Assembly: GCA_947502405.1 (NCBI GenBank) | Contig: CANMZT010000002.1 | Coordinates: 124,001-188,000, forward strand | Source: an uncultured Algibacter sp. | GTDB taxonomy: Bacteria; Bacteroidota; Bacteroidia; Flavobacteriales; Flavobacteriaceae | DNA: 64,000 nt | Direction: 5' to 3' | Part shown: positions 1 through 64,000 of the stretch, piece by piece | Layout of the letters: every line of letters begins with the position of its first letter | How positions within the stretch are numbered: the stretch's first letter is position 1 | Notes under the pieces: model-generated | Told to the model about the DNA's origin: nothing | Seen by the model: the letters and a program-made list of their open reading frames with translations, nothing else | The model's database searches: none | Program-made: the position numbers and the translations under genes

Positions 1-377
1 TTTTATTACTTTTGGCTAAACCAGCAAACTCTGTACGCGTAAATGGTAGAGTTCAAAGAAGGTTTAACTTATATGCAGAACAAGTTACTAAACCTGGGGG
101 CACAAAAGACAGAAAAGTTGTGTTTCTTAGAACGGTTAATGCCAACAGTGACGTATTTATAAAAATGACAAATCGATTTGACAGTAGTGGTAATAATCAA
201 TATGTAGATATTCAAATTGGAAAAAATCCTACACTTAAAAACTATAGTTTCAAAGTACCTAACGATGGTGGAAATAAAAAAGGAAAAAATGCAAAAATTA
301 GATTTGGAGCTTACAGATGTAAAAGCGGCTCTGCAACTATTAAATGGCGAAATGTTAGACACAATTTCCGATTATAA
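1..377 (+). CDS. PL28-like lyase, C-terminal part (cut by window edge)
   Basis: Only the C-terminal part of this protein is in the window; the frame is open to the left edge. It aligns without gaps at its beginning to the PL28 lyases encoded at 34452-36461 and 36620-38176. Shared positions include the FxIYAE/FNLYAE strand, REVVFL/RKVVFL, and the final RxGAYR...IxW segment, which keeps the tyrosine of the PL28 catalytic region. The TTG at 12-14 is therefore an internal leucine codon, not a start. Unlike the two full lyases it stops right after the PL28 core and has no beta-trefoil and no T9SS tail. It is the only + strand gene and converges on the large - strand operon. It is clearly divergent from the two paralogs (roughly one third identical by eye), so its substrate may differ. 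Family assignment is fairly safe; activity is inferred. Confidence 0.7.
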   Translation, partial: LLLLAKPANSVRVNGRVQRRFNLYAEQVTKPGGTKDRKVVFLRTVNANSDVFIKMTNRFDSSGNNQYVDIQIGKNPTLKNYSFKVPNDGGNKKGKNAKIRFGAYRCKSGSATIKWRNVRHNFRL

Positions 378-464
378 GGAATACACCTGAGTTATTTAGA
401 ATATTATAATTGGATAATTTACTGTAACCAATTACGCATATTCGTAAATCTCAATTGATACTCT

Positions 465-498
465 AAAAAAGCTATCTCATCTTACAGATAGCTTTTTT
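465..498. terminator. Bidirectional rho-independent terminator
   Basis: The 13-bp arms AAAAAAGCTATCT (465-477) and AGATAGCTTTTTT (486-498) form a perfect hairpin with an 8-nt loop. A-tracts and T-tracts at both ends allow it to stop transcription from the + strand gene ending at 377 and from the - strand operon ending at 543. Confidence 0.85.
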
Positions 499-542
499 TA
501 TTTGCCTAGTTTAATCAAATGAGATAAATGAAAAAACCTTTA

Positions 543-3374
543 TTACTCTAAAAACTTTACTGGTCCTTCTAATCCTATTCTAACCAAACCCTTATAACCT
601 CTTGTCCATACATTAGTTAATGGATTATCAATAGATTTACAATAATTAGCTAAGACGGTTGTATAATGAATTTCAATTTGATTTTCTCCTGTTTTTAAAA
701 GCCCTTTTACTGGGAATATTGGTTTACCATACCAATTCACTCCTACTTTTGCTCCATTAATGTAAAGTGTGGTAACACCACCGTTTGTTTCTCCTAAATC
801 AATATGAGAATATTGTTCATTATTCTGAAAACTTGTTTTATAGATAAGTTCTCCTCCAAAAGACGTTTGTGTAGTATCTGATGATTGACTAAAATCAACA
901 AGTTCGGTCATATGCCATGTAAAAGTTTTATTATCAATCCTCTTTCCAACAACCTCCCAATTGGCATCAATAATTTTATAATCCGTTATAGTATTCGATT
1001 TTGCTTTTGGTACTTCTTTGGGTTTTTCGTCTTCAAAAACTATCAATATGGATTCCAATGGATTTAATGAAATATTCAATTCATTTGAATTTGAACTATA
1101 TTGAAATGGTGTTCGCTCTCCGGTTTCTGGGTTCCACACATAAGGATACTTCGCTTCAACCGGGAATTTCACTTCAAAACTTGTAGTTTCAAACCTATGA
1201 ACATTTGTGAAAAAATAAAGATCTTTAGTTGCCGTGTATTGATGGATTTGATACACATTTTTTGTAGGATTACTAATTGAGACATCTGGCTTGATACCAG
1301 TTTCATTTAACATGTTTTGTGTCCATAAGAATAATGCTTTTAAAGATTCTGGTTTATCAATTTCAATTATGGCTTCAGGATAATTAGTGAATAAATCTTC
1401 CATAACTTTATTCACCAAAATATCATGTTCCTGATAATTAGAATAATGCAACGATTTAGTAGGCAATTTATCAACCACTACCACTTTTCCCCCAGATGCT
1501 ACAAAAGCTTTAATTTTTGAAGCCGATTCTGGACTAATGGATGTTAAACTGGCCAACACCAATAGTTTGTAGTTCATATTGCCATAGGAAATAACCCCAT
1601 CTTTTATTTTAGCACCTTCCAGGACATTTTGATTAACATATTCGCAAGAATACCCTAATTGGCTAATGGGTTCCCAAAGCTTATACAAATATCGCGGTTC
1701 TGTATGAAAAGGTTCTCTAGCTAAACCTTTATCTCCCCAAATATCAGATGTTGGTCCAATAATAGCAATGGATTTATCTGCTTGAGAATTTTGAAATACA
1801 GACGATAATCTCGCATTATAATCCACCCAAAGATTCAAGTGTTTCCACCAAGTATTCTGTTCGCTAAAATAAGCGCCATAACGAATCCAACCAGGAAACG
1901 GTTCTGATGCTGGCGAATAATTATAGCCATGTAATATAGAATGATTGATACCTGTAATAAAGTTCATATCATCATGTTGCTTTATTTCTTCTAAAGTGGT
2001 TTTAAATACGCCTCTAGTATTCGTCATGGTTTCGCAACTTGTGATTTTTTTTCCTGTTAAGTGTGCACCAGCAGAAGCATACATATTCCAAGTCATATAC
2101 CCATGATTTTGATTCCATTGCCATATAGAATCTTTCATTTCGGCAGAGTAAATCCAATTATTACTTTCTGGAATATCGGGTATCATATAGCCATCTAGCA
2201 TGCCCATTAAAAAAGGCGTTCCGTAAGCTTGATATCTGCATAATACGCCATTGGCTTCACAAAAATCTTTGTAGGTCTGGGTGAAGTTCCTCAAAAACAC
2301 TTCAACCAATAATGTATTATAATCATAGCGTACGCGTTTTAACTCGTCTTTAAATGCCTCTGAAAAACCTTCTGAATACGAGTCATTTGCATAATTACCC
2401 TTTGCTGAATAGAAAACAAAAGGCATCCACTTATCTAATTTATACCCATAAGTGTCGAAAAAAACGGTTTCAAAATTATCTGTCCAATTCGCTCCAGACA
2501 CTTCTATACTATCACAAAAAATGCCTCTTATCAATTGATTCAAAGGAATACCCGAACGTTCTGAGATTTTTTTCAAACGCGATAAATACGCCAGCGTCAT
2601 TTCCTTTTTGTAGTGGTCCATCACAGGGCCTGCTCCTCCTGGAGCTCCAAGAGTTACATCTCTAAAATTCTGTTGAACCAGTTCGTAACTTAAATAAAAT
2701 TCGCCTTGTTGCTCAATGGTGTAATCAAGTTTGCCATTTTTATCTAAATGCGCTTTTAAATCAATAATTTGATTTGTGCTTAAACAGTGTTTTGGTATTA
2801 GTGAAAGGCTTATTAGTTTATACTTCGTTCGTTTACTTAAATGCCTTTGGGTTCTGGTTCTTTTGAATTTAGATTGAAAATGCTTTACGAGTGATGCCTC
2901 ATCAACAGCAATAGTTTCACCTCCGTTATAAGCTATTTTGTCTGTCACAATGCGTTGACAGGTCTCCTCGTCTGTTAAAAACTCTCCACCAAAAGGCCAA
3001 CCGGTACCGGCAATAATGTCGGTTATCATACCCAAATCTTTTGCCTTTTTTGATGCATGAACCACCATATCAATCCATTCACCACTCATCCAAACTAAAG
3101 ATTTTTCGCTTTTATCAAATGCAACTGGCATAGTAATCGGGTTTATTTCAACACCACCAAATCCTACACTTTTAAGGGATTCTAGCTGTCTATCAAGTTC
3201 TTCTGATTTTATCTTATTACCATTCCACCACCAACGCACAAATGGGCGAGCTTCTGAGGATGGGTTTTGGAACTTAGTATACAGATCTTCATTATCAATA
3301 GTTACAGTCTTATTGTTACAAGAGCAGATAAATAGAAAAGAAAAAAATATTGCTGATAAGAGAAAAGACTTCAT
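543..3374 (-). CDS. GH106-type alpha-L-rhamnosidase lipoprotein
   Basis: A 943-residue secreted lipoprotein: the signal peptide ends in FICSC around residue 19. Near the N-terminus RPFVRWWWNG, GFGGVEINP and TGWPFGG are typical of the GH106 barrel. The segment CDSIE...NW matches the DSxE...W segment of the other two GH106 proteins here (11845-15099 and 38344-41817), where the catalytic glutamate is expected. The C-terminal part has a galactose-binding-like beta-sandwich ending in a YKGLVRIGLEGPV-type strand. GH106 enzymes remove terminal alpha-L-rhamnose, so a role on ulvan oligosaccharides in the periplasm or at the outer membrane is inferred. It is the last gene of the long operon, 84 nt downstream of rhaT. 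It is shorter than the two other GH106 proteins and more distant from them, so the linkage it cuts may differ. Confidence 0.75.
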   Translation of the reverse strand: MKSFLLSAIFFSFLFICSCNNKTVTIDNEDLYTKFQNPSSEARPFVRWWWNGNKIKSEELDRQLESLKSVGFGGVEINPITMPVAFDKSEKSLVWMSGEWIDMVVHASKKAKDLGMITDIIAGTGWPFGGEFLTDEETCQRIVTDKIAYNGGETIAVDEASLVKHFQSKFKRTRTQRHLSKRTKYKLISLSLIPKHCLSTNQIIDLKAHLDKNGKLDYTIEQQGEFYLSYELVQQNFRDVTLGAPGGAGPVMDHYKKEMTLAYLSRLKKISERSGIPLNQLIRGIFCDSIEVSGANWTDNFETVFFDTYGYKLDKWMPFVFYSAKGNYANDSYSEGFSEAFKDELKRVRYDYNTLLVEVFLRNFTQTYKDFCEANGVLCRYQAYGTPFLMGMLDGYMIPDIPESNNWIYSAEMKDSIWQWNQNHGYMTWNMYASAGAHLTGKKITSCETMTNTRGVFKTTLEEIKQHDDMNFITGINHSILHGYNYSPASEPFPGWIRYGAYFSEQNTWWKHLNLWVDYNARLSSVFQNSQADKSIAIIGPTSDIWGDKGLAREPFHTEPRYLYKLWEPISQLGYSCEYVNQNVLEGAKIKDGVISYGNMNYKLLVLASLTSISPESASKIKAFVASGGKVVVVDKLPTKSLHYSNYQEHDILVNKVMEDLFTNYPEAIIEIDKPESLKALFLWTQNMLNETGIKPDVSISNPTKNVYQIHQYTATKDLYFFTNVHRFETTSFEVKFPVEAKYPYVWNPETGERTPFQYSSNSNELNISLNPLESILIVFEDEKPKEVPKAKSNTITDYKIIDANWEVVGKRIDNKTFTWHMTELVDFSQSSDTTQTSFGGELIYKTSFQNNEQYSHIDLGETNGGVTTLYINGAKVGVNWYGKPIFPVKGLLKTGENQIEIHYTTVLANYCKSIDNPLTNVWTRGYKGLVRIGLEGPVKFLE

Positions 3375-3458
3375 ATTAATAAAATTATAAATAACAGTTT
3401 CTAAAAAATATTTTTAAAATCTCGAGACTTCCTGTAACTTTTTGGAAATCTTTTTAAT

Positions 3459-4511
3459 TTAAAGAGAATTCCCAATTCCCACCAAAACAACAGAAAGAAT
3501 AATCACTATAATTCCTGATGTAATTGTTAGTTTCGTCTTTTTAGCCACACCATGCCATTCTTTTCGGTAAACTCCCCAAAGGTTAGCGGTTAAAATAATG
3601 GTAGACATGTGTAAAATCCAAGAGCTGGCTCCATTACCCAATTTACTTTCTCCCATTCCATAAAAGAAAAATTGCAAAAACCAGATGGTACCTGCTAAAG
3701 CAGAAAACATAAAATTCCTAGAAATAGGCGTTTGCTTGCTGGTAAAGTCTTTATATGCTTTATTTTTTAAGCTCAAATAAGTTGTCCAAACCAAATTAGA
3801 CACCAAACCACCCCAAAGAATAACCACAAAGGTTACATTATTTGCAAATAAATGGTCGTACCCAGCAGCAACAGCGGCATCGGCCATAGGCTTTCCAGAT
3901 TCTATTCCAAAACTGAAAAACGAACTTAATATTCCAGAAATTACAGCTACAATTAAACCTTTTACCAAATTAAACTCCGAAACACTTTTTTTCTTTTCTT
4001 CTTCCGACAGTTCTTTTTCTTTAAGCATTCCTGCTTTCCCGCAAATACCAATACCAATCAAACATACCAAAACACCTAACAACACAACCTGCCCTCCTGT
4101 AGAAGAGATCATATCTGTAAAGGATGTTTTTCCATCTTGAGGATTAAAATTGTAGTAAATAGAAGGTACGATTGCACCAAATGCTGCACAAAAGCCTAAA
4201 ACCACAGAGTTTCCTAAAGACATCCCCAAATATCGAACACCTAGCCCATAAGACAATCCGCCAACGCCCCAAAGTAATCCCATTAAAAAGGTAAAACCTA
4301 AAATAGTATTAGAACTTGCCGAAATAATCTCTACAAATCCAGGAACGGTTAAGTACGCTGCTATAGGAGGTACAATAAGCCAGGACATCACACCACCTAC
4401 CATCCAGTAGGTTTCCCAAGACCAACCTTTTACTTTATTATAGGGCATGTAAAAACTACCCGCGGCAACGCCGCCTAACGAATGAAATAATACGCCTAAT
4501 AGTGCTTGCAT
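3459..4511 (-). CDS. rhaT: L-rhamnose/proton symporter RhaT
   Basis: A 350-residue inner-membrane protein with about ten hydrophobic segments and no signal peptide. Its length is close to that of E. coli RhaT (344 aa). The N-terminal GVLFHSLGGVAAGSFYMP stretch and the GLLWGVGGLSYGLGVRYLG stretch are hallmarks of the RhaT family of the drug/metabolite transporter superfamily. It is expected to import L-rhamnose with a proton. Its place in an operon full of rhamnosidases fits: it takes up the sugar those enzymes release. It sits 80 nt downstream of the GH78 gene that starts at 7348. The rhamnose kinase and aldolase genes are not in this window. Confidence 0.9.
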   Translation of the reverse strand: MQALLGVLFHSLGGVAAGSFYMPYNKVKGWSWETYWMVGGVMSWLIVPPIAAYLTVPGFVEIISASSNTILGFTFLMGLLWGVGGLSYGLGVRYLGMSLGNSVVLGFCAAFGAIVPSIYYNFNPQDGKTSFTDMISSTGGQVVLLGVLVCLIGIGICGKAGMLKEKELSEEEKKKSVSEFNLVKGLIVAVISGILSSFFSFGIESGKPMADAAVAAGYDHLFANNVTFVVILWGGLVSNLVWTTYLSLKNKAYKDFTSKQTPISRNFMFSALAGTIWFLQFFFYGMGESKLGNGASSWILHMSTIILTANLWGVYRKEWHGVAKKTKLTITSGIIVIILSVVLVGIGNSL

Positions 4512-4591
4512 AATATTTTAATTATTTTTGTGTTGATTGTTTTATTGATATTGAAACTTAACACGCTTTTGTACTTTGTAAAGCTACCTAT

Positions 4592-7348
4592 CTAAATTTT
4601 CACTTTAAAACTAAATGTTCCGGATGTTATAGTTTCTCTTTTATGAGGCAAAACTACCGTAGCTTTACAATTTACGGGAACAACTCCAGAATACTCATAA
4701 GTAGTCTCGTCCAGTTTCTTCCACGCCGCTTTTATCTCTCCACGAATAGAATTATAACTTGCTTTGGCAAAATCCATAGTCTTTATAAAATTAGGTTTTA
4801 ACACGATATTTTGAAAACCTGGTTGAGCTTCATCTATATTGATTCCAACCATATGACGGTAAAAGAAATTATCTACCGCACCCATAAAATGATGCATATT
4901 AGAGGCCGTAAATTTATAACCCTCTGGCAATGTTGTTGCCCCATTTTTGATCATCCATCCAAAAGATGGCCATTCTTCGTTAACCACTACTTTATGCATA
5001 AGGTCTGCGTGACCATTTTTTGGTAAATATTCATAAGCAGAATGTACCGTAAACACACCACCCCACAAGTGGTAATTTTTATCTTTAACAATATTATCTA
5101 CCACCTTCTTTTCGAGTTGAGCTCTGTATTTTTCTGGAACAATACCGTAATTAAGTGCCAAAATATTAACTACAGGTAAAAACTCATTAAAAGGTTTTAA
5201 ACCTACATACTCTAGTTTCTTTTCATCAAATGCATATTTTTGTATGCCTTTATGCATGCGTTCCGCTTGTGCGTTTAGCCTTTTTTTATCTTTGTTTTTC
5301 CCTAATTTTTCAGCAATATGCGCTAGACGTTTAAGGGCTAAATAAAAATTCATTGAGGCAATAACCTCATTCCCTCCAGGTTTACTACCGCCTCTATACG
5401 TTGCATCATAAGGCGTTACCCAGTCATTAAAACGCTCTTTAAACATGCCGTCTTTTTCTGCCATGTTGTTGAACTCCCATGATCGTTTTACCCAAAGCAT
5501 CATGTTTTCCCAATAGTTCTCAAACAATCTTGTATCTTCATAATATTGATACATATACCAAGGAATATGAACACCAGCAGACGACCATAACGTAGATTTT
5601 CCTGCGCCGTATTTATTTGCAGGAACAATGGCAGGTATCCCTCCCAAATCATCTTGTCCATCAAAAATATCTCTGGTAAACTTCGTCATTAAAGCTGCCA
5701 AATCATAATTCGCCATACCAAACTCCATACCTGTAACAGCATCGCCTAACCAACCATTTTTCTCACGATGCGGACAATCGGTTGGAATACTATGTAAGTT
5801 GAATATGAGTGATTTACGACAAATATCATGAACTGCATTTACCGTTTCATCTGATGATTCAAAATGCCCTACGCGTGGCACATCAGAATGTACATATCTT
5901 ACCTCAACATCATCTAGACTAAACTTTAGCTTTCGAAAACTTTTCACCTTAATATAACGAAACCCTTTATAAGAAAAACGGCATTCGGCATACTCTACAC
6001 CGCCACCTTTACAAACGTAAGCCATTTGCTGAAGTCCTCCAGGTTGACTCAAAGTAATAGGATCTTTATTTTCTCCAAAATAAATAGAAACGCGTTGTCC
6101 TTTTTTAGCATTTTTTATGCGTAATCGTACCCAACCAGACATGTTGGTACCTACATCAAACCATTGCCCCCTACTTGAATTTTTTGTAGCTATGGGGTGA
6201 AACGTTTTGGTAACTCGAATGGGCTCGCACATTTGCGATACAAGTTCTCCACCTGGATGGGGTGCTGGTTTTACGTTGTCCCATTTAGAATCGTCTAAGC
6301 CTGCTTCACTCCAACCTTCAATTTCTTTTGTAGCATCATAAATTTCGCCCATATGTGGCCCATCATATACCACAGGCCCTCCTGTAACTTTCCAACTTAA
6401 ATCGCTTACAATGTCTTTTGTAGTGCCATCTTCATATTCTAATTTTATGCGACACATTAATTTTGGCTGACCAATCCATCCGTTTTTTTTATAAAATCCC
6501 CAGTGGTCGTAAGCCATCATACCGTAAAAGCCACGACCTAACATAACTCCTGCCACATTAGCGCCATTTTTCATCTCATTCGTAATATCATGCGTAGCAT
6601 ATAAAATGGTTTTTCTATAATCTGTCCAACCTGGATCTAAAACGGAATTCCCTATCTTTTTACCATTGATGTATAACTCGTAATATCCAATACCACTTAT
6701 GTATGCCTTGGCACGTTTTACCTTTTTTTCTAAATCAAAACCTTTACGTAAAAGTGGTGCTGGGTCGTGTTTTTTATCGTCAAAAAAATGATAACGTTCA
6801 AACATGTTTAAATGTGCCCCAAAATAACTTGGCAGTTGAAATTCGGTGGCTCCAGACTCCACCTTTTTTTTACGCCACCATTCTGTTTCCCACTCTTCTT
6901 GATTTCTCCAAGCAATCCATTGTGCGCCTTTCCAATCGTCTACCGAAAACAAACCCGTCGAAAATATTGCTGTTTTACTCCAGTTTGGGGTGTTATTTTT
7001 ATCCCAAACCCTTACTTTCCAGTAATACTGGCTTGCGGGCTCTAAAGGCTTGCCCTTGTAAACTATTTGTGTAGTTTCCGCACTTCTTACTTTTTTAGAA
7101 TTGTAAACATCCCCAATATTTTTTTCAATATTTTCTTTTGAAGTCGATACAATCAGTTGGTAACTTTTTTGATACTGCCCTGCTTCTTCTGATTGTAATT
7201 TCCAGAAAAAACGCGGTTTTTTAACATCTACACCTTCTGGATTTTCTCTGTATTCCAATTTTAAATCGTAGGGTACGATTTGAGAAAATAGTGCAAATGG
7301 TATTATTAAAATCAAAAAAAATAAAATGGATGTATTTGAATATTTCAT
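4592..7348 (-). CDS. GH78 alpha-L-rhamnosidase
   Basis: A 918-residue protein with a cleavable signal peptide (residues 1-22, ending ALFSQ). The order is the usual GH78 one: an N-terminal Ig-like module with YYWKVRVWD, a beta-sandwich with ELYINGKKIG, a second sandwich with WFDVGTNMSGWVRL, then the (alpha/alpha)6 barrel. The general-acid motif DCPHREKNGWLGDA starts at D524, with E529 as the likely acid. NGATTLPEG near the C-terminus is where the general base is expected. It should remove alpha-L-rhamnosyl residues from ulvan fragments in the periplasm. It lies between a sulfatase gene and rhaT in the same operon. The short basic stretch EWWRKKK around residue 160 is unusual but lies in a surface-type linker. 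Family confidence is high; the exact linkage is unknown. Confidence 0.9.
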   Translation of the reverse strand: MKYSNTSILFFLILIIPFALFSQIVPYDLKLEYRENPEGVDVKKPRFFWKLQSEEAGQYQKSYQLIVSTSKENIEKNIGDVYNSKKVRSAETTQIVYKGKPLEPASQYYWKVRVWDKNNTPNWSKTAIFSTGLFSVDDWKGAQWIAWRNQEEWETEWWRKKKVESGATEFQLPSYFGAHLNMFERYHFFDDKKHDPAPLLRKGFDLEKKVKRAKAYISGIGYYELYINGKKIGNSVLDPGWTDYRKTILYATHDITNEMKNGANVAGVMLGRGFYGMMAYDHWGFYKKNGWIGQPKLMCRIKLEYEDGTTKDIVSDLSWKVTGGPVVYDGPHMGEIYDATKEIEGWSEAGLDDSKWDNVKPAPHPGGELVSQMCEPIRVTKTFHPIATKNSSRGQWFDVGTNMSGWVRLRIKNAKKGQRVSIYFGENKDPITLSQPGGLQQMAYVCKGGGVEYAECRFSYKGFRYIKVKSFRKLKFSLDDVEVRYVHSDVPRVGHFESSDETVNAVHDICRKSLIFNLHSIPTDCPHREKNGWLGDAVTGMEFGMANYDLAALMTKFTRDIFDGQDDLGGIPAIVPANKYGAGKSTLWSSAGVHIPWYMYQYYEDTRLFENYWENMMLWVKRSWEFNNMAEKDGMFKERFNDWVTPYDATYRGGSKPGGNEVIASMNFYLALKRLAHIAEKLGKNKDKKRLNAQAERMHKGIQKYAFDEKKLEYVGLKPFNEFLPVVNILALNYGIVPEKYRAQLEKKVVDNIVKDKNYHLWGGVFTVHSAYEYLPKNGHADLMHKVVVNEEWPSFGWMIKNGATTLPEGYKFTASNMHHFMGAVDNFFYRHMVGINIDEAQPGFQNIVLKPNFIKTMDFAKASYNSIRGEIKAAWKKLDETTYEYSGVVPVNCKATVVLPHKRETITSGTFSFKVKI

Positions 7349-7451
7349 GGGTGCTTTATGATTTCTAAAACTGTATTTTGCATGGGTACCTTTCGCATTA
7401 TTTTTTCAAACTATTCATTTATATACATCTTAAAAACGAGCGCGGTTCATG

Positions 7452-8837
7452 TTACTCTTTATATTCAGGGTTTGGTGTATTCGGAATTGGAGCATTTGTT
7501 TCTTTCCACCATTGCTCTAAATCCATTAATAGTTCTTGTGCCTTTTTAGGGTTAACTTCTGCTAAATTGTTGCGTTCACTAATGTCTTCAGATAAATTAT
7601 AGAGTTCCATCCCCTCATCTTCAAAATAATAATGCAACTTCCAATTTCCTTTTCGAATTACAGAACCTGGTCGTGTTCGAAACAAAGGATCTCTATTTTC
7701 ATTATCATTTACGTTATAAGCTTGTAAGTAAATAGGGAAATGCCAAAATAAAGGGCGTTCAAAAACTTGAACTTCTTCTTCTAAAACAGGTCTTAAATTA
7801 TTTCCATCTAACTGAAGTGTACTCGTATCTATTCCTGCATATTGTAATACCGTTGGGAAGATATCTAAATTTGTTATTGGAACTTCACTCTTCGTATTGG
7901 GTTGTATTTTGCCGTTTAAAACAAAGAAAAATGGTTCTCTAATGCCACCTTCATAATAACTCCCTTTTCCTGCTCGTAATGGTTTTTGTTTGGTGATACC
8001 ATAGAGACCTCCATTATCTGAAGTAAACACAATCAAGGTGTTTTCAAACTGATCTTTTTCTTTTAAGGTATTGATAAGCAAACCAATATTTCTGTCTAAA
8101 TTATCAACCATTGAAGCGTATTCTGCGTTACCTTGACCTTGCCATGGTGATTTTTTTTCATATTTAGGTACAATACTATCTACTGCCATTATAGGTACAT
8201 GCACAGCATAAGGCGAATAATATAGGAAAAACGGCTTTTGTACGGAATCAACAAATTGTAATGTTTTCTCCATAATTAAGTCGGTTAAATATTGACTATC
8301 ACCTTTTTCAATCTTCACATTTTTATAAGGCGGATAATAACTTCTAGGTAACCCATTGTGCCCTCCAGCAATATTTACATCAAACCCATATTCTAGGGGA
8401 TTATCACTTAAATGCCACTTTCCTGCATGACAAGTAACGTATCCATTATCATGCAGCACTTCTGGCAAAATCGTATGATCCTTTGAGAGCGTATGCGTGT
8501 TTTTTATCGGAATTAGTTTTCGGTCTTCAGATTTTCCTCGTGTAGAAGGACTCACGGTATAAATGCCGTGTCGAGGTGTCCACTGCCCTGTCATTAAACA
8601 GGCTCTACTAGGCGCACAGTTTGCAGAAGCAGCATAACCATTTGTAAATACCATACCTAAACTAGACAAATAATCTATGTTTGGTGTTTCATAGTATTTA
8701 CTCCCCATAAAGCCAACATCTTTCCACCCCATATCATCAACATTTATAATGATGATATTAGGAGCAGAAGGTTCTTGTTTCTTAATACAAGCTTGATTTA
8801 ATAGTACTATTAAGACTAATTGAATAATTTTCTTCAT
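7452..8837 (-). CDS. S1-family sulfatase, lipoprotein
   Basis: A 461-residue formylglycine-dependent sulfatase. The active-site motif is C74-A-P-S-R78, whose cysteine is matured to formylglycine, and the metal-binding pair D34-D35 stands in IINVDDMGW. A later FTSDNGG supplies further metal ligands. The N-terminus has a lipoprotein-like signal (LLNQAC, residues 12-17), so it probably sits on a membrane facing the periplasm or cell surface. Within the operon it lies 103 nt upstream of a GH78 gene and 37 nt downstream of the isomerase gene. It is expected to desulfate rhamnose-3-sulfate or another sulfated residue in ulvan oligosaccharides. The S1 subfamily cannot be told by eye. Anaerobic or FGE-type maturation enzymes are not in the window. 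Confidence 0.88.
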   Translation of the reverse strand: MKKIIQLVLIVLLNQACIKKQEPSAPNIIIINVDDMGWKDVGFMGSKYYETPNIDYLSSLGMVFTNGYAASANCAPSRACLMTGQWTPRHGIYTVSPSTRGKSEDRKLIPIKNTHTLSKDHTILPEVLHDNGYVTCHAGKWHLSDNPLEYGFDVNIAGGHNGLPRSYYPPYKNVKIEKGDSQYLTDLIMEKTLQFVDSVQKPFFLYYSPYAVHVPIMAVDSIVPKYEKKSPWQGQGNAEYASMVDNLDRNIGLLINTLKEKDQFENTLIVFTSDNGGLYGITKQKPLRAGKGSYYEGGIREPFFFVLNGKIQPNTKSEVPITNLDIFPTVLQYAGIDTSTLQLDGNNLRPVLEEEVQVFERPLFWHFPIYLQAYNVNDNENRDPLFRTRPGSVIRKGNWKLHYYFEDEGMELYNLSEDISERNNLAEVNPKKAQELLMDLEQWWKETNAPIPNTPNPEYKE

Positions 8838-8874
8838 TTGAAATGATTTTGAATAAAACTTGCTTCTAAATTGA

Positions 8875-10287
8875 CTAACAAATACGAACTACTCGTAAAT
8901 TCAATAAATTGCCAAGTTTTTCTATTTTATTGGCAATATGCCCTACCCCGATTGCACAATGATGCGACGGCCCTTGCTTGGACCAATCATTCATAAACGC
9001 TCTAGCGCCTATTGAAAAACGGTAACGGCTATTGGTATTACCAATATGTAGTACAGGCCCTTCTACAGATTCGCCTTCTGCCACGAGTAAAAATACATCG
9101 TCTTTACCTTCTACCACAGATAATAAGGTTACAGGCCCATGTTTAACTGTCATTTGAATGGACAAGCCTTTTCCTGGTTTCCCATGGTATACGGGTAAAG
9201 GCACGAGTTGGACATTACCTTCTGCAATAGCAAAATGTGCCGGCCCATCATGACCAAGCATAACGATATCGTCATTAAAATCCATAGCATAGAATTCTGA
9301 AAAAGAACCGCCTACTCCAAAAGCATCCATAATTTTCATGGCTTGGGCGTTCTTTACTTCATACTCGCCAGCTACAGGTACGTTTTTACCCGTTAACAAA
9401 GTGTTTCCCGCAATGACAGAGGTCACAATATTTTCGTAGTCGTTAGCTGTTTCGCCTTCATAATAATACGCCATAGACCCTAAATTGTGGTTCTCTACCA
9501 ACTTATCTAGCGCAATTGAGGTTTTTGCAGCACGAACCAATTCCTCTTGTTCACAAGCGTCAATAACTTCAAAAGTGGTTTTAAACTCTTCAATTTTGTG
9601 TTCTATTTCTGTTGATGTTACCGCGTCTCTATATTTCTTTACTTCGCACATTTCTACAATTTCGATGTGTGTGCCAAATGCCGAGGCTTGTTTGGTTACA
9701 TCGGAATATACATCTAGCATACCGCAGTAATAATGTCCTAAAACGCCAAGTCTGTTATTACGCATTACGGCAGCTACATTCGCGGCATCAATCCAATCTT
9801 GAATGTCATCCCAAACAGCTTGCTCATCCAAATACCCTGTTACAAATTCGTAATCGATACCTGCACGATTAAATACGTTTGCAAATTCTGGCACAGAACA
9901 GGCTTGACAGTGTGCTAGCCATTCTCCCGTCATCTTACCACGATCACCCAGTTTATTAAAACTTTCGTAATCTATAGCGGCAACAGGTTGTATATTTAAA
10001 ATTATCACAGGACATTTTACCTTTTGTACTACGGGTAGTATGGTAGAGGATAAAGCATATGTAGATACGTATAGAAATAAGATATCTACATCTTCGGTTT
10101 TTAAAACTTGTGCTTTTTCTCTTGCAACTACTGGAGAATCTACTAAACCAACATTGATAACTTCTGCTCCAAAACTTTCCATTTTGGTAGCTATTTGTTG
10201 CTGGTAGCCTTCCAAACGTTCTAATAACCCATCAAATTGTGGCCAGTAGGTATCTAATCCGATACCAAATAATCCTACTTTTATCAT
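8875..10287 (-). CDS. L-arabinose/L-fucose isomerase family protein
   Basis: A 470-residue cytoplasmic protein without signal peptide, about the size of AraA. It has the Rossmann-like N-terminal domain of the arabinose/fucose isomerase fold (KVGLFGIGLDTYWPQF). The C-terminal part carries candidate metal and catalytic residues in SEFYAMDF, MLGHDGPAH and GPSHHCAIGVGH, matching the Glu/His positions of AraA. These enzymes interconvert aldoses and ketoses. Next to rhaT and rhamnosidases the natural substrate might be L-rhamnose, L-fucose, or xylose/arabinose-type sugars from ulvan, but the sequence does not decide. It is the only clearly cytoplasmic enzyme in the operon. It lies between two sulfatase genes with gaps of 37 and 17 nt. 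It is not a classical RhaA. Confidence 0.75.
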   Translation of the reverse strand: MIKVGLFGIGLDTYWPQFDGLLERLEGYQQQIATKMESFGAEVINVGLVDSPVVAREKAQVLKTEDVDILFLYVSTYALSSTILPVVQKVKCPVIILNIQPVAAIDYESFNKLGDRGKMTGEWLAHCQACSVPEFANVFNRAGIDYEFVTGYLDEQAVWDDIQDWIDAANVAAVMRNNRLGVLGHYYCGMLDVYSDVTKQASAFGTHIEIVEMCEVKKYRDAVTSTEIEHKIEEFKTTFEVIDACEQEELVRAAKTSIALDKLVENHNLGSMAYYYEGETANDYENIVTSVIAGNTLLTGKNVPVAGEYEVKNAQAMKIMDAFGVGGSFSEFYAMDFNDDIVMLGHDGPAHFAIAEGNVQLVPLPVYHGKPGKGLSIQMTVKHGPVTLLSVVEGKDDVFLLVAEGESVEGPVLHIGNTNSRYRFSIGARAFMNDWSKQGPSHHCAIGVGHIANKIEKLGNLLNLRVVRIC

Positions 10288-10304
10288 TATTTATTTTTTA
10301 AACT

Positions 10305-11753
10305 TTATCTATTTTTATTAGATCTTTCTAACCTAGAATGTAATTCATCCTTTAATGCTTTGACTAACTCTAAATGTTCTTCAGCTACATTTTTAGTTTC
10401 TTTTTGAGCTGTTGTATGATCATATAATTCTACAAATCCATCTTTATGGAGCGTCATTCTATGCGTTGATGTTCTAATGGTTGAAGCTTTATTATTGTAA
10501 GCTATAGCGTTGCGTCCAGAAGAATTTGGTGCTTCTAATATTTTTTTTAACGACACACCATTACCAAACTCAGGAATTTCTATTCCAACTAAGTCACATA
10601 AGGTTGGAAAAATATCTACTGTTTCTACAATAGCATTTGTATTAGCACCTTTATTTTCCATTGCAGGATAATGAATGATTAAAGGAGCGTGTAAGGACTC
10701 TTCAAACAAACTGTGTTTTCCCCATATCGCATGTTCGCCTAAGTGCCAGCCATGATCTCCCCAAAGGACAACTATAGTGTTTTTATCAGCTCCTGTTCTT
10801 TTCAATTCTGCAAGAATTTTTCCTACTTGAGCATCTGCATAACTCACGCATGCGGCATAATGACGACGAACTTCATTGGCAAAATTGGCATCTTCATTTG
10901 GATTTTTACCCCAACGATTATATTTCATAAATTCACCAGATCCATGCCATGTGGTTCTTTCTTTTGGTTTTTGAGGATGTTTAATCTCTGGAAGCTCCAC
11001 AACATTATACCGATCATAGTACTTTTTTGGTGCACCGAAAGGCAGGTGTGGTTTGATAATTCCAACAGCTAGAAAAAATGGATCCTTATTATTGTTAGCA
11101 AGCATTTTTAATTGATGTAAAGCTTCATTTGTAATGGCACCGTCTGGATAAATATTATCATCGCCTTCTAGAGTTTCAAAAACATCCATATCTCCAGATT
11201 TTACTCTAATTTGTCCATTAGCTAATCCATGCATCATTCCGCGTGGATGTTTCCATTCTGCAACTGGCATCAAATGTTTATCCCAAGCATTAGGCATTTC
11301 AATTTTAGTACTATCATTCCAATTCTTACCACCCCTTCCTCCTGGATGATGAGACACTTTTCCAACAGAAACTGTTGTATAGCCATGTGATTTGAACCAC
11401 TCGGGCATACTTCTATATACTTCCTGCTTACCTTCGTTTATTGTATTTGCTCTTCGAAAAAGCGCATTATTTCCTGCTGGACCGTATTGTCCTGTAAGTA
11501 AGGTATATCTAGATGGCCCACAACTTGGAGAATTTACAAAATGGTTTTGGAAGCTAACACCTTTTTCAGCTAAAGCATCAATATTTGGTGAGCTGATATA
11601 AGATGCCCCAAAACTGTTTAATTCTGGGCGAAGGTCATCTACACAAATAAGTAGTACATTTAGCTTTTTAGAAAGTTTTTTTTTCTGACAATTTGTTATT
11701 GCTAAAAAAGATAACATTATGCAAAAAAAAGGTATTCTTTGTTTAAATTTCAT
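10305..11753 (-). CDS. S1-family sulfatase, iduronate-2-sulfatase-like lipoprotein
   Basis: A 482-residue sulfatase whose formylglycine motif is C78-G-P-S-R82, a variant of the usual C-x-P/A-S-R. The metal pair D39-D40 lies in [12 protein letters not shown]. This N-terminal stretch and the [16 protein letters not shown] segment are typical of iduronate-2-sulfatase-like S1 proteins, which include the S1_7 group found in ulvan loci. The signal ends in AITNC (residue 22), indicating a lipoprotein. The substrate may be a 2-sulfated uronic acid or 3-sulfated rhamnose; this is inferred from the context. It is 17 nt upstream of the isomerase gene and 91 nt downstream of a GH106 gene. Confidence 0.88.
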
Positions 11754-11844
11754 TCTTGAATATTTTAAATCTTATACTTTAATCTAAATTTTATTCGATG
11801 CAAATACTCGTATCTTTTCTTTTCATTTTAAACCTGCTACCCTA

Positions 11845-14800
11845 TTAATTACTTGTATATTCAAAAGTAACCGGTCCTAATAAACCTGATGTTTGTAACG
11901 GAGACTTAGGCGTTATTTTATCGATAACAATCCATGTGTACTTTTCGTCTTCTTTACGCGATTTATCTCTAATCAATTGGTTTCTCCAAAGATTTACTAC
12001 TTCAATTTCTAAAGTATTTTCACCTTTTACAATGGCTTCTGAAATATTCAATCGGTACGGTGCCATCCAAACACCACCAATAGCTTTTCCGTTTAATTTT
12101 ACTTTAGCCATTACCGACAGTTTTCCTAAGTTGATATAAATATCTTGGTCTTTTGGAAGCTCATCAACAGTGAATGTTTTGGTGTACACTGCGGTTCCAG
12201 AGTAATACTTTATCTGTTCATTATTAGAGGTTGACCAGTCCGTTAGCGTTTTAAAAGCAACAGGTTGTTTTGGGCCAATGTCCTTATTTTTAAAATCGAC
12301 ACTAAAGTCTTTATCTAATGTTACTAGAGCTTTGTATTCTGGAAAATTAGAGGTTTTGATTGCCTTTTCATCGGTTGCAGAGGCTTTACTAAATACGACA
12401 AACCAACTTTGCGATCCTTTTAATGTTAAGGGTACAGAAATTCCAGTGGCCTTAATATCATATTCTGGCAACTGTCTAATTTCTCCTGTTACTGCATCCC
12501 ATAATTGTGGTTTTAAATTTTTATCAGTTCTAAATACTGGTGCTATTTTTAATGTTTTATCACTTTGGTTAGAGATAAAATAAATATCCATGTCTTTAGT
12601 TTTTCGGTGCGTCCATAATACAGGAGCATCTTCTGAAACAGCAACATCTTTGGCTAAATTCAAATCTGCAAACACTTCGGAAAGTTCGTAACCATCCCAA
12701 ATGTTTCCTTTGCCATAAGTCACTTTCATTTTACCTTCTTGGTTAGTACTATGCCACATTTTATCTGCTAAGTCTTTTACTTGAGTATCCGCTACTGGGT
12801 AATTTTCTAAACTTGGCGATTTTTCTGGTTTTGGGCCTAAAATGGTGCCGCCTTGTCGCACCAAACTTTCTATCTTTTGCAATAATTCTGGGCGCATAGT
12901 TTTAAATGGAGGCAATACCATCACTTTGTACGACATGCCATCTGGTAATACAAATCGCTCATCTTTTACCGACAATCTATTTAGAATAACCTCTGCATTG
13001 ATATAATCATAAGAATAGCCTTTTGGAATTTCTGGCACACGCCCTCCCGTCATAATTGGAGCATCTTCACCAATAAAATAGCAAACATCAGCAACGTATT
13101 TTCCTTGCTGTAATAAATGCTGACAACGACGCAGATAATCGAAATAACTGTCTGCCTGACTAAACCAGGTATTGTGACGGTTAAACTCTGTACCAAACCA
13201 TGCATTCATTCCTGGTTTACGATTATCATCGGGTTGTTGAATGTACAAATGCAGTACAAAATGATTGATCCCCTCTGTTAATGCCCAATCGCCTCGCTTT
13301 TTCAACATGGCTGGATGTCTTAAATATGCTCTTCTAGAAGAGGTAAAAGCTTCTGCTGATGTAATAGGTTTTCCGTAAGTGTGGGCTGTAGATGAGGACG
13401 CTTTACACTCGATATTCCCCAGTGTCCCTTCATTCCAAAATTCTCCAGCAATTAAATCAGATTGCCCACCATACATCATAAATTCACTAGGAAATCCCCA
13501 ATGCCCATAGTTTTCTAACCAAGTTTTTAAGTTATGTTTGTTGCTTGCTTTTCGCAGTCCTCCTACATACTCGTAAGCCACATCGTCTGCAATAGAACGA
13601 CGTAAATCCCATAAAAAACGTTCTGATTTTTCTACACTTCCTACAATTCTACCAGATAGTACTGGTAAAAACGGCACGGGATCATAGCCGTATTTTTCTT
13701 TGAATTTCACTTCGTAACCGTCCGTCCAGTTTTGAGAACCTTGCTCATAACTATCGGCCACTACATATTTAAATGCCGATTTACTTTCTTCTGGAATACG
13801 TTTTAACAACTCGCCTACAAAATTATCAAAATGATATTGTGCTAAATCACTATTCATTTTATCAATTTCATACCCTACACCTTGAGGTGCAGCTGGTGCG
13901 TTTTTTGTACCCGTTGGCGTCATTCCCATTCGCATAATTGTCCAGTTTCCTGCTGGAGCATTCCAATTTAACATACCATTCTCATCAAGTTTATCACTTA
14001 AATCAATTACATTTTCTGGATTGATGGTTAGGTCTTTATTTTTAAGCGCTTCTTGTCTTCCAAAAATGTAAGTATCCCAATTAGGTTTTGGTGTAGAGTG
14101 CATTTTACCTAACTGTTTCTCTATGTATTTGTCCAGCACTGGTGCTTCGGAAATATTAATTTCTGCAAAACCAAATCCTGCATTTCTCTGAGTTCTAAAA
14201 TTGGTACATTTTAACACAAACTGCTGTGCTTTTGTTTCTGGCAAAATAGTAGCAAAATCCCCGGTTTTAATTGAAGCTACATTAGGCGTAATTCGTAAAC
14301 GGTCGAATTGAAACTCTTTTATAAGAACTTCCTTACCATCTACAACCGCAAATAAATTCATCTTACATTTAAATGCTCTACTTGGAATTACAGTAATAGA
14401 ACGTGTTGTAATCGGTTCTGAAAGTTGGAAATTAATGGTTAAAGCTTCTCCTTTTTTAAGTTCAAAACTGGTATTATTTTTTTTATTTCCATCATTTAAA
14501 ACAGTTACATTAACATCTTTCCAATTAGCAGTAATTTTTGTGGGAATAAATTGGGTATTTTTATTTTCAATATCTGATGATTTAAAAGCAAACGTATGCG
14601 TGTCTTGAAATTCATCTTTTGGCTTTTCTAACTGAATATTTAAGGTTTTGCCACCTATAACTTTGGTTTCGCTATAAGTAAGATAACGCATGGCTTTTGT
14701 ATAATCTACCCAAGGGCCTCCACTTTGGCTCCACCCTGGGCAATTAAACACACCAATATCTACACCAATGCGCTTTCCTTCTTCTACAGCATGTACCATA

Positions 14801-15099
14801 TGAGACCACCATTCCTTACTAAGCATGGGTACTTTCCCGTCTTTTCTTGCAGGGTTAATATTGCCGATTAAAGCGCCTCCAATACCTGCTTTCTTCATGG
14901 CTTCTAAATCTTTAGTTATCCCATCTTTAGAGATATCGTCGTTTATCCAGTACCAATAACACCAAACTGTATTCTCATCGGTTGGTTTTATAAAGTCTGA
15001 TTTTACAATCTCGTAGTTTTTCGAATTATTACAAGACCAAATCATCAAGATAAAGATTGATGACAGCATTAATAGTTTTACATTTTTAGTTAAAAACAT
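11845..15099 (-). CDS. GH106 alpha-L-rhamnosidase lipoprotein
   Basis: A 1084-residue lipoprotein (signal ending ILMIWSC near residue 23). GH106 hallmarks are DLEAMKKAGIGGA, FNCPGWSQSGGPW and, farther on, VADSYEQGSQNW, which should hold a catalytic glutamate. The C-terminal sandwich has KVKLNGKAIGGVWMAPYR and NLWRNQLIRD, shared with the GH106 at 38344-41817. It is expected to remove alpha-L-rhamnose linked to uronic acids or xylose in ulvan fragments. It follows a GH78 gene by 52 nt and precedes a sulfatase gene by 91 nt, in line with stepwise desulfation and rhamnose release. Length is normal for this family. Confidence 0.9.
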   Translation of the reverse strand: MFLTKNVKLLMLSSIFILMIWSCNNSKNYEIVKSDFIKPTDENTVWCYWYWINDDISKDGITKDLEAMKKAGIGGALIGNINPARKDGKVPMLSKEWWSHMVHAVEEGKRIGVDIGVFNCPGWSQSGGPWVDYTKAMRYLTYSETKVIGGKTLNIQLEKPKDEFQDTHTFAFKSSDIENKNTQFIPTKITANWKDVNVTVLNDGNKKNNTSFELKKGEALTINFQLSEPITTRSITVIPSRAFKCKMNLFAVVDGKEVLIKEFQFDRLRITPNVASIKTGDFATILPETKAQQFVLKCTNFRTQRNAGFGFAEINISEAPVLDKYIEKQLGKMHSTPKPNWDTYIFGRQEALKNKDLTINPENVIDLSDKLDENGMLNWNAPAGNWTIMRMGMTPTGTKNAPAAPQGVGYEIDKMNSDLAQYHFDNFVGELLKRIPEESKSAFKYVVADSYEQGSQNWTDGYEVKFKEKYGYDPVPFLPVLSGRIVGSVEKSERFLWDLRRSIADDVAYEYVGGLRKASNKHNLKTWLENYGHWGFPSEFMMYGGQSDLIAGEFWNEGTLGNIECKASSSTAHTYGKPITSAEAFTSSRRAYLRHPAMLKKRGDWALTEGINHFVLHLYIQQPDDNRKPGMNAWFGTEFNRHNTWFSQADSYFDYLRRCQHLLQQGKYVADVCYFIGEDAPIMTGGRVPEIPKGYSYDYINAEVILNRLSVKDERFVLPDGMSYKVMVLPPFKTMRPELLQKIESLVRQGGTILGPKPEKSPSLENYPVADTQVKDLADKMWHSTNQEGKMKVTYGKGNIWDGYELSEVFADLNLAKDVAVSEDAPVLWTHRKTKDMDIYFISNQSDKTLKIAPVFRTDKNLKPQLWDAVTGEIRQLPEYDIKATGISVPLTLKGSQSWFVVFSKASATDEKAIKTSNFPEYKALVTLDKDFSVDFKNKDIGPKQPVAFKTLTDWSTSNNEQIKYYSGTAVYTKTFTVDELPKDQDIYINLGKLSVMAKVKLNGKAIGGVWMAPYRLNISEAIVKGENTLEIEVVNLWRNQLIRDKSRKEDEKYTWIVIDKITPKSPLQTSGLLGPVTFEYTSN

Positions 15100-15151
15100 G
15101 TATCTGTATTTTTATTATTTTTTAATATTCTATTTTAATCCTATACTTTTT

Positions 15152-17902
15152 TTAGTGGGCATTTTTATAGATGAATTCGTATGCCCCACTCTGCAAATTA
15201 TCTATGTTTACATTTTCGTTTTTTAAAGTGACATCGATTTTTTTTCCATTCATAGTAATATGAGGTGTTTTATTAAACATTGGAAGCACGACGTTTGCTG
15301 AATTATTTGGTGGTACTACGATGTTGTATATAAAATCATCGCCTTCAAATTTCCATTTCGACGTAATTTTGCCGTAATTGGATTCGTAATCTGCAGCTAC
15401 TGCTGTAAGGGTTTGATGGGGTAATGGTGCAAATCGTATTTTTTTATAACCAGCTTCCAGTGGCGCAATACCTGCAGTACGCTCGTACAACCATTGTCCA
15501 ATAGCTCCGTAAGCGTAGTGATTAAAAGATAATGCTCTATTGGCAAACCCCTTATCGTGTGTGTAACCATCCCATCTTTCCCACATGGTGGTAGCGCCTT
15601 GATTGATGCTGTAAAACCAAGAAGGATAGGTGTCTTTGAATACAACATTATAAAGTAAATCGGTTTTACCATATTGATCTAAAACTGAAGCCAACAATGG
15701 TGTACCGATAAACCCGGTACGCAAATGATTTTGTGTGGCGGCTATTTCTTTAACTAAATGGTTGATAGCTTGATTTGCCGTTTTTGGAGATAATAAATTA
15801 AAGCCAAGTGCTAAAAGATAACCTGTTTGCGTTGGCGTATAAGGTGCTTTTATTTGTCCGTTAGTATCAAAATATTCTTTTTCAAAAGCTTGGGTTATCG
15901 AACCGAGTAATTCACGATAAAAATTCTTATCCTCCTCTAGACCTAAAATTGCAGCACTTTGCATGGTTAACTGTACGGAATAGGCATAAAAAGCAGTTGA
16001 TATGAGTGTGTTTGGGGTGTCTCCTCTTCTATCGTCTTTTTGTTGTGAATAAGGTTGTAACCAATCGCCCACCGTAGACATGTGGCTTAGGTGATTTGTG
16101 GCTTCTGAAGTGTGGTAGCTGCACCAACGCTTCATCATTTGGTAATTGTCTTTTAATATGTCTACATTACCTGTTCTGTAATAGAGTTCCCAAGGTACTA
16201 TGGTACAAGCATCTGACCATCCTGCTTGGGCAAAGTTTCCTGTAAAATTAGGCACTACTACAGGAATACCACCGTTTGTAAATTGTTCTTCGCGCATACT
16301 GCTGAGCCATGCCGCCCAAAACGCGTGTGTGTCTGATAAAAACAGTGATGTTGGTATAAAAACCTGAGCATCGCCTGTCCAACCCAAACGTTCGCTTCGC
16401 TGCGGACAATCTAAAGGAACATCGAAAAAGTTGCCGCGTAACCCCCATTGAATATTACTATGCAGTTGATTTAATTTTTCATTTGATGAATGAAAATTAC
16501 CAGACATCTCAAAATCGGAGTGCTGTACAATACCCGTTACCCATGATTTTTGAGACGCTTCGGTTGTTGATAATCCGCTTAATTCTACATAACGAAAACC
16601 GTGAAACGTAAATTCTGGTTGCCACGATATGGTCTTATCTTTATTGGCGATGTAATAGTCTATAGCTTTGGCTGAGCCTAAATTTCTTGTAAACAACTTA
16701 CCTTTGGCATCTAGCATTTCGCCATGTCTTAGCCTAATCGTATCCCCTTTTTTTACTGGAACTTGCAAGCGCACAACCCCTACCATATTTTGACCGAGGT
16801 CAAACAATACTTTATTCTTCTGTTGCTGAGTTATTTTAACGGGTTGCAGTTCCATTTTGTTTTTAATAACCTGGTGCTTTTTTGGAAATAGTTGGGTTTT
16901 AAGATTGATATCTTCAGTAACTACCGTTTCCCAAGTGGCATCATCAAAGTTAGAGGTGCTCCAATCTGAGATTTCAAAGTTAGCATCGTAAACTTCACCA
17001 TCGTATAATCCTGATGTTCTTAAAGGCCCTTTTCGAGTGGCTTTCCAATTCTTATCCGTTACAATGGTTTTTAAATGTCCTTTGCTGTCTTCAATTTCTA
17101 ATTGACATATGGCTCGTGGTGGGGCTATTACAGTGTCCCATCGCCTTCGTGGGCCAAAACGTCCAGAATGCCATCCTTCAGCCAAAATCATTCCTATGGT
17201 ATTTTTTCCTTTTTTTAATGCCTCTGTAACATCATAAGTTAAAGTTTCTATACGTTTGCGGTATGGTGTCCAACCTGGTGTTAATACATCTTCAGTAATT
17301 TTTTCACCGTTAATGTATGGTTTAAAAACACCTTTAGAGGTTATATATAAACGTGCTTTTTTAATATCGGCATCTATGTTGAATGCTTTTCTCAAATATT
17401 GTGGTCTAAACAAACGTGTGCCGTATCTTGTGGTATCCCACACTTTAGGATCTGGAATTTTTACCCATTGCGCTTTCCAATCGGTATTGGATAATAAGCC
17501 CATCTCTACAGTGGCTATCTCACTCCACTGTGACGGTTCTTGATTTTCATCCCAATACCGCACTTGCCAGTATATTTTTTGTCTGGATTGCAGTGGTGCA
17601 CCTCCGTATTTTACAAAAACAGATTGGCTGGAAACTACTTTTCCTGAGTTCCAAACATCTGGTTGATCTGGCAACAGTTCAGGTTTTGAGGCTACTACAA
17701 TGGTATAAGCCGTTTGCTTTTTATGTTGTTTGTTTTGTGATAACTTCCATGAAAATGAGGGAATGCTATCGTAAAAACCGATAGGGTTTTTAAAACCTTC
17801 GGAAACTGTTAGTTCTGTTGGAGTGGGTTGTTTGGTAGCGGTTTCTTTTGAACTGCAACTAAACACTAAACTTATAATTGACACTAAAAAGAGCCTATAC
17901 AT
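15152..17902 (-). CDS. GH78 alpha-L-rhamnosidase lipoprotein
   Basis: A 916-residue lipoprotein (SLVFSC, cysteine at residue 16). It has the full GH78 order: an Ig-like module with KIYWQVRYWDEN, a beta-sandwich with YINGEKITEDVLTPGWT, a second sandwich with LFDLGQNMVGVVRL, then the barrel. The acid motif DCPQRSERLGWTGDAQ starts at D498, with E504 as the likely acid. GATTMWERWDGY near the C-terminus holds the likely general base. Of the GH78 proteins in the window this is closest to the textbook motif pattern. It lies in a run of four consecutive GH78 genes (15152-26102) with gaps of 49, 16 and 2 nt. A role in removing rhamnose or sulfated rhamnose from ulvan oligosaccharides is inferred. Confidence 0.92.
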   Translation of the reverse strand: MYRLFLVSIISLVFSCSSKETATKQPTPTELTVSEGFKNPIGFYDSIPSFSWKLSQNKQHKKQTAYTIVVASKPELLPDQPDVWNSGKVVSSQSVFVKYGGAPLQSRQKIYWQVRYWDENQEPSQWSEIATVEMGLLSNTDWKAQWVKIPDPKVWDTTRYGTRLFRPQYLRKAFNIDADIKKARLYITSKGVFKPYINGEKITEDVLTPGWTPYRKRIETLTYDVTEALKKGKNTIGMILAEGWHSGRFGPRRRWDTVIAPPRAICQLEIEDSKGHLKTIVTDKNWKATRKGPLRTSGLYDGEVYDANFEISDWSTSNFDDATWETVVTEDINLKTQLFPKKHQVIKNKMELQPVKITQQQKNKVLFDLGQNMVGVVRLQVPVKKGDTIRLRHGEMLDAKGKLFTRNLGSAKAIDYYIANKDKTISWQPEFTFHGFRYVELSGLSTTEASQKSWVTGIVQHSDFEMSGNFHSSNEKLNQLHSNIQWGLRGNFFDVPLDCPQRSERLGWTGDAQVFIPTSLFLSDTHAFWAAWLSSMREEQFTNGGIPVVVPNFTGNFAQAGWSDACTIVPWELYYRTGNVDILKDNYQMMKRWCSYHTSEATNHLSHMSTVGDWLQPYSQQKDDRRGDTPNTLISTAFYAYSVQLTMQSAAILGLEEDKNFYRELLGSITQAFEKEYFDTNGQIKAPYTPTQTGYLLALGFNLLSPKTANQAINHLVKEIAATQNHLRTGFIGTPLLASVLDQYGKTDLLYNVVFKDTYPSWFYSINQGATTMWERWDGYTHDKGFANRALSFNHYAYGAIGQWLYERTAGIAPLEAGYKKIRFAPLPHQTLTAVAADYESNYGKITSKWKFEGDDFIYNIVVPPNNSANVVLPMFNKTPHITMNGKKIDVTLKNENVNIDNLQSGAYEFIYKNAH

Positions 17903-17951
17903 TTTAATCTGTTTGTTATGTGTTGGGTTATAAGGGTAACTTATTTAATTC

Positions 17952-20327
17952 CTACTTATAAGTGGCTTTTACATTCCAGTCTCCTGAAGTAACTTTAAAT
18001 GTTACAAACGTTTTGTCTTCATCTGCATAACTTACACCAGAAAGTTGCGCTTTTTGTTTGCCTTTTTTCCAAATTAATTTGCCATTAATTTCTATAGTAT
18101 CAATTTGTTTTCCTGACTTTGGGATTCCAATAAATGCTGTTGTTGTTTCTGGAGATTCAAGCTGTAATTGGTAAGACGTCTTGGTTTTATTCATTTTTAA
18201 ATGAATATCGCCTTTTACAGTAGGAATTGTTTTGTCTATAGTTTTAAAATGTGCTAGTGTTGGCTTTACTGCAAACTCGCTCCATGCGGGTTGTGTTGGG
18301 TACACCCCTGCGATGTATTTTGATAAAATTTTGTTGGAACCATTCCATGCATGGTTGTAACTCCCGCCTTTTGGAAACATCTCGTACAATGTAGACATGG
18401 ATTTTTTATCTACTTGACTCTGGTACTGCGCCTTCATGCGTTCTAAGGAGGCTTTATGCCTACCTGCGATACACATGGCTTCTTCTACTATCCATTCAAA
18501 ATGTGGACTAGAAAAACGGTTAGGTATGAGTACGTTATCTACAATCTGATCGTGATATTCTGGCAGTGCAATACCCGAAACTATAGCTATAGCATTGGCT
18601 CTATCGTCCTTTAATTGCTCTGCATTTGTGCTGTAAAAACCATTTTTCCAATACGCTTTTTGGAATGCTGGCTTCATGGATTCCATTCTATTGGTATACC
18701 ATGTTACATGTTCTGTTTTCCCTAGTACTGCTGCCATTTCTTTAGCCTTAGATAAAGCCAAATAATAAAATGCCATTTGTATCGGTTCTTTATCTGTTGT
18801 GTTTTTAACACCCCAGTCTACCCAATCCCAAGAATCTGGGCTTTTTTTCTTGCGGTATTCTGGTAAGCCATTCTCTTGCATTGGGAATAATGCCAAATAA
18901 TCGTAAACAAAAGGATAGGCTTTTTCTAAGGTCTCTTTATCTCCTGTATTTAGGTAATACGGCCATATACTTTGTGCTATAAACTGTAAACTTTGAGCAA
19001 CCAATTCACGCACTCTTAATGGGCCTAAAGCACCTAGTACGCCATTTTCGCTAAATGCTGTAGTTTGTATAATGGCCTTTTTTAAGAGTTGGCGTCCTGC
19101 ATTATCCATAGCATAAAATAAATAGCCTGTTTGGTCTGCCACATCGCCAATCCACAAAGCACGTTCGCGGTCTGGACAATCCATAAAGTTATCACGAGCA
19201 CATACAAATAAAGTATTGTTTCCCATCCACCATAAACGGTCGTAAAATGGGTCGTCTACTTTAAACTTACCAGCCATTTCACCTACACTCATCCACCTGT
19301 ATTTTAAAGCTTTTACTTTTACCCCTTTTGGAATGGTGTACTTCACCTCGTTTCCATTCATCCAAGAAAAACTCTCAAATTTTTGAGTACCTCCTTTTGT
19401 GATATATGTGGCATTTATTCTATTCAACCTATTGTCGGTAGTCATAAAAATAGTATCACCGGCTTTTGCCTCTACTTCTAAATAAGGTGTAATTTGTTTG
19501 TTAAATGGCAGTTTGGCTTTAATAACTTTTCCATCACTTACAAAAGGAAATTGTAAGGCATCATGATTCTCATAGTTTTGTAAACCATGGTTAATTAAAT
19601 GTGGTACAGTATTCGGCTCTACTTTATACCAAGGCGCAACACCTAGTGTTCCTTTTTCTGAAGCTTTTGTCCATTTACTATCATTAAAATTAGGCATATA
19701 CCAGGCCTTTTTGGTCCAGTCGTTTAAAGCGTTGTTCGCATTAAACATCACAGAATATTGTATAATGGCTTTACTGGCTGGAGCTATGGTGCTATCGTAA
19801 CCCGAATGTTGTAAAACTTTCCAAGAACGATCTGAAACCACATGTTGTTTTCCTATTTCCGAAGAAAATAACAAGCCTCCTTTTCCACTATCAATGTGCG
19901 TACCTTTATGACTTTCGCGCCCCCAAAACCATACTAAAATGGCTATGGTGTTTTTTCCTTTTTTTAAATAAGGTTGAATATTAACCGTTTCGTACCAAGA
20001 GTTTGCTGGTGTTATTTTTGCTTTTCTATTCCAGTCTCCTGCTTGACTTGGCCCTCTAGACAGTCCGCCTTCAAACAATACCATTTCACCGTTAATCCAT
20101 AACCAAAATTTGCTATCTACTGAAATATGAGCTTCAACAGTTTCTAGAATATCATCTACTGTAACTGTTTTTCTAAAACTCATCCAAGTATTGGATGGGC
20201 TATCTTCTTGCTGCCAAATCCATTGGGCATTGTCCCAATTTGGCTCCGTTGTTGCAAAACTTAATGCAATTGTAAATAAGACCGTAAAAAGGACTAAAAC
20301 TTTTCTTCTATTATTATAATCGTTCAT
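17952..20327 (-). CDS. GH78-related protein, short divergent form
   Basis: A 791-residue secreted protein (signal peptide ends near ALSFA, about residue 25). It lacks the N-terminal Ig-like module of the other GH78 proteins here and begins directly with the WIWQQEDSPSNTWMSFRK sandwich typical of rhamnosidase-related proteins. The barrel has DCPDRERALWIGDV from D383, with E388 as candidate acid. At the C-terminal end of the barrel the usual GATTxWERW is replaced by YEMFPKGGSYNHAWN, so the general base may be a different glutamate. It could be a rhamnosidase with altered specificity, or a related activity on another sugar of ulvan. It sits within a run of GH78 genes, 16 nt downstream of the next one. 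Family-level call is good; activity is open. Confidence 0.8.
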   Translation of the reverse strand: MNDYNNRRKVLVLFTVLFTIALSFATTEPNWDNAQWIWQQEDSPSNTWMSFRKTVTVDDILETVEAHISVDSKFWLWINGEMVLFEGGLSRGPSQAGDWNRKAKITPANSWYETVNIQPYLKKGKNTIAILVWFWGRESHKGTHIDSGKGGLLFSSEIGKQHVVSDRSWKVLQHSGYDSTIAPASKAIIQYSVMFNANNALNDWTKKAWYMPNFNDSKWTKASEKGTLGVAPWYKVEPNTVPHLINHGLQNYENHDALQFPFVSDGKVIKAKLPFNKQITPYLEVEAKAGDTIFMTTDNRLNRINATYITKGGTQKFESFSWMNGNEVKYTIPKGVKVKALKYRWMSVGEMAGKFKVDDPFYDRLWWMGNNTLFVCARDNFMDCPDRERALWIGDVADQTGYLFYAMDNAGRQLLKKAIIQTTAFSENGVLGALGPLRVRELVAQSLQFIAQSIWPYYLNTGDKETLEKAYPFVYDYLALFPMQENGLPEYRKKKSPDSWDWVDWGVKNTTDKEPIQMAFYYLALSKAKEMAAVLGKTEHVTWYTNRMESMKPAFQKAYWKNGFYSTNAEQLKDDRANAIAIVSGIALPEYHDQIVDNVLIPNRFSSPHFEWIVEEAMCIAGRHKASLERMKAQYQSQVDKKSMSTLYEMFPKGGSYNHAWNGSNKILSKYIAGVYPTQPAWSEFAVKPTLAHFKTIDKTIPTVKGDIHLKMNKTKTSYQLQLESPETTTAFIGIPKSGKQIDTIEINGKLIWKKGKQKAQLSGVSYADEDKTFVTFKVTSGDWNVKATYK

Positions 20328-20343
20328 TTTTTATTAAAGATTA

Positions 20344-23300
20344 CTATTTATTGTTATTGTAAATTTTGATTTCTTTGATTGATGGCGCTTGTTTCGCATC
20401 TTCAATATACAACCTTAGTTTTGATGACTGTATACTATTGAATTGATGGTTTTTATTCGCCCCACAAGTTGTTCCGCTGGCTACTGTTTCCCATACGTTA
20501 TTTTTCCAATATTGAATTTTGTATGCCGTAATAGCGTCTCCAAATTCATCAATAATGACTTGATTGAAGGTTTGCGGTTTTACCCATTCTACCTCTAAAT
20601 ATTGGTTTTTAGTTTCGGTAGCCAACCAACGGGTTTCCTCATCTTCATCATTTGCTCGAAAGGCTTCAAAAACAGGAAGTTTTTCAGTTTGAATAAACAT
20701 AGAAGAGGCGTTCATTCTTCCAATGGTTGCCAGATTTTTAGAAGGCTGTATCGGATTTGGCATAGTCGTCTTTGATAACTGATTTACAGTAAAATCATAA
20801 ATTCCCGACGGTAAATTATAAATAACATAATTTCCAACAGCAGCATTTTTTTCTGTACCTACATAAACTATACCATCACTCTTTTCAAGGGATGTTTCAC
20901 CATCTTTAATTCCTTTTTTATCAACAGCAGGAAGATACACTTTAGCATTAGTGTTGATGGGTACTTCAATATGAAATGAAGCACCCCCGTTTTCTTTTTT
21001 CCAATTGACAACCACATTGCCATACATTGATTTATATTCTGTATTTGCAAAAGTTAAATCGCCAACAAGTGCAGGTTTTATAATCATGTGTTGCATACCT
21101 AATTGTTCTGGATCTGGACGAATGCCTCCAAAACCTTTTATAAAATAGCCACCAATTCCTGTATAGCAAGTATGTATTTGACTATTGCCTATGGCAGACC
21201 AACGTTCTGGCCAAACGGTTTTACCTTGTTCTAAAAAGTAACCGTAACTAGGGTGGTGCTTGTCTCTTAGCAATTCATAAACTAAATCCATGCGCTCGCC
21301 AGATTCCGTAAAATAACGTGTATATAGTGCTTGCCCAGAACTTCCTGTATCGTAATATGGGAATTTATACAAGACGTTATCGGCTAAATTGGCTTCTACT
21401 TTTTCCTTTTCTGAAGCTGGTGTAACACCCGATAATAGCGCAAACGCTTGATTGACTTGTATGCCATCTAAATACTTACCTGTTTCTGGATTGTAAGACA
21501 ATTTATGAGTGGCCTCTCGCTGTACTTTTAATCGCTCTTTATAAATTTTAGCATCTTCTGTTTTACCCAAAGTAGAAGCAATATTCATCGCATTATCTAG
21601 CATAAAGGCATATAAACAGTTGTTAAAATGTACTGCTTCTGGAGAATTACTACTCGTCCAAAAGTTCCCACGAGGTGTGCACCAATCGCCCAAACCTGGA
21701 AACTCCCGTAACCCTTGTCTCCCTGCATTTATAGCGCCTCCTGTTTCGAAATTTGAATGTTCAAAAATCCAATCCATCCATTTTTGCATGGATTCATAAT
21801 TGTCTTCCAACACTTTTTTATCACCCAACATACGGTAGGTTTCCCAAACGGTTAGCGGATTATTGGCTTTCCACATTAAAAACGGACGATCTTCTTCGTT
21901 TATCACTGCACGTATTTTTCCATCAGGAAATTGCGCATCTCTTGTATATTGTAAATATTGGTCCATGTATGCACCACTTTCAAAATTAGGTAGCGCATCG
22001 CCATACATGGCCGCTACTGTAACTTCTCCCCAACCTCGACGTTCTCGGTGCGGACAATCTACCAAAATACCATCCATCGTATTGGCCAAATAGGTATTTA
22101 AGTTGATCTGATACATTTGATTGAGTTGCTCGCTAGAGGATTCGAAACTACTTATTTGCTTACGATCATTGGTAATCACATAGCCTTTTGCGTCTTCTGC
22201 CTTTGGCTCATATTTTAAACCATAAACCGTAATCCATCGACCTCCCGCAACATTAAACCGGTTTTGGAATTTTCCTTTTCCCGATTTACCATAGATATAT
22301 TTACTTTTTTGATTCCAATTCATAACCACCTCCGTTTGATCACTAATTTCAAACAAAATAGAATCGCCTTCCTTTCCTTGGTAAAGATCCATTTCAAAAA
22401 AACCGGTATAATTTTCGCCCATATCAATGCGGTAAGTACCATCGTCGTTTTTATCAATAGCTATAGCCCTTATTTCCTTAAATTTTACTTGGGGCTCCAC
22501 TATTTGTGCGCTCAACTCAGCTTTTATCGGACTATGTAAGGCTCGTGTTTCTCTATTCTTACTGCTGTTTATGGCAAAAGCGACATTATTCCCTTCTGGA
22601 ATTTCGGCATTCAGCACCTTATGATCATAAACACTGGCGTTCATCCAATTACCATCGTCATAAGCTTGAGTATTCCAATCGTCTTCACGTTTGCTATCAT
22701 CAATAATTTCGCCTCCAAAACGCAAAATATCCCAGTCGCCATAATACGAAGTGTAACTTGATTTTGTTTTCCAGGTTGTATCTGTTTTTAACGTAATTTT
22801 TTCTCCACCCGCAACAATTTCTGCTTGCGCTTTAAATACAAAAGGGATAAGGCGATACTCTCTAATTCTTTGCCAACGCGACCAACCCGCCGCATGCCAT
22901 ACAGCAATAACATTATCACCTTTTTTGAGTTTATCTGAAATATCGTAGGTTAAATACGGAATCCTTTTTTTCATGTATGACGATACAGGGTTCATTACGT
23001 TTTCGGTGATTTTTTCGCCGTTTACATACAATTCGTGATACCCAAATGACCCCACAAATACGAATGCTGATTCAGTATCTTCTTTTAATTCGAAATTTTT
23101 TCTATACCAATTGTGATCGGTTTTTTTCTGATCTGATTTTAAAATCCAGTCGCCTTTCCAATCGGATTGTTGTAATAAACCCATCGAAAAATGAGCAGGT
23201 ACACTCCATTTTGAAGCAGTACCATCTTTATCCCATATTTTCACTTTCCAGAAATATTGTTTTGCTGAGGCTAGTTTCGCTCCCTTGTATGTTGTATTTA

Positions 23301-23628
23301 CAGATTGGTCTGAATTTACTTTTCCAGAATCCCATGCATCACCATTGTCATTTTTCAGATTATCTAAACTGCTCGCTACTATGATTTGATAAGCTGTTTG
23401 TTTTTCTCCTCTTACTTGATTTTCTTGGGTCAATTTCCAACTCAATCTAGGAACAGTATTGTCTATTCCCAAAGGATTTACTCGGTATTCGCAACGTAAA
23501 TCTACAACATCAATTGTTGCAGTTTTGCATGAAATTAGACAAATACCTACGATAAGAAACAGGAACAATTTACTGGTACGTCTCTTACTTCCTTCAAAAA
23601 AAGTTGTAATACTATTATTTGCTTTCAT
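20344..23628 (-). CDS. GH78 alpha-L-rhamnosidase with C-terminal F5/8-type module
   Basis: A 1094-residue lipoprotein (signal ending CLISC, cysteine near residue 34). Residues ~40-940 make up a complete GH78: an Ig-like module with YFWKVKIWDKDG, a sandwich with ELYVNGEKITENVMNP, the barrel acid motif DCPHRERRGW from D524 with E529, and QGKTVWPERW as the likely general-base region. Residues ~960-1094 add an F5/8-type (discoidin-like) sandwich with FEAFRANDEDEETRW, VEWVKPQTFNQV and KIQYWKNNVWE. This module probably binds carbohydrate. The same module survives as a broken fragment at 28458-28826. The gene starts 2 nt after the stop of the GH78 gene at 23631, so the two are likely translationally coupled. 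Confidence 0.9.
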   Translation of the reverse strand: MKANNSITTFFEGSKRRTSKLFLFLIVGICLISCKTATIDVVDLRCEYRVNPLGIDNTVPRLSWKLTQENQVRGEKQTAYQIIVASSLDNLKNDNGDAWDSGKVNSDQSVNTTYKGAKLASAKQYFWKVKIWDKDGTASKWSVPAHFSMGLLQQSDWKGDWILKSDQKKTDHNWYRKNFELKEDTESAFVFVGSFGYHELYVNGEKITENVMNPVSSYMKKRIPYLTYDISDKLKKGDNVIAVWHAAGWSRWQRIREYRLIPFVFKAQAEIVAGGEKITLKTDTTWKTKSSYTSYYGDWDILRFGGEIIDDSKREDDWNTQAYDDGNWMNASVYDHKVLNAEIPEGNNVAFAINSSKNRETRALHSPIKAELSAQIVEPQVKFKEIRAIAIDKNDDGTYRIDMGENYTGFFEMDLYQGKEGDSILFEISDQTEVVMNWNQKSKYIYGKSGKGKFQNRFNVAGGRWITVYGLKYEPKAEDAKGYVITNDRKQISSFESSSEQLNQMYQINLNTYLANTMDGILVDCPHRERRGWGEVTVAAMYGDALPNFESGAYMDQYLQYTRDAQFPDGKIRAVINEEDRPFLMWKANNPLTVWETYRMLGDKKVLEDNYESMQKWMDWIFEHSNFETGGAINAGRQGLREFPGLGDWCTPRGNFWTSSNSPEAVHFNNCLYAFMLDNAMNIASTLGKTEDAKIYKERLKVQREATHKLSYNPETGKYLDGIQVNQAFALLSGVTPASEKEKVEANLADNVLYKFPYYDTGSSGQALYTRYFTESGERMDLVYELLRDKHHPSYGYFLEQGKTVWPERWSAIGNSQIHTCYTGIGGYFIKGFGGIRPDPEQLGMQHMIIKPALVGDLTFANTEYKSMYGNVVVNWKKENGGASFHIEVPINTNAKVYLPAVDKKGIKDGETSLEKSDGIVYVGTEKNAAVGNYVIYNLPSGIYDFTVNQLSKTTMPNPIQPSKNLATIGRMNASSMFIQTEKLPVFEAFRANDEDEETRWLATETKNQYLEVEWVKPQTFNQVIIDEFGDAITAYKIQYWKNNVWETVASGTTCGANKNHQFNSIQSSKLRLYIEDAKQAPSIKEIKIYNNNK

Positions 23629-23630
23629 AA

Positions 23631-26102
23631 TTATTGAATGGTAATTACATATTCACCCGATTGTAATGAGAATATGTTACTATTTACTTTTTCATTATTC
23701 AGTTTAATTTGGCTTTTTTCAAATTTTGTCAATTTTACCAAAGCTGAAGAATGTTTGGGTATGGCAATCAACCAAGTTATGTTGTCTCCATTTCTTTTCC
23801 AATTACTTTGAATTTCTCCTTGTGGCGATTTATAACCTACTTCACACCATTCTAAACCTTCTAAAAAGGTAGGTTGTAAGAAGAATTTCTTGAATCCTGG
23901 ATGATTTTCATCTGGTCGAATCCCACCTAAACTCTCATGAAAACTGGCGGCAAAACCACTATTCATTGGATGATTAAACGAATTTCGATAATACCTCTTT
24001 TCTTTATTCCATTTGGCAATATGTTCTGGCCAAGTCGTTAAACCATGAGTTTCTGTAACAAAACCCAAACTAGGGTAATCGGTTAAACTCCAAAGGTGTT
24101 TTGTAATGTTACTATGACCAAAATCATTCAAAACCGTGTATAACGGTCTGTGCCCAAAAATACCTGTAGTATAGTAGCCTTTATTCTTTTCCATAATCAG
24201 TTGTGCTAAATTATCAGCAACTAATTGGGCTTTCTTTTTAGGAACCAACCCTGAATACAAAGCGAATGCATTTCCTGTTTGAGAACCATAAGAATTGTTT
24301 TCTTTATCCAAAAACTTCGAATTGAAAGCATTTTTTACTAAAATGGCTTTTTGTTCGTATGTTTTCGCTAGGGTTTCTTTACCTAAAATTATTGCCATTT
24401 TTTTCATGGCAACTAAAGTTTGATAATATAATGCGGTAGAAGTTAAAGCTGGTGCTGTATCCATATTTGGATTTCCTCCTGGCGGGCACCAATCTCCAAA
24501 TCCTCCATTGATTATTCCTTCTTCTTGTACTTTTTCATCTAGATAAGCCATCCAACCTTCCATCATACTCCAAGCATCTTCCACTATTTTTTCATCTCCA
24601 TAATACACATAAGAAAACCACGGAATCATTACTGTAGCCGCACCCCAATCGGGTCTTGCTTGCAGACACAAACGTTTTCCCACTGAAATATTTGCAGGAG
24701 CTCTAGAGTCGTAAGGAAAAGGATCTTTAAAATGTGCTTTCGATTTTCCAACTACAGTTTTTGTATCATCCGAAGTTTTCTGCCATAATCTTTTTAAATC
24801 GAAATTAAAACTTGCTGCCTCTGCTACCACATAAGCATCGCCCATCCAAGCACAACGTTCACGATGGGGGCAATCACTTAATAAACCTTGCAGATTATCT
24901 TCAATCGTCCACATAGAAACATTATAAAAATTATTGATTTGCTCATTAGAACATTCAAAACTTCCAATACGCTCTACGTCAGTTCTTACCAACCAACCTG
25001 TAAACTGTTCTAAACTGGGTTTTTTAGTTAACCCTTCAATTTGAACGTAACGAAACCCATGATACGTAAAACGAGGCTCCCAAGTTTCTTCGCCTTCGCC
25101 TTTACAAATATAAATGTCGGTTTGAGTGTTACCTACAACGTGAATTCCAGTAGATGCAGGATCAATATTCCGTTTATCTGGCATTAAATGCTCTGAAAAA
25201 CGCATTTTAATTACTGTTCCTTCTTTTTCTTCAACATGAATCTCTAACCAACCCGTCATATTTTGACCTAAATCTATTATCCAACCTTTTTCTGCGGGTA
25301 GAATCGCTATAGGATTTACTTTTCTAATCTTTCGCATTGGTTCCAACTCTTGCTCTATCAAATTACTTGTTGGTGCTTTCATTAATTCTACAGCATCCCA
25401 AGATTCATCATTACAAGTATAACTAGCCCAATTTTTGAGTTCTTTTCTGGCATCATAAGTTTCTCCATGATATACATTATCAAACAATATTGGACTGCTA
25501 TGCGCTTTCCAACTTTCGTCTGTGACAATTTGCTTCTTCGTTCCGTCTTTAAAAACGATATTGAGCAACATAGTTGCGCGAGGTTTTCCGTAAGAAAGTC
25601 CTGGAGAGAATGCCATATTTTGCCCATAAAAACCATTCCCTAACATGACCCCAACACTATTCTTCTTTTTTAAAAGTGATGTTACATCATGACGCACAAA
25701 AAAAGCATGTTTATCATACGAAGTTTGTGCAGGATCAAGCACGCGATCACCTACTTTTTTTCCATTCAAATGCAACTCATACAATCCTAATCCACAGATT
25801 ACGACTTCAGCTGATGCTATTTCTTTTTCTAAAGTAAAAGCTTTCCTTAAAAGTCCTGAAGGATGTGTTTTACGTGGTGTCATCTTTAACTCTGCTTCAG
25901 TTGGCTCCCATGTATTGATATTCATTGGAGGTTGGTTACGCATCACTCCTCTTGCAGACCACTTTTCTGGTCGATTGTCTTTTGTGTATCCAATCCATTT
26001 GGCTTTATCCCAATTAATATTTTCATCAGCAGACTGACTAAAAACCGTTTCGGTCTGTAATACCAAAAAAAATAGGGTTATTAAAAGCAGTTTTAATTTC
26101 AT
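23631..26102 (-). CDS. GH78 alpha-L-rhamnosidase
   Basis: An 823-residue secreted protein (signal peptide ends ETVFSQ, about residue 23). It starts with the sandwich region (AKWIGYTKDNRPEKW) and lacks the Ig-like module, which explains its shorter length. The ELHLNGKKVGDRVLDP and WIIDLGQNMTGWLEI segments are classical GH78. The acid motif DCPHRERCAWMGDA begins at D410, with E415 as candidate acid, and HGLTTWPEH is the expected general-base region. Expected to release alpha-L-rhamnose in the periplasm. It is 15 nt downstream of the GH59 gene and 2 nt upstream of the next GH78 gene, deep in the 30-kb operon. Confidence 0.9.
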   Translation of the reverse strand: MKLKLLLITLFFLVLQTETVFSQSADENINWDKAKWIGYTKDNRPEKWSARGVMRNQPPMNINTWEPTEAELKMTPRKTHPSGLLRKAFTLEKEIASAEVVICGLGLYELHLNGKKVGDRVLDPAQTSYDKHAFFVRHDVTSLLKKKNSVGVMLGNGFYGQNMAFSPGLSYGKPRATMLLNIVFKDGTKKQIVTDESWKAHSSPILFDNVYHGETYDARKELKNWASYTCNDESWDAVELMKAPTSNLIEQELEPMRKIRKVNPIAILPAEKGWIIDLGQNMTGWLEIHVEEKEGTVIKMRFSEHLMPDKRNIDPASTGIHVVGNTQTDIYICKGEGEETWEPRFTYHGFRYVQIEGLTKKPSLEQFTGWLVRTDVERIGSFECSNEQINNFYNVSMWTIEDNLQGLLSDCPHRERCAWMGDAYVVAEAASFNFDLKRLWQKTSDDTKTVVGKSKAHFKDPFPYDSRAPANISVGKRLCLQARPDWGAATVMIPWFSYVYYGDEKIVEDAWSMMEGWMAYLDEKVQEEGIINGGFGDWCPPGGNPNMDTAPALTSTALYYQTLVAMKKMAIILGKETLAKTYEQKAILVKNAFNSKFLDKENNSYGSQTGNAFALYSGLVPKKKAQLVADNLAQLIMEKNKGYYTTGIFGHRPLYTVLNDFGHSNITKHLWSLTDYPSLGFVTETHGLTTWPEHIAKWNKEKRYYRNSFNHPMNSGFAASFHESLGGIRPDENHPGFKKFFLQPTFLEGLEWCEVGYKSPQGEIQSNWKRNGDNITWLIAIPKHSSALVKLTKFEKSQIKLNNEKVNSNIFSLQSGEYVITIQ

Positions 26103-26117
26103 TATATCCTGTAGGGT

Positions 26118-28454
26118 TTACTCCAACGCTTTAATTCTCAAATTATCAAATAAATTCTCATCATAAGAACTTGCTAGCATCACATAACCTTGATGTTTTT
26201 GATGGGTAATCTTTACAATGGTATTTCCATCAACAAATGCCTCTACTTCGTTATTCTTCAAGTTCAACTTTAAATTATGCCATATATTACCGTTAAAATT
26301 GGATATAACACCTTTTTCTAATTCTTGCTGGTTAAACATAAGTTTCCAATATCCATTCTTTGCTACCTGAAAACGATAGCCTTTTAAATAACTTCCTTTA
26401 ACACGTCCGCCCAATTCTACATTACCTCCGTTAATAAATACATCGACGCTACAGGTGTAATTTTCCCACTTAACGTCACCCACTAACGTATTGGGCTTAA
26501 TGTTTGAACGCCTGTAAACCCGCATCCAGTCATAACCCTGCTCCGGTACAATTTGTTTAAGGCACCGCGAACCATCTTCTTTTAAAGCAATTTCAAAACT
26601 TCCGGTTTGATCGGAATGATATTTAGGAAGATCTCCTACTTTTCGATCTTCATAATCTTCCACATAAGGAAATGGGAATGGAGTCTCCTTAGGAATTTCA
26701 TAGGCACCCTTTTGTTGCCCAGTAGTTGTAGTTAAAGAATAAATGCATTTTGCATCTAATGAAAGTCTAAGAACACCATCTTCTGGAGTTATTGATTCTT
26801 GTTGAACGAACTGTTCATTTTCATCCGACTTCCAAACATTGACCGTGCCCAACGATAATCCTTCTTCTATTTTGACTTCTATTTCCTCATCAGTTTCCGT
26901 ACAAATAATCATACTCCAATTTGAACCATCTTTTTCTTTTAAAGCCACAGAACTGCCTTTGTAGGTAGCACCATCAAAAAGACCACAAGCACTATTTAGA
27001 TATTGCCAATTGTGAGGCTCTGCAAACTGAGTGGTATGTGCTGTAGCCCAAATAGTTGGCCACACTTCGTAATAACCACTCCATGGGCTATTAGCTTTCA
27101 TAGCTCCTGCTTTATCCCAAGTTACCGATTTGTAAATAGACCCAATGGGTGCCCATATTAATGTTTTGGTTATGCGATCGCGGATATAAAATTTATTGTA
27201 AATGCGCGCCAAATTTAAGGCTCCAGCACCGCCCCAGTCTTTCCCTGTCCAGCTCCAATCTTCGCTAGCCCATAGAGGTTTACCAGTACTTTTAGCTTTT
27301 TCTGTAGTTGGCCGTCCGCGTCCATCCACCATATTTTCATTAAACTCTCTACCAGTAACATAGTGGTAACCCACCGCTTCAACAACGTCGTTAAAGGCCT
27401 TATCATTTTCAAATTCGTCAAATATTTTCCAATCACCACTATTATCATCGGGCCCCTGAATTTTTACATTACTATAACCTCGGGCATCCAATAAAGGGCG
27501 TACTTCATTTACAAGCCAATCACGATTGGTATAATTCTCGTTTTCTGCGGCGGCCACCCAATCTATATCCAATTTCCATTGTTTTTTGGCCACATCCAGA
27601 AAAGTAACGAAATACTCTGCTGATTCCTTCGTGAAAATATTTGGTTTTAAATAATAAGGGAAACTCCATGGGAGATATTCTAAAATAACGTCAGGATTTC
27701 TATTTTTAGCCTCTTTCATGAACCAAAATTCATAACCCCTTGACACAGGATTTTTTAGCTCTTCCCTTGTAATAGCATGCGAAGGTTCTGAACCACAGGT
27801 GGAATTTTCACCACCACCCAGTTCTACTTTTAAGTGCTGAAATCCAGCACCAAATTTAGGCTTAAACAACATATCCAATATCTGACTGCGAATTGGGTCT
27901 TTATAATCATAGAGTAAATCTGTTGAGGCACCTGCACTTACGCCACCAATACCTTCAAACGTTCTTCCTTCCTCATTTCCGCTTAACGTAATTTGTACAA
28001 CACCGTCATTTTTAGAGAATACAAAAGGCTGAAATGGTGTTTCAGGGTTTTTAATAGCTCCCATTTCAAACCATGCAGGCTCACTATGCGTTACCCCTCT
28101 ATTATTGCCCCAAGCAGTTACTTTCCAATACACACGCTGACCTGGTTTTAGAGGTGCACCACAATATTTAAAAGGCCCTGTTTCCGATGTACTTGTTGGC
28201 CCTGTATCCCAAATATCTGGGTATTTAAGTTTTTCTATTGAGGTTGCCATCATGATACGATACCCTCCTTGTTTAGGGCTATTTTCATTACCAATAAAGG
28301 TCCAACTAAACTCTGGTCGCGCATCAACCACACCCACTGGATTTACCTGTCCATTACATTTTAGATTTTTTATTTCAGAAGCAAAACTTGTGGCACTAAA
28401 CAGTAGCAAACAGATTAATAGAATTATATTACAACCCTTTTTGAAGTTTTTCAT
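26118..28454 (-). CDS. GH59 galactocerebrosidase-like enzyme with GH78-type N-terminal module
   Basis: A 778-residue secreted protein (signal peptide ends SATSFAS, about residue 26). Residues ~27-135 are an Ig-like module of the kind that opens GH78 rhamnosidases (YCGAPLKPGQRVYWKV). The rest matches galactocerebrosidase, GH59: FEGIGGVSAGAST, RSQILDMLFKPKFGAG, LKVELGGGENSTCGSEPSH and, late, TTTGQQKGAYEIP followed by a C-terminal lectin-like sandwich. Candidate catalytic residues are E306 in the NEN of the ENENY segment (acid/base) and E398 in LWASEDWS (nucleophile). Known GH59 enzymes are beta-galactosidases acting on galactolipids. In this locus a galactose or other beta-linked side group of ulvan is a more likely target, but that is inference. 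A broken F5/8 fragment lies 3 nt upstream of its start. Confidence 0.82.
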   Translation of the reverse strand: MKNFKKGCNIILLICLLLFSATSFASEIKNLKCNGQVNPVGVVDARPEFSWTFIGNENSPKQGGYRIMMATSIEKLKYPDIWDTGPTSTSETGPFKYCGAPLKPGQRVYWKVTAWGNNRGVTHSEPAWFEMGAIKNPETPFQPFVFSKNDGVVQITLSGNEEGRTFEGIGGVSAGASTDLLYDYKDPIRSQILDMLFKPKFGAGFQHLKVELGGGENSTCGSEPSHAITREELKNPVSRGYEFWFMKEAKNRNPDVILEYLPWSFPYYLKPNIFTKESAEYFVTFLDVAKKQWKLDIDWVAAAENENYTNRDWLVNEVRPLLDARGYSNVKIQGPDDNSGDWKIFDEFENDKAFNDVVEAVGYHYVTGREFNENMVDGRGRPTTEKAKSTGKPLWASEDWSWTGKDWGGAGALNLARIYNKFYIRDRITKTLIWAPIGSIYKSVTWDKAGAMKANSPWSGYYEVWPTIWATAHTTQFAEPHNWQYLNSACGLFDGATYKGSSVALKEKDGSNWSMIICTETDEEIEVKIEEGLSLGTVNVWKSDENEQFVQQESITPEDGVLRLSLDAKCIYSLTTTTGQQKGAYEIPKETPFPFPYVEDYEDRKVGDLPKYHSDQTGSFEIALKEDGSRCLKQIVPEQGYDWMRVYRRSNIKPNTLVGDVKWENYTCSVDVFINGGNVELGGRVKGSYLKGYRFQVAKNGYWKLMFNQQELEKGVISNFNGNIWHNLKLNLKNNEVEAFVDGNTIVKITHQKHQGYVMLASSYDENLFDNLRIKALE

Positions 28455-28457
28455 GAC

Positions 28458-28826
28458 TTAGCTTTTTTTGTAATAAATTTCAATTTCTGAAATTGCTGGC
28501 TTCTCTTTTGACTCTTCAATTAAAACTCTACACTTTGATGCGGTAACCGTTTCAAAATCATATGTCCCATTTGAGCTCATCGTTGTTCCGTTTGCAAAAT
28601 CTTTCCAGCTTTCATTTTCAAAATATTGAATCTTATAATTTAAAATGTTACGCCCTTTTTCTTGAATAACCATTTGATTAAAGGTTTGTGGTTTAAACCA
28701 TTCTACTTCTAACCATTCGTTTGATGTTGCCCTTGCTTTCCAGTGTGTTTCTATATTTTCGTCATTAGCCCTAAACGCCTTAAAAAGAAATTGCTTTTGA
28801 ACTAGGCATTGAATCTTAGGTTTATT
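28458..28826 (-). pseudogene. Broken F5/8-type carbohydrate-binding domain remnant
   Basis: Reading the - strand from a TAA at 28827-28829 down to the TAA at 28458-28460 gives an open stretch of about 122 residues. It matches the C-terminal F5/8 module of the GH78 protein at 20344-23628 nearly end to end: KAFRANDENIETHW, LEVEWFKPQTFNQMV, YKIQYFENESW and ISEIEIYYKK. The first methionine in frame, at 28673, would cut the domain in half, and there is no signal peptide or catalytic domain. It therefore looks like the 3' remnant of a deleted larger enzyme, probably a rhamnosidase. It lies between the gene at 28911 and the GH59 gene. Confidence 0.8.
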
Positions 28827-28910
28827 TTAACAGACTATTTAAGTGAAAAATTGGTTTAGCTCCCGGTAAGTTTAGAAACCTAAGCAAAACCAGTTATAAA
28901 AAATAATATC

Positions 28911-30827
28911 TTAACTTACTTTTATCGAAAGAAGCAATTCTTTTTCACCTTCATTAAAAAACACTTCAAATGGAATAGCTTCTGCACCAGGAACCATATT
29001 AAAGGTTCTTTTACCTTCAATTTCTTTGGTTTTAATTGGCGCGTTTGCAGAAATAGTAACTAATCCCTCTGGTTTATTAATGGTAATTTCTGTATCACTT
29101 ACTTTTGTAACAACCTCACTATTTGGAGAAATAATTGGTAACACAAATGCTGTTGGTACTGTAATATTTTGCTCAGTTGTTACTTTAATGTTTATTTCAT
29201 TTTCTGAACATGTATAGCCAATTTTAAAACTGGATGCCGTTTCTTCGACAATTGCTCTTTCTACATTTTTCAAAGCTACATTAGCTAATAATTTAATAGT
29301 TCCGTTTTCATCTTTACTTTCAAAAGTAGCTGGTAAATCGTATAAATTGGTATACCATTTTTCTTCTTTAAACGTTTCTATTCTTGGTGTAAATGAAATA
29401 TCTTTATTAGGTTGTACTTGCTGATTATTCTTTTCAACCAAAGCGTATTCTGCCATACTTGCGGCACATAATAACCCAACTTTATTATGGTATAACACCC
29501 CTAAAGCGCCACCTGAAGCTTGACGGAAATCGTATTTATAATGATATTCTGCATCATAAGCACTTACTGTACCTCTCCAATCTCCTCTAGCAAAGAGATA
29601 CACATCTAAATCTTTAAAATGTTTTATACCATCTGCATTAGTTCTTGGTAACGTTGCGGTTGCATTTATTTCTGGCAAATGATTCCAGTGGTCTAGTAAT
29701 GCCGCTAAAGGTTTGGCGTGTGTAAACGTATGGTGTACACATGCAGGAATACCTGCTTCAATAAAACCAGGCCCTCCATGAATTAATCCATCTGCGGTGC
29801 AACGTTGCAATAATTCTGTGTTTTTTACAGCTGCTGTTCCAAATGCTGGATTGATGTGTGCCATCATTCCGAATGCAGGTTGGCTACCATCACAAGTTCT
29901 ACTTCCCCAATAACTCCACTTGTACATTCTATTACCCCAGCTGTTATCCCAAGCACCATCGGGTAACATAAATTCTAAATGACTATTTAGAGATTTAGTT
30001 AAGATTTGTAATAACTCTTCGTCTTTTTCTTTGAGTGCATACATTACTAAACTGTTCAAGGTTTCCTCTACGTTGTATCCTAAATCTACACCATGTAATC
30101 CTTTTTCACTCAGTTTACTAGAGCTCTTTTTACATTCTCCAAATAGCAGGCCTTCATTTGCTGTAAAGTACGCTTTTACTTGAGATGCTAATGTTTTACT
30201 CTTGGCTTTAAAATCGTCTCTACCTAAAACATTACCTATTAAATTTAATCCGTAAACTGCTGTTCCTGGATAATTTATATTTGTAAAATCTATGGTAAAT
30301 GTATCGTAAATATATTGTCCTGCTTTTTCTAAACGCTTTTTCCAAGCTACATAGGTATCATCATCTAAAACATGACCATGGTAATGCAATGCTTCAGCCA
30401 AAGCAATGGCTCCAAAAACAGTAATACCTTTCCACGATTTTGGGTTTCTTATTACGGTCCAAGCACCATTCTCTTGAGACACATTATTTTCAGCCCAAAG
30501 CATGACTAATTTAGCACCTTCTAAATATTTTTCATCACCAGTTTTGTCTGCCATATATAAAAACGGATAGACAGCATCCATACAACGTCCGTGAATATGA
30601 GAACAAGATGGGCAGCCTAAAGCGCCGTGTTGCTCCAAGTTTGATGGATTGTTTATTTGTACTTTTAACATGCCATCACTCCAATCCTTTAACAAACCTG
30701 AAATTAGGTTTTTAAATTCTAATGAATGTTCTGGATGACTTTCGCAGGATTTAAGAAGTCCTGATATTGGCAATGACAAGCCAAAACTAGCAAGTGTTGA
30801 TAGTTGAATAAAGTTACGTCGTTTCAT
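28911..30827 (-). CDS. Secreted (alpha/alpha)-toroid protein, candidate ulvan lyase (PL40-like?)
   Basis: A 638-residue protein opening the 30-kb operon. It begins MKRRNFIQLS, a twin-arginine-like signal, and continues to a lipobox-like LLKSC at residue 28. The first ~380 residues show helical repeats with tandem Trp, His and Asp motifs (GRCMDAVYPFLYMADKTG, GAWTVIRNPKSWKG, LPDGAWDNSWGNRM), as in (alpha/alpha)-toroid lyases and hydrolases. The last ~230 residues are beta-rich. I do not recognise the family with certainty. Its position as first gene of an ulvan operon suggests it may belong to the ulvan lyase family PL40. A hydrolase or structural role cannot be excluded. The cysteine cluster CPSCSH...GRC at residues ~70-85 is notable. 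Confidence 0.5.
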   Translation of the reverse strand: MKRRNFIQLSTLASFGLSLPISGLLKSCESHPEHSLEFKNLISGLLKDWSDGMLKVQINNPSNLEQHGALGCPSCSHIHGRCMDAVYPFLYMADKTGDEKYLEGAKLVMLWAENNVSQENGAWTVIRNPKSWKGITVFGAIALAEALHYHGHVLDDDTYVAWKKRLEKAGQYIYDTFTIDFTNINYPGTAVYGLNLIGNVLGRDDFKAKSKTLASQVKAYFTANEGLLFGECKKSSSKLSEKGLHGVDLGYNVEETLNSLVMYALKEKDEELLQILTKSLNSHLEFMLPDGAWDNSWGNRMYKWSYWGSRTCDGSQPAFGMMAHINPAFGTAAVKNTELLQRCTADGLIHGGPGFIEAGIPACVHHTFTHAKPLAALLDHWNHLPEINATATLPRTNADGIKHFKDLDVYLFARGDWRGTVSAYDAEYHYKYDFRQASGGALGVLYHNKVGLLCAASMAEYALVEKNNQQVQPNKDISFTPRIETFKEEKWYTNLYDLPATFESKDENGTIKLLANVALKNVERAIVEETASSFKIGYTCSENEINIKVTTEQNITVPTAFVLPIISPNSEVVTKVSDTEITINKPEGLVTISANAPIKTKEIEGKRTFNMVPGAEAIPFEVFFNEGEKELLLSIKVS

Positions 30828-30855
30828 TTATATATATTAATATTTTGATACACGA

Positions 30856-30900
30856 TGAAGTTAAGAAGACAACCTCTATTAACTATCCTGTTTAATCCTG
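30856..30900 (-). promoter_or_regulatory. Tandem CAGGA promoter of the 30-kb operon
   Basis: On the coding strand two CAGGAT sites (30895-30900 and 30885-30890) lie one helical turn apart. They are followed 21 nt later by TAACTTCA (30856-30863), which resembles the Bacteroidetes -7 box. The ATG of the 28911-30827 gene is 28 nt farther on. The same layout recurs upstream of six other genes in the window. Confidence 0.65.
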
Positions 30901-30913
30901 TTTTTTATAACAA

Positions 30914-30944
30914 AAAAGCCAGAGACAACATTGCTCTGGCTTTT
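30914..30944 (-). terminator. Rho-independent terminator of the lyase gene 30966-34187
   Basis: Arms AAAAGCCAGAG (30914-30924) and CTCTGGCTTTT (30934-30944) pair perfectly around a 9-nt loop. On the - strand the hairpin is followed by a T-tract. It lies 21 nt past the lyase stop codon and separates that gene from the operon promoter at 30856-30900. Confidence 0.88.
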
Positions 30945-30965
30945 CTATAATTGATTAGGAGTCTT

Positions 30966-33900
30966 TTATTTGATAACTAGTTTAGTGTGATATACTTTAT
31001 TATCATCTGCCAGTGCTTTTAATAAGTAGACACCTGAAGGTAAATTATGGCCTTGTTTGACCTCAATAAAACCGTTACTAGTTGCGTTTTGATATACGAC
31101 TTTACCTAACAGATCATATATTTTAACTTTAGCATTATTAATGTTTTGAAATGCAATAGTAAACTCATCCGAAGCTGGATTAGGATATACTTTTAAAGAT
31201 ATTCTTTTTAAATCATAATCATTCACACTCAATAAAGGGCCTCCTGTTCCAACAACTTGCCATTTACTTCTCTGGTCTCCTTCAGCAAAATCAGTTCCTT
31301 TAAGAAGGTTATAACAATTACCATCTGTGTGATGGTACAAAAATCTATTATTATTTTTAGCTTCAAAGCTAAAAGTATTATCTGATGAATTGTAATGTAC
31401 TGTCCATATTTTATCGGTATCTACTGCTGGAGATTCCTTAGTTGTACTTACTACCAGATAAGCTCCTGCAGTAAAACCTCCTCCTGTAGCACGTAAAATC
31501 CCATTATCTTCACTATCTATGTTATAATAATCTATACCGTCCACGGTTGATGCCGTAAATTTCCATTTTCTATCTTGGCTATCTCCTGTATCACGCATTA
31601 CCACAGGTTGGCTACTTGAAGGACCTGCTCCTAGATATTTTCCCGTAGCTACATTTATTAGCTTATAGATACCTTCGTCATCACCACCTCCCCCTTCGCC
31701 ATTAGTGATTTTCATTCGGTCAAAATTAAAACCTCCAACTTCGCCTACAACTTTAATTACCTGAACACCTTTTTGAAGTGTAATTGTTGTTTTGGTTCCC
31801 AAAAATCTTGTGAGGTTTGGAGTAGTTCTTAGCGTTATAGATTTAAGCGTTGTAGTGCCTTTCATTATCTTTAGTTTTTTTGAAGAACCAGTAGATGCGG
31901 CAAAAACTTCTAAATCATACACGCCATCCTCGGGTACGTCTATTGTGTATTCTGCAAAGTCATTAACATTCCAAGAGTTTAAGTAAAATATAGAATTACT
32001 CCATCGCGTTACATTTACACCACTTTTTGTAGTATAATGTTCAGCTTCAATTTCGGTAGGAATAATGTGTGTTTTGGGTTTAACAGTAATCGTTTTTGAA
32101 ATTTGGGTAGAAGTAAAGTAATCATTCCCAATGTCTGAAACAGTTACAGTTGCTGTACCTGCTCCTAAAGCATGCCTAACTTGGTCGCTCCATACAATAG
32201 CCACTTGATTATTGGGACATACAAACCTTAAATTTGCATCAGGATTATTACTACTTGCTACAAGACTAAAAGCTGGATCTCCTGAAGTAACTTCTGGAAT
32301 ATCCTGAAAAGTAATTACTTGTTGTCTTATAGGAACAGTATACTCCAAACTAACAATGGGAGCAGCATTATAAGTATCATCGCCAGGTTGCAAAGCATTT
32401 ATGGTAGTGGTTCCTGCACGTTTTACCTGTATTTTTCCATCAACAATTATCGCAACATCTGTATTGGTGCTTTCATACTGTACTGCCAAACCAGAACTAG
32501 CTGTAGCATTTAAAACTTGGTCTGGCTCACCCCAAGTATAACTATTTGGAGTTAAGCTAAACGTAATGGTTTGATTTGACTTTGATGCATCTGCATTAAC
32601 TACTAATGTTTGAGGTACATCCGCTGCGCTATCATACGTACCATCTCCAACTTGACTTGCAATAATATCACATGTGCCAACACCCATAATTCTCACTTTA
32701 TTTCCTTCAACAATACGAGCAATATTCGTATCTGAAGAGTTATAAGAAACGGGTAATCCCGAACTTGCTGCAGCATTTAATTCAAAATCTGCATCTCCTT
32801 CTGTCTTAGCCACCAAAGGATTAAAAGTTATAGTTTGTGGCGTATATTCTTCTTTTGTTAATTGAAACACAAAACAATGAATAGGGACTTCAGCACTGTT
32901 TTTATGCTCACTAAATACTACTGCAATAACACCATCTTCCATTATAGTTATACTCTTATTTGCAGTTATACCTGTATTTGTCCTAAAATCTTCTCTCCAA
33001 GTATAAGTTCCAGCTAATGCACTAGTAACCACAAAATTCCCTCCTGATAAGTTAAACTTATACATACGGTTACCATAAAATACGCCTAAGGATCCTTTAT
33101 TTCTATCTTCAGTAAACTCAGTTTCGTTTTGCTTTCTCAAATAGTTATAAGCATTTGTACCTTTAGGTTTTATATAGGTATAAATATCATTTTTAAGTGA
33201 AATTGCTAGCTGAGGTCCTCCAGCCCAACCTGCATTATCGGGCACACTACGTGGGTCTGCAATAAAAAATGGTGTATGATCTATAACTGGTAAATTATAA
33301 CTTTTTCCATCTAATGTTGTTGCTTTATCGTCCATGTGTTCGCCAAGTTCCATAACGTAAACGCCCTCATTTAAACGCGTAGGAGACTCAGCCCATCTTG
33401 GAGAGTACACATAATAAAATTTACCGTTGATGTACTTTGCACTTCCATAGCAAAAATTACGCTCTCCTTGAGTTACCTCTACACCTCTTCCCTGTATAAT
33501 TTTAACTTCATTAGACCATGTATTACCATCATAATATGTCATAATAATATCACCACCAACGGCAGACCCTAATCGCCTTTCAAAATACATTTCTCCTTGA
33601 TCGTTAGTGAATAAATCAGGATAGGTTACTCCAGTTACTTTTTTTCCTGGTATTAGGTAATCTTGTTGAGGCAGAAAATTGGCTGCAATAAAATCACTAT
33701 CAGGACCATAGGCAATATTCTTTTTAGACCTTATATAATTTAAGTCTTCATTGTGATGATCGAACATTAAATGCACTGTACCATCTATTGAACATATACC
33801 AACATTTGTTGTTAAATGTGTATCTCCTTTACCTCCTACTAAACTCATTTTTGCAGGAAGTGCTACATGCACCCAACTACCTTCTCCAATTTTTTTTCTA

Positions 33901-34187
33901 GAAATCATTAAAGTACGATCAGCCCAACCACCTCGATACCAAGTATAAAACACATAACCATTTGATACTTTCATACAATTTCCATGAGGATTTATACTTC
34001 TACCGTAATGAAATGGTTTTGGGTCGTCTGCTTTCCAAAAGTAAAGCGCTTCATCTGTTACTTGAGAACTTTCTAAAAAAGTAACTTGTGCAGTAAGCTT
34101 TTGAGGAAGTATATTAGCAACTAGAAATAGTACTAAAATAAATATGTATTTCTGAACGATGGCTGCTGTTAATTGAAGTGCTTTCAT
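30966..34187 (-). CDS. Multidomain beta-propeller lyase, PL24/PL25-type ulvan lyase, T9SS-secreted
   Basis: The best start is the ATG at 34187, giving 1073 residues with a signal peptide ending KLTAQ; an upstream in-frame ATG at 34328 would run through the promoter. Residues ~35-445 form a BNR_4-type beta-propeller with SINPHGNCMKVSNGY, GDTHLTTNVG (H124) and MFDHHNED (H145), the histidine pattern expected of PL24/PL25 ulvan lyases. Three Ig-like repeats follow (~448-530, 535-617, 620-703), then a CBM6-like sandwich (~708-828), a beta-trefoil (~838-980) shared with the PL28 lyases, and a T9SS sorting domain (~995-1073, ending KLVIK). It should cut ulvan by beta-elimination outside the cell. 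It has its own promoter and terminator. The choice between PL24 and PL25 cannot be made by eye. Confidence 0.82.
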   Translation of the reverse strand: MKALQLTAAIVQKYIFILVLFLVANILPQKLTAQVTFLESSQVTDEALYFWKADDPKPFHYGRSINPHGNCMKVSNGYVFYTWYRGGWADRTLMISRKKIGEGSWVHVALPAKMSLVGGKGDTHLTTNVGICSIDGTVHLMFDHHNEDLNYIRSKKNIAYGPDSDFIAANFLPQQDYLIPGKKVTGVTYPDLFTNDQGEMYFERRLGSAVGGDIIMTYYDGNTWSNEVKIIQGRGVEVTQGERNFCYGSAKYINGKFYYVYSPRWAESPTRLNEGVYVMELGEHMDDKATTLDGKSYNLPVIDHTPFFIADPRSVPDNAGWAGGPQLAISLKNDIYTYIKPKGTNAYNYLRKQNETEFTEDRNKGSLGVFYGNRMYKFNLSGGNFVVTSALAGTYTWREDFRTNTGITANKSITIMEDGVIAVVFSEHKNSAEVPIHCFVFQLTKEEYTPQTITFNPLVAKTEGDADFELNAAASSGLPVSYNSSDTNIARIVEGNKVRIMGVGTCDIIASQVGDGTYDSAADVPQTLVVNADASKSNQTITFSLTPNSYTWGEPDQVLNATASSGLAVQYESTNTDVAIIVDGKIQVKRAGTTTINALQPGDDTYNAAPIVSLEYTVPIRQQVITFQDIPEVTSGDPAFSLVASSNNPDANLRFVCPNNQVAIVWSDQVRHALGAGTATVTVSDIGNDYFTSTQISKTITVKPKTHIIPTEIEAEHYTTKSGVNVTRWSNSIFYLNSWNVNDFAEYTIDVPEDGVYDLEVFAASTGSSKKLKIMKGTTTLKSITLRTTPNLTRFLGTKTTITLQKGVQVIKVVGEVGGFNFDRMKITNGEGGGGDDEGIYKLINVATGKYLGAGPSSSQPVVMRDTGDSQDRKWKFTASTVDGIDYYNIDSEDNGILRATGGGFTAGAYLVVSTTKESPAVDTDKIWTVHYNSSDNTFSFEAKNNNRFLYHHTDGNCYNLLKGTDFAEGDQRSKWQVVGTGGPLLSVNDYDLKRISLKVYPNPASDEFTIAFQNINNAKVKIYDLLGKVVYQNATSNGFIEVKQGHNLPSGVYLLKALADDNKVYHTKLVIK

Positions 34188-34228
34188 AACAATGTCTTTT
34201 ATATTTAGATTTTTGTATAGAATTACAT

Positions 34229-34272
34229 AAAAGTCACACAGATAATAAAAAAAAGCATCCTGACCTATCCTG
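34229..34272 (-). promoter_or_regulatory. Tandem CAGGA promoter of the beta-propeller lyase
   Basis: On the coding strand CAGGATAGGTCAGGAT (34257-34272) has the 10-bp period, and TGACTTTT (34229-34236) lies 20 nt downstream at the place of a TAnnTTTG box. The chosen ATG at 34187 is 41 nt farther. This also argues against the upstream ATG at 34328, which would place the promoter inside the coding region. Confidence 0.65.
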
Positions 34273-34374
34273 ATTTTAAGACAAACGGGGTAATAACTCG
34301 ACAAGACACTTAGTTGTAAGAAAACCAATTGTGTAATGTCTCAATTTGTAATGATACAACAGAAATATTTAAAC

Positions 34375-34407
34375 AAGTTTTCTTTGTATTCGCTACAAAG
34401 AAAACTT
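34375..34407 (-). terminator. Hairpin after the PL28 gene 34452-36461
   Basis: Arms AAGTTTTCTTTGTA (34375-34388) and TACAAAGAAAACTT (34394-34407) form a perfect 14-bp stem with a 5-nt loop, 45 nt past the stop codon of the lyase gene. The following - strand sequence is only moderately T-rich (GTTTAAATATTT), so termination is likely but may be incomplete. Confidence 0.7.
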
Positions 34408-34451
34408 ATTTAAACTCGTATAAACTAATACTTTAACAGCATCTTAAAGTC

Positions 34452-36461
34452 TTATTTAATAACCAGCTTAGAATGGAATACTTTATTATCCTCTGTAAAA
34501 GCTTTTACTAAATATACACCTGTTTTAAAATTAGTACTTTCAACTACCAAATCACTTCCATTAGCCTCATTTTGATAAACGCGTTTTCCTAAAATGCTAT
34601 AAATTTCTAGACCCCTAACATTGGGTATGTTTTTAAATGTAACTGTAAATCTATTTTCTGCAGGGTTTGGGTATATTTTCACAGAAGGCACCTGAATTTC
34701 AGTACTATTAACACTTAAAGTCTGGCTTGTAGAGATAGCTTCCCATACACTTCTTGTGTCTGATTCTGGTGCTATGCTGTGTGTTACGCTACCATCAACA
34801 TTATGATACAAATACCTGCCAGCTGTTCTCGATTGAAATCTATAAGTGTCTTCTAAATCATTATATTCTATTGTCCATGTTTTATCGGTATCAGTCGATG
34901 GCGCCGTTACACCTGTACTAACAACACGATAAGCACCCCCAGAAAAATTAGCTCCAGGCGCACGCAATATACCAACAGTTTCACTATCGATATTAAAAAA
35001 CGATCCACTTTCAACGAAAGTCCAATGTGTGTTTTGAGGTTCACCTGAGTTGGTCATGGTAACTGGTGTAGCACTTGATCCTACAGCAGTTAAAAATTGA
35101 CCTGTATTTACATTTCTTAATCTGTAAACACCTTCAGAAGGTGCTGTACCATTATCAACAACTTCCTCTCTTTGATAGGTTGTATTTGCCCATCTCATTT
35201 GTGCTCTACCTTCTCTAACTCGATATACACCATATCTAATACCAGACTCTAATCCTCTTTCTGGGTCAGGGATTTCATAATTAAAAGGGTCTCCTCCAAT
35301 TACAGCATCACAATAATGTATTTTTTTTGTGGCATCGTTTGGATCTACTCTAAAACCTACCTCTAGCTCAAAGCTAACTTCTTCATTTTTATTTACCTGC
35401 TTTAAAAAAACAACTTCTCTACCAACACTTCCTTCTCCACCACGTTCCAAAATACGTTCAGCATAAATATCAAAAGCCACTTGCTTGCCTGCATTGATGC
35501 CTGTGCCATAAACAGGATGCGCTCTATATAGACAAATTGCAGGATCATTTGAGCCACCTCCACCGCTGTGTTTTCCTTTGGCCTGTGCTAAATAACTTCC
35601 GCTTGAATTAAAAGAACCAGTATCTCCTACTTCAAGAATTCTTAAAACTCCTGTAAATCTTGCATAACTTCCAACTCCTGTTTCTCCAGATCTAGGTAGA
35701 GAACGCTCTATCCTAGGTTGTAAGGTATTTGGTGCATCCCAGTGGTTAGACCCATCTGTAATATTGTAAACACCCCAAGTTTTACCATTGACATCACTTT
35801 CCGAGTAATCGGAGTAGCAACTTCTGTCATCAACAGTACCTACATTAACAGAGTTTGTTATATCAACGTTTCTAGTATTGTCGTTTTGGAATTCAGGTGA
35901 ACAACTTAAATCCGTACTCGTATCCTCATCGGGCGCTACTACTACAGGAGTTTGCACATAAGGAATGAGTTCCCAATTACTTCTGCCGTCCGTATCTGGC
36001 ACTACAACATGGGTAACAGTTCCATTAGGGTCATGGTACATGAACCTGCCAGAAGTTCTTGATTCAAATCTATATGTATCGTCCGTGGCGTTGTAACTTA
36101 TAGTCCAAGTTTTATCAGTATCAGCAGCTGGTGACGCTTTAGTGGTACTAACAACAACAAAAGGTCCTCCAGGACCACCATTACCTGGTGCACGCAAGAT
36201 TCCAGCACCTTCAACTTCATTATCTATATTATAAAAAGCCCCACTAACAACAAACGTCCAGTGCGTACTTTGGTCATCTTCATCTAAATTTGTCATTGAT
36301 ACAGGTGTTGCGCTTGCACCTGCATCTGTTAAAAATTGCCCTGTTTCTACATTTCTCAATCTGAAAATGTCATTAGAAGGAAGTACACCTTGAGCAGTTA
36401 TGCTAAATGAACATAACGCTAAAACGAAAAAGAAAATGGATTTAAGAGTATTTTTTTTCAT
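34452..36461 (-). CDS. PL28 ulvan lyase flanked by two beta-trefoil modules, T9SS-secreted
   Basis: A 669-residue protein with signal peptide (ends SITAQ, residue 24). Residues ~32-167 form a ricin-like beta-trefoil, ~178-430 the PL28 catalytic domain, ~445-577 a second beta-trefoil, and ~593-669 a T9SS sorting domain ending KLVIK. The PL28 core contains [11 protein letters not shown] and the GIRYGVYRV...MRWANTTY segment, which hold the candidate catalytic Lys and Tyr known for this family. It cleaves ulvan next to unsaturated uronic acid formation, outside the cell. The two trefoils presumably bind ulvan. It has its own CAGGA promoter and a downstream hairpin. The neighbour at 36620 has almost the same core but only one trefoil. 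Confidence 0.88.
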
Positions 36462-36499
36462 AGCTTTTTTTTTAATTTAGTTGATTTATGTCAACTATG

Positions 36500-36543
36500 C
36501 AAATTTATTTAAACTTCACAAAACCCCATCCTGAACTATCCTG
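36500..36543 (-). promoter_or_regulatory. Tandem CAGGA promoter of PL28 gene 34452-36461
   Basis: Coding-strand CAGGATAGTTCAGGAT (36528-36543) is followed 20 nt later by TAAATTTG (36500-36507), a perfect TAnnTTTG -7 box. The ATG is at 36461. This is the clearest of the seven promoters because both elements are canonical. Confidence 0.75.
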
Positions 36544-36619
36544 CTTCCAGAGCATTAAGATACTTATATAAAAGACCTTTTGTTAAGTATAAACTATTAG
36601 TCTTATTAACTAATATTAA

Positions 36620-38176
36620 TTATTTTATAATCAACTTAGAATGAAACACCTTTTTATCCGTAGAAAACACTTTAATTAAATAAACTCCAGCTTGAAACCC
36701 AGAGCTATCTACTTCTAAAACATTACTTGATGGTGTATTTTGATACACACGTTTACCTAGAATGCTATAAATTTGAATCTGCTTTACATTATTAATGTTT
36801 TGAAGGTTTATTGTGAATTTATTTTTTGCGGGATTTGGATATATTTTTATTGAAGTTGTTTTTAAACCTTTATCATCTGTACTTAAAGTTGTCCTTTCGA
36901 AAATCCATTTACTCCCTGCTTCTCTATATGGAATATGTGTAATAATATCATTATTTTCATCAACTAAATGATATAAAAAACTACCTCTATCTAGTGTCTC
37001 AAAACTATAGCTTCCATCTCCATTATGATACACTCTCCACATCTTATCAATGTCTGCTCTTGGAGGAGAAAAAAGCGTACTAATTAGTTCTGGTTCAGAA
37101 AAACCACCTTTAAATCTAATTATACCTCGCACCTTACTATCTATATTATAGTAAGTGCTGGATTCTTCTGTATCAACCTTTACAAATCGCCATTCTTTAT
37201 CTTCACCTACTCCCGAATCGCTTGGTACAAGTACAGCACCATCTGACATTAAATATTTACCTGTAGCTAAATTTCTTAATCTAACATAATTTTCTGAATT
37301 ATTATTGTTATTACTACCGTCATCAACAACTTCTTCTTTATTGTATGTTGTGTTAGCCCACCTTATTTGCCCTCTACCACCTTTAACTCTATATGCACCA
37401 TATCTAATACCAGATTGTATACCTCTTTCTGGACTTGGAATATTCCATTTAAAAGTTTCTCCACCTATAACGGCATCACAATAATGTACTTTTGTATTAC
37501 CAAAAATTGTTTCTTCCATTCTAAATCCTACCTCCAACTCAAAACTTGTTTCAGCATTTTTAGCAACATTTTTTAAAAAAACAACTTCCCTACCAGGGCC
37601 CGATCCACCACGTTCTAGAATACGCTCCGCATAAATATCAAATGACACTTGCTTGTCTGCATTTATTCCTGTACCGTAAACAGGATGAGCTCTATATAAA
37701 CAAATAGCAGGGTCTGGCGGACCACCACCACCTGTATGCTTTCCTTTAGCTTGGGCAATATAAGTTCCGTCTTGACCAAAACCACCAGCATCACCTACCT
37801 CTAAAATCCTAAATATTCCTGTAAATCTTGCAAAACTTCCAACACCTGATTCCTGAGATCTATCAAGTGAACGTTCAATCCTAGGCTGTAATCCATTTGT
37901 ATCTAAATGATTGGAACCATCGGTAATATTATAGACACCCCATGTTTTACCATTCACAACGCTTTCGCTATAATTTGAATAACAACTTCTATCATCAATA
38001 GCCCCCACATTATCAGACTTTGGTAAATCTGGTCCAAACCTATCAGGATTTCTGAATTCATCCGAACACTCTAGGCTAGAACTAGTATCTTCATCAGGTG
38101 CTGTTTGGGCTGTTAAAAAAAGTGAAAAGAGTGCAAAACTTAAAAATAATAAGGATCTAAAAGTATTTTTTTTCAT
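36620..38176 (-). CDS. PL28 ulvan lyase with one beta-trefoil module, T9SS-secreted
   Basis: A 518-residue protein with signal peptide (ends LFLTAQ, residue 24). Residues ~27-282 are the PL28 domain, with the long [19 protein letters not shown] and [13 protein letters not shown] segments nearly identical to the paralog at 34452. A poly-Asn linker (~289-294) leads to a beta-trefoil (~297-427), then a T9SS sorting domain (~441-518). Candidate catalytic residues are the Lys in QAKGKHTGG and the Tyr in RYGAYRVK. It should depolymerise ulvan extracellularly, giving 4,5-unsaturated ends for the GH105 enzyme encoded at 48026. It has its own CAGGA promoter; no terminator is visible between this gene and the next. 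Confidence 0.9.
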
Positions 38177-38216
38177 ATCAATCTTGGATTCTGGTAATAT
38201 TTAATAATGATTTCAT

Positions 38217-38260
38217 AAAACTCATTGAAACCTGAGTAAAATGCATCCTGACCTGTCCTG
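38217..38260 (-). promoter_or_regulatory. Tandem CAGGA promoter of PL28 gene 36620-38176
   Basis: Coding-strand CAGGACAGGTCAGGAT (38245-38260) keeps the 10-bp period. TGAGTTTT (38217-38224) follows after 20 nt at the -7 position. The ATG is at 38176. The stretch GxTTTTATG just downstream occupies the same place as in the 34229-34272 promoter. Confidence 0.65.
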
Positions 38261-38343
38261 CTTGTAGGTTGAACAGCATGATAATTCGCTAAAACACAGA
38301 AACTTCAATAAAACTAACAACTAAAAAGCTATAAATAATACGC

Positions 38344-41300
38344 TTAGTATACGAATTGCCTCAAAATCACAGGTCCTATTAACCCAGAAGCATCTAATTC
38401 TGTATCATTTTTTTTAGGCGGGTTGGTTGTCCAAGTTTTCTTTTGGTCTTTAGGTCTAGAGTTGTCGTAAATAAGCTGGTTGCGCCATGTATTAGTAACT
38501 TTAACCTTAAGAGTATTTTCGCCTTTTACGAGATATTCACTAATATCAAACTCAAAAGGTGGTGCCCATTTTACACCTACTTTTTTACCGTTGCACCACA
38601 ATTCTGCAATATTAGCTACCTTACCTAAATCTATAATTGAACCTACCCCAATATTTTCTAAGTTAATTGTTTTTGAATATGTAGTTGTTCCTGAATAATG
38701 TTGTATTGTCCTATTTTCGAATTGAGTTAACGATTTTAATTTTGAAACTTCAATGCCTTCAGGCGTTTCCCAACCTTCATTAAAAGATAATTGCCAATTG
38801 TTTTGTAGCGATTTTTCTTCAACAAATACATCTCTTTTTGTCTCTTTTCCATTCTGAAAAAACATATACTCACCAGCTATAGATGAAAAGAAATTATCAG
38901 CTTTCCATGACAATTTTGGGACAGCTTCGTCCCTATATTCTTTAGACCAACCTACTTTAGCATCCAATACTACTTCACCGTTGTGGATAACTTTTGAAGC
39001 CAAGGGTTGTTTATCGCTTTTTGTAAATACCACTATAGCACTTCCGTTTGATGCCAGCGATAATGCAACATTGGTTCTGTTTTCTGAAACTTTCCAAATT
39101 TTAGCATCTTGCTGTTCTCCTGTAAATGCATCCCAAATTTGAGGCGAAAAATCATTTACTCTAAAACTCAATGCTACATTTATAGGTTTATCTTCTTTTG
39201 ATGCTACAAAATAAACATGCGCGTCTTCTATTTCGCGGTGTATCCAATTAATATCTAAATCTTCTGGAATAATAATGTCAGGTGTTATTGTTTCGGCGCT
39301 TAAAACTTCATCTAAGGTTTTACCCCAATATACTTTACCTTTTCCAACCTGTTTTACGCCACTTTTGGTTATTCCCCATAACTTATCTGAAATGGTTTTA
39401 AGTGCTTTTAAGTCGGCTACATCATCCATCAAACTCGGTGAATCCACCGGTTTATTGCCTAAAATTACAGCTCCATTTTCAACCAATATTTCTAATTTCT
39501 CTAAAGTAGAAAGTAGCATCTTTTCAGAATCTCTAAGCATAATAACTTTGTAATCCCCTGCATTTTCAACATGGATTTTACCATCTTGCATGCTTAATTT
39601 ATCATGCAGAATTTCTGCATTCAAATAATCAAAACGATAGCCTTTCGGAAATTCATCTAAATCAAATGGTGGGCGCTCGTAGTGATCGCCATAATACCAA
39701 AGCACATCGGCTACATATTCGCCTTCTTGTAATACATATTGGTTTCTACTTAAATAATCCGTCCAATCCTTCATGTAAGGCCACCAAGTTTGTTGACGCA
39801 CCAAAGGAAAGCCAATATTTCCACCAAAACTAGACCCAGGGTATACATCGGTTTGTGGTGTATGCGAAAACGTGTGAAACACCAAATGGTTTACGCCTTT
39901 AGTAAAATTATAATCGATTAAATATTTTACTGAAAACGGATGCTCATTCCATTTAACACCTAACTGCGTACAGGCTTCTGCCGCTAGCATTGGTTTATTA
40001 TACAAATGTGTTGCAGACGCCGCATTATAAATAGGTTTCGCATATTCATTTTGATCAGACGGTGCTTTAGGATACCAAAATTCGGTCATAGGTATATCAC
40101 TAACGCCATAATAACGCATTGGGTCTACAGGTAATACTTCTCCTCCTGCACCTTCGGTGTATACCTCAGCACCCATATCGTGCGCTACAGTTGCAAAATG
40201 TTTGAAGAAGTTGTCAATAAACACCTCATCCATGGTGTGTCTCAAGTCTCTTAAAAACTTAGTAGTTACTTCTGTACTTTCAACTATATAGCCCATTGTT
40301 GCTGGCAAATAGGGCTTCATACTGTAACCTCTTCTATTTTCAAATTCAGCGAACATATCCTCAGAATTTATCGTCCAAGTAGGCACATGACTTTCCCAGC
40401 TATCGATTAATAAACCATGTAATTTTCCATCCCCAATAGGTCCGCCTGGTTTAATTAAATTGCCTATCATTCCGTTTCGCAAGTGGTTTTCTATGGCTAC
40501 TTTATCAAGCTTACTAGACTCCCAACCTGTGGCTTCAGGAACTGCTGGTTTGTTGGTTAATCGCATATTAACATGTCCAAAACGAACCACTGTCCAATTA
40601 CCCTCAGGAACTTCCCAAGTTAATTTACCTTCATCTGTCATTTTACCTGTTAGATTGATGATGGTATTGGACTTAATAATTGTATTTTCAGCATAATCAT
40701 ATTGTACATCTTTTTTAAGACGCCTTAAAACTTTAGCTGCTTTAGCTTCATGATTATGTAATTTTGGTTTTGAACTTAAACGAATAAATTCTGGGGCTAT
40801 AGAGTGCTCACCTTCAAAGGTAAATACAAATTCGTTTGATGTGGTTTCAGGAATTGCTAATGTAAGGTGCTTTCGCCTATCATTCCAATTGGCATCTGGT
40901 AACTTTAGAGTGGTAATTTCTGTTAACTTACCATTAATTTTAGCTTCCACCTTAAGTTTTACATCCACTACTGGATACTGCGTACCTACAATGATATGTC
41001 GAAGTTGAGGGAATTTTATAGTTCGTAAAGTAACAAAAGTATCAAAGGTTGTTTTTACCCATGTATTTTTATTATTTACTTTTGAAATGCCTTGTTTTCT
41101 ATATTTATTTAGAGGTTTATCAAGTCTTGTGGTTTTACGAGTAACTATAAGTTTTGAATTTGGATTAAAAATATCCTCCCATGGTACCAACGAATTGTTA
41201 GTTTCTATTTTGGTAGGATTAAAAGGCTCCAAATCATCGCCTTCTGGTGTTGGAAACGCTAATAATTGAATGTCTTTATAATCGTAATCTGGTGTGTGAT

Positions 41301-41817
41301 ATAAAGAATCTATTTGTAGTATTTCTTCAAAAATTTTACCTCCTGAAATTCTATAAACCGTTTCTACTACCTCGCGTTGTGCTTCTTCTGCTGGCACCCA
41401 AGGGCCTCCAGTCATAGACCAACCCGGACAGTTTTGCATGGTAAATTTTAAACCTAAACGTTTACATTCATCGGCGGCATGACGAATCATATCTTCCCAT
41501 TCTGGCGATAAAATTTTTATAGGCTCTACATTAGGATATAGTCGCCCTGCTTTATTAAACAAATGAATCCCTTGCAAACCAGCATTTTTTATAGCCTCTA
41601 AATCTAACGTTAAACCTTCTTTGGAAATATTATTTCCATTGAGGTGAAACCAAGTTTCTGGTCTGTATTTTTTTTCTGGATTTTGAAAACCTTTTTTTAA
41701 ATCTGCAATACTAATTAACGGATTTTCGACATTTTTATCATTGATTTTGTTTGAATCGCATGCAAAAAAAGTGATCTGTAAGATGAAAAGGAAAAGATAA
41801 AAATTAGAATATCGCAT
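38344..41817 (-). CDS. GH106 alpha-L-rhamnosidase lipoprotein
   Basis: An 1157-residue lipoprotein (signal ending TFFAC, residue 20). GH106 hallmarks are TWFHLNGNNISKEGL, DLEAIKNAGLQG, QNCPGWSMTGGPWV and LIDSWESHVPTW, where the catalytic glutamate is expected. The C-terminal sandwich includes ELWCNGKKVGVKWAPPFEFD and NTWRNQLIYD, shared with the GH106 at 11845. It should release rhamnose from ulvan fragments. It is 32 nt downstream of the GH2 gene and probably co-transcribed with it from the promoter near 44490. The N-terminal 350 residues include an additional inserted sandwich, making it slightly longer than the 11845 protein. Confidence 0.9.
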   Translation of the reverse strand: MRYSNFYLFLFILQITFFACDSNKINDKNVENPLISIADLKKGFQNPEKKYRPETWFHLNGNNISKEGLTLDLEAIKNAGLQGIHLFNKAGRLYPNVEPIKILSPEWEDMIRHAADECKRLGLKFTMQNCPGWSMTGGPWVPAEEAQREVVETVYRISGGKIFEEILQIDSLYHTPDYDYKDIQLLAFPTPEGDDLEPFNPTKIETNNSLVPWEDIFNPNSKLIVTRKTTRLDKPLNKYRKQGISKVNNKNTWVKTTFDTFVTLRTIKFPQLRHIIVGTQYPVVDVKLKVEAKINGKLTEITTLKLPDANWNDRRKHLTLAIPETTSNEFVFTFEGEHSIAPEFIRLSSKPKLHNHEAKAAKVLRRLKKDVQYDYAENTIIKSNTIINLTGKMTDEGKLTWEVPEGNWTVVRFGHVNMRLTNKPAVPEATGWESSKLDKVAIENHLRNGMIGNLIKPGGPIGDGKLHGLLIDSWESHVPTWTINSEDMFAEFENRRGYSMKPYLPATMGYIVESTEVTTKFLRDLRHTMDEVFIDNFFKHFATVAHDMGAEVYTEGAGGEVLPVDPMRYYGVSDIPMTEFWYPKAPSDQNEYAKPIYNAASATHLYNKPMLAAEACTQLGVKWNEHPFSVKYLIDYNFTKGVNHLVFHTFSHTPQTDVYPGSSFGGNIGFPLVRQQTWWPYMKDWTDYLSRNQYVLQEGEYVADVLWYYGDHYERPPFDLDEFPKGYRFDYLNAEILHDKLSMQDGKIHVENAGDYKVIMLRDSEKMLLSTLEKLEILVENGAVILGNKPVDSPSLMDDVADLKALKTISDKLWGITKSGVKQVGKGKVYWGKTLDEVLSAETITPDIIIPEDLDINWIHREIEDAHVYFVASKEDKPINVALSFRVNDFSPQIWDAFTGEQQDAKIWKVSENRTNVALSLASNGSAIVVFTKSDKQPLASKVIHNGEVVLDAKVGWSKEYRDEAVPKLSWKADNFFSSIAGEYMFFQNGKETKRDVFVEEKSLQNNWQLSFNEGWETPEGIEVSKLKSLTQFENRTIQHYSGTTTYSKTINLENIGVGSIIDLGKVANIAELWCNGKKVGVKWAPPFEFDISEYLVKGENTLKVKVTNTWRNQLIYDNSRPKDQKKTWTTNPPKKNDTELDASGLIGPVILRQFVY

Positions 41818-41849
41818 GGTATAGATTTTTAAAATTATTTGTTGAGATG

Positions 41850-44450
41850 TTAATTCACTTTTCTTAGTTTAATTCCGCTTAATCGCGTCTGCCCTTTTTT
41901 TGCTTTAAAATTCACCGTAATACCGTTTTCATCTTCAACAGAAATTAAAAAGCGTTTTGTAACACCACGGTTATTGCCGTATTCTTTTTTTAGATTTACC
42001 TCACTCCAAATAGTTGTTCCATTTACCATAATATCCATTATGTTTTGGTCTTTTGTTTTTAGTTCTGCCAACAATAAAGACAACTCATAAGTACCATCAG
42101 GTACATCAAACTTATAGGCTTCAATACCGATGCGCTGTGTCTGATATATAGGGTCGTTTTCAGTTCCTTTCACACTCACATCGGTTCCTATGGCATTTCT
42201 TCTTTTACTTGGGTGTTTTAAAAATTCGCCACCCACATAGCCAAAACTACCTTTTTCATAAGCTTTATCAGGCATCCACAAATAATCTATATTATCAGAT
42301 TCTATAAAATAACAGTAAGAACCTACATTAATGGCTATTTCTTCAAATTTATTAGTGTTACTATTTAAATTTTTAGGTATCAAGTTAAAATCTATGAACG
42401 CAACATCTTTCAACGTTTTGCCATCTTTTTCACTAACTGCTTCAATTAAATTTTGTCCATTTACAAAAGGTATATCAAAGGTAGCTGTCGAAAATTCAAA
42501 AGCTTTTTTACCTAGTGAAGTTCCGTTTACAAATACCTCTACGTCTTTACTATTACCAACTACTGTTATGGGTTGGGTAGCATGAGTTTCGTCTTCATTA
42601 TCAGCTATACCTGATCTTTTTTTCCAAGCTTTAGAAGCTATGGCTAAAAATGGTGTTTTTTTCAATAAGGCTTGATATAAATAATAGGCGTCTTTTTTCT
42701 TTCTAGCTGCAGAAACCAAACCTTTATTATTGATATGAGGTACCGCGTCTTTACGATGTTCTACCTGAAAATCTGCATAATTCCATACATTAGCTCCCGA
42801 AATTTCAGGCATATCTAAAATGGTTTTCATATAGTGTTTGTGTAATAAAAACTGATAATCTACACTAAAATCAAATCGTGTAGGGTTATAAGAACGTAAT
42901 CTTGGGTCTGCGCCTCCTCCATATTCACTTAGGATGAAAGGCTTATCAGGATCCAATTCAAGCGAACGCGCTACTAAGCTTCTTAGGTTTTTATCTATAT
43001 CCTCTAACTCTTGAACATACCAACCATAATATTTATTATAGCCAACCAACTCTGTAAATCGGATACCCAATCTGTCTTGATATGCTGGTTCTCTAAAAAA
43101 TACAGAATATGAATATCGGGTTTTATCTTCTTCCTTTATAGTTTTAGCTAAAGCTTCGTGCGTGCTTACAAAATGTTTGGTGTAATCCTCACCTAATTTA
43201 CTAGGTGCTTTCATAGTGGTTTCGTTACCCAAATTCCAAGCTACAATTGAGGGATTATTATAGTTATAACGAATAGCTTCTTTAAGCATATTGATACTAT
43301 TTTGCTTTCCGGCTTCGTTGGCAGCAGCTTTATCAACAAAGGGTATCTCTAGTGTAGCAATAAACCCCAGTTTATTACACATCTCTAAAATGGCAGGATC
43401 TTGCGGGTAGTGGGCTATTCTTAAGAAATTAGAACCCATATCTTTAAGTAATTTCATGTCGTTACGATGCACCTCATCACTTACAGCATTAGCTTTACCA
43501 TAAAAATCTTGATGACGACAAGTACCTATTAACTTGGTAGGTTTACCGTTAATTGAAAAGCCTTTATTGGGATCAAAATTAAACCATCTAAAACCAACTG
43601 GATTTTCAATTCTATCATAAACATGCCCTTTTCTATCTACTATTTCAGATACTAATTTATAAAGATAAGGGGTTTCTGGAGACCATAATTTAGGGGTCTC
43701 AATAGAAAATTTACTATAAGTATCAATACCAAACCTAGACTTTGTTTTAGTAGTTATTACAAGATTATTATCAGTATCAAGCAAGGTTTGCTTCACGTAA
43801 TACGTTCCTTTTTTAGGTTGCACTAATTTAGATTGCACTGATACCTTTGCTGAACTTTCAGAAACTTCAGGCGTTCTAATAAAAATGGCGTTTGCACCTA
43901 AATTCGCCACTTCAAAATGTACTGGTTTTGTGATGATTAGCTGTACATCTCTGTAAATACCACCGTAAAATGAAAAATCTGCTGACTGTGGTACTATTTC
44001 ATCATTATGGGCATTATTTACTTTAACTACTATTTCATTTTTGCCAGTTTTGAGCGCCGATGTAATATCTCTTGCAAATGTAGTGTAGCCGCCTATATGG
44101 TCTTCGCCTATGGTTTTTCCATTAATATAAAGTGATGTGACTTGATTTGCCGCTTCGAACAATAAAAAGACATTCTGATTCTCATAAATTTGAGGAATAG
44201 TCATCGTTTTTTTATACCATCCTTCGCCTCTATAGTAACCATCTTTATCATCTAAAATATCTTCGGTATTCCATGAATGTGGTAGGGTTACTTTTTCCCA
44301 TTTTAAAGATTCGCTTTCAGAAAAAGGTTTTTTGATTTCACCTTTATAAAAATGCCATGCGTCGTTTATGGTTTCAATATGCCTTATGTTTTGTGCATTA
44401 GAACAAAATACAGCACTAAAGAATAATATTATTATTTGTATTTGTCTCAT
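41850..44450 (-). CDS. GH2 family glycosidase (beta-galactosidase/glucuronidase-like)
   Basis: An 866-residue secreted protein (signal peptide ends FCSNAQ, residue 20). It has the GH2 order: a jelly-roll sandwich with YRGEGWYKKT, an Ig-like domain, and a TIM barrel with E410 in NLGNET as acid/base and E509 in LSEYGGG as nucleophile. A C-terminal malectin-like module follows (~700-866). RWFNFDPNKGFSINGKP before the barrel is typical. GH2 members in ulvan loci act on uronic acid or galactose-type beta-linkages; which one here is not decided. It leads a two-gene unit with the GH106 gene downstream. Confidence 0.88.
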   Translation of the reverse strand: MRQIQIIILFFSAVFCSNAQNIRHIETINDAWHFYKGEIKKPFSESESLKWEKVTLPHSWNTEDILDDKDGYYRGEGWYKKTMTIPQIYENQNVFLLFEAANQVTSLYINGKTIGEDHIGGYTTFARDITSALKTGKNEIVVKVNNAHNDEIVPQSADFSFYGGIYRDVQLIITKPVHFEVANLGANAIFIRTPEVSESSAKVSVQSKLVQPKKGTYYVKQTLLDTDNNLVITTKTKSRFGIDTYSKFSIETPKLWSPETPYLYKLVSEIVDRKGHVYDRIENPVGFRWFNFDPNKGFSINGKPTKLIGTCRHQDFYGKANAVSDEVHRNDMKLLKDMGSNFLRIAHYPQDPAILEMCNKLGFIATLEIPFVDKAAANEAGKQNSINMLKEAIRYNYNNPSIVAWNLGNETTMKAPSKLGEDYTKHFVSTHEALAKTIKEEDKTRYSYSVFFREPAYQDRLGIRFTELVGYNKYYGWYVQELEDIDKNLRSLVARSLELDPDKPFILSEYGGGADPRLRSYNPTRFDFSVDYQFLLHKHYMKTILDMPEISGANVWNYADFQVEHRKDAVPHINNKGLVSAARKKKDAYYLYQALLKKTPFLAIASKAWKKRSGIADNEDETHATQPITVVGNSKDVEVFVNGTSLGKKAFEFSTATFDIPFVNGQNLIEAVSEKDGKTLKDVAFIDFNLIPKNLNSNTNKFEEIAINVGSYCYFIESDNIDYLWMPDKAYEKGSFGYVGGEFLKHPSKRRNAIGTDVSVKGTENDPIYQTQRIGIEAYKFDVPDGTYELSLLLAELKTKDQNIMDIMVNGTTIWSEVNLKKEYGNNRGVTKRFLISVEDENGITVNFKAKKGQTRLSGIKLRKVN

Positions 44451-44482
44451 TATATAAACTGCAACTTTAAAAGGTTATCCTC

Positions 44483-44490
44483 CAAAGGTA
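44483..44490 (-). promoter_or_regulatory. Likely -7 box of the GH2-GH106 unit
   Basis: On the coding strand TACCTTTG is a perfect TAnnTTTG box, 33 nt before the GH2 ATG at 44450. No clear -33 TTTG and no tandem CAGGA element lie upstream, so this unit seems to be under different control from the seven CAGGA units. Confidence 0.5.
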
Positions 44491-44542
44491 CTAAGTAAAA
44501 CTAATTTTTTATAGTAAAATTTATATCTAATTTTTACAAAAA

Positions 44543-44570
44543 AAAGACCACTTATGTATAAGTGGTCTTT
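44543..44570. terminator. Terminator of the carbohydrate-binding protein gene
   Basis: Arms AAAGACCACTTA (44543-44554) and TAAGTGGTCTTT (44559-44570) form a perfect 12-bp stem with a 4-nt loop, flanked by A/T tracts on both sides. It lies 50 nt past the stop codon of the gene at 44620-45507 and shields the GH2 promoter downstream. Confidence 0.9.
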
Positions 44571-44619
44571 AGTTTTATTTCAAAGAATAATTTATTTATG
44601 TTACAATAAATTTCTTTAC

Positions 44620-45507
44620 TTATTGAGTAATCAACATTTTGCTTGTAAATGGTGTTCTTAAGATATAAGATCCTTCAGCAAAAGTTGATAAATCAACTTT
44701 TTTACCTTCACCTTCAAGAACTTTAGAACCTAGTAAAGTATAAACATCCCATTTAGTTTCAATATTTAAATTGAAAATACCATCGTTAGCAGGATTTGGA
44801 AATGCTTTAAATGTACTAGCTTTAAGTTTATTTTCTTCTACACTTAAAGTTGAAGTACGTGTAACAGCTATATAATCAAACCTTGGACCAGCTGAAACAT
44901 ATCTTACTAAAAGCACATAAGTTCCTGCTGTTAAGGCTTCAGTATCAACTATTTTCATATCCTGATAGACTCCAGTACCTACGTCTAATTTACCGTTAAA
45001 TAAGATACCTTCTGATGATAAATCATTAGCATCACGTAACCACACTTGTAAAGTTTTATTACCAACATCAACGTTTACTCTATAGTTTACAGTAAAATCA
45101 TAATCTCCATCTTCCTTTATCTCGATAGTGTATAATCCATATTCCTGACCTTGAATACCTGTTACTACAATTCCAGTTGCATCATTCATAAGATCTACAT
45201 CTGCACCTGGTCTGTATGTGGTATTATTTCCTCCGCTTCCAACACTTTTATCGTTATAAGTCCCTGTTACTGGAGGAGAAGTAGTAGCATCTCCAGTATT
45301 TATACCGTCGATATAAAAACCTGTTCCGTCTTCAGCTGAATCAAAATTCTCGAGTTCAATCCTGGTTTCTACATTCTGAGCTTCTCCTATTTCAAGTGGC
45401 ACATTTTTATCAGGAAATGGTAAACCTACGTATTGCGCACTTACTGCTTGCATTCCTAAGAATGCTAAAGCTGAAAAAAATAACGTTTTGTGTAATTTTG
45501 TTTTCAT
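44620..45507 (-). CDS. Secreted CBM6-like protein with T9SS tail, no catalytic domain
   Basis: A 295-residue protein with signal peptide (ends MQAVSAQ, residue 25). Residues ~45-220 form a single CBM6/malectin-like beta-sandwich (RIELENFD, GLYTIEIKEDGDYDFTVNYRV, PRFDYIAVTR). Residues ~230-295 are a T9SS sorting domain (FKAFPNPANDGIF...SKMLITQ). No catalytic domain is present. It may be a surface or secreted ulvan-binding protein that helps capture substrate, or a decoy for larger enzymes; the role is unknown. It forms its own transcription unit with a CAGGA promoter and a strong terminator, which suggests high expression together with the lyases. Confidence 0.78.
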   Translation of the reverse strand: MKTKLHKTLFFSALAFLGMQAVSAQYVGLPFPDKNVPLEIGEAQNVETRIELENFDSAEDGTGFYIDGINTGDATTSPPVTGTYNDKSVGSGGNNTTYRPGADVDLMNDATGIVVTGIQGQEYGLYTIEIKEDGDYDFTVNYRVNVDVGNKTLQVWLRDANDLSSEGILFNGKLDVGTGVYQDMKIVDTEALTAGTYVLLVRYVSAGPRFDYIAVTRTSTLSVEENKLKASTFKAFPNPANDGIFNLNIETKWDVYTLLGSKVLEGEGKKVDLSTFAEGSYILRTPFTSKMLITQ

Positions 45508-45539
45508 AATTTTTGGTATTAGATTAATTAATTAGATTT

Positions 45540-45574
45540 TCAAGGTATAATTACAAGGCAGTTAGACTATCCTG
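45540..45574 (-). promoter_or_regulatory. CAGGA promoter of the CBM6-like protein gene
   Basis: Coding-strand AGTACAGGATAGTCTAA includes CAGGAT at 45569-45574. TACCTTGA (45540-45547) lies 21 nt downstream and fits a TAnnTTTG-like box. The distal half-site is poor here (CATGTA). The GTACAGGA core is shared with the promoter at 52806-52840. Confidence 0.55.
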
Positions 45575-45579
45575 TACTT

Positions 45580-46046
45580 ACATGCTTATACTGTACTTTT
45601 CTACGAACTGTAAGATATAATCTGTTAAAATCAACATAAAATGAAATTTAGCGTTTGCTTGAGATAAAAGTACTACAAATCAAAAAAAATATTTAATACT
45701 ACAATAAATACAATATCTTAAGCTGCTTATTATCAAGCAGAAATAATCTTGATTTTTAGATTAGTATCATTAACTCCTGTAATATTATGATTAACATAAA
45801 CTGTATTGGAGAAAGGATAAGAAAAATTCCGTAACGTGATTTATATAATATATTAACGTGAGTTTGACTTAAGAATTTCTGTTTTTAAACTAATAAATTC
45901 AATAATATAAGTACTTGTTAACTTGAGCCTGTTGCAAGGTTTTGAGAATCGATATGTTTTAATGGGTTGCGACTGAGCTCAATCTAACATTTCTATAAAC
46001 CATATGATATTAAAAACAACAAACTGATTACTATATAGAACTCACG
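45580..46046. other. Long intergenic region with inverted repeats, no gene seen
   Basis: No credible coding region lies between the CBM6-like gene's promoter and the sulfatase gene. It is AT-rich. It contains an inverted repeat TAACGTGAGTT (45854-45864) / AACTCACGTTA (46039-46049), whose right copy overlaps the sulfatase stop codon. An inner imperfect hairpin lies between arms 45923-45937 and 45967-45982. The hairpin may form the 3' end of the sulfatase transcript, but no T-tract follows it. Confidence 0.5.
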
Positions 46047-47810
46047 TTACTTAATATCTTTTTCTTTAATTTCTAAATTATCACTTGGCACATACCCGAT
46101 ACGATGCGCTTTAACTTGTATTGTAGCACCCTTTGGAAGCTGAATTGGATTCTGGTACACCGACCAAGATTTTGGTGCTTTACCTCCTTCTTCAATAATT
46201 TTATAACCTATTGAAGCGCCTTTAGTATTACAAGACATAGAAACTTTATCATCGTCTAGTTTTATTATAGGGTTTGCTGTTACTTGCTGTGTTGTATTAC
46301 CTTCCCATAATTTAGTTACTAATTCGCTTTCAGGCATATCTGGGTTATCATCAATAAGGCTTAACCATTTATCCATTTCTGCACTTAATTCTTTAAGTTT
46401 TTCTTGATATTCTGGATTATCTGCAAGGTTTGTTAATTCGTATGGATCTGCTTCGCAGTCAAACAATTCTTCTTTTGGTTTAGAGTCTCTGAACCATTGT
46501 AGTTGTATATCGTTAAGCTTCCCTTCATCTTTAAGCCTAAGTAACTCTTTCATACTTGGTATTTTTTCACGATATGCTACAGGCAAATAGTAACCTTGTT
46601 CTGGTCTATAATTTCGGATGTATTTAAACTGGCTATCTCTTACTGCTCTAATAGCATCTGTAAAGCCATCAAATCTATCGGCAGCGGCATGAATATATTT
46701 GCGTTCTTCTGCTTTATGTTCTCCTAAAAAAGCTTGCCCTTGCATGTACGCTTTTGGTTTTTCTCCAGTTAATGATAATAAGGTAGGAGCAAAATCGATA
46801 AAACTAATTAATTGATTGTCTGTTGTTCCTGCATATTGTCCATTAGGAAACCTAATTATCATCGGGGTATTTAAACCAGAATCGTAAATTAAACGTTTTT
46901 CTCTTGGCAAAGGGCCACCATGATCTCCATAAAATACGACTATAGTATTCTCTAATAAACCATCGTCTTCTAGCTGTTTTAAAACTGCACCAACCTGCTT
47001 ATCCATTTCAGCTATATTATTATAAAGTTTCCACATATCGCGTTGCGTCACTTCATTGTCCACTAAGTAAGGTGGAATATCAAATTTGGTGTCTTTTGGT
47101 AAATGCACTGGTGTATCAGCTTCGTTCATTCTATTTTTAGCATGAGATTTTCCAAAATTTTTCCATTTATAATTTCTATCTCCCGCTTGATAATATCTGG
47201 TTTCAATTTCTCTAAATCCATAGGGTTCAAACAGACCTGATTCGTGGGTTTCAGTAAAATTAAATACTGAGAAAAAAGGTTGATTTTCACTTCTATTTCG
47301 CCAATGTGCATACGGGCTACTTTCGTCCCAAGCCGTAACAGGTGCTTTAAATTGATAATCGGTTTTATAATTATTAGTACAATAATAACCTTGTAAGCGT
47401 AACCATTCGCTTATCATTTTAACATTTGAAGGTGGTACAGCTTCATATTTAGGTAAACCCGTTACTTCTGTATAAGAATTAGTGCGCATATGATTAGCAC
47501 CAATACTTGATGGATACATACCTGTTGCAATAGCTGCTCTACTTGGTGCACAAACTCCAGAAGTTGAGTATAGATTAGGGTATATAACACCTTCTTCTGC
47601 TAACTTACTTAAGTTTGGTGTTGCTACTGTATTATCGCCAAACGGCGGAATGTAAGCGCCCATATCTTCGGTTACTAACCAAAGAATGTTTGGACGTTCT
47701 GGTAATTTTATTTTAGACGTTTCTTTTGCTAATTGGGGTTTTGTTTCTTTATCGCTTTTACAGCTTAAAAAGCACAAACAGAACAATAGTAGTGTTTTAA
47801 AAAATTTCAT
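46047..47810 (-). CDS. S1-family sulfatase, N-sulfoglucosamine-sulfohydrolase-like lipoprotein
   Basis: A 587-residue lipoprotein (CFLSC, cysteine at residue 17). The formylglycine motif is C87-A-P-S-R91, and E48-D49 in WLVTEDMGAY is the metal-binding position. The WLVTEDMGAYIPPFGD and SSIGANHMRTN segments resemble the heparan N-sulfatase-like branch of S1, which contains the S1_8 group found in ulvan loci. A C-terminal extension (~500-587), rich in beta-strands, goes beyond the core sulfatase. It should desulfate ulvan oligosaccharides after lyase and GH105 action. It lies 215 nt downstream of the GH105 gene, and the gap holds a repeat element, so it may also have its own promoter. Confidence 0.87.
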   Translation of the reverse strand: MKFFKTLLLFCLCFLSCKSDKETKPQLAKETSKIKLPERPNILWLVTEDMGAYIPPFGDNTVATPNLSKLAEEGVIYPNLYSTSGVCAPSRAAIATGMYPSSIGANHMRTNSYTEVTGLPKYEAVPPSNVKMISEWLRLQGYYCTNNYKTDYQFKAPVTAWDESSPYAHWRNRSENQPFFSVFNFTETHESGLFEPYGFREIETRYYQAGDRNYKWKNFGKSHAKNRMNEADTPVHLPKDTKFDIPPYLVDNEVTQRDMWKLYNNIAEMDKQVGAVLKQLEDDGLLENTIVVFYGDHGGPLPREKRLIYDSGLNTPMIIRFPNGQYAGTTDNQLISFIDFAPTLLSLTGEKPKAYMQGQAFLGEHKAEERKYIHAAADRFDGFTDAIRAVRDSQFKYIRNYRPEQGYYLPVAYREKIPSMKELLRLKDEGKLNDIQLQWFRDSKPKEELFDCEADPYELTNLADNPEYQEKLKELSAEMDKWLSLIDDNPDMPESELVTKLWEGNTTQQVTANPIIKLDDDKVSMSCNTKGASIGYKIIEEGGKAPKSWSVYQNPIQLPKGATIQVKAHRIGYVPSDNLEIKEKDIK

Positions 47811-47906
47811 AAACTTGAATCTTTTATTTGTATTAATTTAAAAGATAAAATATTAATACACTAAGGTAAATTAAGGGTTTAGCAGTAATGTAAGCAAATA
47901 TGCACC

Positions 47907-48009
47907 GCGTTAGGGATTGAGGGATTTGTTGAAGCTCCCCGATCCCGATAGCTATCGGGAGAGGGAGCGACTCCCGAAAGCCCGACCACGCCCTAAGGAG
48001 TGGTAACGC
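47907..48009. repeat. GC-rich interspersed repeat with palindromic core
   Basis: This about 103-bp island is much richer in G+C than its surroundings. It is bounded by GCGTTA (47907-47912) and TAACGC (48004-48009). Inside is a perfect 18-bp palindrome TCCCGATAGCTATCGGGA (47943-47960), and TCGGGAG (47955-47961) can alternatively pair with CTCCCGA (47971-47977). It resembles the small CCCGATAGCTATCGGG-containing repeats I associate with flavobacterial genomes. It carries no gene and sits between the sulfatase and GH105 genes. Confidence 0.7.
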
Positions 48010-48025
48010 TAAAAAATATATACTA

Positions 48026-49153
48026 TTAATCTAACTTTAAAATCTCACTCCCCGCCATTAAAAATGCTCCGGTACCAAAATTTTGCCAAGAACCTGCAGA
48101 TGCTGGCTCTGGAGATGCTCCTATATTTTGAACCCAACCTACGCGTCCATCGTCATGTTGGCATTTAGCAATGGCATTCCAAGCTTTTTTTACTGCTGGT
48201 GTATGCTTTTTATCTACTAAACCATTATTAATTCCCCATGCTAAAGCAAAAGTGTGAAAACCACTTCCGCTTACCTCTCCATGGTTATAAGACTCTGGAC
48301 ATAATAGACTTGTGCGCCATAAACCATCTTCTGGTTGAATTTCTAACATTTTTCCAGCCATTTCTTTAAATAGTTTCTCGTAAAACGGTCGGTGCTTATA
48401 GTCTTGTGGCATATCATCTAAAATTAAAGCTAAACCTGCAATAACCCATCCGTTTCCTCTAGACCAAAATACTTTTTTGCCATTTGGTTCTTTAGTATCT
48501 TTATTGTTGCCTTGCCATACAAAACGCATATCTCTAGCAAATAGTTGCTCTTCCTCATCATATAACTTATTATAGGTTTGCATATAAAATTTATGCATCT
48601 CTTCTAAGTATTTAGGTTGCTCTGTGTGTTTTGCATATAAATTTAACACTGGCGGTACCATAAATAAGGCATCACACCACCACCATAAAATATCTTTACC
48701 TTCTTTACCTACATTTTTACCCGACTTCCAGTTATTATCTTCAAATAAATGTGCATCTAAAAACTTTTTTGTTGGTTGTAAGTCTACAAAGTTTTTTCTC
48801 TTCTCGTTTCTATCAATGTATATGTAACTATATGAGATAGCCACATCATCAGCGTGATGTAAACGTTTATAGGTTTGCCAGTTATTCCAATAGGCTTGAT
48901 TTTTTAAGGCCGCCATATACATCATATTTTTGGTTGCCTTGTGTGCTCTGGCAACTCCTGTGTAATATGCTCCTGCTGTCCAATCGGTTGGTGCAAGCGC
49001 AAAAATTGGGTGCACTTCTTGCCATTCTAAAGCTTTAATCATAGATGCTTTTACTTTAGCCTTATCTATGGTTTGGGTTTCTGCTACTTTTTGAGCGGTT
49101 GAACAATTAAATAATAGCACAACTGCCAGAAGTGTTAAAAATGTTTTACGCAT
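48026..49153 (-). CDS. GH105 unsaturated glucuronyl hydrolase
   Basis: A 375-residue protein with a signal sequence (either a lipobox LLFNC or signal peptidase cleavage after STAQ). It is an (alpha/alpha)6 barrel with [25 protein letters not shown] (D161 is a candidate catalytic Asp) and [14 protein letters not shown], all typical of GH105. It removes the 4,5-unsaturated uronic acid left at the non-reducing end by the ulvan lyases, so it links lyase cleavage to the downstream glycosidases. The gene starts 6 nt after the stop of the GH3 gene and is clearly in its operon. Confidence 0.9.
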
Positions 49154-49159
49154 TATGTT

Positions 49160-51424
49160 TTATTTTTTTAGTTTGAATGTTGTTTCTAAATACTCTTTTG
49201 AAGATGTCCCTACCATAACGGTATAATCACCAGCTTCTAAAACTTTTTCCATTGAAATACCTGTAAACTCTAACATTTTTGGTGTTATGGTGAATGAAAC
49301 GGTTTTACTTTCGCCAGCAGCTAATTCTATTTTCTCAAAACCTTTTAGTTCTTTGTCTGGTCTTGTTACCGAGCCAATTTCATCTTTAATGTATAGCTGC
49401 ACTACTTCTTTGGCTTTCATACTTCCGTTGTTAGTTACTTTCACGCTCACTTCAAGTTCTGTATCTGGTGTAATTTCTGCGTTAGATATTAAAATGTCTG
49501 AATATTCAAAATCGCCATAACTTAAGCCATGACCAAATGGAAATAAAGGTCCTTGACCCAAGAATAAATATTCTTTTTTATAGTTGATTTCCTTCATGCT
49601 ATAGTGAAACGGTATTTGCCCAATAGAACGTGGAATTGTAACTGGTGATTTACCTGATGGCGACACTTCTCCAAAAACAATTCTAGCTGTAGACTCATCT
49701 CCAAACTCACTTAAATCCCAAACATCTAAAATAGCATCGGCATGTTCTGCAATGGCATTTATAGATAAAGTTCTTCTATGTTTTAAAACTACAATAACTG
49801 GTTTCCCGAGAGCTTTAATTTTTTCTATTAGCTCATCTTGCGGGCCAACAGGATCAATAGTTGCTCTATCTCCTAAAGTACTATTACTAAAATAGGCTTC
49901 TTTTGATGTGTATTTATCACCACCTAAAAATAGGATAGATACATCTGCAGATCTAGCTTTGTTAACCAAACTTGCTATAGCTTTTGGATCTCTATCTAAT
50001 AGTTTTGGCGCTCCACCTTTTTGATTTGTTAATTGAAATCCCTTTTCTGACATGAATTTTACGTTTGAACCAGCAACAGATTCAAACATCTCTTTTGTAT
50101 TCTCTTGCAATAAAGGACCTAACAAAGCTACTTTTAAAGATTTTTCTTTTGAAAGTGGTAATGCTTTATCTTCATTTTTTAATAAAATGATAGATTCTAA
50201 ATCTGATTCTTTTGCCAATTCTAAAGAAGATGCTGCTCTGTTTCCTTTCTTTACGTCTTCTATATTTATGTAAGGGCTATCAAAAAGTCCTAGAATGAAT
50301 TTTGTTCGTAATACACGTCTTACTGAGCGATCTATCAGTTTTTCTAATTCTGGATTTTTCTTTACCATTTCTGGGAGATACGAATATGAGTCTTCAGCAT
50401 ATAAATCAATATCAATACCAGCTTCCAGTCCCATTTGTGCTGCAGCTTCTGGAGATTCTGCAACATTCATAAAGTAAAATAAACGTGCAATATCGTTTGA
50501 GTCTGAAACCACATAACCTTCAAAGCCCCATTGATCACGTAATACACCTGATAACAATTCTGGATTTCCATGACTAGCCACACCATTTAAATCGCCATGT
50601 GATGCCATAATCCCCAATGTTTTAGCCTCTTTTACAGCAGCTTCAAATGGTGGGTAAATTTCATCAATAAGTGTTCTTTCAGAAATTTCAATAGCAGCAA
50701 AATTAGAACCTCCTAATACTTGTCCGTAACCTGCAAAGTGTTTTGCTACAGCACCAATGTGTGTGCCGTTTCCTAAACCTTCATAATTACCTTGAACACC
50801 AATTATTGCATTTTTAACCATTTGTGTGGTTAAATAGGTATCCTCCCCAAAAGCCTCACTCATACGTCCAAAACGTGGGTCGCGAACCACATCTGCTTCA
50901 GGCGAATGACACATGTGCATCCCTCGTAATCTGGCTTCTCTACCTACAACATCCCATTGGCGTCTCACTAAATCTGGATTAAAAGATGCTGCCGATGTCA
51001 TTGGACGACCGAACTTGGTACAGCCTTCTGCATCTACACCGTTATAAGATTCTGTAACAAATAGCGCAGGAATACCCCAACGGTTATTTTCTATAATATA
51101 TTTTTGAAGCTCGTTATTTAGCTTTGCAGCAGCTACAGCATCAATATGCTCGCCTGGGTTTTTAATACCTGCAATACCGAGTTTCAACTTTTCTATTACT
51201 TTATCTGAAAGCTTTAAGTTGCCATTTTCATCAGGTTTAGCACCAATGTTAGCATGAAAAATACGCATTTGCGCCACTTTTTCTTCTAGTGATAACTTTG
51301 GAAGCAATGCTTCAACACGTTCGTCGATAGATAAAGAGGCATCTTTATAATCTTTTGAAACGGTTTCACCACAAGAAGTGACAACCAGACTGATTAATAA
51401 GCATAACGAAAATAATTTCTTCAT
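49160..51424 (-). CDS. GH3 beta-glycosidase (beta-xylosidase or beta-glucosidase) lipoprotein
   Basis: A 754-residue lipoprotein (VVTSC, cysteine at residue 18). It has the N-terminal barrel with LFVTESYNGV, KHFAGYG and VVSDSNDI, where D308 is the expected nucleophile. The central alpha/beta domain follows, and a C-terminal fibronectin-like domain (LEVSVKVTNNGSMKAKEVVQLYI) ends the protein. Ulvan contains beta-linked xylose, and GH3 enzymes in ulvan loci include xylosidases, so release of xylose in the periplasm is a reasonable inference. It lies 21 nt downstream of the GH43 gene and 6 nt upstream of the GH105 gene. Confidence 0.9.
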   Translation of the reverse strand: MKKLFSLCLLISLVVTSCGETVSKDYKDASLSIDERVEALLPKLSLEEKVAQMRIFHANIGAKPDENGNLKLSDKVIEKLKLGIAGIKNPGEHIDAVAAAKLNNELQKYIIENNRWGIPALFVTESYNGVDAEGCTKFGRPMTSAASFNPDLVRRQWDVVGREARLRGMHMCHSPEADVVRDPRFGRMSEAFGEDTYLTTQMVKNAIIGVQGNYEGLGNGTHIGAVAKHFAGYGQVLGGSNFAAIEISERTLIDEIYPPFEAAVKEAKTLGIMASHGDLNGVASHGNPELLSGVLRDQWGFEGYVVSDSNDIARLFYFMNVAESPEAAAQMGLEAGIDIDLYAEDSYSYLPEMVKKNPELEKLIDRSVRRVLRTKFILGLFDSPYINIEDVKKGNRAASSLELAKESDLESIILLKNEDKALPLSKEKSLKVALLGPLLQENTKEMFESVAGSNVKFMSEKGFQLTNQKGGAPKLLDRDPKAIASLVNKARSADVSILFLGGDKYTSKEAYFSNSTLGDRATIDPVGPQDELIEKIKALGKPVIVVLKHRRTLSINAIAEHADAILDVWDLSEFGDESTARIVFGEVSPSGKSPVTIPRSIGQIPFHYSMKEINYKKEYLFLGQGPLFPFGHGLSYGDFEYSDILISNAEITPDTELEVSVKVTNNGSMKAKEVVQLYIKDEIGSVTRPDKELKGFEKIELAAGESKTVSFTITPKMLEFTGISMEKVLEAGDYTVMVGTSSKEYLETTFKLKK

Positions 51425-51445
51425 TTTAGAGTTTTTAGTTGTTGT

Positions 51446-52789
51446 TTAATTTTTGAATTGAAATCTATTTAATGTGAATGATTTATGTTTTATTCCTTTG
51501 AACACAAAGCATATTGACTGTACGTCTTTCAAATTTTTAGTATGGAATTGTCGTTTTTGAAGCGTGTAGATATCATTTTTAGGCACACCACAAGCAAATA
51601 ACAATCTACCTTTTGGATTACCTTCTCTCACTTCTATTTCTGTATCTTCACGAGCAATAACTTCTAATTCTAAGCTATGTTTATCACTTAAACCTTTTAT
51701 GTTTGGATAAACGCTGTAACTTAATTCTTTTTCGGGCTGAATTGAAAAACCACCGATGGTATTTTCAATTTTAGTTATTCCATCAGATTTAAAATAATCC
51801 TCAGCTTCAATACTTTTATTCGCTTTATAATTTCCAACACCTACACCATCAACTCTTATGGTTGCCATTTCGCCATTTGCTTTATAATGCACGTAACTTA
51901 TAAAACTGTCTCTAAAATAGCGATTTCCTGTTTGACTGATATCACAATATATATAATACCATTGGTTGTGCCACTCGAAGAAGGAGCCATGGCGTCCTTG
52001 TAAAAATCCATTTGGCCATGTGGGCGCATCGTAACCATCAGCGAAACTGTCTTCTTTTATAACGGTATCTTTATAATCGTAAGGGCCATACAAATTATTA
52101 GACATGGCATAAAAACAGCCCCAAGATAAATAATATTTACCATTGTATTTATGTACAAATGGTTTATCATCAGTCGGCATTTTTTTGTTTTCGCCATCGG
52201 TGTTGTAAGGACCTCTTACACCTGTAATCTCTAATTTTTTAGGAGCTTCAGCTAAACTTATCATGTCATCATTTAGTTTAGCTATGTAATAGTCCCAAAC
52301 ACCAAAAATGATATAGTGACTACCATTTTCCTCAAAAATCGCCATATCGTATTCGTGAGTTGGCGTTAAATCTGAATTTAAAAGTGGTTTTCCTAAAACG
52401 TCTTTCCAAGGACCAACTGGCGAATCTCCTACAACAACACCGGTTTGTTCGTTGCCTTCAGAAAAATACCAATAATATTTCCCGTTTTTAAAAGCGGCAT
52501 CTGTTGCCCAACATCTTGTAAAATCTTTTCCTATATAGGTATCTTTAGGGTGTAATACACTTCGTTTTGTCCAATTGACTAAATCTGGAGATGACCACAC
52601 CCACCAATCTTCCATTATAAATTTATCATTGTTTATCGATTTATCGTGCGATGCATAAACGTAAGCGGTATCGTTAAAGATATGTATGTGTGGATCGTTT
52701 AAGCCTTGGTTAGGCACAATGGGGTTTTGAGCCTGTAAATTCACCAGGATAAAAAACAACAAAAGTATAGTTGAAACCTTTTTAATCAT
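51446..52789 (-). CDS. GH43-like glycosidase (xylosidase/arabinosidase type)
   Basis: A 447-residue secreted protein (signal peptide ends NLQAQ, residue 21). It is a five-bladed propeller of GH43 type with D32 in GLNDPHI as general base and D148 in HEYDMAIF as the pKa-modulating residue. Where most GH43 proteins have an EGP/EAP general-acid motif before the KxNGKYYL strand, this one has D208-K-P, an apparent Glu-to-Asp change. A C-terminal CBM6-like sandwich occupies ~335-447. It may be a beta-xylosidase as in other ulvan loci, but the altered acid leaves activity open. It is the first gene of the GH43-GH3-GH105-sulfatase unit. Confidence 0.8.
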   Translation of the reverse strand: MIKKVSTILLLFFILVNLQAQNPIVPNQGLNDPHIHIFNDTAYVYASHDKSINNDKFIMEDWWVWSSPDLVNWTKRSVLHPKDTYIGKDFTRCWATDAAFKNGKYYWYFSEGNEQTGVVVGDSPVGPWKDVLGKPLLNSDLTPTHEYDMAIFEENGSHYIIFGVWDYYIAKLNDDMISLAEAPKKLEITGVRGPYNTDGENKKMPTDDKPFVHKYNGKYYLSWGCFYAMSNNLYGPYDYKDTVIKEDSFADGYDAPTWPNGFLQGRHGSFFEWHNQWYYIYCDISQTGNRYFRDSFISYVHYKANGEMATIRVDGVGVGNYKANKSIEAEDYFKSDGITKIENTIGGFSIQPEKELSYSVYPNIKGLSDKHSLELEVIAREDTEIEVREGNPKGRLLFACGVPKNDIYTLQKRQFHTKNLKDVQSICFVFKGIKHKSFTLNRFQFKN

Positions 52790-52805
52790 ACTAATAAATT
52801 GCTGT

Positions 52806-52840
52806 TAAAGATAAAATATGATACACTTAGACCCGTCCTG
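52806..52840 (-). promoter_or_regulatory. CAGGA promoter of the GH43-GH3-GH105 operon
   Basis: Coding-strand AGTACAGGACGGGTCTAAG has CAGGAC at 52835-52840. TATCTTTA (52806-52813), close to TAnnTTTG, follows after 21 nt. The ATG is 17 nt beyond the box, so the leader would be short. The distal half-site is degenerate, as in the promoter at 45540. Confidence 0.55.
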
Positions 52841-52902
52841 TACTGTTATGGTGATTTAGTTATTTTTTAACCTAAGTGTAATATTGAAGTTTGAATAAAA
52901 GC

Positions 52903-54753
52903 CTATTTCCGTTGTAATAAAATAACCCAGTCTTTTTCTGGTGTATTTGGTGGTGCTCCCAATTCTACAATGCCTGACGATTTTACAGAAGTTACTGAAC
53001 CTTCTTGCAAGCTTCCGCCGTTTCGTGGGTCGTACCATTTTACTTTAAACGTCTGATTTGCAACTTCTAAGTTCAACTTAATATTACCTGAATTTGCTTC
53101 AGCGTAAATAGCATAAACCTCTCCTTCTTTTGCAAAACAATACGCTATATCTACAGAAGAAATTAAATCGTTACAAGGTTCCATTTCCCAAAACGGAATG
53201 TAATTATTAAAAAATTGAAGTGCATACTGGTTTTGATCCCAAAACAAATCTCGACTTCTAAAATCTTGACAGGTTAAATCTGAGTTTGGGCTGGCATAAC
53301 CAAAATACCATTCCACGCCAAAACCACCAGCCATAAGGGTGCCCCACATGGCTCTACCTCTGGCATAATTATGTTCTGGATCTTCGTCGTCTGGCAATAA
53401 AGCAATGTTGGCTTTACCTGGTTCGTCAACAGCTAATGCCCACTTTTTTCCTGTAGCATTAGATTTTTCTCGCCATTTTAAAACTCTATCATGAACATCA
53501 TTGAAATCTGGATGCCTTAATTGTAAGGATGCGCCTGTTAGTGGCGATTGGTCGCCAATTAATTCTGCATAGCGATCGTCTTTATTTGGAAACGTATGTA
53601 TCACTAAATGACTGTTATAAGCATCTAATTTAGACGCATAATCTGCCACTTTTTTAACCTCTTCAATAGGTTGATTATTCTCTTCTCCCAAATTCCAATT
53701 CATGGATAAGTGATGACCAAATCGTGCAATAAGTTCTCTGTAATACAGTTTACCTTCTACACCAAACACACCTTTATCCATGAGATGATCGGTTTCTGTT
53801 TCATGGGTTTTAAAATGAAGAAACATACCTTTGGTTTCGGCATATTCAAAAACACGTTCCCATTGGTCTAATTTTGAAACATCAAATCGTGTTTTATGAA
53901 ACATGGTTTCCCATGCCTCCTTATTTTTCTTGGTACTTGCATAAGCCTCGTAATCTCCAATATGCACTTTTAAAAGGTGTGGAAAAATATTCCTATCATC
54001 TCCATCAACGTTAAAAGTTAAAAACGAAAACACATTTAGTCCTTCACTAGCCAAATAATTAATGGCTCCTAAAAGATTTTTCCCTTTTGAATTTTGCCAT
54101 AAATATGGGGTTGCGGTTTCTTCAAAATCTTTAGCATGTGGCTCCCATGCTTTTTGAAATCCGAGAGCATTAGTGGATACATCAAAATCTGTATATGCTA
54201 ATAGATTTTCAGGTGCATCCACCCCTAGTTTAATGAAGTATTTTTGGGTTTCAGCAAATTTCAAATATGATTCTCCCAAATACTGTAGTTTTCCCTTTGC
54301 TCTGTTATCTATTCCTATCTTATCAGAATCAGTGACAATAAAGCTTCCCTCTTGACCATCCATAAAACCTGCACTTGAAGCATTTTCCACATCGTCTGCA
54401 ACCGCAATATTATCGCCCTTTTTAAATGAAGTTGAATAAGTCCATTCTCCTGTAGTATTGGGCGTAAAACGTACTTGCCAAATATTACCTGACGCACTAC
54501 TTGTTTCAGCTGAATTACCATCGGTGGCATAAAACCCTGGGATTTTAAAAGTTTCATCCCCATTTTTAAAGGTTACATCTAGACGGTAATTTAGAAATGG
54601 ATTATTTTCATCCATTTCACTTGTTTTTGGCCCTTCAAAATTTAGTGCAATTCTGTGCCATTTTTTTAATTCGCCTTCTATTCTAACGTCTTCATATTTT
54701 TTACATGCATTTAAAAGACACAACGAAAAAATGAGGTATACGAATTTATGCAT
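52903..54753 (-). CDS. DUF5060-type putative glycoside hydrolase lipoprotein
   Basis: A 616-residue lipoprotein (LLNAC, cysteine at residue 17). An N-terminal DUF5060-like sandwich (HRIALNFEGP, FTPNTTGEWTYS) precedes a TIM-barrel-like region with NLGEENN (E357 or E358 as candidate acid/base) and VDEPGKAN (E444 as candidate nucleophile). A small C-terminal sandwich ends KDWVILLQ. I do not know a characterised activity for this family in ulvan breakdown. It is 3 nt downstream of a beta-propeller lyase gene and surely co-transcribed with it, which suggests that it processes that lyase's products. Confidence 0.65.
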   Translation of the reverse strand: MHKFVYLIFSLCLLNACKKYEDVRIEGELKKWHRIALNFEGPKTSEMDENNPFLNYRLDVTFKNGDETFKIPGFYATDGNSAETSSASGNIWQVRFTPNTTGEWTYSTSFKKGDNIAVADDVENASSAGFMDGQEGSFIVTDSDKIGIDNRAKGKLQYLGESYLKFAETQKYFIKLGVDAPENLLAYTDFDVSTNALGFQKAWEPHAKDFEETATPYLWQNSKGKNLLGAINYLASEGLNVFSFLTFNVDGDDRNIFPHLLKVHIGDYEAYASTKKNKEAWETMFHKTRFDVSKLDQWERVFEYAETKGMFLHFKTHETETDHLMDKGVFGVEGKLYYRELIARFGHHLSMNWNLGEENNQPIEEVKKVADYASKLDAYNSHLVIHTFPNKDDRYAELIGDQSPLTGASLQLRHPDFNDVHDRVLKWREKSNATGKKWALAVDEPGKANIALLPDDEDPEHNYARGRAMWGTLMAGGFGVEWYFGYASPNSDLTCQDFRSRDLFWDQNQYALQFFNNYIPFWEMEPCNDLISSVDIAYCFAKEGEVYAIYAEANSGNIKLNLEVANQTFKVKWYDPRNGGSLQEGSVTSVKSSGIVELGAPPNTPEKDWVILLQRK

Positions 54754-54756
54754 TGG

Positions 54757-56853
54757 TTATTTTATTACAATACGCTTTACTAAGGTATTATTTTGATTTG
54801 TTAGTTGTAGAAAATACACACCTTGACTAAACTTTGAAAAATCAACTTGGTTTTGTACAACTTTACCTTTATCTAAAATTTGTCCTTGTATATTAACTAA
54901 AGAATATTCAAGGTTTTGAACATTAGATTGAATGTTAAAAACACCTTCACTTGGGTTGGGGTATACTAATACCTTTTGGCTTGTAAAATCATTTGTACTT
55001 AAAGATGATTTTAATTCAAATTGAATTTTATCAGGCTCACTTGATAAAGATCTTCTTTGAGTAATTCTAACAGTATTTTCACCTTGATTTAGCGTAATAT
55101 CTGGAATTCTCGTTTCTAGATATATATTCCAATCAAATGTTCTTGTAATTAGAACATCGTCGTACAGAGTTCCATTAATTTCAATATCCATTATGGAGTC
55201 ATCCCTATTCCTATTTGCAGCTAAAAGAATAAAATCATAGGTACCAGCTGTATCAACTTGAAATTTATGTTCTATAAATTGATTTGAAGAAAAAGCATCT
55301 ATATATTCTCCTCCAGAAGCTGTAGTATTTGTACCGATATTAATATCATTTGATGCTGTGGTATAGTCTTCTGCTTCTAATGATATTAAAACTGGGGCAT
55401 CAACTTCTGATAATGTAAACTCTTGAAAGTATAATGGACGCTTATCTCCCACTCCTGGTGTATTGTTTCCAGTATTTTCCATGAGATAAACATATAGTTT
55501 ATCTCCAGTAACAAATGCATCAAAATGAGCAAAATTGATAGATTCTGTTCCGGTGTAAACTATTTTCCAATCATTTTGTCCTTCTAATGTGGTTTTTATA
55601 TTCACTTTTCCCCCTAAAAGCTCCACCATGAATACATGGTTTTTATAACTGTAAACTTCTCCACGAACTTGTGGATTAGGAATTAAGCCACCTGCAGCAC
55701 TAGAAAAATTGGCCTCTGAAGCAAGCTTGTAATAATGTACGTTTATATTATCTACTCTGGTTATAAAATGTATGGCGCCATTTTCAGTTACTGTCCATGA
55801 TGGATCTGCAGATGTTCTTGGTAGTGTTGCTGTACCATGATCATCACCTGGTTGTGCGATTTGAACTGGATCTACATTTGGATTAATATTATTTCGTATT
55901 GGGAGTGAAATAGGATTATCGTTAACATCAAACCACTGACTAGATTGATTTTTTGGAATGTCATTTGTATACGCATAGTATAAACCACTATTTATTAGAT
56001 AACCATTACTTGTACTACTTTCTTTATTTGTAGCATAGCGGATAGAAAAACCAGAATAAAATTTACCGTTTAGAAAACGTTCTCCACCATACATGTTATT
56101 TCTGTTTGGCAATGGCAATGTACCATCATGAAACAACCAGTTATTAGACCATCCAGTACCGTTGTAATGTGCCATAAATATATCTCCATTTCCAGAACCA
56201 CCTTTTCTATATCTAGTAACCAAACTTCCATCATCAGCTCGATGAATCATAGGATAGGTCATGCGCTCGTAATTTTGTCCAGATTTTAAAAAGTTCCGTT
56301 TCGGCTCAAAAATGTCTAGAGTAAATTCATTATCAGGCACAAAAGCCATTTCTTTTTTTGAAACAGAGTAGTTAAAGAATACCGTTGGTAAGGCACTTTT
56401 ACTGTATGCGTGTAAATCGTATATAATATGAATTGTATTATCTATTGTACTTACACCAATTGCAGCTGTATTATGAGAATCTCCCCTAATACCTGTGCCG
56501 TTAAAAAGCTCTCCAGATTGTCCAACATGTTTATGAGGAAACTCAATAGTAACCCAATCAGAATTAGGTACATTGAGATTTTTTCTTGATAGCATTAGAT
56601 TGCGGGTATCCATACCCCCTTTATACCAAGTTACAAAGGCATAACCATTTATTACATCTACACAGTCTCCATGAGGCGATATTCTTTGCGCAAATCTATA
56701 GTTTACATTCCTAGTTCCTGCAAAAAACAAACCACCTTCACCATCACCGGACACTCTAGTTGAACTATCTAAAGTTGAGACTAATTCTTTTTGAGCATTT
56801 AAAGAAAATAATAGTAATGTTAGGCATAACGATATGTAATACTTCTTCTTCAT
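54757..56853 (-). CDS. Beta-propeller lyase (PL24/PL25-type) with CBM6-like module, T9SS-secreted
   Basis: A 698-residue protein with signal peptide (ends LFSLNAQ, residue 20). Residues ~25-490 form a BNR_4-type beta-propeller with RISPHGDCVDVINGY, RGDSHNTAAIGVS and YDLHAYSK, where the two histidines keep the 21-residue spacing seen in the lyase at 30966. A CBM6-like sandwich (~500-620) and a T9SS sorting domain (~630-698, ending RIVIK) follow. It has no trefoil. It should be an extracellular ulvan lyase, or a lyase for a related uronic acid polymer. It starts a two-gene unit with the DUF5060-type protein. Its promoter is not clear. Confidence 0.78.
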   Translation of the reverse strand: MKKKYYISLCLTLLLFSLNAQKELVSTLDSSTRVSGDGEGGLFFAGTRNVNYRFAQRISPHGDCVDVINGYAFVTWYKGGMDTRNLMLSRKNLNVPNSDWVTIEFPHKHVGQSGELFNGTGIRGDSHNTAAIGVSTIDNTIHIIYDLHAYSKSALPTVFFNYSVSKKEMAFVPDNEFTLDIFEPKRNFLKSGQNYERMTYPMIHRADDGSLVTRYRKGGSGNGDIFMAHYNGTGWSNNWLFHDGTLPLPNRNNMYGGERFLNGKFYSGFSIRYATNKESSTSNGYLINSGLYYAYTNDIPKNQSSQWFDVNDNPISLPIRNNINPNVDPVQIAQPGDDHGTATLPRTSADPSWTVTENGAIHFITRVDNINVHYYKLASEANFSSAAGGLIPNPQVRGEVYSYKNHVFMVELLGGKVNIKTTLEGQNDWKIVYTGTESINFAHFDAFVTGDKLYVYLMENTGNNTPGVGDKRPLYFQEFTLSEVDAPVLISLEAEDYTTASNDINIGTNTTASGGEYIDAFSSNQFIEHKFQVDTAGTYDFILLAANRNRDDSIMDIEINGTLYDDVLITRTFDWNIYLETRIPDITLNQGENTVRITQRRSLSSEPDKIQFELKSSLSTNDFTSQKVLVYPNPSEGVFNIQSNVQNLEYSLVNIQGQILDKGKVVQNQVDFSKFSQGVYFLQLTNQNNTLVKRIVIK

Positions 56854-56900
56854 CTTTATTTTTTTTTACTTAAGTCCTCTCGTTCTAGCTTAACTTACAA

Positions 56901-56937
56901 AAAAAGCCAGTAAAGTCTAGAGTTTTACTGGCTTTTT
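56901..56937. terminator. Terminator of the sulfatase-GH78 gene
   Basis: Arms AAAAAGCCAGTAAA (56901-56914) and TTTACTGGCTTTTT (56924-56937) form a perfect 14-bp hairpin with a 9-nt loop and a T-tract on the - strand side. It lies 11 nt past the stop codon of the gene at 56948 and isolates it from the lyase gene downstream. Confidence 0.92.
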
Positions 56938-56947
56938 AAATTTATTA

Positions 56948-59900
56948 TTAAAATGAATTTATTTTAAGTTGAATAGTATGCTTACCTGGGGCGAGCCTTA
57001 TAGACTCAAATGCCGAAGGTACTTTTTCTCCATTATGTATTAAGTCTTTTCCATCTAATCCATTTAAAGAAAACTCAGCAACCATATTTCCTGGGATTTC
57101 AATCTCGTAAGTCTGCAATCTCGCGCCGTTGTATTTATATTTTGCTTTAATAGTTCCTCTTACTGTTGGTACTTCAATTTCACTAGATTTCAGTTTACTC
57201 ATTTGTGGCTTAATCATGGCTACACCAAACCCAGCTGTTTTAGGTTTAATACCCCATAAACCACGAGGAATTACATTTGCAGGTACAGCTCCCCAGGCAT
57301 GATTCCAATCTAGGTTTATCTTGTAATCGTAATCCCAAGCTTCTAACGTTATTGTTGAGCCCTCTCTAATCATATTGTACCAACTTCTTTTGGCTTTGCT
57401 GGCTAATAACTCTAAAGCATAATCAGCTTCACCAGCGTTATATAATCCATCCATCAAAAATTGTGCGCCATATACACTACAAGCCATTCCGCGAGATTTT
57501 ACGTAATCTACAACAGACTGATAATGCTCTTGAGGCACTAGCCCAAATGCTAAAGGCATCATATTGGCATGCAAAGATGCGTGATCTGTACCTATACCAT
57601 CCACATAAACACCTCTTTCTTTATCGAACATTTGTTCATTAACTGATTTTTTTGCTTTTATCGCTCTATATTCAAAATCTAAAGCCTCTTCTGTCTTTCC
57701 TAAAATTTTGGCAAATTCAGCCATAATTTTCATGTTTTCGTAAAAGAAAGAATTAATAACTGTGCTGTATGGCTTAAACACAAATCCGTCGCGCTCTCCT
57801 TTAGTTTTACTACCAGCAAAGTTTTTACCTGGCCAATCCACAATATCAGTTAGTGGTTTTTTATAGCCTTCAGGGAAACCTAATTTTTTCATAAATTCTG
57901 CATCCACTTTTGTAGAAGTGATTAAACCATCTTCATTTGATAATTCATATAAAGATTTATGCTTTAAAGGCTCATAATAACGCTCAACTAATTCAGTATT
58001 GCCTGTGTACATGTAATCCGCATAAATTAGCAACGGCACATGCTGTTGCCATTCAGTAGGCCATGTTGGGTTTTTCATAAAATACTCAATAGTTCTTCTA
58101 GCCATTGCGTATTCTCTATCTGTAGTGTAATGACTTAGCTGATTTAAGTATGCATCGGCTTCATAAGGGATACGTTCTCTATCACCATCAACATATAAAC
58201 CATTAAATGTTGTTGCTTTTATAGAGTACTTACACAAATCCCAAACTTGATTTAAAATATCATTATTACTCTTAAAGCTACTTGCATTTTCATCCCAATA
58301 GGTGTGAAATGCTAATTGAGTAAAATCATTTGCAGAAAGCTCTTGTTGAGCACCTTCAACTTCTGCATATCTAAAAGGTACTAATGGAGGAAAACCATCT
58401 GGTAATGGAACAGCTTTATTAGGCCTAGTGTTTCTCTCATCGGTTTGTACTTGAATTTGATATTTTGTTTTACCAGGTTTTACATCAACTTTTATTTCTT
58501 GATAGCGAATATTACTTCTTTTAGGTGGTGTTCTGTTTACATTCCCTTTATCATCTATCATTTCACCAACTCTCACAGTAAGTGTATGAGGTGTTTTTGC
58601 CTCATAAGTAAAGTCCATAGTAGCAAAAGCTGCTTTTCCAAAATCTATAAAATAGAAACCATCTCTCTTTTCAAAACTTGTAGGCTTAACTTTAGTCGTT
58701 ATAAATTTATTTTCTGTTGAAATAATATAACTATCACTTTTACCAGTCGTGAATTTTTGAGCATCTGAGTAATCAACAAGTCTATTTTCTTGCTCCCAAA
58801 TTCTAACTTTCCAATAGTAGGTTTTTCCGATTTCTAGAGTATTTCCGCCATACTCAACATCTGTTGATTGTGAAGAAGCTACTCTACCACTATCCCAAAC
58901 ATCGCCGTTGTTATTATCAATATCTTTTTTATTTGATGCTACTAAAATTTGGTAAGCGCCTTGAAATTTAGAACCTAAAGGCACTGTCCAGCCAAATTCT
59001 GGTTTTAAATCGAATATTTCAACATCTGTAGATGGTTCTCTTATTAGTTCAACAGTTAAATCTGTTGGTGCTGCTCTAAACTCATTGCTATTTTTCTTAA
59101 TTAATTCATCAAGTTTTGCTCTAAGTTTATTGGCTACTTCTTTATATTTCTTCTTTCCAATTAAGTTTTTAACCTCTTTTGGATCTTTCTTTAGGTTATA
59201 AAGTTCTTCAATACTTTTATCGTTTACGTATCTAAAATATTTCCATTCTTCAGTACGAACACCCTCACTTGGTGGAATATTTTCAAAATCCCAGATGTGC
59301 TCAATTAAGATGGTATCTCTAGCAATAGTATTGGTTTCTTGTTTTACAATTGGTAATAAACTTTTTCCTTGCCAAGTTTCTGGAGCTTCAACTCCTGCAA
59401 TATCAGCAATGGTTTGTGGCACATCAATATTAAGTACCATATCCTTTACATCTTGGTGCTTATTCACTCGTGGGTCAAAAACTATTAATGGCACACGAAT
59501 AGAGTTCTCATACATTAACCATTTACCTGCAAACTGGCGTTCTCCTAAGAAATAACCATTATCTCCCATTAAAATGATAACCGTATTTTTATCTAGTCCT
59601 TTTTGTGCTAGCTTTTCACGAATTTTCTTAATTTCTAAATCCACACCAGAAATCATTCTGTAATACCCTTTTAAGCTATGTTGATATTTCTCTGGAGTAT
59701 CATAACGCCATGTCCAACGTAATCTATTAAACCCGTCTCTTACAATTTTTGGTTGCGCTAAAAAGTATTTATCATCACCTAATTCTGGTTCTGGTATTGT
59801 AGTATCCTCTAGCATTTCATCCATTCCAGCTTGCCAGAAATATTGTTTTGGAGCACCGTCGTGTGCATGTGGTGCACTAAAACTTAATGATAAACAAAAT

Positions 59901-60475
59901 GGTTCTTCATTAGATGCATTCTTATCAATAAAATCTAATGCTTTTTGCCCTGTATATCGTGTTAAATGTACAGTATCATTGTTTATAGTTTTATAATAAT
60001 AACCTCTTCTGTCTTTAAAACGATTATTTCTATCATAAGATTCGTATTCATCAAATTGCTTATCTAAATCATTATAACGCACACCATATTTACCAAAAAA
60101 ACCAGTATAATATCCGTTATTTTTAAGCAATGTTGGATATGAATTCACCATATATTCTTCACGTACATTCCCTGTTTGAAAGTTAAAGTTGTGCGCTCTT
60201 TCATGTAACCCAGTAAAAAGACTTGCTCTACTGGCAGCACAAATTGGCGTAGTAACAATAGCCGTGTGGAAATAGGTCCCAGATTGCGCTAAATTATCCA
60301 TTGTTGGAGTTTCAACAAACTCGTTACCGGCATAACCAATGGCATCAAAGCGTTGATCATCTGTTAAAATAAAAATAATGTTTGGCTTTTCTGAATTATC
60401 TTTTTGTTGAGCGTAAGCAAAATTTAAACTGTACAAACCAGATAATAGAATTAATAAAAAACTGTTTTTAAGCAT
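56948..60475 (-). CDS. Bifunctional S1 sulfatase - GH78 alpha-L-rhamnosidase
   Basis: An 1175-residue secreted protein (signal peptide ends NFAYAQ, residue 23). Residues ~30-465 are an S1 sulfatase with metal residues D39-D40, formylglycine motif C79-A-A-S-R83 and G304-D-N306. Residues ~468-1175 are a GH78 enzyme: an Ig-like module ([10 protein letters not shown]), a sandwich ([10 protein letters not shown]), and a barrel with [12 protein letters not shown] from D763, where E767 is a candidate acid. One polypeptide can thus desulfate and remove rhamnose. A bimodular enzyme of this order is known from the Formosa agariphila ulvan locus. It has its own CAGGA promoter and terminator. The acid motif differs from the DCPxRE form of the other GH78 proteins. 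Confidence 0.9.
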
Positions 60476-60534
60476 TTTAGTCTACGATTTTATAGAATTA
60501 ATTAAGGGCATATTAGCAGCAGCCCCATAGAGGT

Positions 60535-60579
60535 TAAAAGTAAAATTTAATAGTTCAAATTGTATCCTGCTCTGTCCTG
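60535..60579 (-). promoter_or_regulatory. Tandem CAGGA promoter of the sulfatase-GH78 gene
   Basis: Coding-strand CAGGACAGAGCAGGAT (60564-60579) has the 10-bp period, with TACTTTTA (60535-60542) 21 nt downstream. The ATG at 60475 is 59 nt farther, the longest leader among the seven. Confidence 0.6.
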
Positions 60580-60625
60580 AGAGTTTTTATTTATCTAATC
60601 ACATTGCCTTGTTCAATTCTGGCAT

Positions 60626-62044
60626 CTACCAGTTATCAGTTCTAAATACAGATATTGGCAAACCAGAATTTGTTTTTAAGTTACTTTCAAAACAATCTTC
60701 AAAACCATAACGTAATGCTACAGGATTATTAACCTTTTTACCGTAAATAGTCAAGGTTTTTTTGTCTTCATCGAAACTTACTTTAGCAGGGTGAAAAACT
60801 TTATCATTTGAAGCTAATGAGAAACCGCTTATGTTATCTGCTTTTATGAAGAAATCGCCTTTTTGAAATGTAAAACGAAGTGTTACTTTGTCATTTTTTA
60901 TTGACATTTTCTTTAGAGTAGCACTCTCATAGTTTAAACCTTTGACATTATACTGATTAGCGAGTGCCATTTTTAATAACCGCTTTGCTATAATTTCTTT
61001 TTTAGATGGATGAATATCATTACAATCTCCTGCATCAGTAGTAATAACTATTCCTGTATTGGGTATGTTTTGAGAAATTTTAAATTGTGCTTCTCTTATT
61101 AAATCAGCTCCCTTTTTTGTGCCGTTCTTATTTTTAACATAATTAAAAGGTGCTATCTGTACAAAATAAAATGGAAGATTTTTGTTATTCCACTGGGTTC
61201 TCCAAGAGGCAATTAAATCTTTCATACAGCTATTATATGACTCTGGATTAGATCTATTCGATTCGCCTTGATACCAGAGTATCCCTCTAACAGTGAAATC
61301 TTTAAAAGGATGAATCATTGCATTATATAAAAATGAAGGTTTCTTTTGCTTTTTTTGTTCTTTTGGTAAGGTATTTGAAAACTTAACACCCTTATACTTG
61401 AGTAAATCTTCCTTTGGAATCCAAGATTCTATTCTCGTACCACCCCAGGCAGATTCTATGATGCCAATGGGAACATTTAACTTCTCAAAAAGTTTTGCAC
61501 CAAACATATACCCAATAGCACTAAAGGTGTTTGCTGATATGGCATCAGATTCTACCCATTCACCATTCACATTAAAACTTGGAGATATGCTAGCAGTTCT
61601 TGCATTATTAAATAATCTGATATTTTTATTATTTGCATTTTTAAGATAATTATCCGCTTTTAAAACCTTTGATTTCCCTAAACCTTTAAGTGGCATTTCC
61701 ATATTAGATTGCCCAGAACAAAACCAAACTTCACCAATAAGAATATTTTTAAGTGTTTTAGAATTACTTCCTGTTATAGTTATATTTTGAGGGGCAAAAG
61801 ACCCTTTTTTAGTCTTTATAGTTGTAGACCAAAAGCCTTTTGAATCTGAAATGGTAGATGCTGTATGTCCCCAGCTTGAAGTTATTACTATACTTGTATT
61901 TGGCACATCCTTACCCCAAATAGATACTTTTTGCCTTTGTTGCAATACCATATTATCTCCAAAAACTGAAGGTAATTCTATTTGAGCTTGCACCATTAAA
62001 ACACCAAACAAAAATAAGAATGCTATGAATGCATGTTTTTTCAT
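60626..62044 (-). CDS. Sialate-O-acetylesterase-like SGNH esterase
   Basis: A 472-residue secreted protein (signal peptide ends LMVQAQ, residue 21). It begins with the FGDNMVLQQ sandwich typical of sialate-9-O-acetylesterase relatives. The SGNH fold follows, with S113 in GQSNM as nucleophile, WYQGESN as a conserved block, and DCNDIHP as the candidate Asp-His pair. It probably removes acetyl or other ester groups from a polysaccharide in the periplasm; whether ulvan is its substrate is not clear. It follows the oxidoreductase gene by 8 nt and precedes the promoter of the sulfatase-GH78 gene by about 45 nt. Confidence 0.82.
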   Translation of the reverse strand: MKKHAFIAFLFLFGVLMVQAQIELPSVFGDNMVLQQRQKVSIWGKDVPNTSIVITSSWGHTASTISDSKGFWSTTIKTKKGSFAPQNITITGSNSKTLKNILIGEVWFCSGQSNMEMPLKGLGKSKVLKADNYLKNANNKNIRLFNNARTASISPSFNVNGEWVESDAISANTFSAIGYMFGAKLFEKLNVPIGIIESAWGGTRIESWIPKEDLLKYKGVKFSNTLPKEQKKQKKPSFLYNAMIHPFKDFTVRGILWYQGESNRSNPESYNSCMKDLIASWRTQWNNKNLPFYFVQIAPFNYVKNKNGTKKGADLIREAQFKISQNIPNTGIVITTDAGDCNDIHPSKKEIIAKRLLKMALANQYNVKGLNYESATLKKMSIKNDKVTLRFTFQKGDFFIKADNISGFSLASNDKVFHPAKVSFDEDKKTLTIYGKKVNNPVALRYGFEDCFESNLKTNSGLPISVFRTDNW

Positions 62045-62052
62045 AAATCTTT

Positions 62053-63246
62053 TTAAAAATCTATTTTATCATGCCATTTTACAATTTTATTCTTGTACAT
62101 AGCGTCAAGTCCCATTTGTACACAAATTGCAGCTTTTGCACCCGTAATAATACTTGATTCAGGAGTTTTATTATTGATGATTGATGATTTAAAATCTAGC
62201 AATGCTTGTTTGCTTGGGTCTAAATGTTCTACATTAATTTTAGAACCTTTTTCCTTATGCCATTGGGCAGTTGCTCCACTAACACCATCAACATCCTTTA
62301 TAACTTTATTTTTCTTTTTGCCTTCAGGATAAAACCATGCATTTTTAGTGTCAATAACTATAGTGCCTTTATCACCAATTACTTTTATTTGATAACCATC
62401 TTTTGCATTACTCGTTAAGCAGGTAAACTTTGCTTGCACGTCGTTAGGATAGCTGTAGATTAAATGTACATTATCAAAGGTTTCTCTTCCATCTTTCCAA
62501 TAATCAACGCCACCAACACCCATCACTTGATTTGGAGTATCGTTAAGTACCCAATTCACAAAATCAATTTGATGAGAACATAACTCAGCAGTTAATCCTC
62601 CAGAGAATTCTCGATACATCCTCCAGTTTATAGCTTTTTCAAATTTATGCTCAGGCACTGGTCTTCTCCAGTTTCCGTGTCTGTTCCATTGGCACTCAAA
62701 TGCTATTATTTTTCCAACCTTTCCTTGTTGAATTAAATCTACTACATGAGTGTAAAGTCTTGAACTATGGTATTGATGCCCTGTTTGAAATATCTGATTA
62801 GATTGATTTTCTTTATTAACTAAATTCCTTATTCCTTTATAACCTTTAGCTAAAGTTTTTTCACAATATACATGCTTACCCGCATCAAGTGCATCAATTG
62901 CAACTTTTGAATGCAAATGAAAAGGAGTTGCGACTATAACTGCATCAACATCCTTGTTATCTAAAAGTTGTCTGTAATCTGAATATCCCTTAGGATTTGA
63001 ATTGGCTTTTGCTAAACCTTTCTTTAGCCTAAATGGCAACACATCGCAAGCAGCTATTACATTTACATGGTCTATAGAGTTGATTATAGACGTTAAACCG
63101 CCTCCGCGATCTCCAGTGCCAATAACACCAATATTTATAGTAGTGTTGGCATTTAAATTAGACATCACATTACCATATAAATAGGAAGAACTGGCTACAC
63201 CAGCAGTAACTATAGCTGTATTCTTTATAAATGAGCGTCTTTTCAA
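62053..63246 (-). CDS. Gfo/Idh/MocA-family oxidoreductase, Tat-exported
   Basis: A 397-residue protein starting MKRRSFIKNTAIVTAG, a twin-arginine signal, so it should fold with its cofactor in the cytoplasm and be exported. A Rossmann NAD(P)-binding motif follows (GVIGTGDRGGG, residues ~40-50), then the YCEKTLAK block, a variant of the usual EKP motif, and the C-terminal substrate domain with GGLTAELCSHQIDFVNWVL. Family members oxidise or reduce sugars, or act as NAD-dependent glycosidases (GH109). The substrate here is unknown. It lies 3 nt downstream of a second, related gene and 8 nt upstream of the esterase gene. Confidence 0.85.
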   Translation of the reverse strand: MKRRSFIKNTAIVTAGVASSSYLYGNVMSNLNANTTINIGVIGTGDRGGGLTSIINSIDHVNVIAACDVLPFRLKKGLAKANSNPKGYSDYRQLLDNKDVDAVIVATPFHLHSKVAIDALDAGKHVYCEKTLAKGYKGIRNLVNKENQSNQIFQTGHQYHSSRLYTHVVDLIQQGKVGKIIAFECQWNRHGNWRRPVPEHKFEKAINWRMYREFSGGLTAELCSHQIDFVNWVLNDTPNQVMGVGGVDYWKDGRETFDNVHLIYSYPNDVQAKFTCLTSNAKDGYQIKVIGDKGTIVIDTKNAWFYPEGKKKNKVIKDVDGVSGATAQWHKEKGSKINVEHLDPSKQALLDFKSSIINNKTPESSIITGAKAAICVQMGLDAMYKNKIVKWHDKIDF

Positions 63247-63249
63247 ATT

Positions 63250-64000
63250 TTATAGTTTTGGTTCCCAACCTGGTTCATAAGTTCTAGACCATAGTTTCAT
63301 GGCGTCTCTGTTATACATCACGCCTAATTTATCGTCTATATCAAAAGCATCATTAATTCTATAAGCAATATTTGCATAATGCACCATTGCCATACTTTTA
63401 CTAGCATCATCAATAGGTGCCGTTAATTTAGCCTTCCCTCTAATCGTATCAAAAAGATTTTGAACATGTTTTGTTGAGGTATCTCCACCACCGCCTAAAG
63501 CATTTCCTGCTTCTTTTGATGCCGAATTATATTCTTTAACTAATTTACCTTTTCGGTCGTATAACAAATATTTACCTCTATCTACAAATACAGATCCTTC
63601 AGTACCATAAATTATAGTACCACGACCTCCTCCATAGGTGTTATAACTATTTCTAGATTTACCGTCCCACTTTATCATCTTATTATCTGCAAATTTAAAT
63701 GTAGCTTCCATATCATCATACATTTCCCAACCATCATCTAAAAAGTGACGCTTTTCAGCTTCAACATATACATGCTGAGGAAAGTCTACTTGTAAAGCCC
63801 ATCGTGCTACGTCTAATTCGTGGGTACCATTATTACCAGCTTCTGCTGTACCATATTCCCAACCATACCAATGCCAATTGTAATTCCATGTTTCAGAGGT
63901 ATAATCGCGTCTTGGGGCTGGCCCTTGCCATAAATCCCAGTCTAATCCATCAGGAATTGGAGCACTTTTTTGTATAGGCGCTTGTCCTCTCCTGTTATTA
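63250..64000 (-). CDS. Gfo/Idh/MocA-family oxidoreductase, C-terminal part (cut by window edge)
   Basis: The frame is open from 63250 to the right edge and encodes about 249 C-terminal residues. The methionine at 63723 is internal: upstream codons continue in frame with YGWEYGTAEAGNNGTHELDVARWAL, the substrate domain of the family (TAEAGNNGTHELD corresponds to TAELCSHQIDF in the neighbour at 62053). Later motifs are GTIIYGTEGSVFVDRGKY and a C-terminal WEPKL. The N-terminal NAD-binding half is outside the window. It is most likely exported too, but the signal cannot be seen. Adjacent to another member of the same family, it suggests a two-enzyme oxidation step. Confidence 0.82.
   Translation of the reverse strand, partial: NNRRGQAPIQKSAPIPDGLDWDLWQGPAPRRDYTSETWNYNWHWYGWEYGTAEAGNNGTHELDVARWALQVDFPQHVYVEAEKRHFLDDGWEMYDDMEATFKFADNKMIKWDGKSRNSYNTYGGGRGTIIYGTEGSVFVDRGKYLLYDRKGKLVKEYNSASKEAGNALGGGGDTSTKHVQNLFDTIRGKAKLTAPIDDASKSMAMVHYANIAYRINDAFDIDDKLGVMYNRDAMKLWSRTYEPGWEPKL

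Follow-up and report, generated by a model that had tools for sequence, protein, structure and literature searches.

Closest Described Regulators

Proteins of the GntR family usually bind palindromes and often act as repressors, although exceptions that bind direct repeats are known. The sensor domain is LacI-type in AraR of Bacillus subtilis and FadR-type in NanR of E. coli. A GntR protein of Zobellia is reportedly, from the title of a 2020 paper by Dudek et al., a repressor of alginate catabolism; it resembles the present case in GntR control of algal polysaccharide use in Flavobacteriaceae, but is titled a repressor and concerns alginate genes. To our knowledge, little is known of the sensing and switching of polysaccharide loci in marine flavobacteria beyond a few cases.

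AraR shares with the candidate regulator described below a two-domain build (PF00392 plus a LacI/periplasmic-binding-type domain) and a sugar catabolic regulon, but it represses through a palindrome, At(T/A)tGTaCGTAcaa(A/T)T (PMC4218819, in part), whereas here a direct repeat is placed as a promoter element. NanR, also of the GntR family, binds cooperatively to closely spaced direct repeats, (GGTATA)3 (PMC8012715, in part), but as a repressor and on repeats spaced by under half a helix turn, compared with one full turn here. Members of the MocR subfamily (GabR, PdxR, TauR) are activators, many with direct-repeat operators (PMC5320631, in part); they differ in having an aminotransferase-like sensor and a spacing of two or three helical turns between the direct repeats. 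Within Bacteroidota, HTCS proteins control Bacteroides PULs via tandem direct-repeat sites, but have periplasmic sensor domains and AraC-type DNA-binding domains; their tandem sites average 21 bp apart (PMC3878776, in part). RhaR of Bacteroides thetaiotaomicron regulates a rhamnose operon in the same phylum, but belongs to the AraC family, and its regulon as reconstructed comprises one operon (PMC3878776, in part).

Tandem CAGGA Sites Upstream of Ulvan Genes

All seven coding-strand CAGGA sites that a sequence-only reading had reported in the window (the whole stretch of 64,000 nucleotides that was analyzed) lie where it placed them, on the minus strand, and each of the seven TAnnTTTG-like boxes it quoted is present 20-21 nt past the proximal hexamer. 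Sites, boxes and units are as follows, with gene contents from Pfam and putative operons from gene spacing:

60564..60579, minus strand: tandem site CAGGACAG-AG-CAGGATAC, upstream of a sulfatase/GH78 fusion gene
60535..60542, minus strand: -7-like box TACTTTTA, 21 nt past the proximal hexamer
52903..60475, minus strand: Unit 1 (putative operon), sulfatase + GH78 (56948-60475), BNR_4/T9SS protein (54757-56853), DUF5060 protein (52903-54753)
52835..52850, minus strand: degenerate tandem site CATAACAG-TA-CAGGACGG
52806..52813, minus strand: -7-like box TATCTTTA, 21 nt past the proximal hexamer
46047..52789, minus strand: Unit 2 (putative operon), GH43, GH3, GH88, sulfatase
45569..45584, minus strand: degenerate tandem site CATGTAAG-TA-CAGGATAG
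45540..45547, minus strand: -7-like box TACCTTGA, 21 nt past the proximal hexamer
38344..45507, minus strand: Unit 3 (putative operon), T9SS-secreted protein (44620-45507), GH2 (41850-44450), GH106 rhamnosidase (38344-41817)
38245..38260, minus strand: tandem site CAGGACAG-GT-CAGGATGC
38217..38224, minus strand: -7-like box TGAGTTTT, 20 nt past the proximal hexamer; alternative box GAGTTTTA, 21 nt past it
36620..38176, minus strand: Unit 4, PL28 ulvan lyase
36528..36543, minus strand: tandem site CAGGATAG-TT-CAGGATGG
36500..36507, minus strand: -7 box TAAATTTG, 20 nt past the proximal hexamer
34452..36461, minus strand: Unit 5, PL28 ulvan lyase that also has beta-trefoil domains
34257..34272, minus strand: tandem site CAGGATAG-GT-CAGGATGC
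34229..34236, minus strand: -7-like box TGACTTTT, 20 nt past the proximal hexamer; alternative box GACTTTTA, 21 nt past it
30966..34187, minus strand: Unit 6, BNR_4 protein carrying an ulvan-lyase beta-trefoil domain and a T9SS tail (ATG at 34187)
30885..30900, minus strand: tandem site CAGGATTA-AA-CAGGATAG
30856..30863, minus strand: -7-like box TAACTTCA, 21 nt past the proximal hexamer
28911..30827, minus strand: Unit 7, 638-aa protein

The five exact tandem sites (CAGGAY-N4-CAGGAT) compare with 0.01 expected from 100 dinucleotide shuffles of the window. The remaining two, at 45569 and 52835, had been taken for single sites but are degenerate tandems, with distal halves CATGTAAG and CATAACAG, respectively, each followed by TA and then CAGGAY. 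Spacing to the box is 20 nt at 34257, 36528 and 38245 and 21 nt at 30885, 45569, 52835 and 60564, and moving the box by one base to 21 nt gives a slightly better fit at 34257 and 38245. The composite CAGGAY-N4-CAGGAY-N20/21-TAnnTT occurs three times in the window and 0.00 times in the shuffles; at the other two exact tandem sites the box begins with TG rather than TA. Isolated CAGGA pentamers are frequent in the window and have no meaning on their own. A chance origin is rejected on the strength of the shuffles and of the reversed-pattern controls given below. One shared element, in the -33 slot and in near-fixed phase to a sigmaA-type -7 box, does head the ulvan units, as first proposed.

Many of these sites recur in other genomes. 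For the gene behind the 60564 site, orthologues in G265, G044, G145, G153, G002, G163 and G110 carry a tandem site at their 5' ends. Tandem sites were also seen at orthologues of the gene behind the 30885 site in all five other genomes matched, of the gene behind the 36528 site in G265, G044 and G163 (not found in G169), and of the gene behind the 34257 site in G145, G265 and G169 (not found in G044). For the 52835 site, G163 has a full tandem (CAGGATAG-AA-CAGGACGC) and G002 a degenerate one (CCGCACAG-TA-CAGGACAG), and none was found at the G265 and G153 orthologues. The 45569 site is kept in G265 as CATGTAAG-TA-CAGGACAC, and the 38245 site appears there as CAGGGTAG-TT-CAGGATGG. The 638-aa Unit 7 protein had no Pfam or NCBIfam match, and shows 79-87% identity in five related genomes.

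Consensus and Promoter Geometry

Alignment of 64 sites from ten genomes, picked irrespective of the -7 box, gave a direct repeat with a 10-bp period, CAGKAYAS-NN-CAGGAYRS, with a half-site (CAGKAYAS) longer than CAGGA. A -7 box (at least 5 of 6 positions) lay at exactly 21 nt in 56 of the 64 sites, compared with 0-8 sites at other spacings from 5 to 44. A -33 TTG element was found in none of the 64, the repeat itself occupying that slot. This is the layout of a class II activator, whose site adjoins or replaces the -35/-33 element in fixed phase, with 20 rather than 21 nt in a few cases. The box agrees with the Bacteroidetes sigmaA -7 consensus TAnnTTTG (PMC9723704, in part), in rhaD promoters (69 of 73) as well. 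The palindromic GT...AC operator usual for the GntR family did not emerge from the 64-site alignment; rhaD-type sites contain a near-palindrome, GTAYAGTAC, which most PUL sites lack.

Distribution of Sites Across Genomes

Cross-genome counts used the composite pattern (tandem plus -7 box), because the bare tandem is too loose, matching within coding sequence too and at an unrelated repeat in G143. Among 299 family genomes we found 142 CAGGAY composites, vs. 1 for the reversed pattern, and 90 CAGTAY-type composites, vs. 0 for the control. Because composite sites are this specific, they speak against the spaced CAGGA and box being equally frequent upstream of unrelated genes, an outcome that the sequence-only reading had named as fatal to its proposal.

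Beyond the window, further sites of the same genome stand before an unlinked PL28 ulvan lyase gene (the only exact match off contig C2) and before the rhamnose operon (rhaD), as well as ahead of genes for a fructose-bisphosphatase and for a SusC protein. The regulon is also wider than the ulvan lyases. Some orthologues of window genes had no detected site.

A Candidate GntR Regulator Outside the Window

Most likely, the regulator combines a GntR-type winged helix with a LacI-type domain for sensing sugar, and is neither an HTCS nor a sigma factor. Composite sites were present in 57 of the 60 family genomes with the GntR clade (E<1e-100, a cut-off set after the table was seen) vs. 5 of the 239 without it; as the genomes counted are related, Fisher p-values come out too small. 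The three clade-bearing genomes without a composite have near-consensus sites upstream of rhaD, and of the five site-bearing exceptions two have a more distant GntR beside rhaD. Co-occurrence reflects more than rhamnose metabolism, because among rhaD-positive genomes sites were found in 56 of 59 with the clade vs. 3 of 11 without. Same-genus contrasts gave sites in 6 of 7 clade-positive vs. 0 of 7 clade-negative members, for seven genera found by hand in the tables to hold one genome with the clade and one lacking it, and with one positive member (G271) resting on one poor site. Additionally, in all 73 loci holding the rhaD start (of 80, located through gntR), gntR is divergent from rhaD; in 69 of these 73, CAGGAY is accompanied by a -7 box, always at 21 nt. 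In genomes with a listed GntR, 6 of 140 CAGGAY composites lie within 500 bp of it, vs. 0.06 expected from random placement in 4 Mb. Several genomes have two to five GntR matches each; G265, with seven CAGGAY and one CAGTAY composites, has a single match at E<=1e-30.

In the window genome the GntR genes lie about 92 kb away from the window, a distance that counts against the proposal made below; a regulator outside the window is what the earlier statement had called for:

L011:11084-12130: candidate GntR gene, with a paralogue at 9969-11015

An AraC-like relic within the window is too short to be a regulator. PF00392, the N-terminal winged-helix GntR domain, was above cut-off in all four GntR proteins scanned in this genome, and PF13377 in GntR2, GntR3 and GntR4 (it was not reported for GntR1). 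The candidate combines the GntR domain with Peripla_BP_3 (Pfam), an effector domain of the LacI/periplasmic-binding type that defines the AraR-type subfamily, and the AraR DNA-binding domain is among the sequence matches. The GntR2 model (pLDDT 90.6) has LacI, RbsR and CcpA as structural matches.

Proposed Regulation and Competing Explanations

We consider it probable that the CAGGA element serves a rhamnose-linked regulon as its operator, bound by the GntR protein with its LacI/ribose-binding-type sensor, which would act from the cytoplasm as a class II activator in response to a rhamnose signal. Since the repeat fills the -33 slot with its proximal half 21 nt (sometimes 20) ahead of the sigmaA -7 box, the bound protein would stand in for the missing -33 contact and activate in the manner of that class. 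The core target would be the divergent rhaD rhamnose operon; in ulvan degraders, genes for lyases, sulfatases, rhamnosidases and SusC proteins would have come under the operator as well, so that rhamnose derived from ulvan, or an early catabolite of it, would switch on further ulvan degradation. The placement of the site before ulvan-digestion and rhamnose-use genes of marine flavobacteria, and its nearly constant co-occurrence with GntR, suggest that released rhamnose switches on the entire degradation programme.

The same protein could bind the site as a repressor released by rhamnose, as with AraR, and both the overlap of operator and promoter and the frequency of repressors in the GntR family would suit this. 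Yet repression does not call for a constant distance to the -7 box, and under it a -33 element should remain where the alignment has only the repeat, so that we regard repression as unlikely. It is quite improbable that another protein accompanying the rhamnose genes (AraC, LacI or other) binds the site. The co-occurrence analysis covered GntR, HTCS and the rhaD enzyme only, the window genome has 18 HTH_18 matches (17 above cut-off), and a regulator gained and lost together with GntR may give the same pattern; however, the site tracks the GntR clade among rhaD-positive genomes, gntR is the divergent neighbor in the rhaD loci (which were located via gntR), and in G272, where rhaD follows an AraC-family gene at a distance of 109 bp, rhaD has no site.

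The HTCS of the contig (HTCS1, C2:59284-63336; HTCS2, C2:211561-215577) were favored at first because of their location; HTCS1 lies immediately upstream of a GH2 gene headed by CAGGA. PULs are commonly regulated by HTCS, and HTCS presence is enriched among site-bearing genomes (17 of 51 vs. 4 of 248). They were dropped, and the locus HTCS named in the sequence-only reading are disfavored, as the HTCS1/2 clade (at least 42% identity, two best candidates per genome scored) was not found in 34 of the 51 CAGGAY-composite genomes, including G265, G070, G127 and G045. Furthermore, Bacteroides HTCS motifs average 21 bp apart (PMC3878776, in part), vs. 10 bp here, and the 64-site alignment has no second half-site 21 bp upstream; HTCS control is thus very improbable. 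The earlier suggestion of a common activator or an alternative sigma factor holds as regards a shared element, and near-fixed spacing to the start region would also suit an ECF or other sigma factor reading CAGGA as a -35 element. That second option has a negligible probability, since TAnnTTTG, the -7 element here, is that of the housekeeping sigma factor, and the tandem and triple 10-bp repeats suit a protein dimer or oligomer better.

Implications

With the GntR protein as the preferred regulator, the result is a named candidate, its operator and a promoter geometry for ulvan, a main green-algal polysaccharide. Among the matches listed in open-licence literature, there was no description of the motif or regulon. 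Regulon members can be predicted from DNA alone; the rhamnose operon and the PL28 lyase gene that is unlinked to the window were found in this way. Sensing of the released sugar as opposed to oligosaccharides becomes directly testable, and a promoter dependent on the candidate GntR could serve as an inducible tool in flavobacteria.

Half-site and recognition helix may pair across clades: CAGGA occurs with SRDTVEK or SRDTIEK (in the GntR2 clade, and also in G020 and G064, which are distant) and CAGAA with SRDTVVK or SRDTIVR (G108, G222). When helix/operator covariation was examined in 39 genomes, G108 and G222 had CAGAAY composites at the gntR/rhaD locus; however, single composites also occurred in G265, in G110 and in G045, and G247 and G037 had none, though their helix is that of G222; because of these matches and absences the covariation stays a lead. 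Only tentatively, Bacteroidota may control polysaccharide loci by a second general route, in addition to HTCS, SusR and ECF systems, in which a cytoplasmic, monosaccharide-sensing GntR/LacI-hybrid activator acts on one-turn direct repeats that replace the -33 element, half-site and helix having shifted together in clades as a readable code. Beyond the family, 8 of 158 phylum genomes have CAGGAY composites (control 1), including G000 itself, and three of these, which belong to a different family of the class, contain 5, 5 and 4 sites.

Position and anatomy of the CAGGA element

The seven CAGGA sites that a sequence-only reading had placed upstream of the ulvan-degradation units were all confirmed on the minus strand of the window, which spans C2:124001-188000; the same strand carries all 29 window ORFs of at least 150 aa. 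Exact matches to CAGGAY-N4-CAGGAT number five in the window versus 0.01 expected, and nine in the whole 3.79-Mb genome versus none for the reversed pattern; a TAnnTTTR-like box lies 20-21 nt downstream of all four exact sites outside the window, which are independent of those from which the motif had been read. With up to one mismatch, the genome holds 25 sites versus 5 for the control, 16 of them on the window's contig (C2); those elsewhere include eight with one mismatch.

CAGGA sites outside the window
C1:120349 (other contig), 45 bp upstream of a PL28 ulvan lyase gene
C2:28738, upstream of a fructose-1,6-bisphosphatase gene followed by two GntR genes
C2:28573 (opposite strand to C2:28738), CAGTATAGTACAGGAT, one mismatch, upstream of rhaD in the putative rhamnose operon
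C2:59231, upstream of a GH2 gene
C2:190224, upstream of a 3-keto-disaccharide hydrolase gene
C2:201816, one mismatch, upstream of a SusC-type receptor gene
C2:226263, one mismatch, upstream of a short-chain dehydrogenase gene adjoining the fourth GntR gene

Downstream of rhaD lie rhamnose isomerase-like and rhamnulokinase-like genes, both under NCBIfam cut-offs. The proposal of a shared switch for the ulvan genes stands as regards the shared element, but the regulon is most probably rhamnose-centred rather than confined to ulvan.

We aligned 64 sites from ten genomes: nine besides the window genome contributed 20-kb stretches surrounding site clusters, and the window genome its own stretches. 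Those of the nine were picked by the tandem motif without regard to the -7 box. Three triple arrays were counted minus their distal units, and one match in coding sequence was left out along with sites too close to stretch ends. The consensus was CAGKAYAS-NN-CAGGAYRS, with no clear conservation upstream of the repeat and, downstream, A at +38 in 61/64 and T at +42 in 64/64 sites. At least five of the six -7-box positions were matched 21 nt past the proximal hexamer in 56 of the 64 sites, versus 0 to 8 sites at every other spacing tested (5 to 44 nt). The repeat occupies the -33 slot; for sigmaA of Flavobacterium psychrophilum, the -7 consensus is given as TAnnTTTG (PMC9723704). CAGGA is a real regulatory element, and its geometry had been correctly seen.

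The site was kept at the unit 7 promoter in 5/5 other genomes matched and at the sulfatase/GH78 promoter in all seven genomes whose stretches include the gene's 5' end. Under the patterns used, no site was found at orthologues of the unit 6 gene in G044, the unit 5 lyase in G169, or the GH43 gene in G265 and G153. Triple half-site arrays of 10-bp period occur in extracted stretches L075 (~9526-9551), L082 (~2859-2884) and L084 (~18726-18751).

Distribution and co-occurrence with candidate regulators

Across 299 family genomes, the tandem pattern alone gave 311 matches in 127 genomes (control, 21 in 18). Composite sites, in which the repeat is joined to the -7 box, numbered 142 in 51 genomes for the CAGGAY type (control, 1) and 90, as counted from the listing, in 49 genomes for the CAGTAY type (control, 0). 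CAGGAY composites occurred in 8 of 158 genomes of the phylum sample, the window genome included (control, 1). Three genomes of another family of the same class (G329, G440, G305; L255-L257) hold 4-5 each, partly clustered in G305; in G143, clustered CAGGATGTG repeats in both orientations (L026, C1:3004572) lack the look of a promoter array.

Regulator candidates near the sites are two hybrid two-component (HTCS) and several GntR genes. GntR2 (348 aa; PF00392 and PF13377) had matches in 131/299 genomes at E<=1e-30. Of these, 60 reached E<1e-100, separated by a gap from the others, none of which was stronger than 4e-88; the clade cut of E<1e-100 was chosen after inspection of this table. Composite sites of either type were present in 57 of the 60 clade-positive genomes versus 5 of the 239 others. 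The three clade-positive misses (G075, G190, G256) have near-consensus sites upstream of rhaD, e.g., CGGTACAG-TA-CAGGACAG. Among the exceptions without the clade, a GntR of 41-44% identity adjoins rhaD in G020 and G064, and in each of G077, G235 and G249 the lone site is a poor match to the full consensus. Within the 70 rhaD-positive genomes, sites again tracked the clade (56/59 with versus 3/11 without); in G272, rhaD-positive and clade-negative, rhaD begins 109 bp past the end of an AraC-family gene (PF12833) and the site is absent. The rhamnose regulator of Bacteroides thetaiotaomicron is described as AraC-type (PMC3878776). In seven genera identified by hand, each with one clade-positive and one clade-negative genome, sites occurred in 6/7 versus 0/7, G075 being the miss and G271 counting on one poor site. 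Kinship among genomes inflates all such co-occurrence tests.

Relatives of HTCS1 (at least 42% identity) were found in 17/51 genomes with CAGGAY composites versus 4/248 without, and motif-rich G265, G070, G045, G127 and G132 yielded no HTCS1 match under a 1e-150 cut when two candidates of each genome were scored. The regulator, expected outside the window, is most probably the GntR/LacI-type hybrid encoded at C2:29969-32130, ~92 kb before the window.

The gntR-rhaD locus

Synteny was examined in 7-kb stretches around the best 80 of 121 titled GntR2 orthologues, several from MAGs; the closest listed belong to Hyunsoonleella and Algibacter (Flavobacteriaceae), although this set may omit the closest relatives of the window genome. 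The rhaD start fell inside the stretch in 73/80 loci, with gntR divergent in all 73. CAGGAY and a -7 box were present in 69 of these, spaced 21 nt in each; in the other four (L203, L204, L216, L219, all labelled Flavobacterium) rhaD lies 31-42 bp behind another ORF. Requiring the tandem distal half, mostly CRGTAY at rhaD, left 56/73. Since a single GntR match accompanies both site types in G265, one protein may serve CAGGAY and CAGTAY. The rhaD promoters (e.g., L166, L157, L104) contain a near-palindrome, GTAYAGTAC, which most PUL sites lack and which recalls the GTACGTAC core of AraR operators. In the window genome, two tandem GntR genes, 68% identical (L011, 9969-12130), lie behind the CAGGA-headed fructose-bisphosphatase gene, an arrangement that suggests positive autoregulation.

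In G108 and G222 the rhaD-side GntR shares 45% and 40% identity, the half-site is CAGAAC, again at 21 nt, and the recognition helix reads SRDTVVK or SRDTIVR instead of SRDTVEK; the equally distant GntR of G020 and G064 retains the helix glutamate, with half-site CAGGA. A covariation test over 39 genomes gave a mixed outcome, and helix/half-site covariation stands as a lead.

Proposed mechanism

The structure predicted for GntR2 combines a winged-helix domain with a LacI/RbsR-type sensor (mean pLDDT 90.6; Foldseek TM-scores ~0.5-0.6 over the query). Repeats spaced by one helical turn on the same face, at times as three units, and holding an almost constant phase to the -7 box suggest that GntR would bind head-to-tail and touch RNA polymerase, substituting for the -33 contact and thereby activating the CAGGA promoters. 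Direct repeats have GntR-family precedent in the NanR, FarR, NagQ and MocR types. From the rhaD linkage and the rhamnosidases among the targets, which include a GH106 gene in G127, we infer that the effector would be rhamnose or an early catabolite.

Other features of the window

28769-28879, plus strand: relic of a C-terminal AraC-type DNA-binding domain
28911-30827, minus strand: 638-aa protein
30911-30944, minus strand: perfect stem AAAAGCCAGAG...CTCTGGCTTTT into a T run
56948-60475, minus strand: sulfatase and GH78-type alpha-L-rhamnosidase joined in one reading frame

The relic aligns with HTCS1 over 29 aa at 41% and contains two in-frame stops; it sits between genes 26118-28454 and 28911-30827, on a plus strand devoid of ORFs of 150 aa. 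The 638-aa protein has no Pfam or NCBIfam match, is 79-87% identical to its counterparts in five related genomes, and is possibly an undescribed ulvan enzyme; a tandem CAGGA site precedes its gene in all six genomes. The stem, found by eye immediately before the 30885 site, resembles a terminator dividing units 6 and 7.
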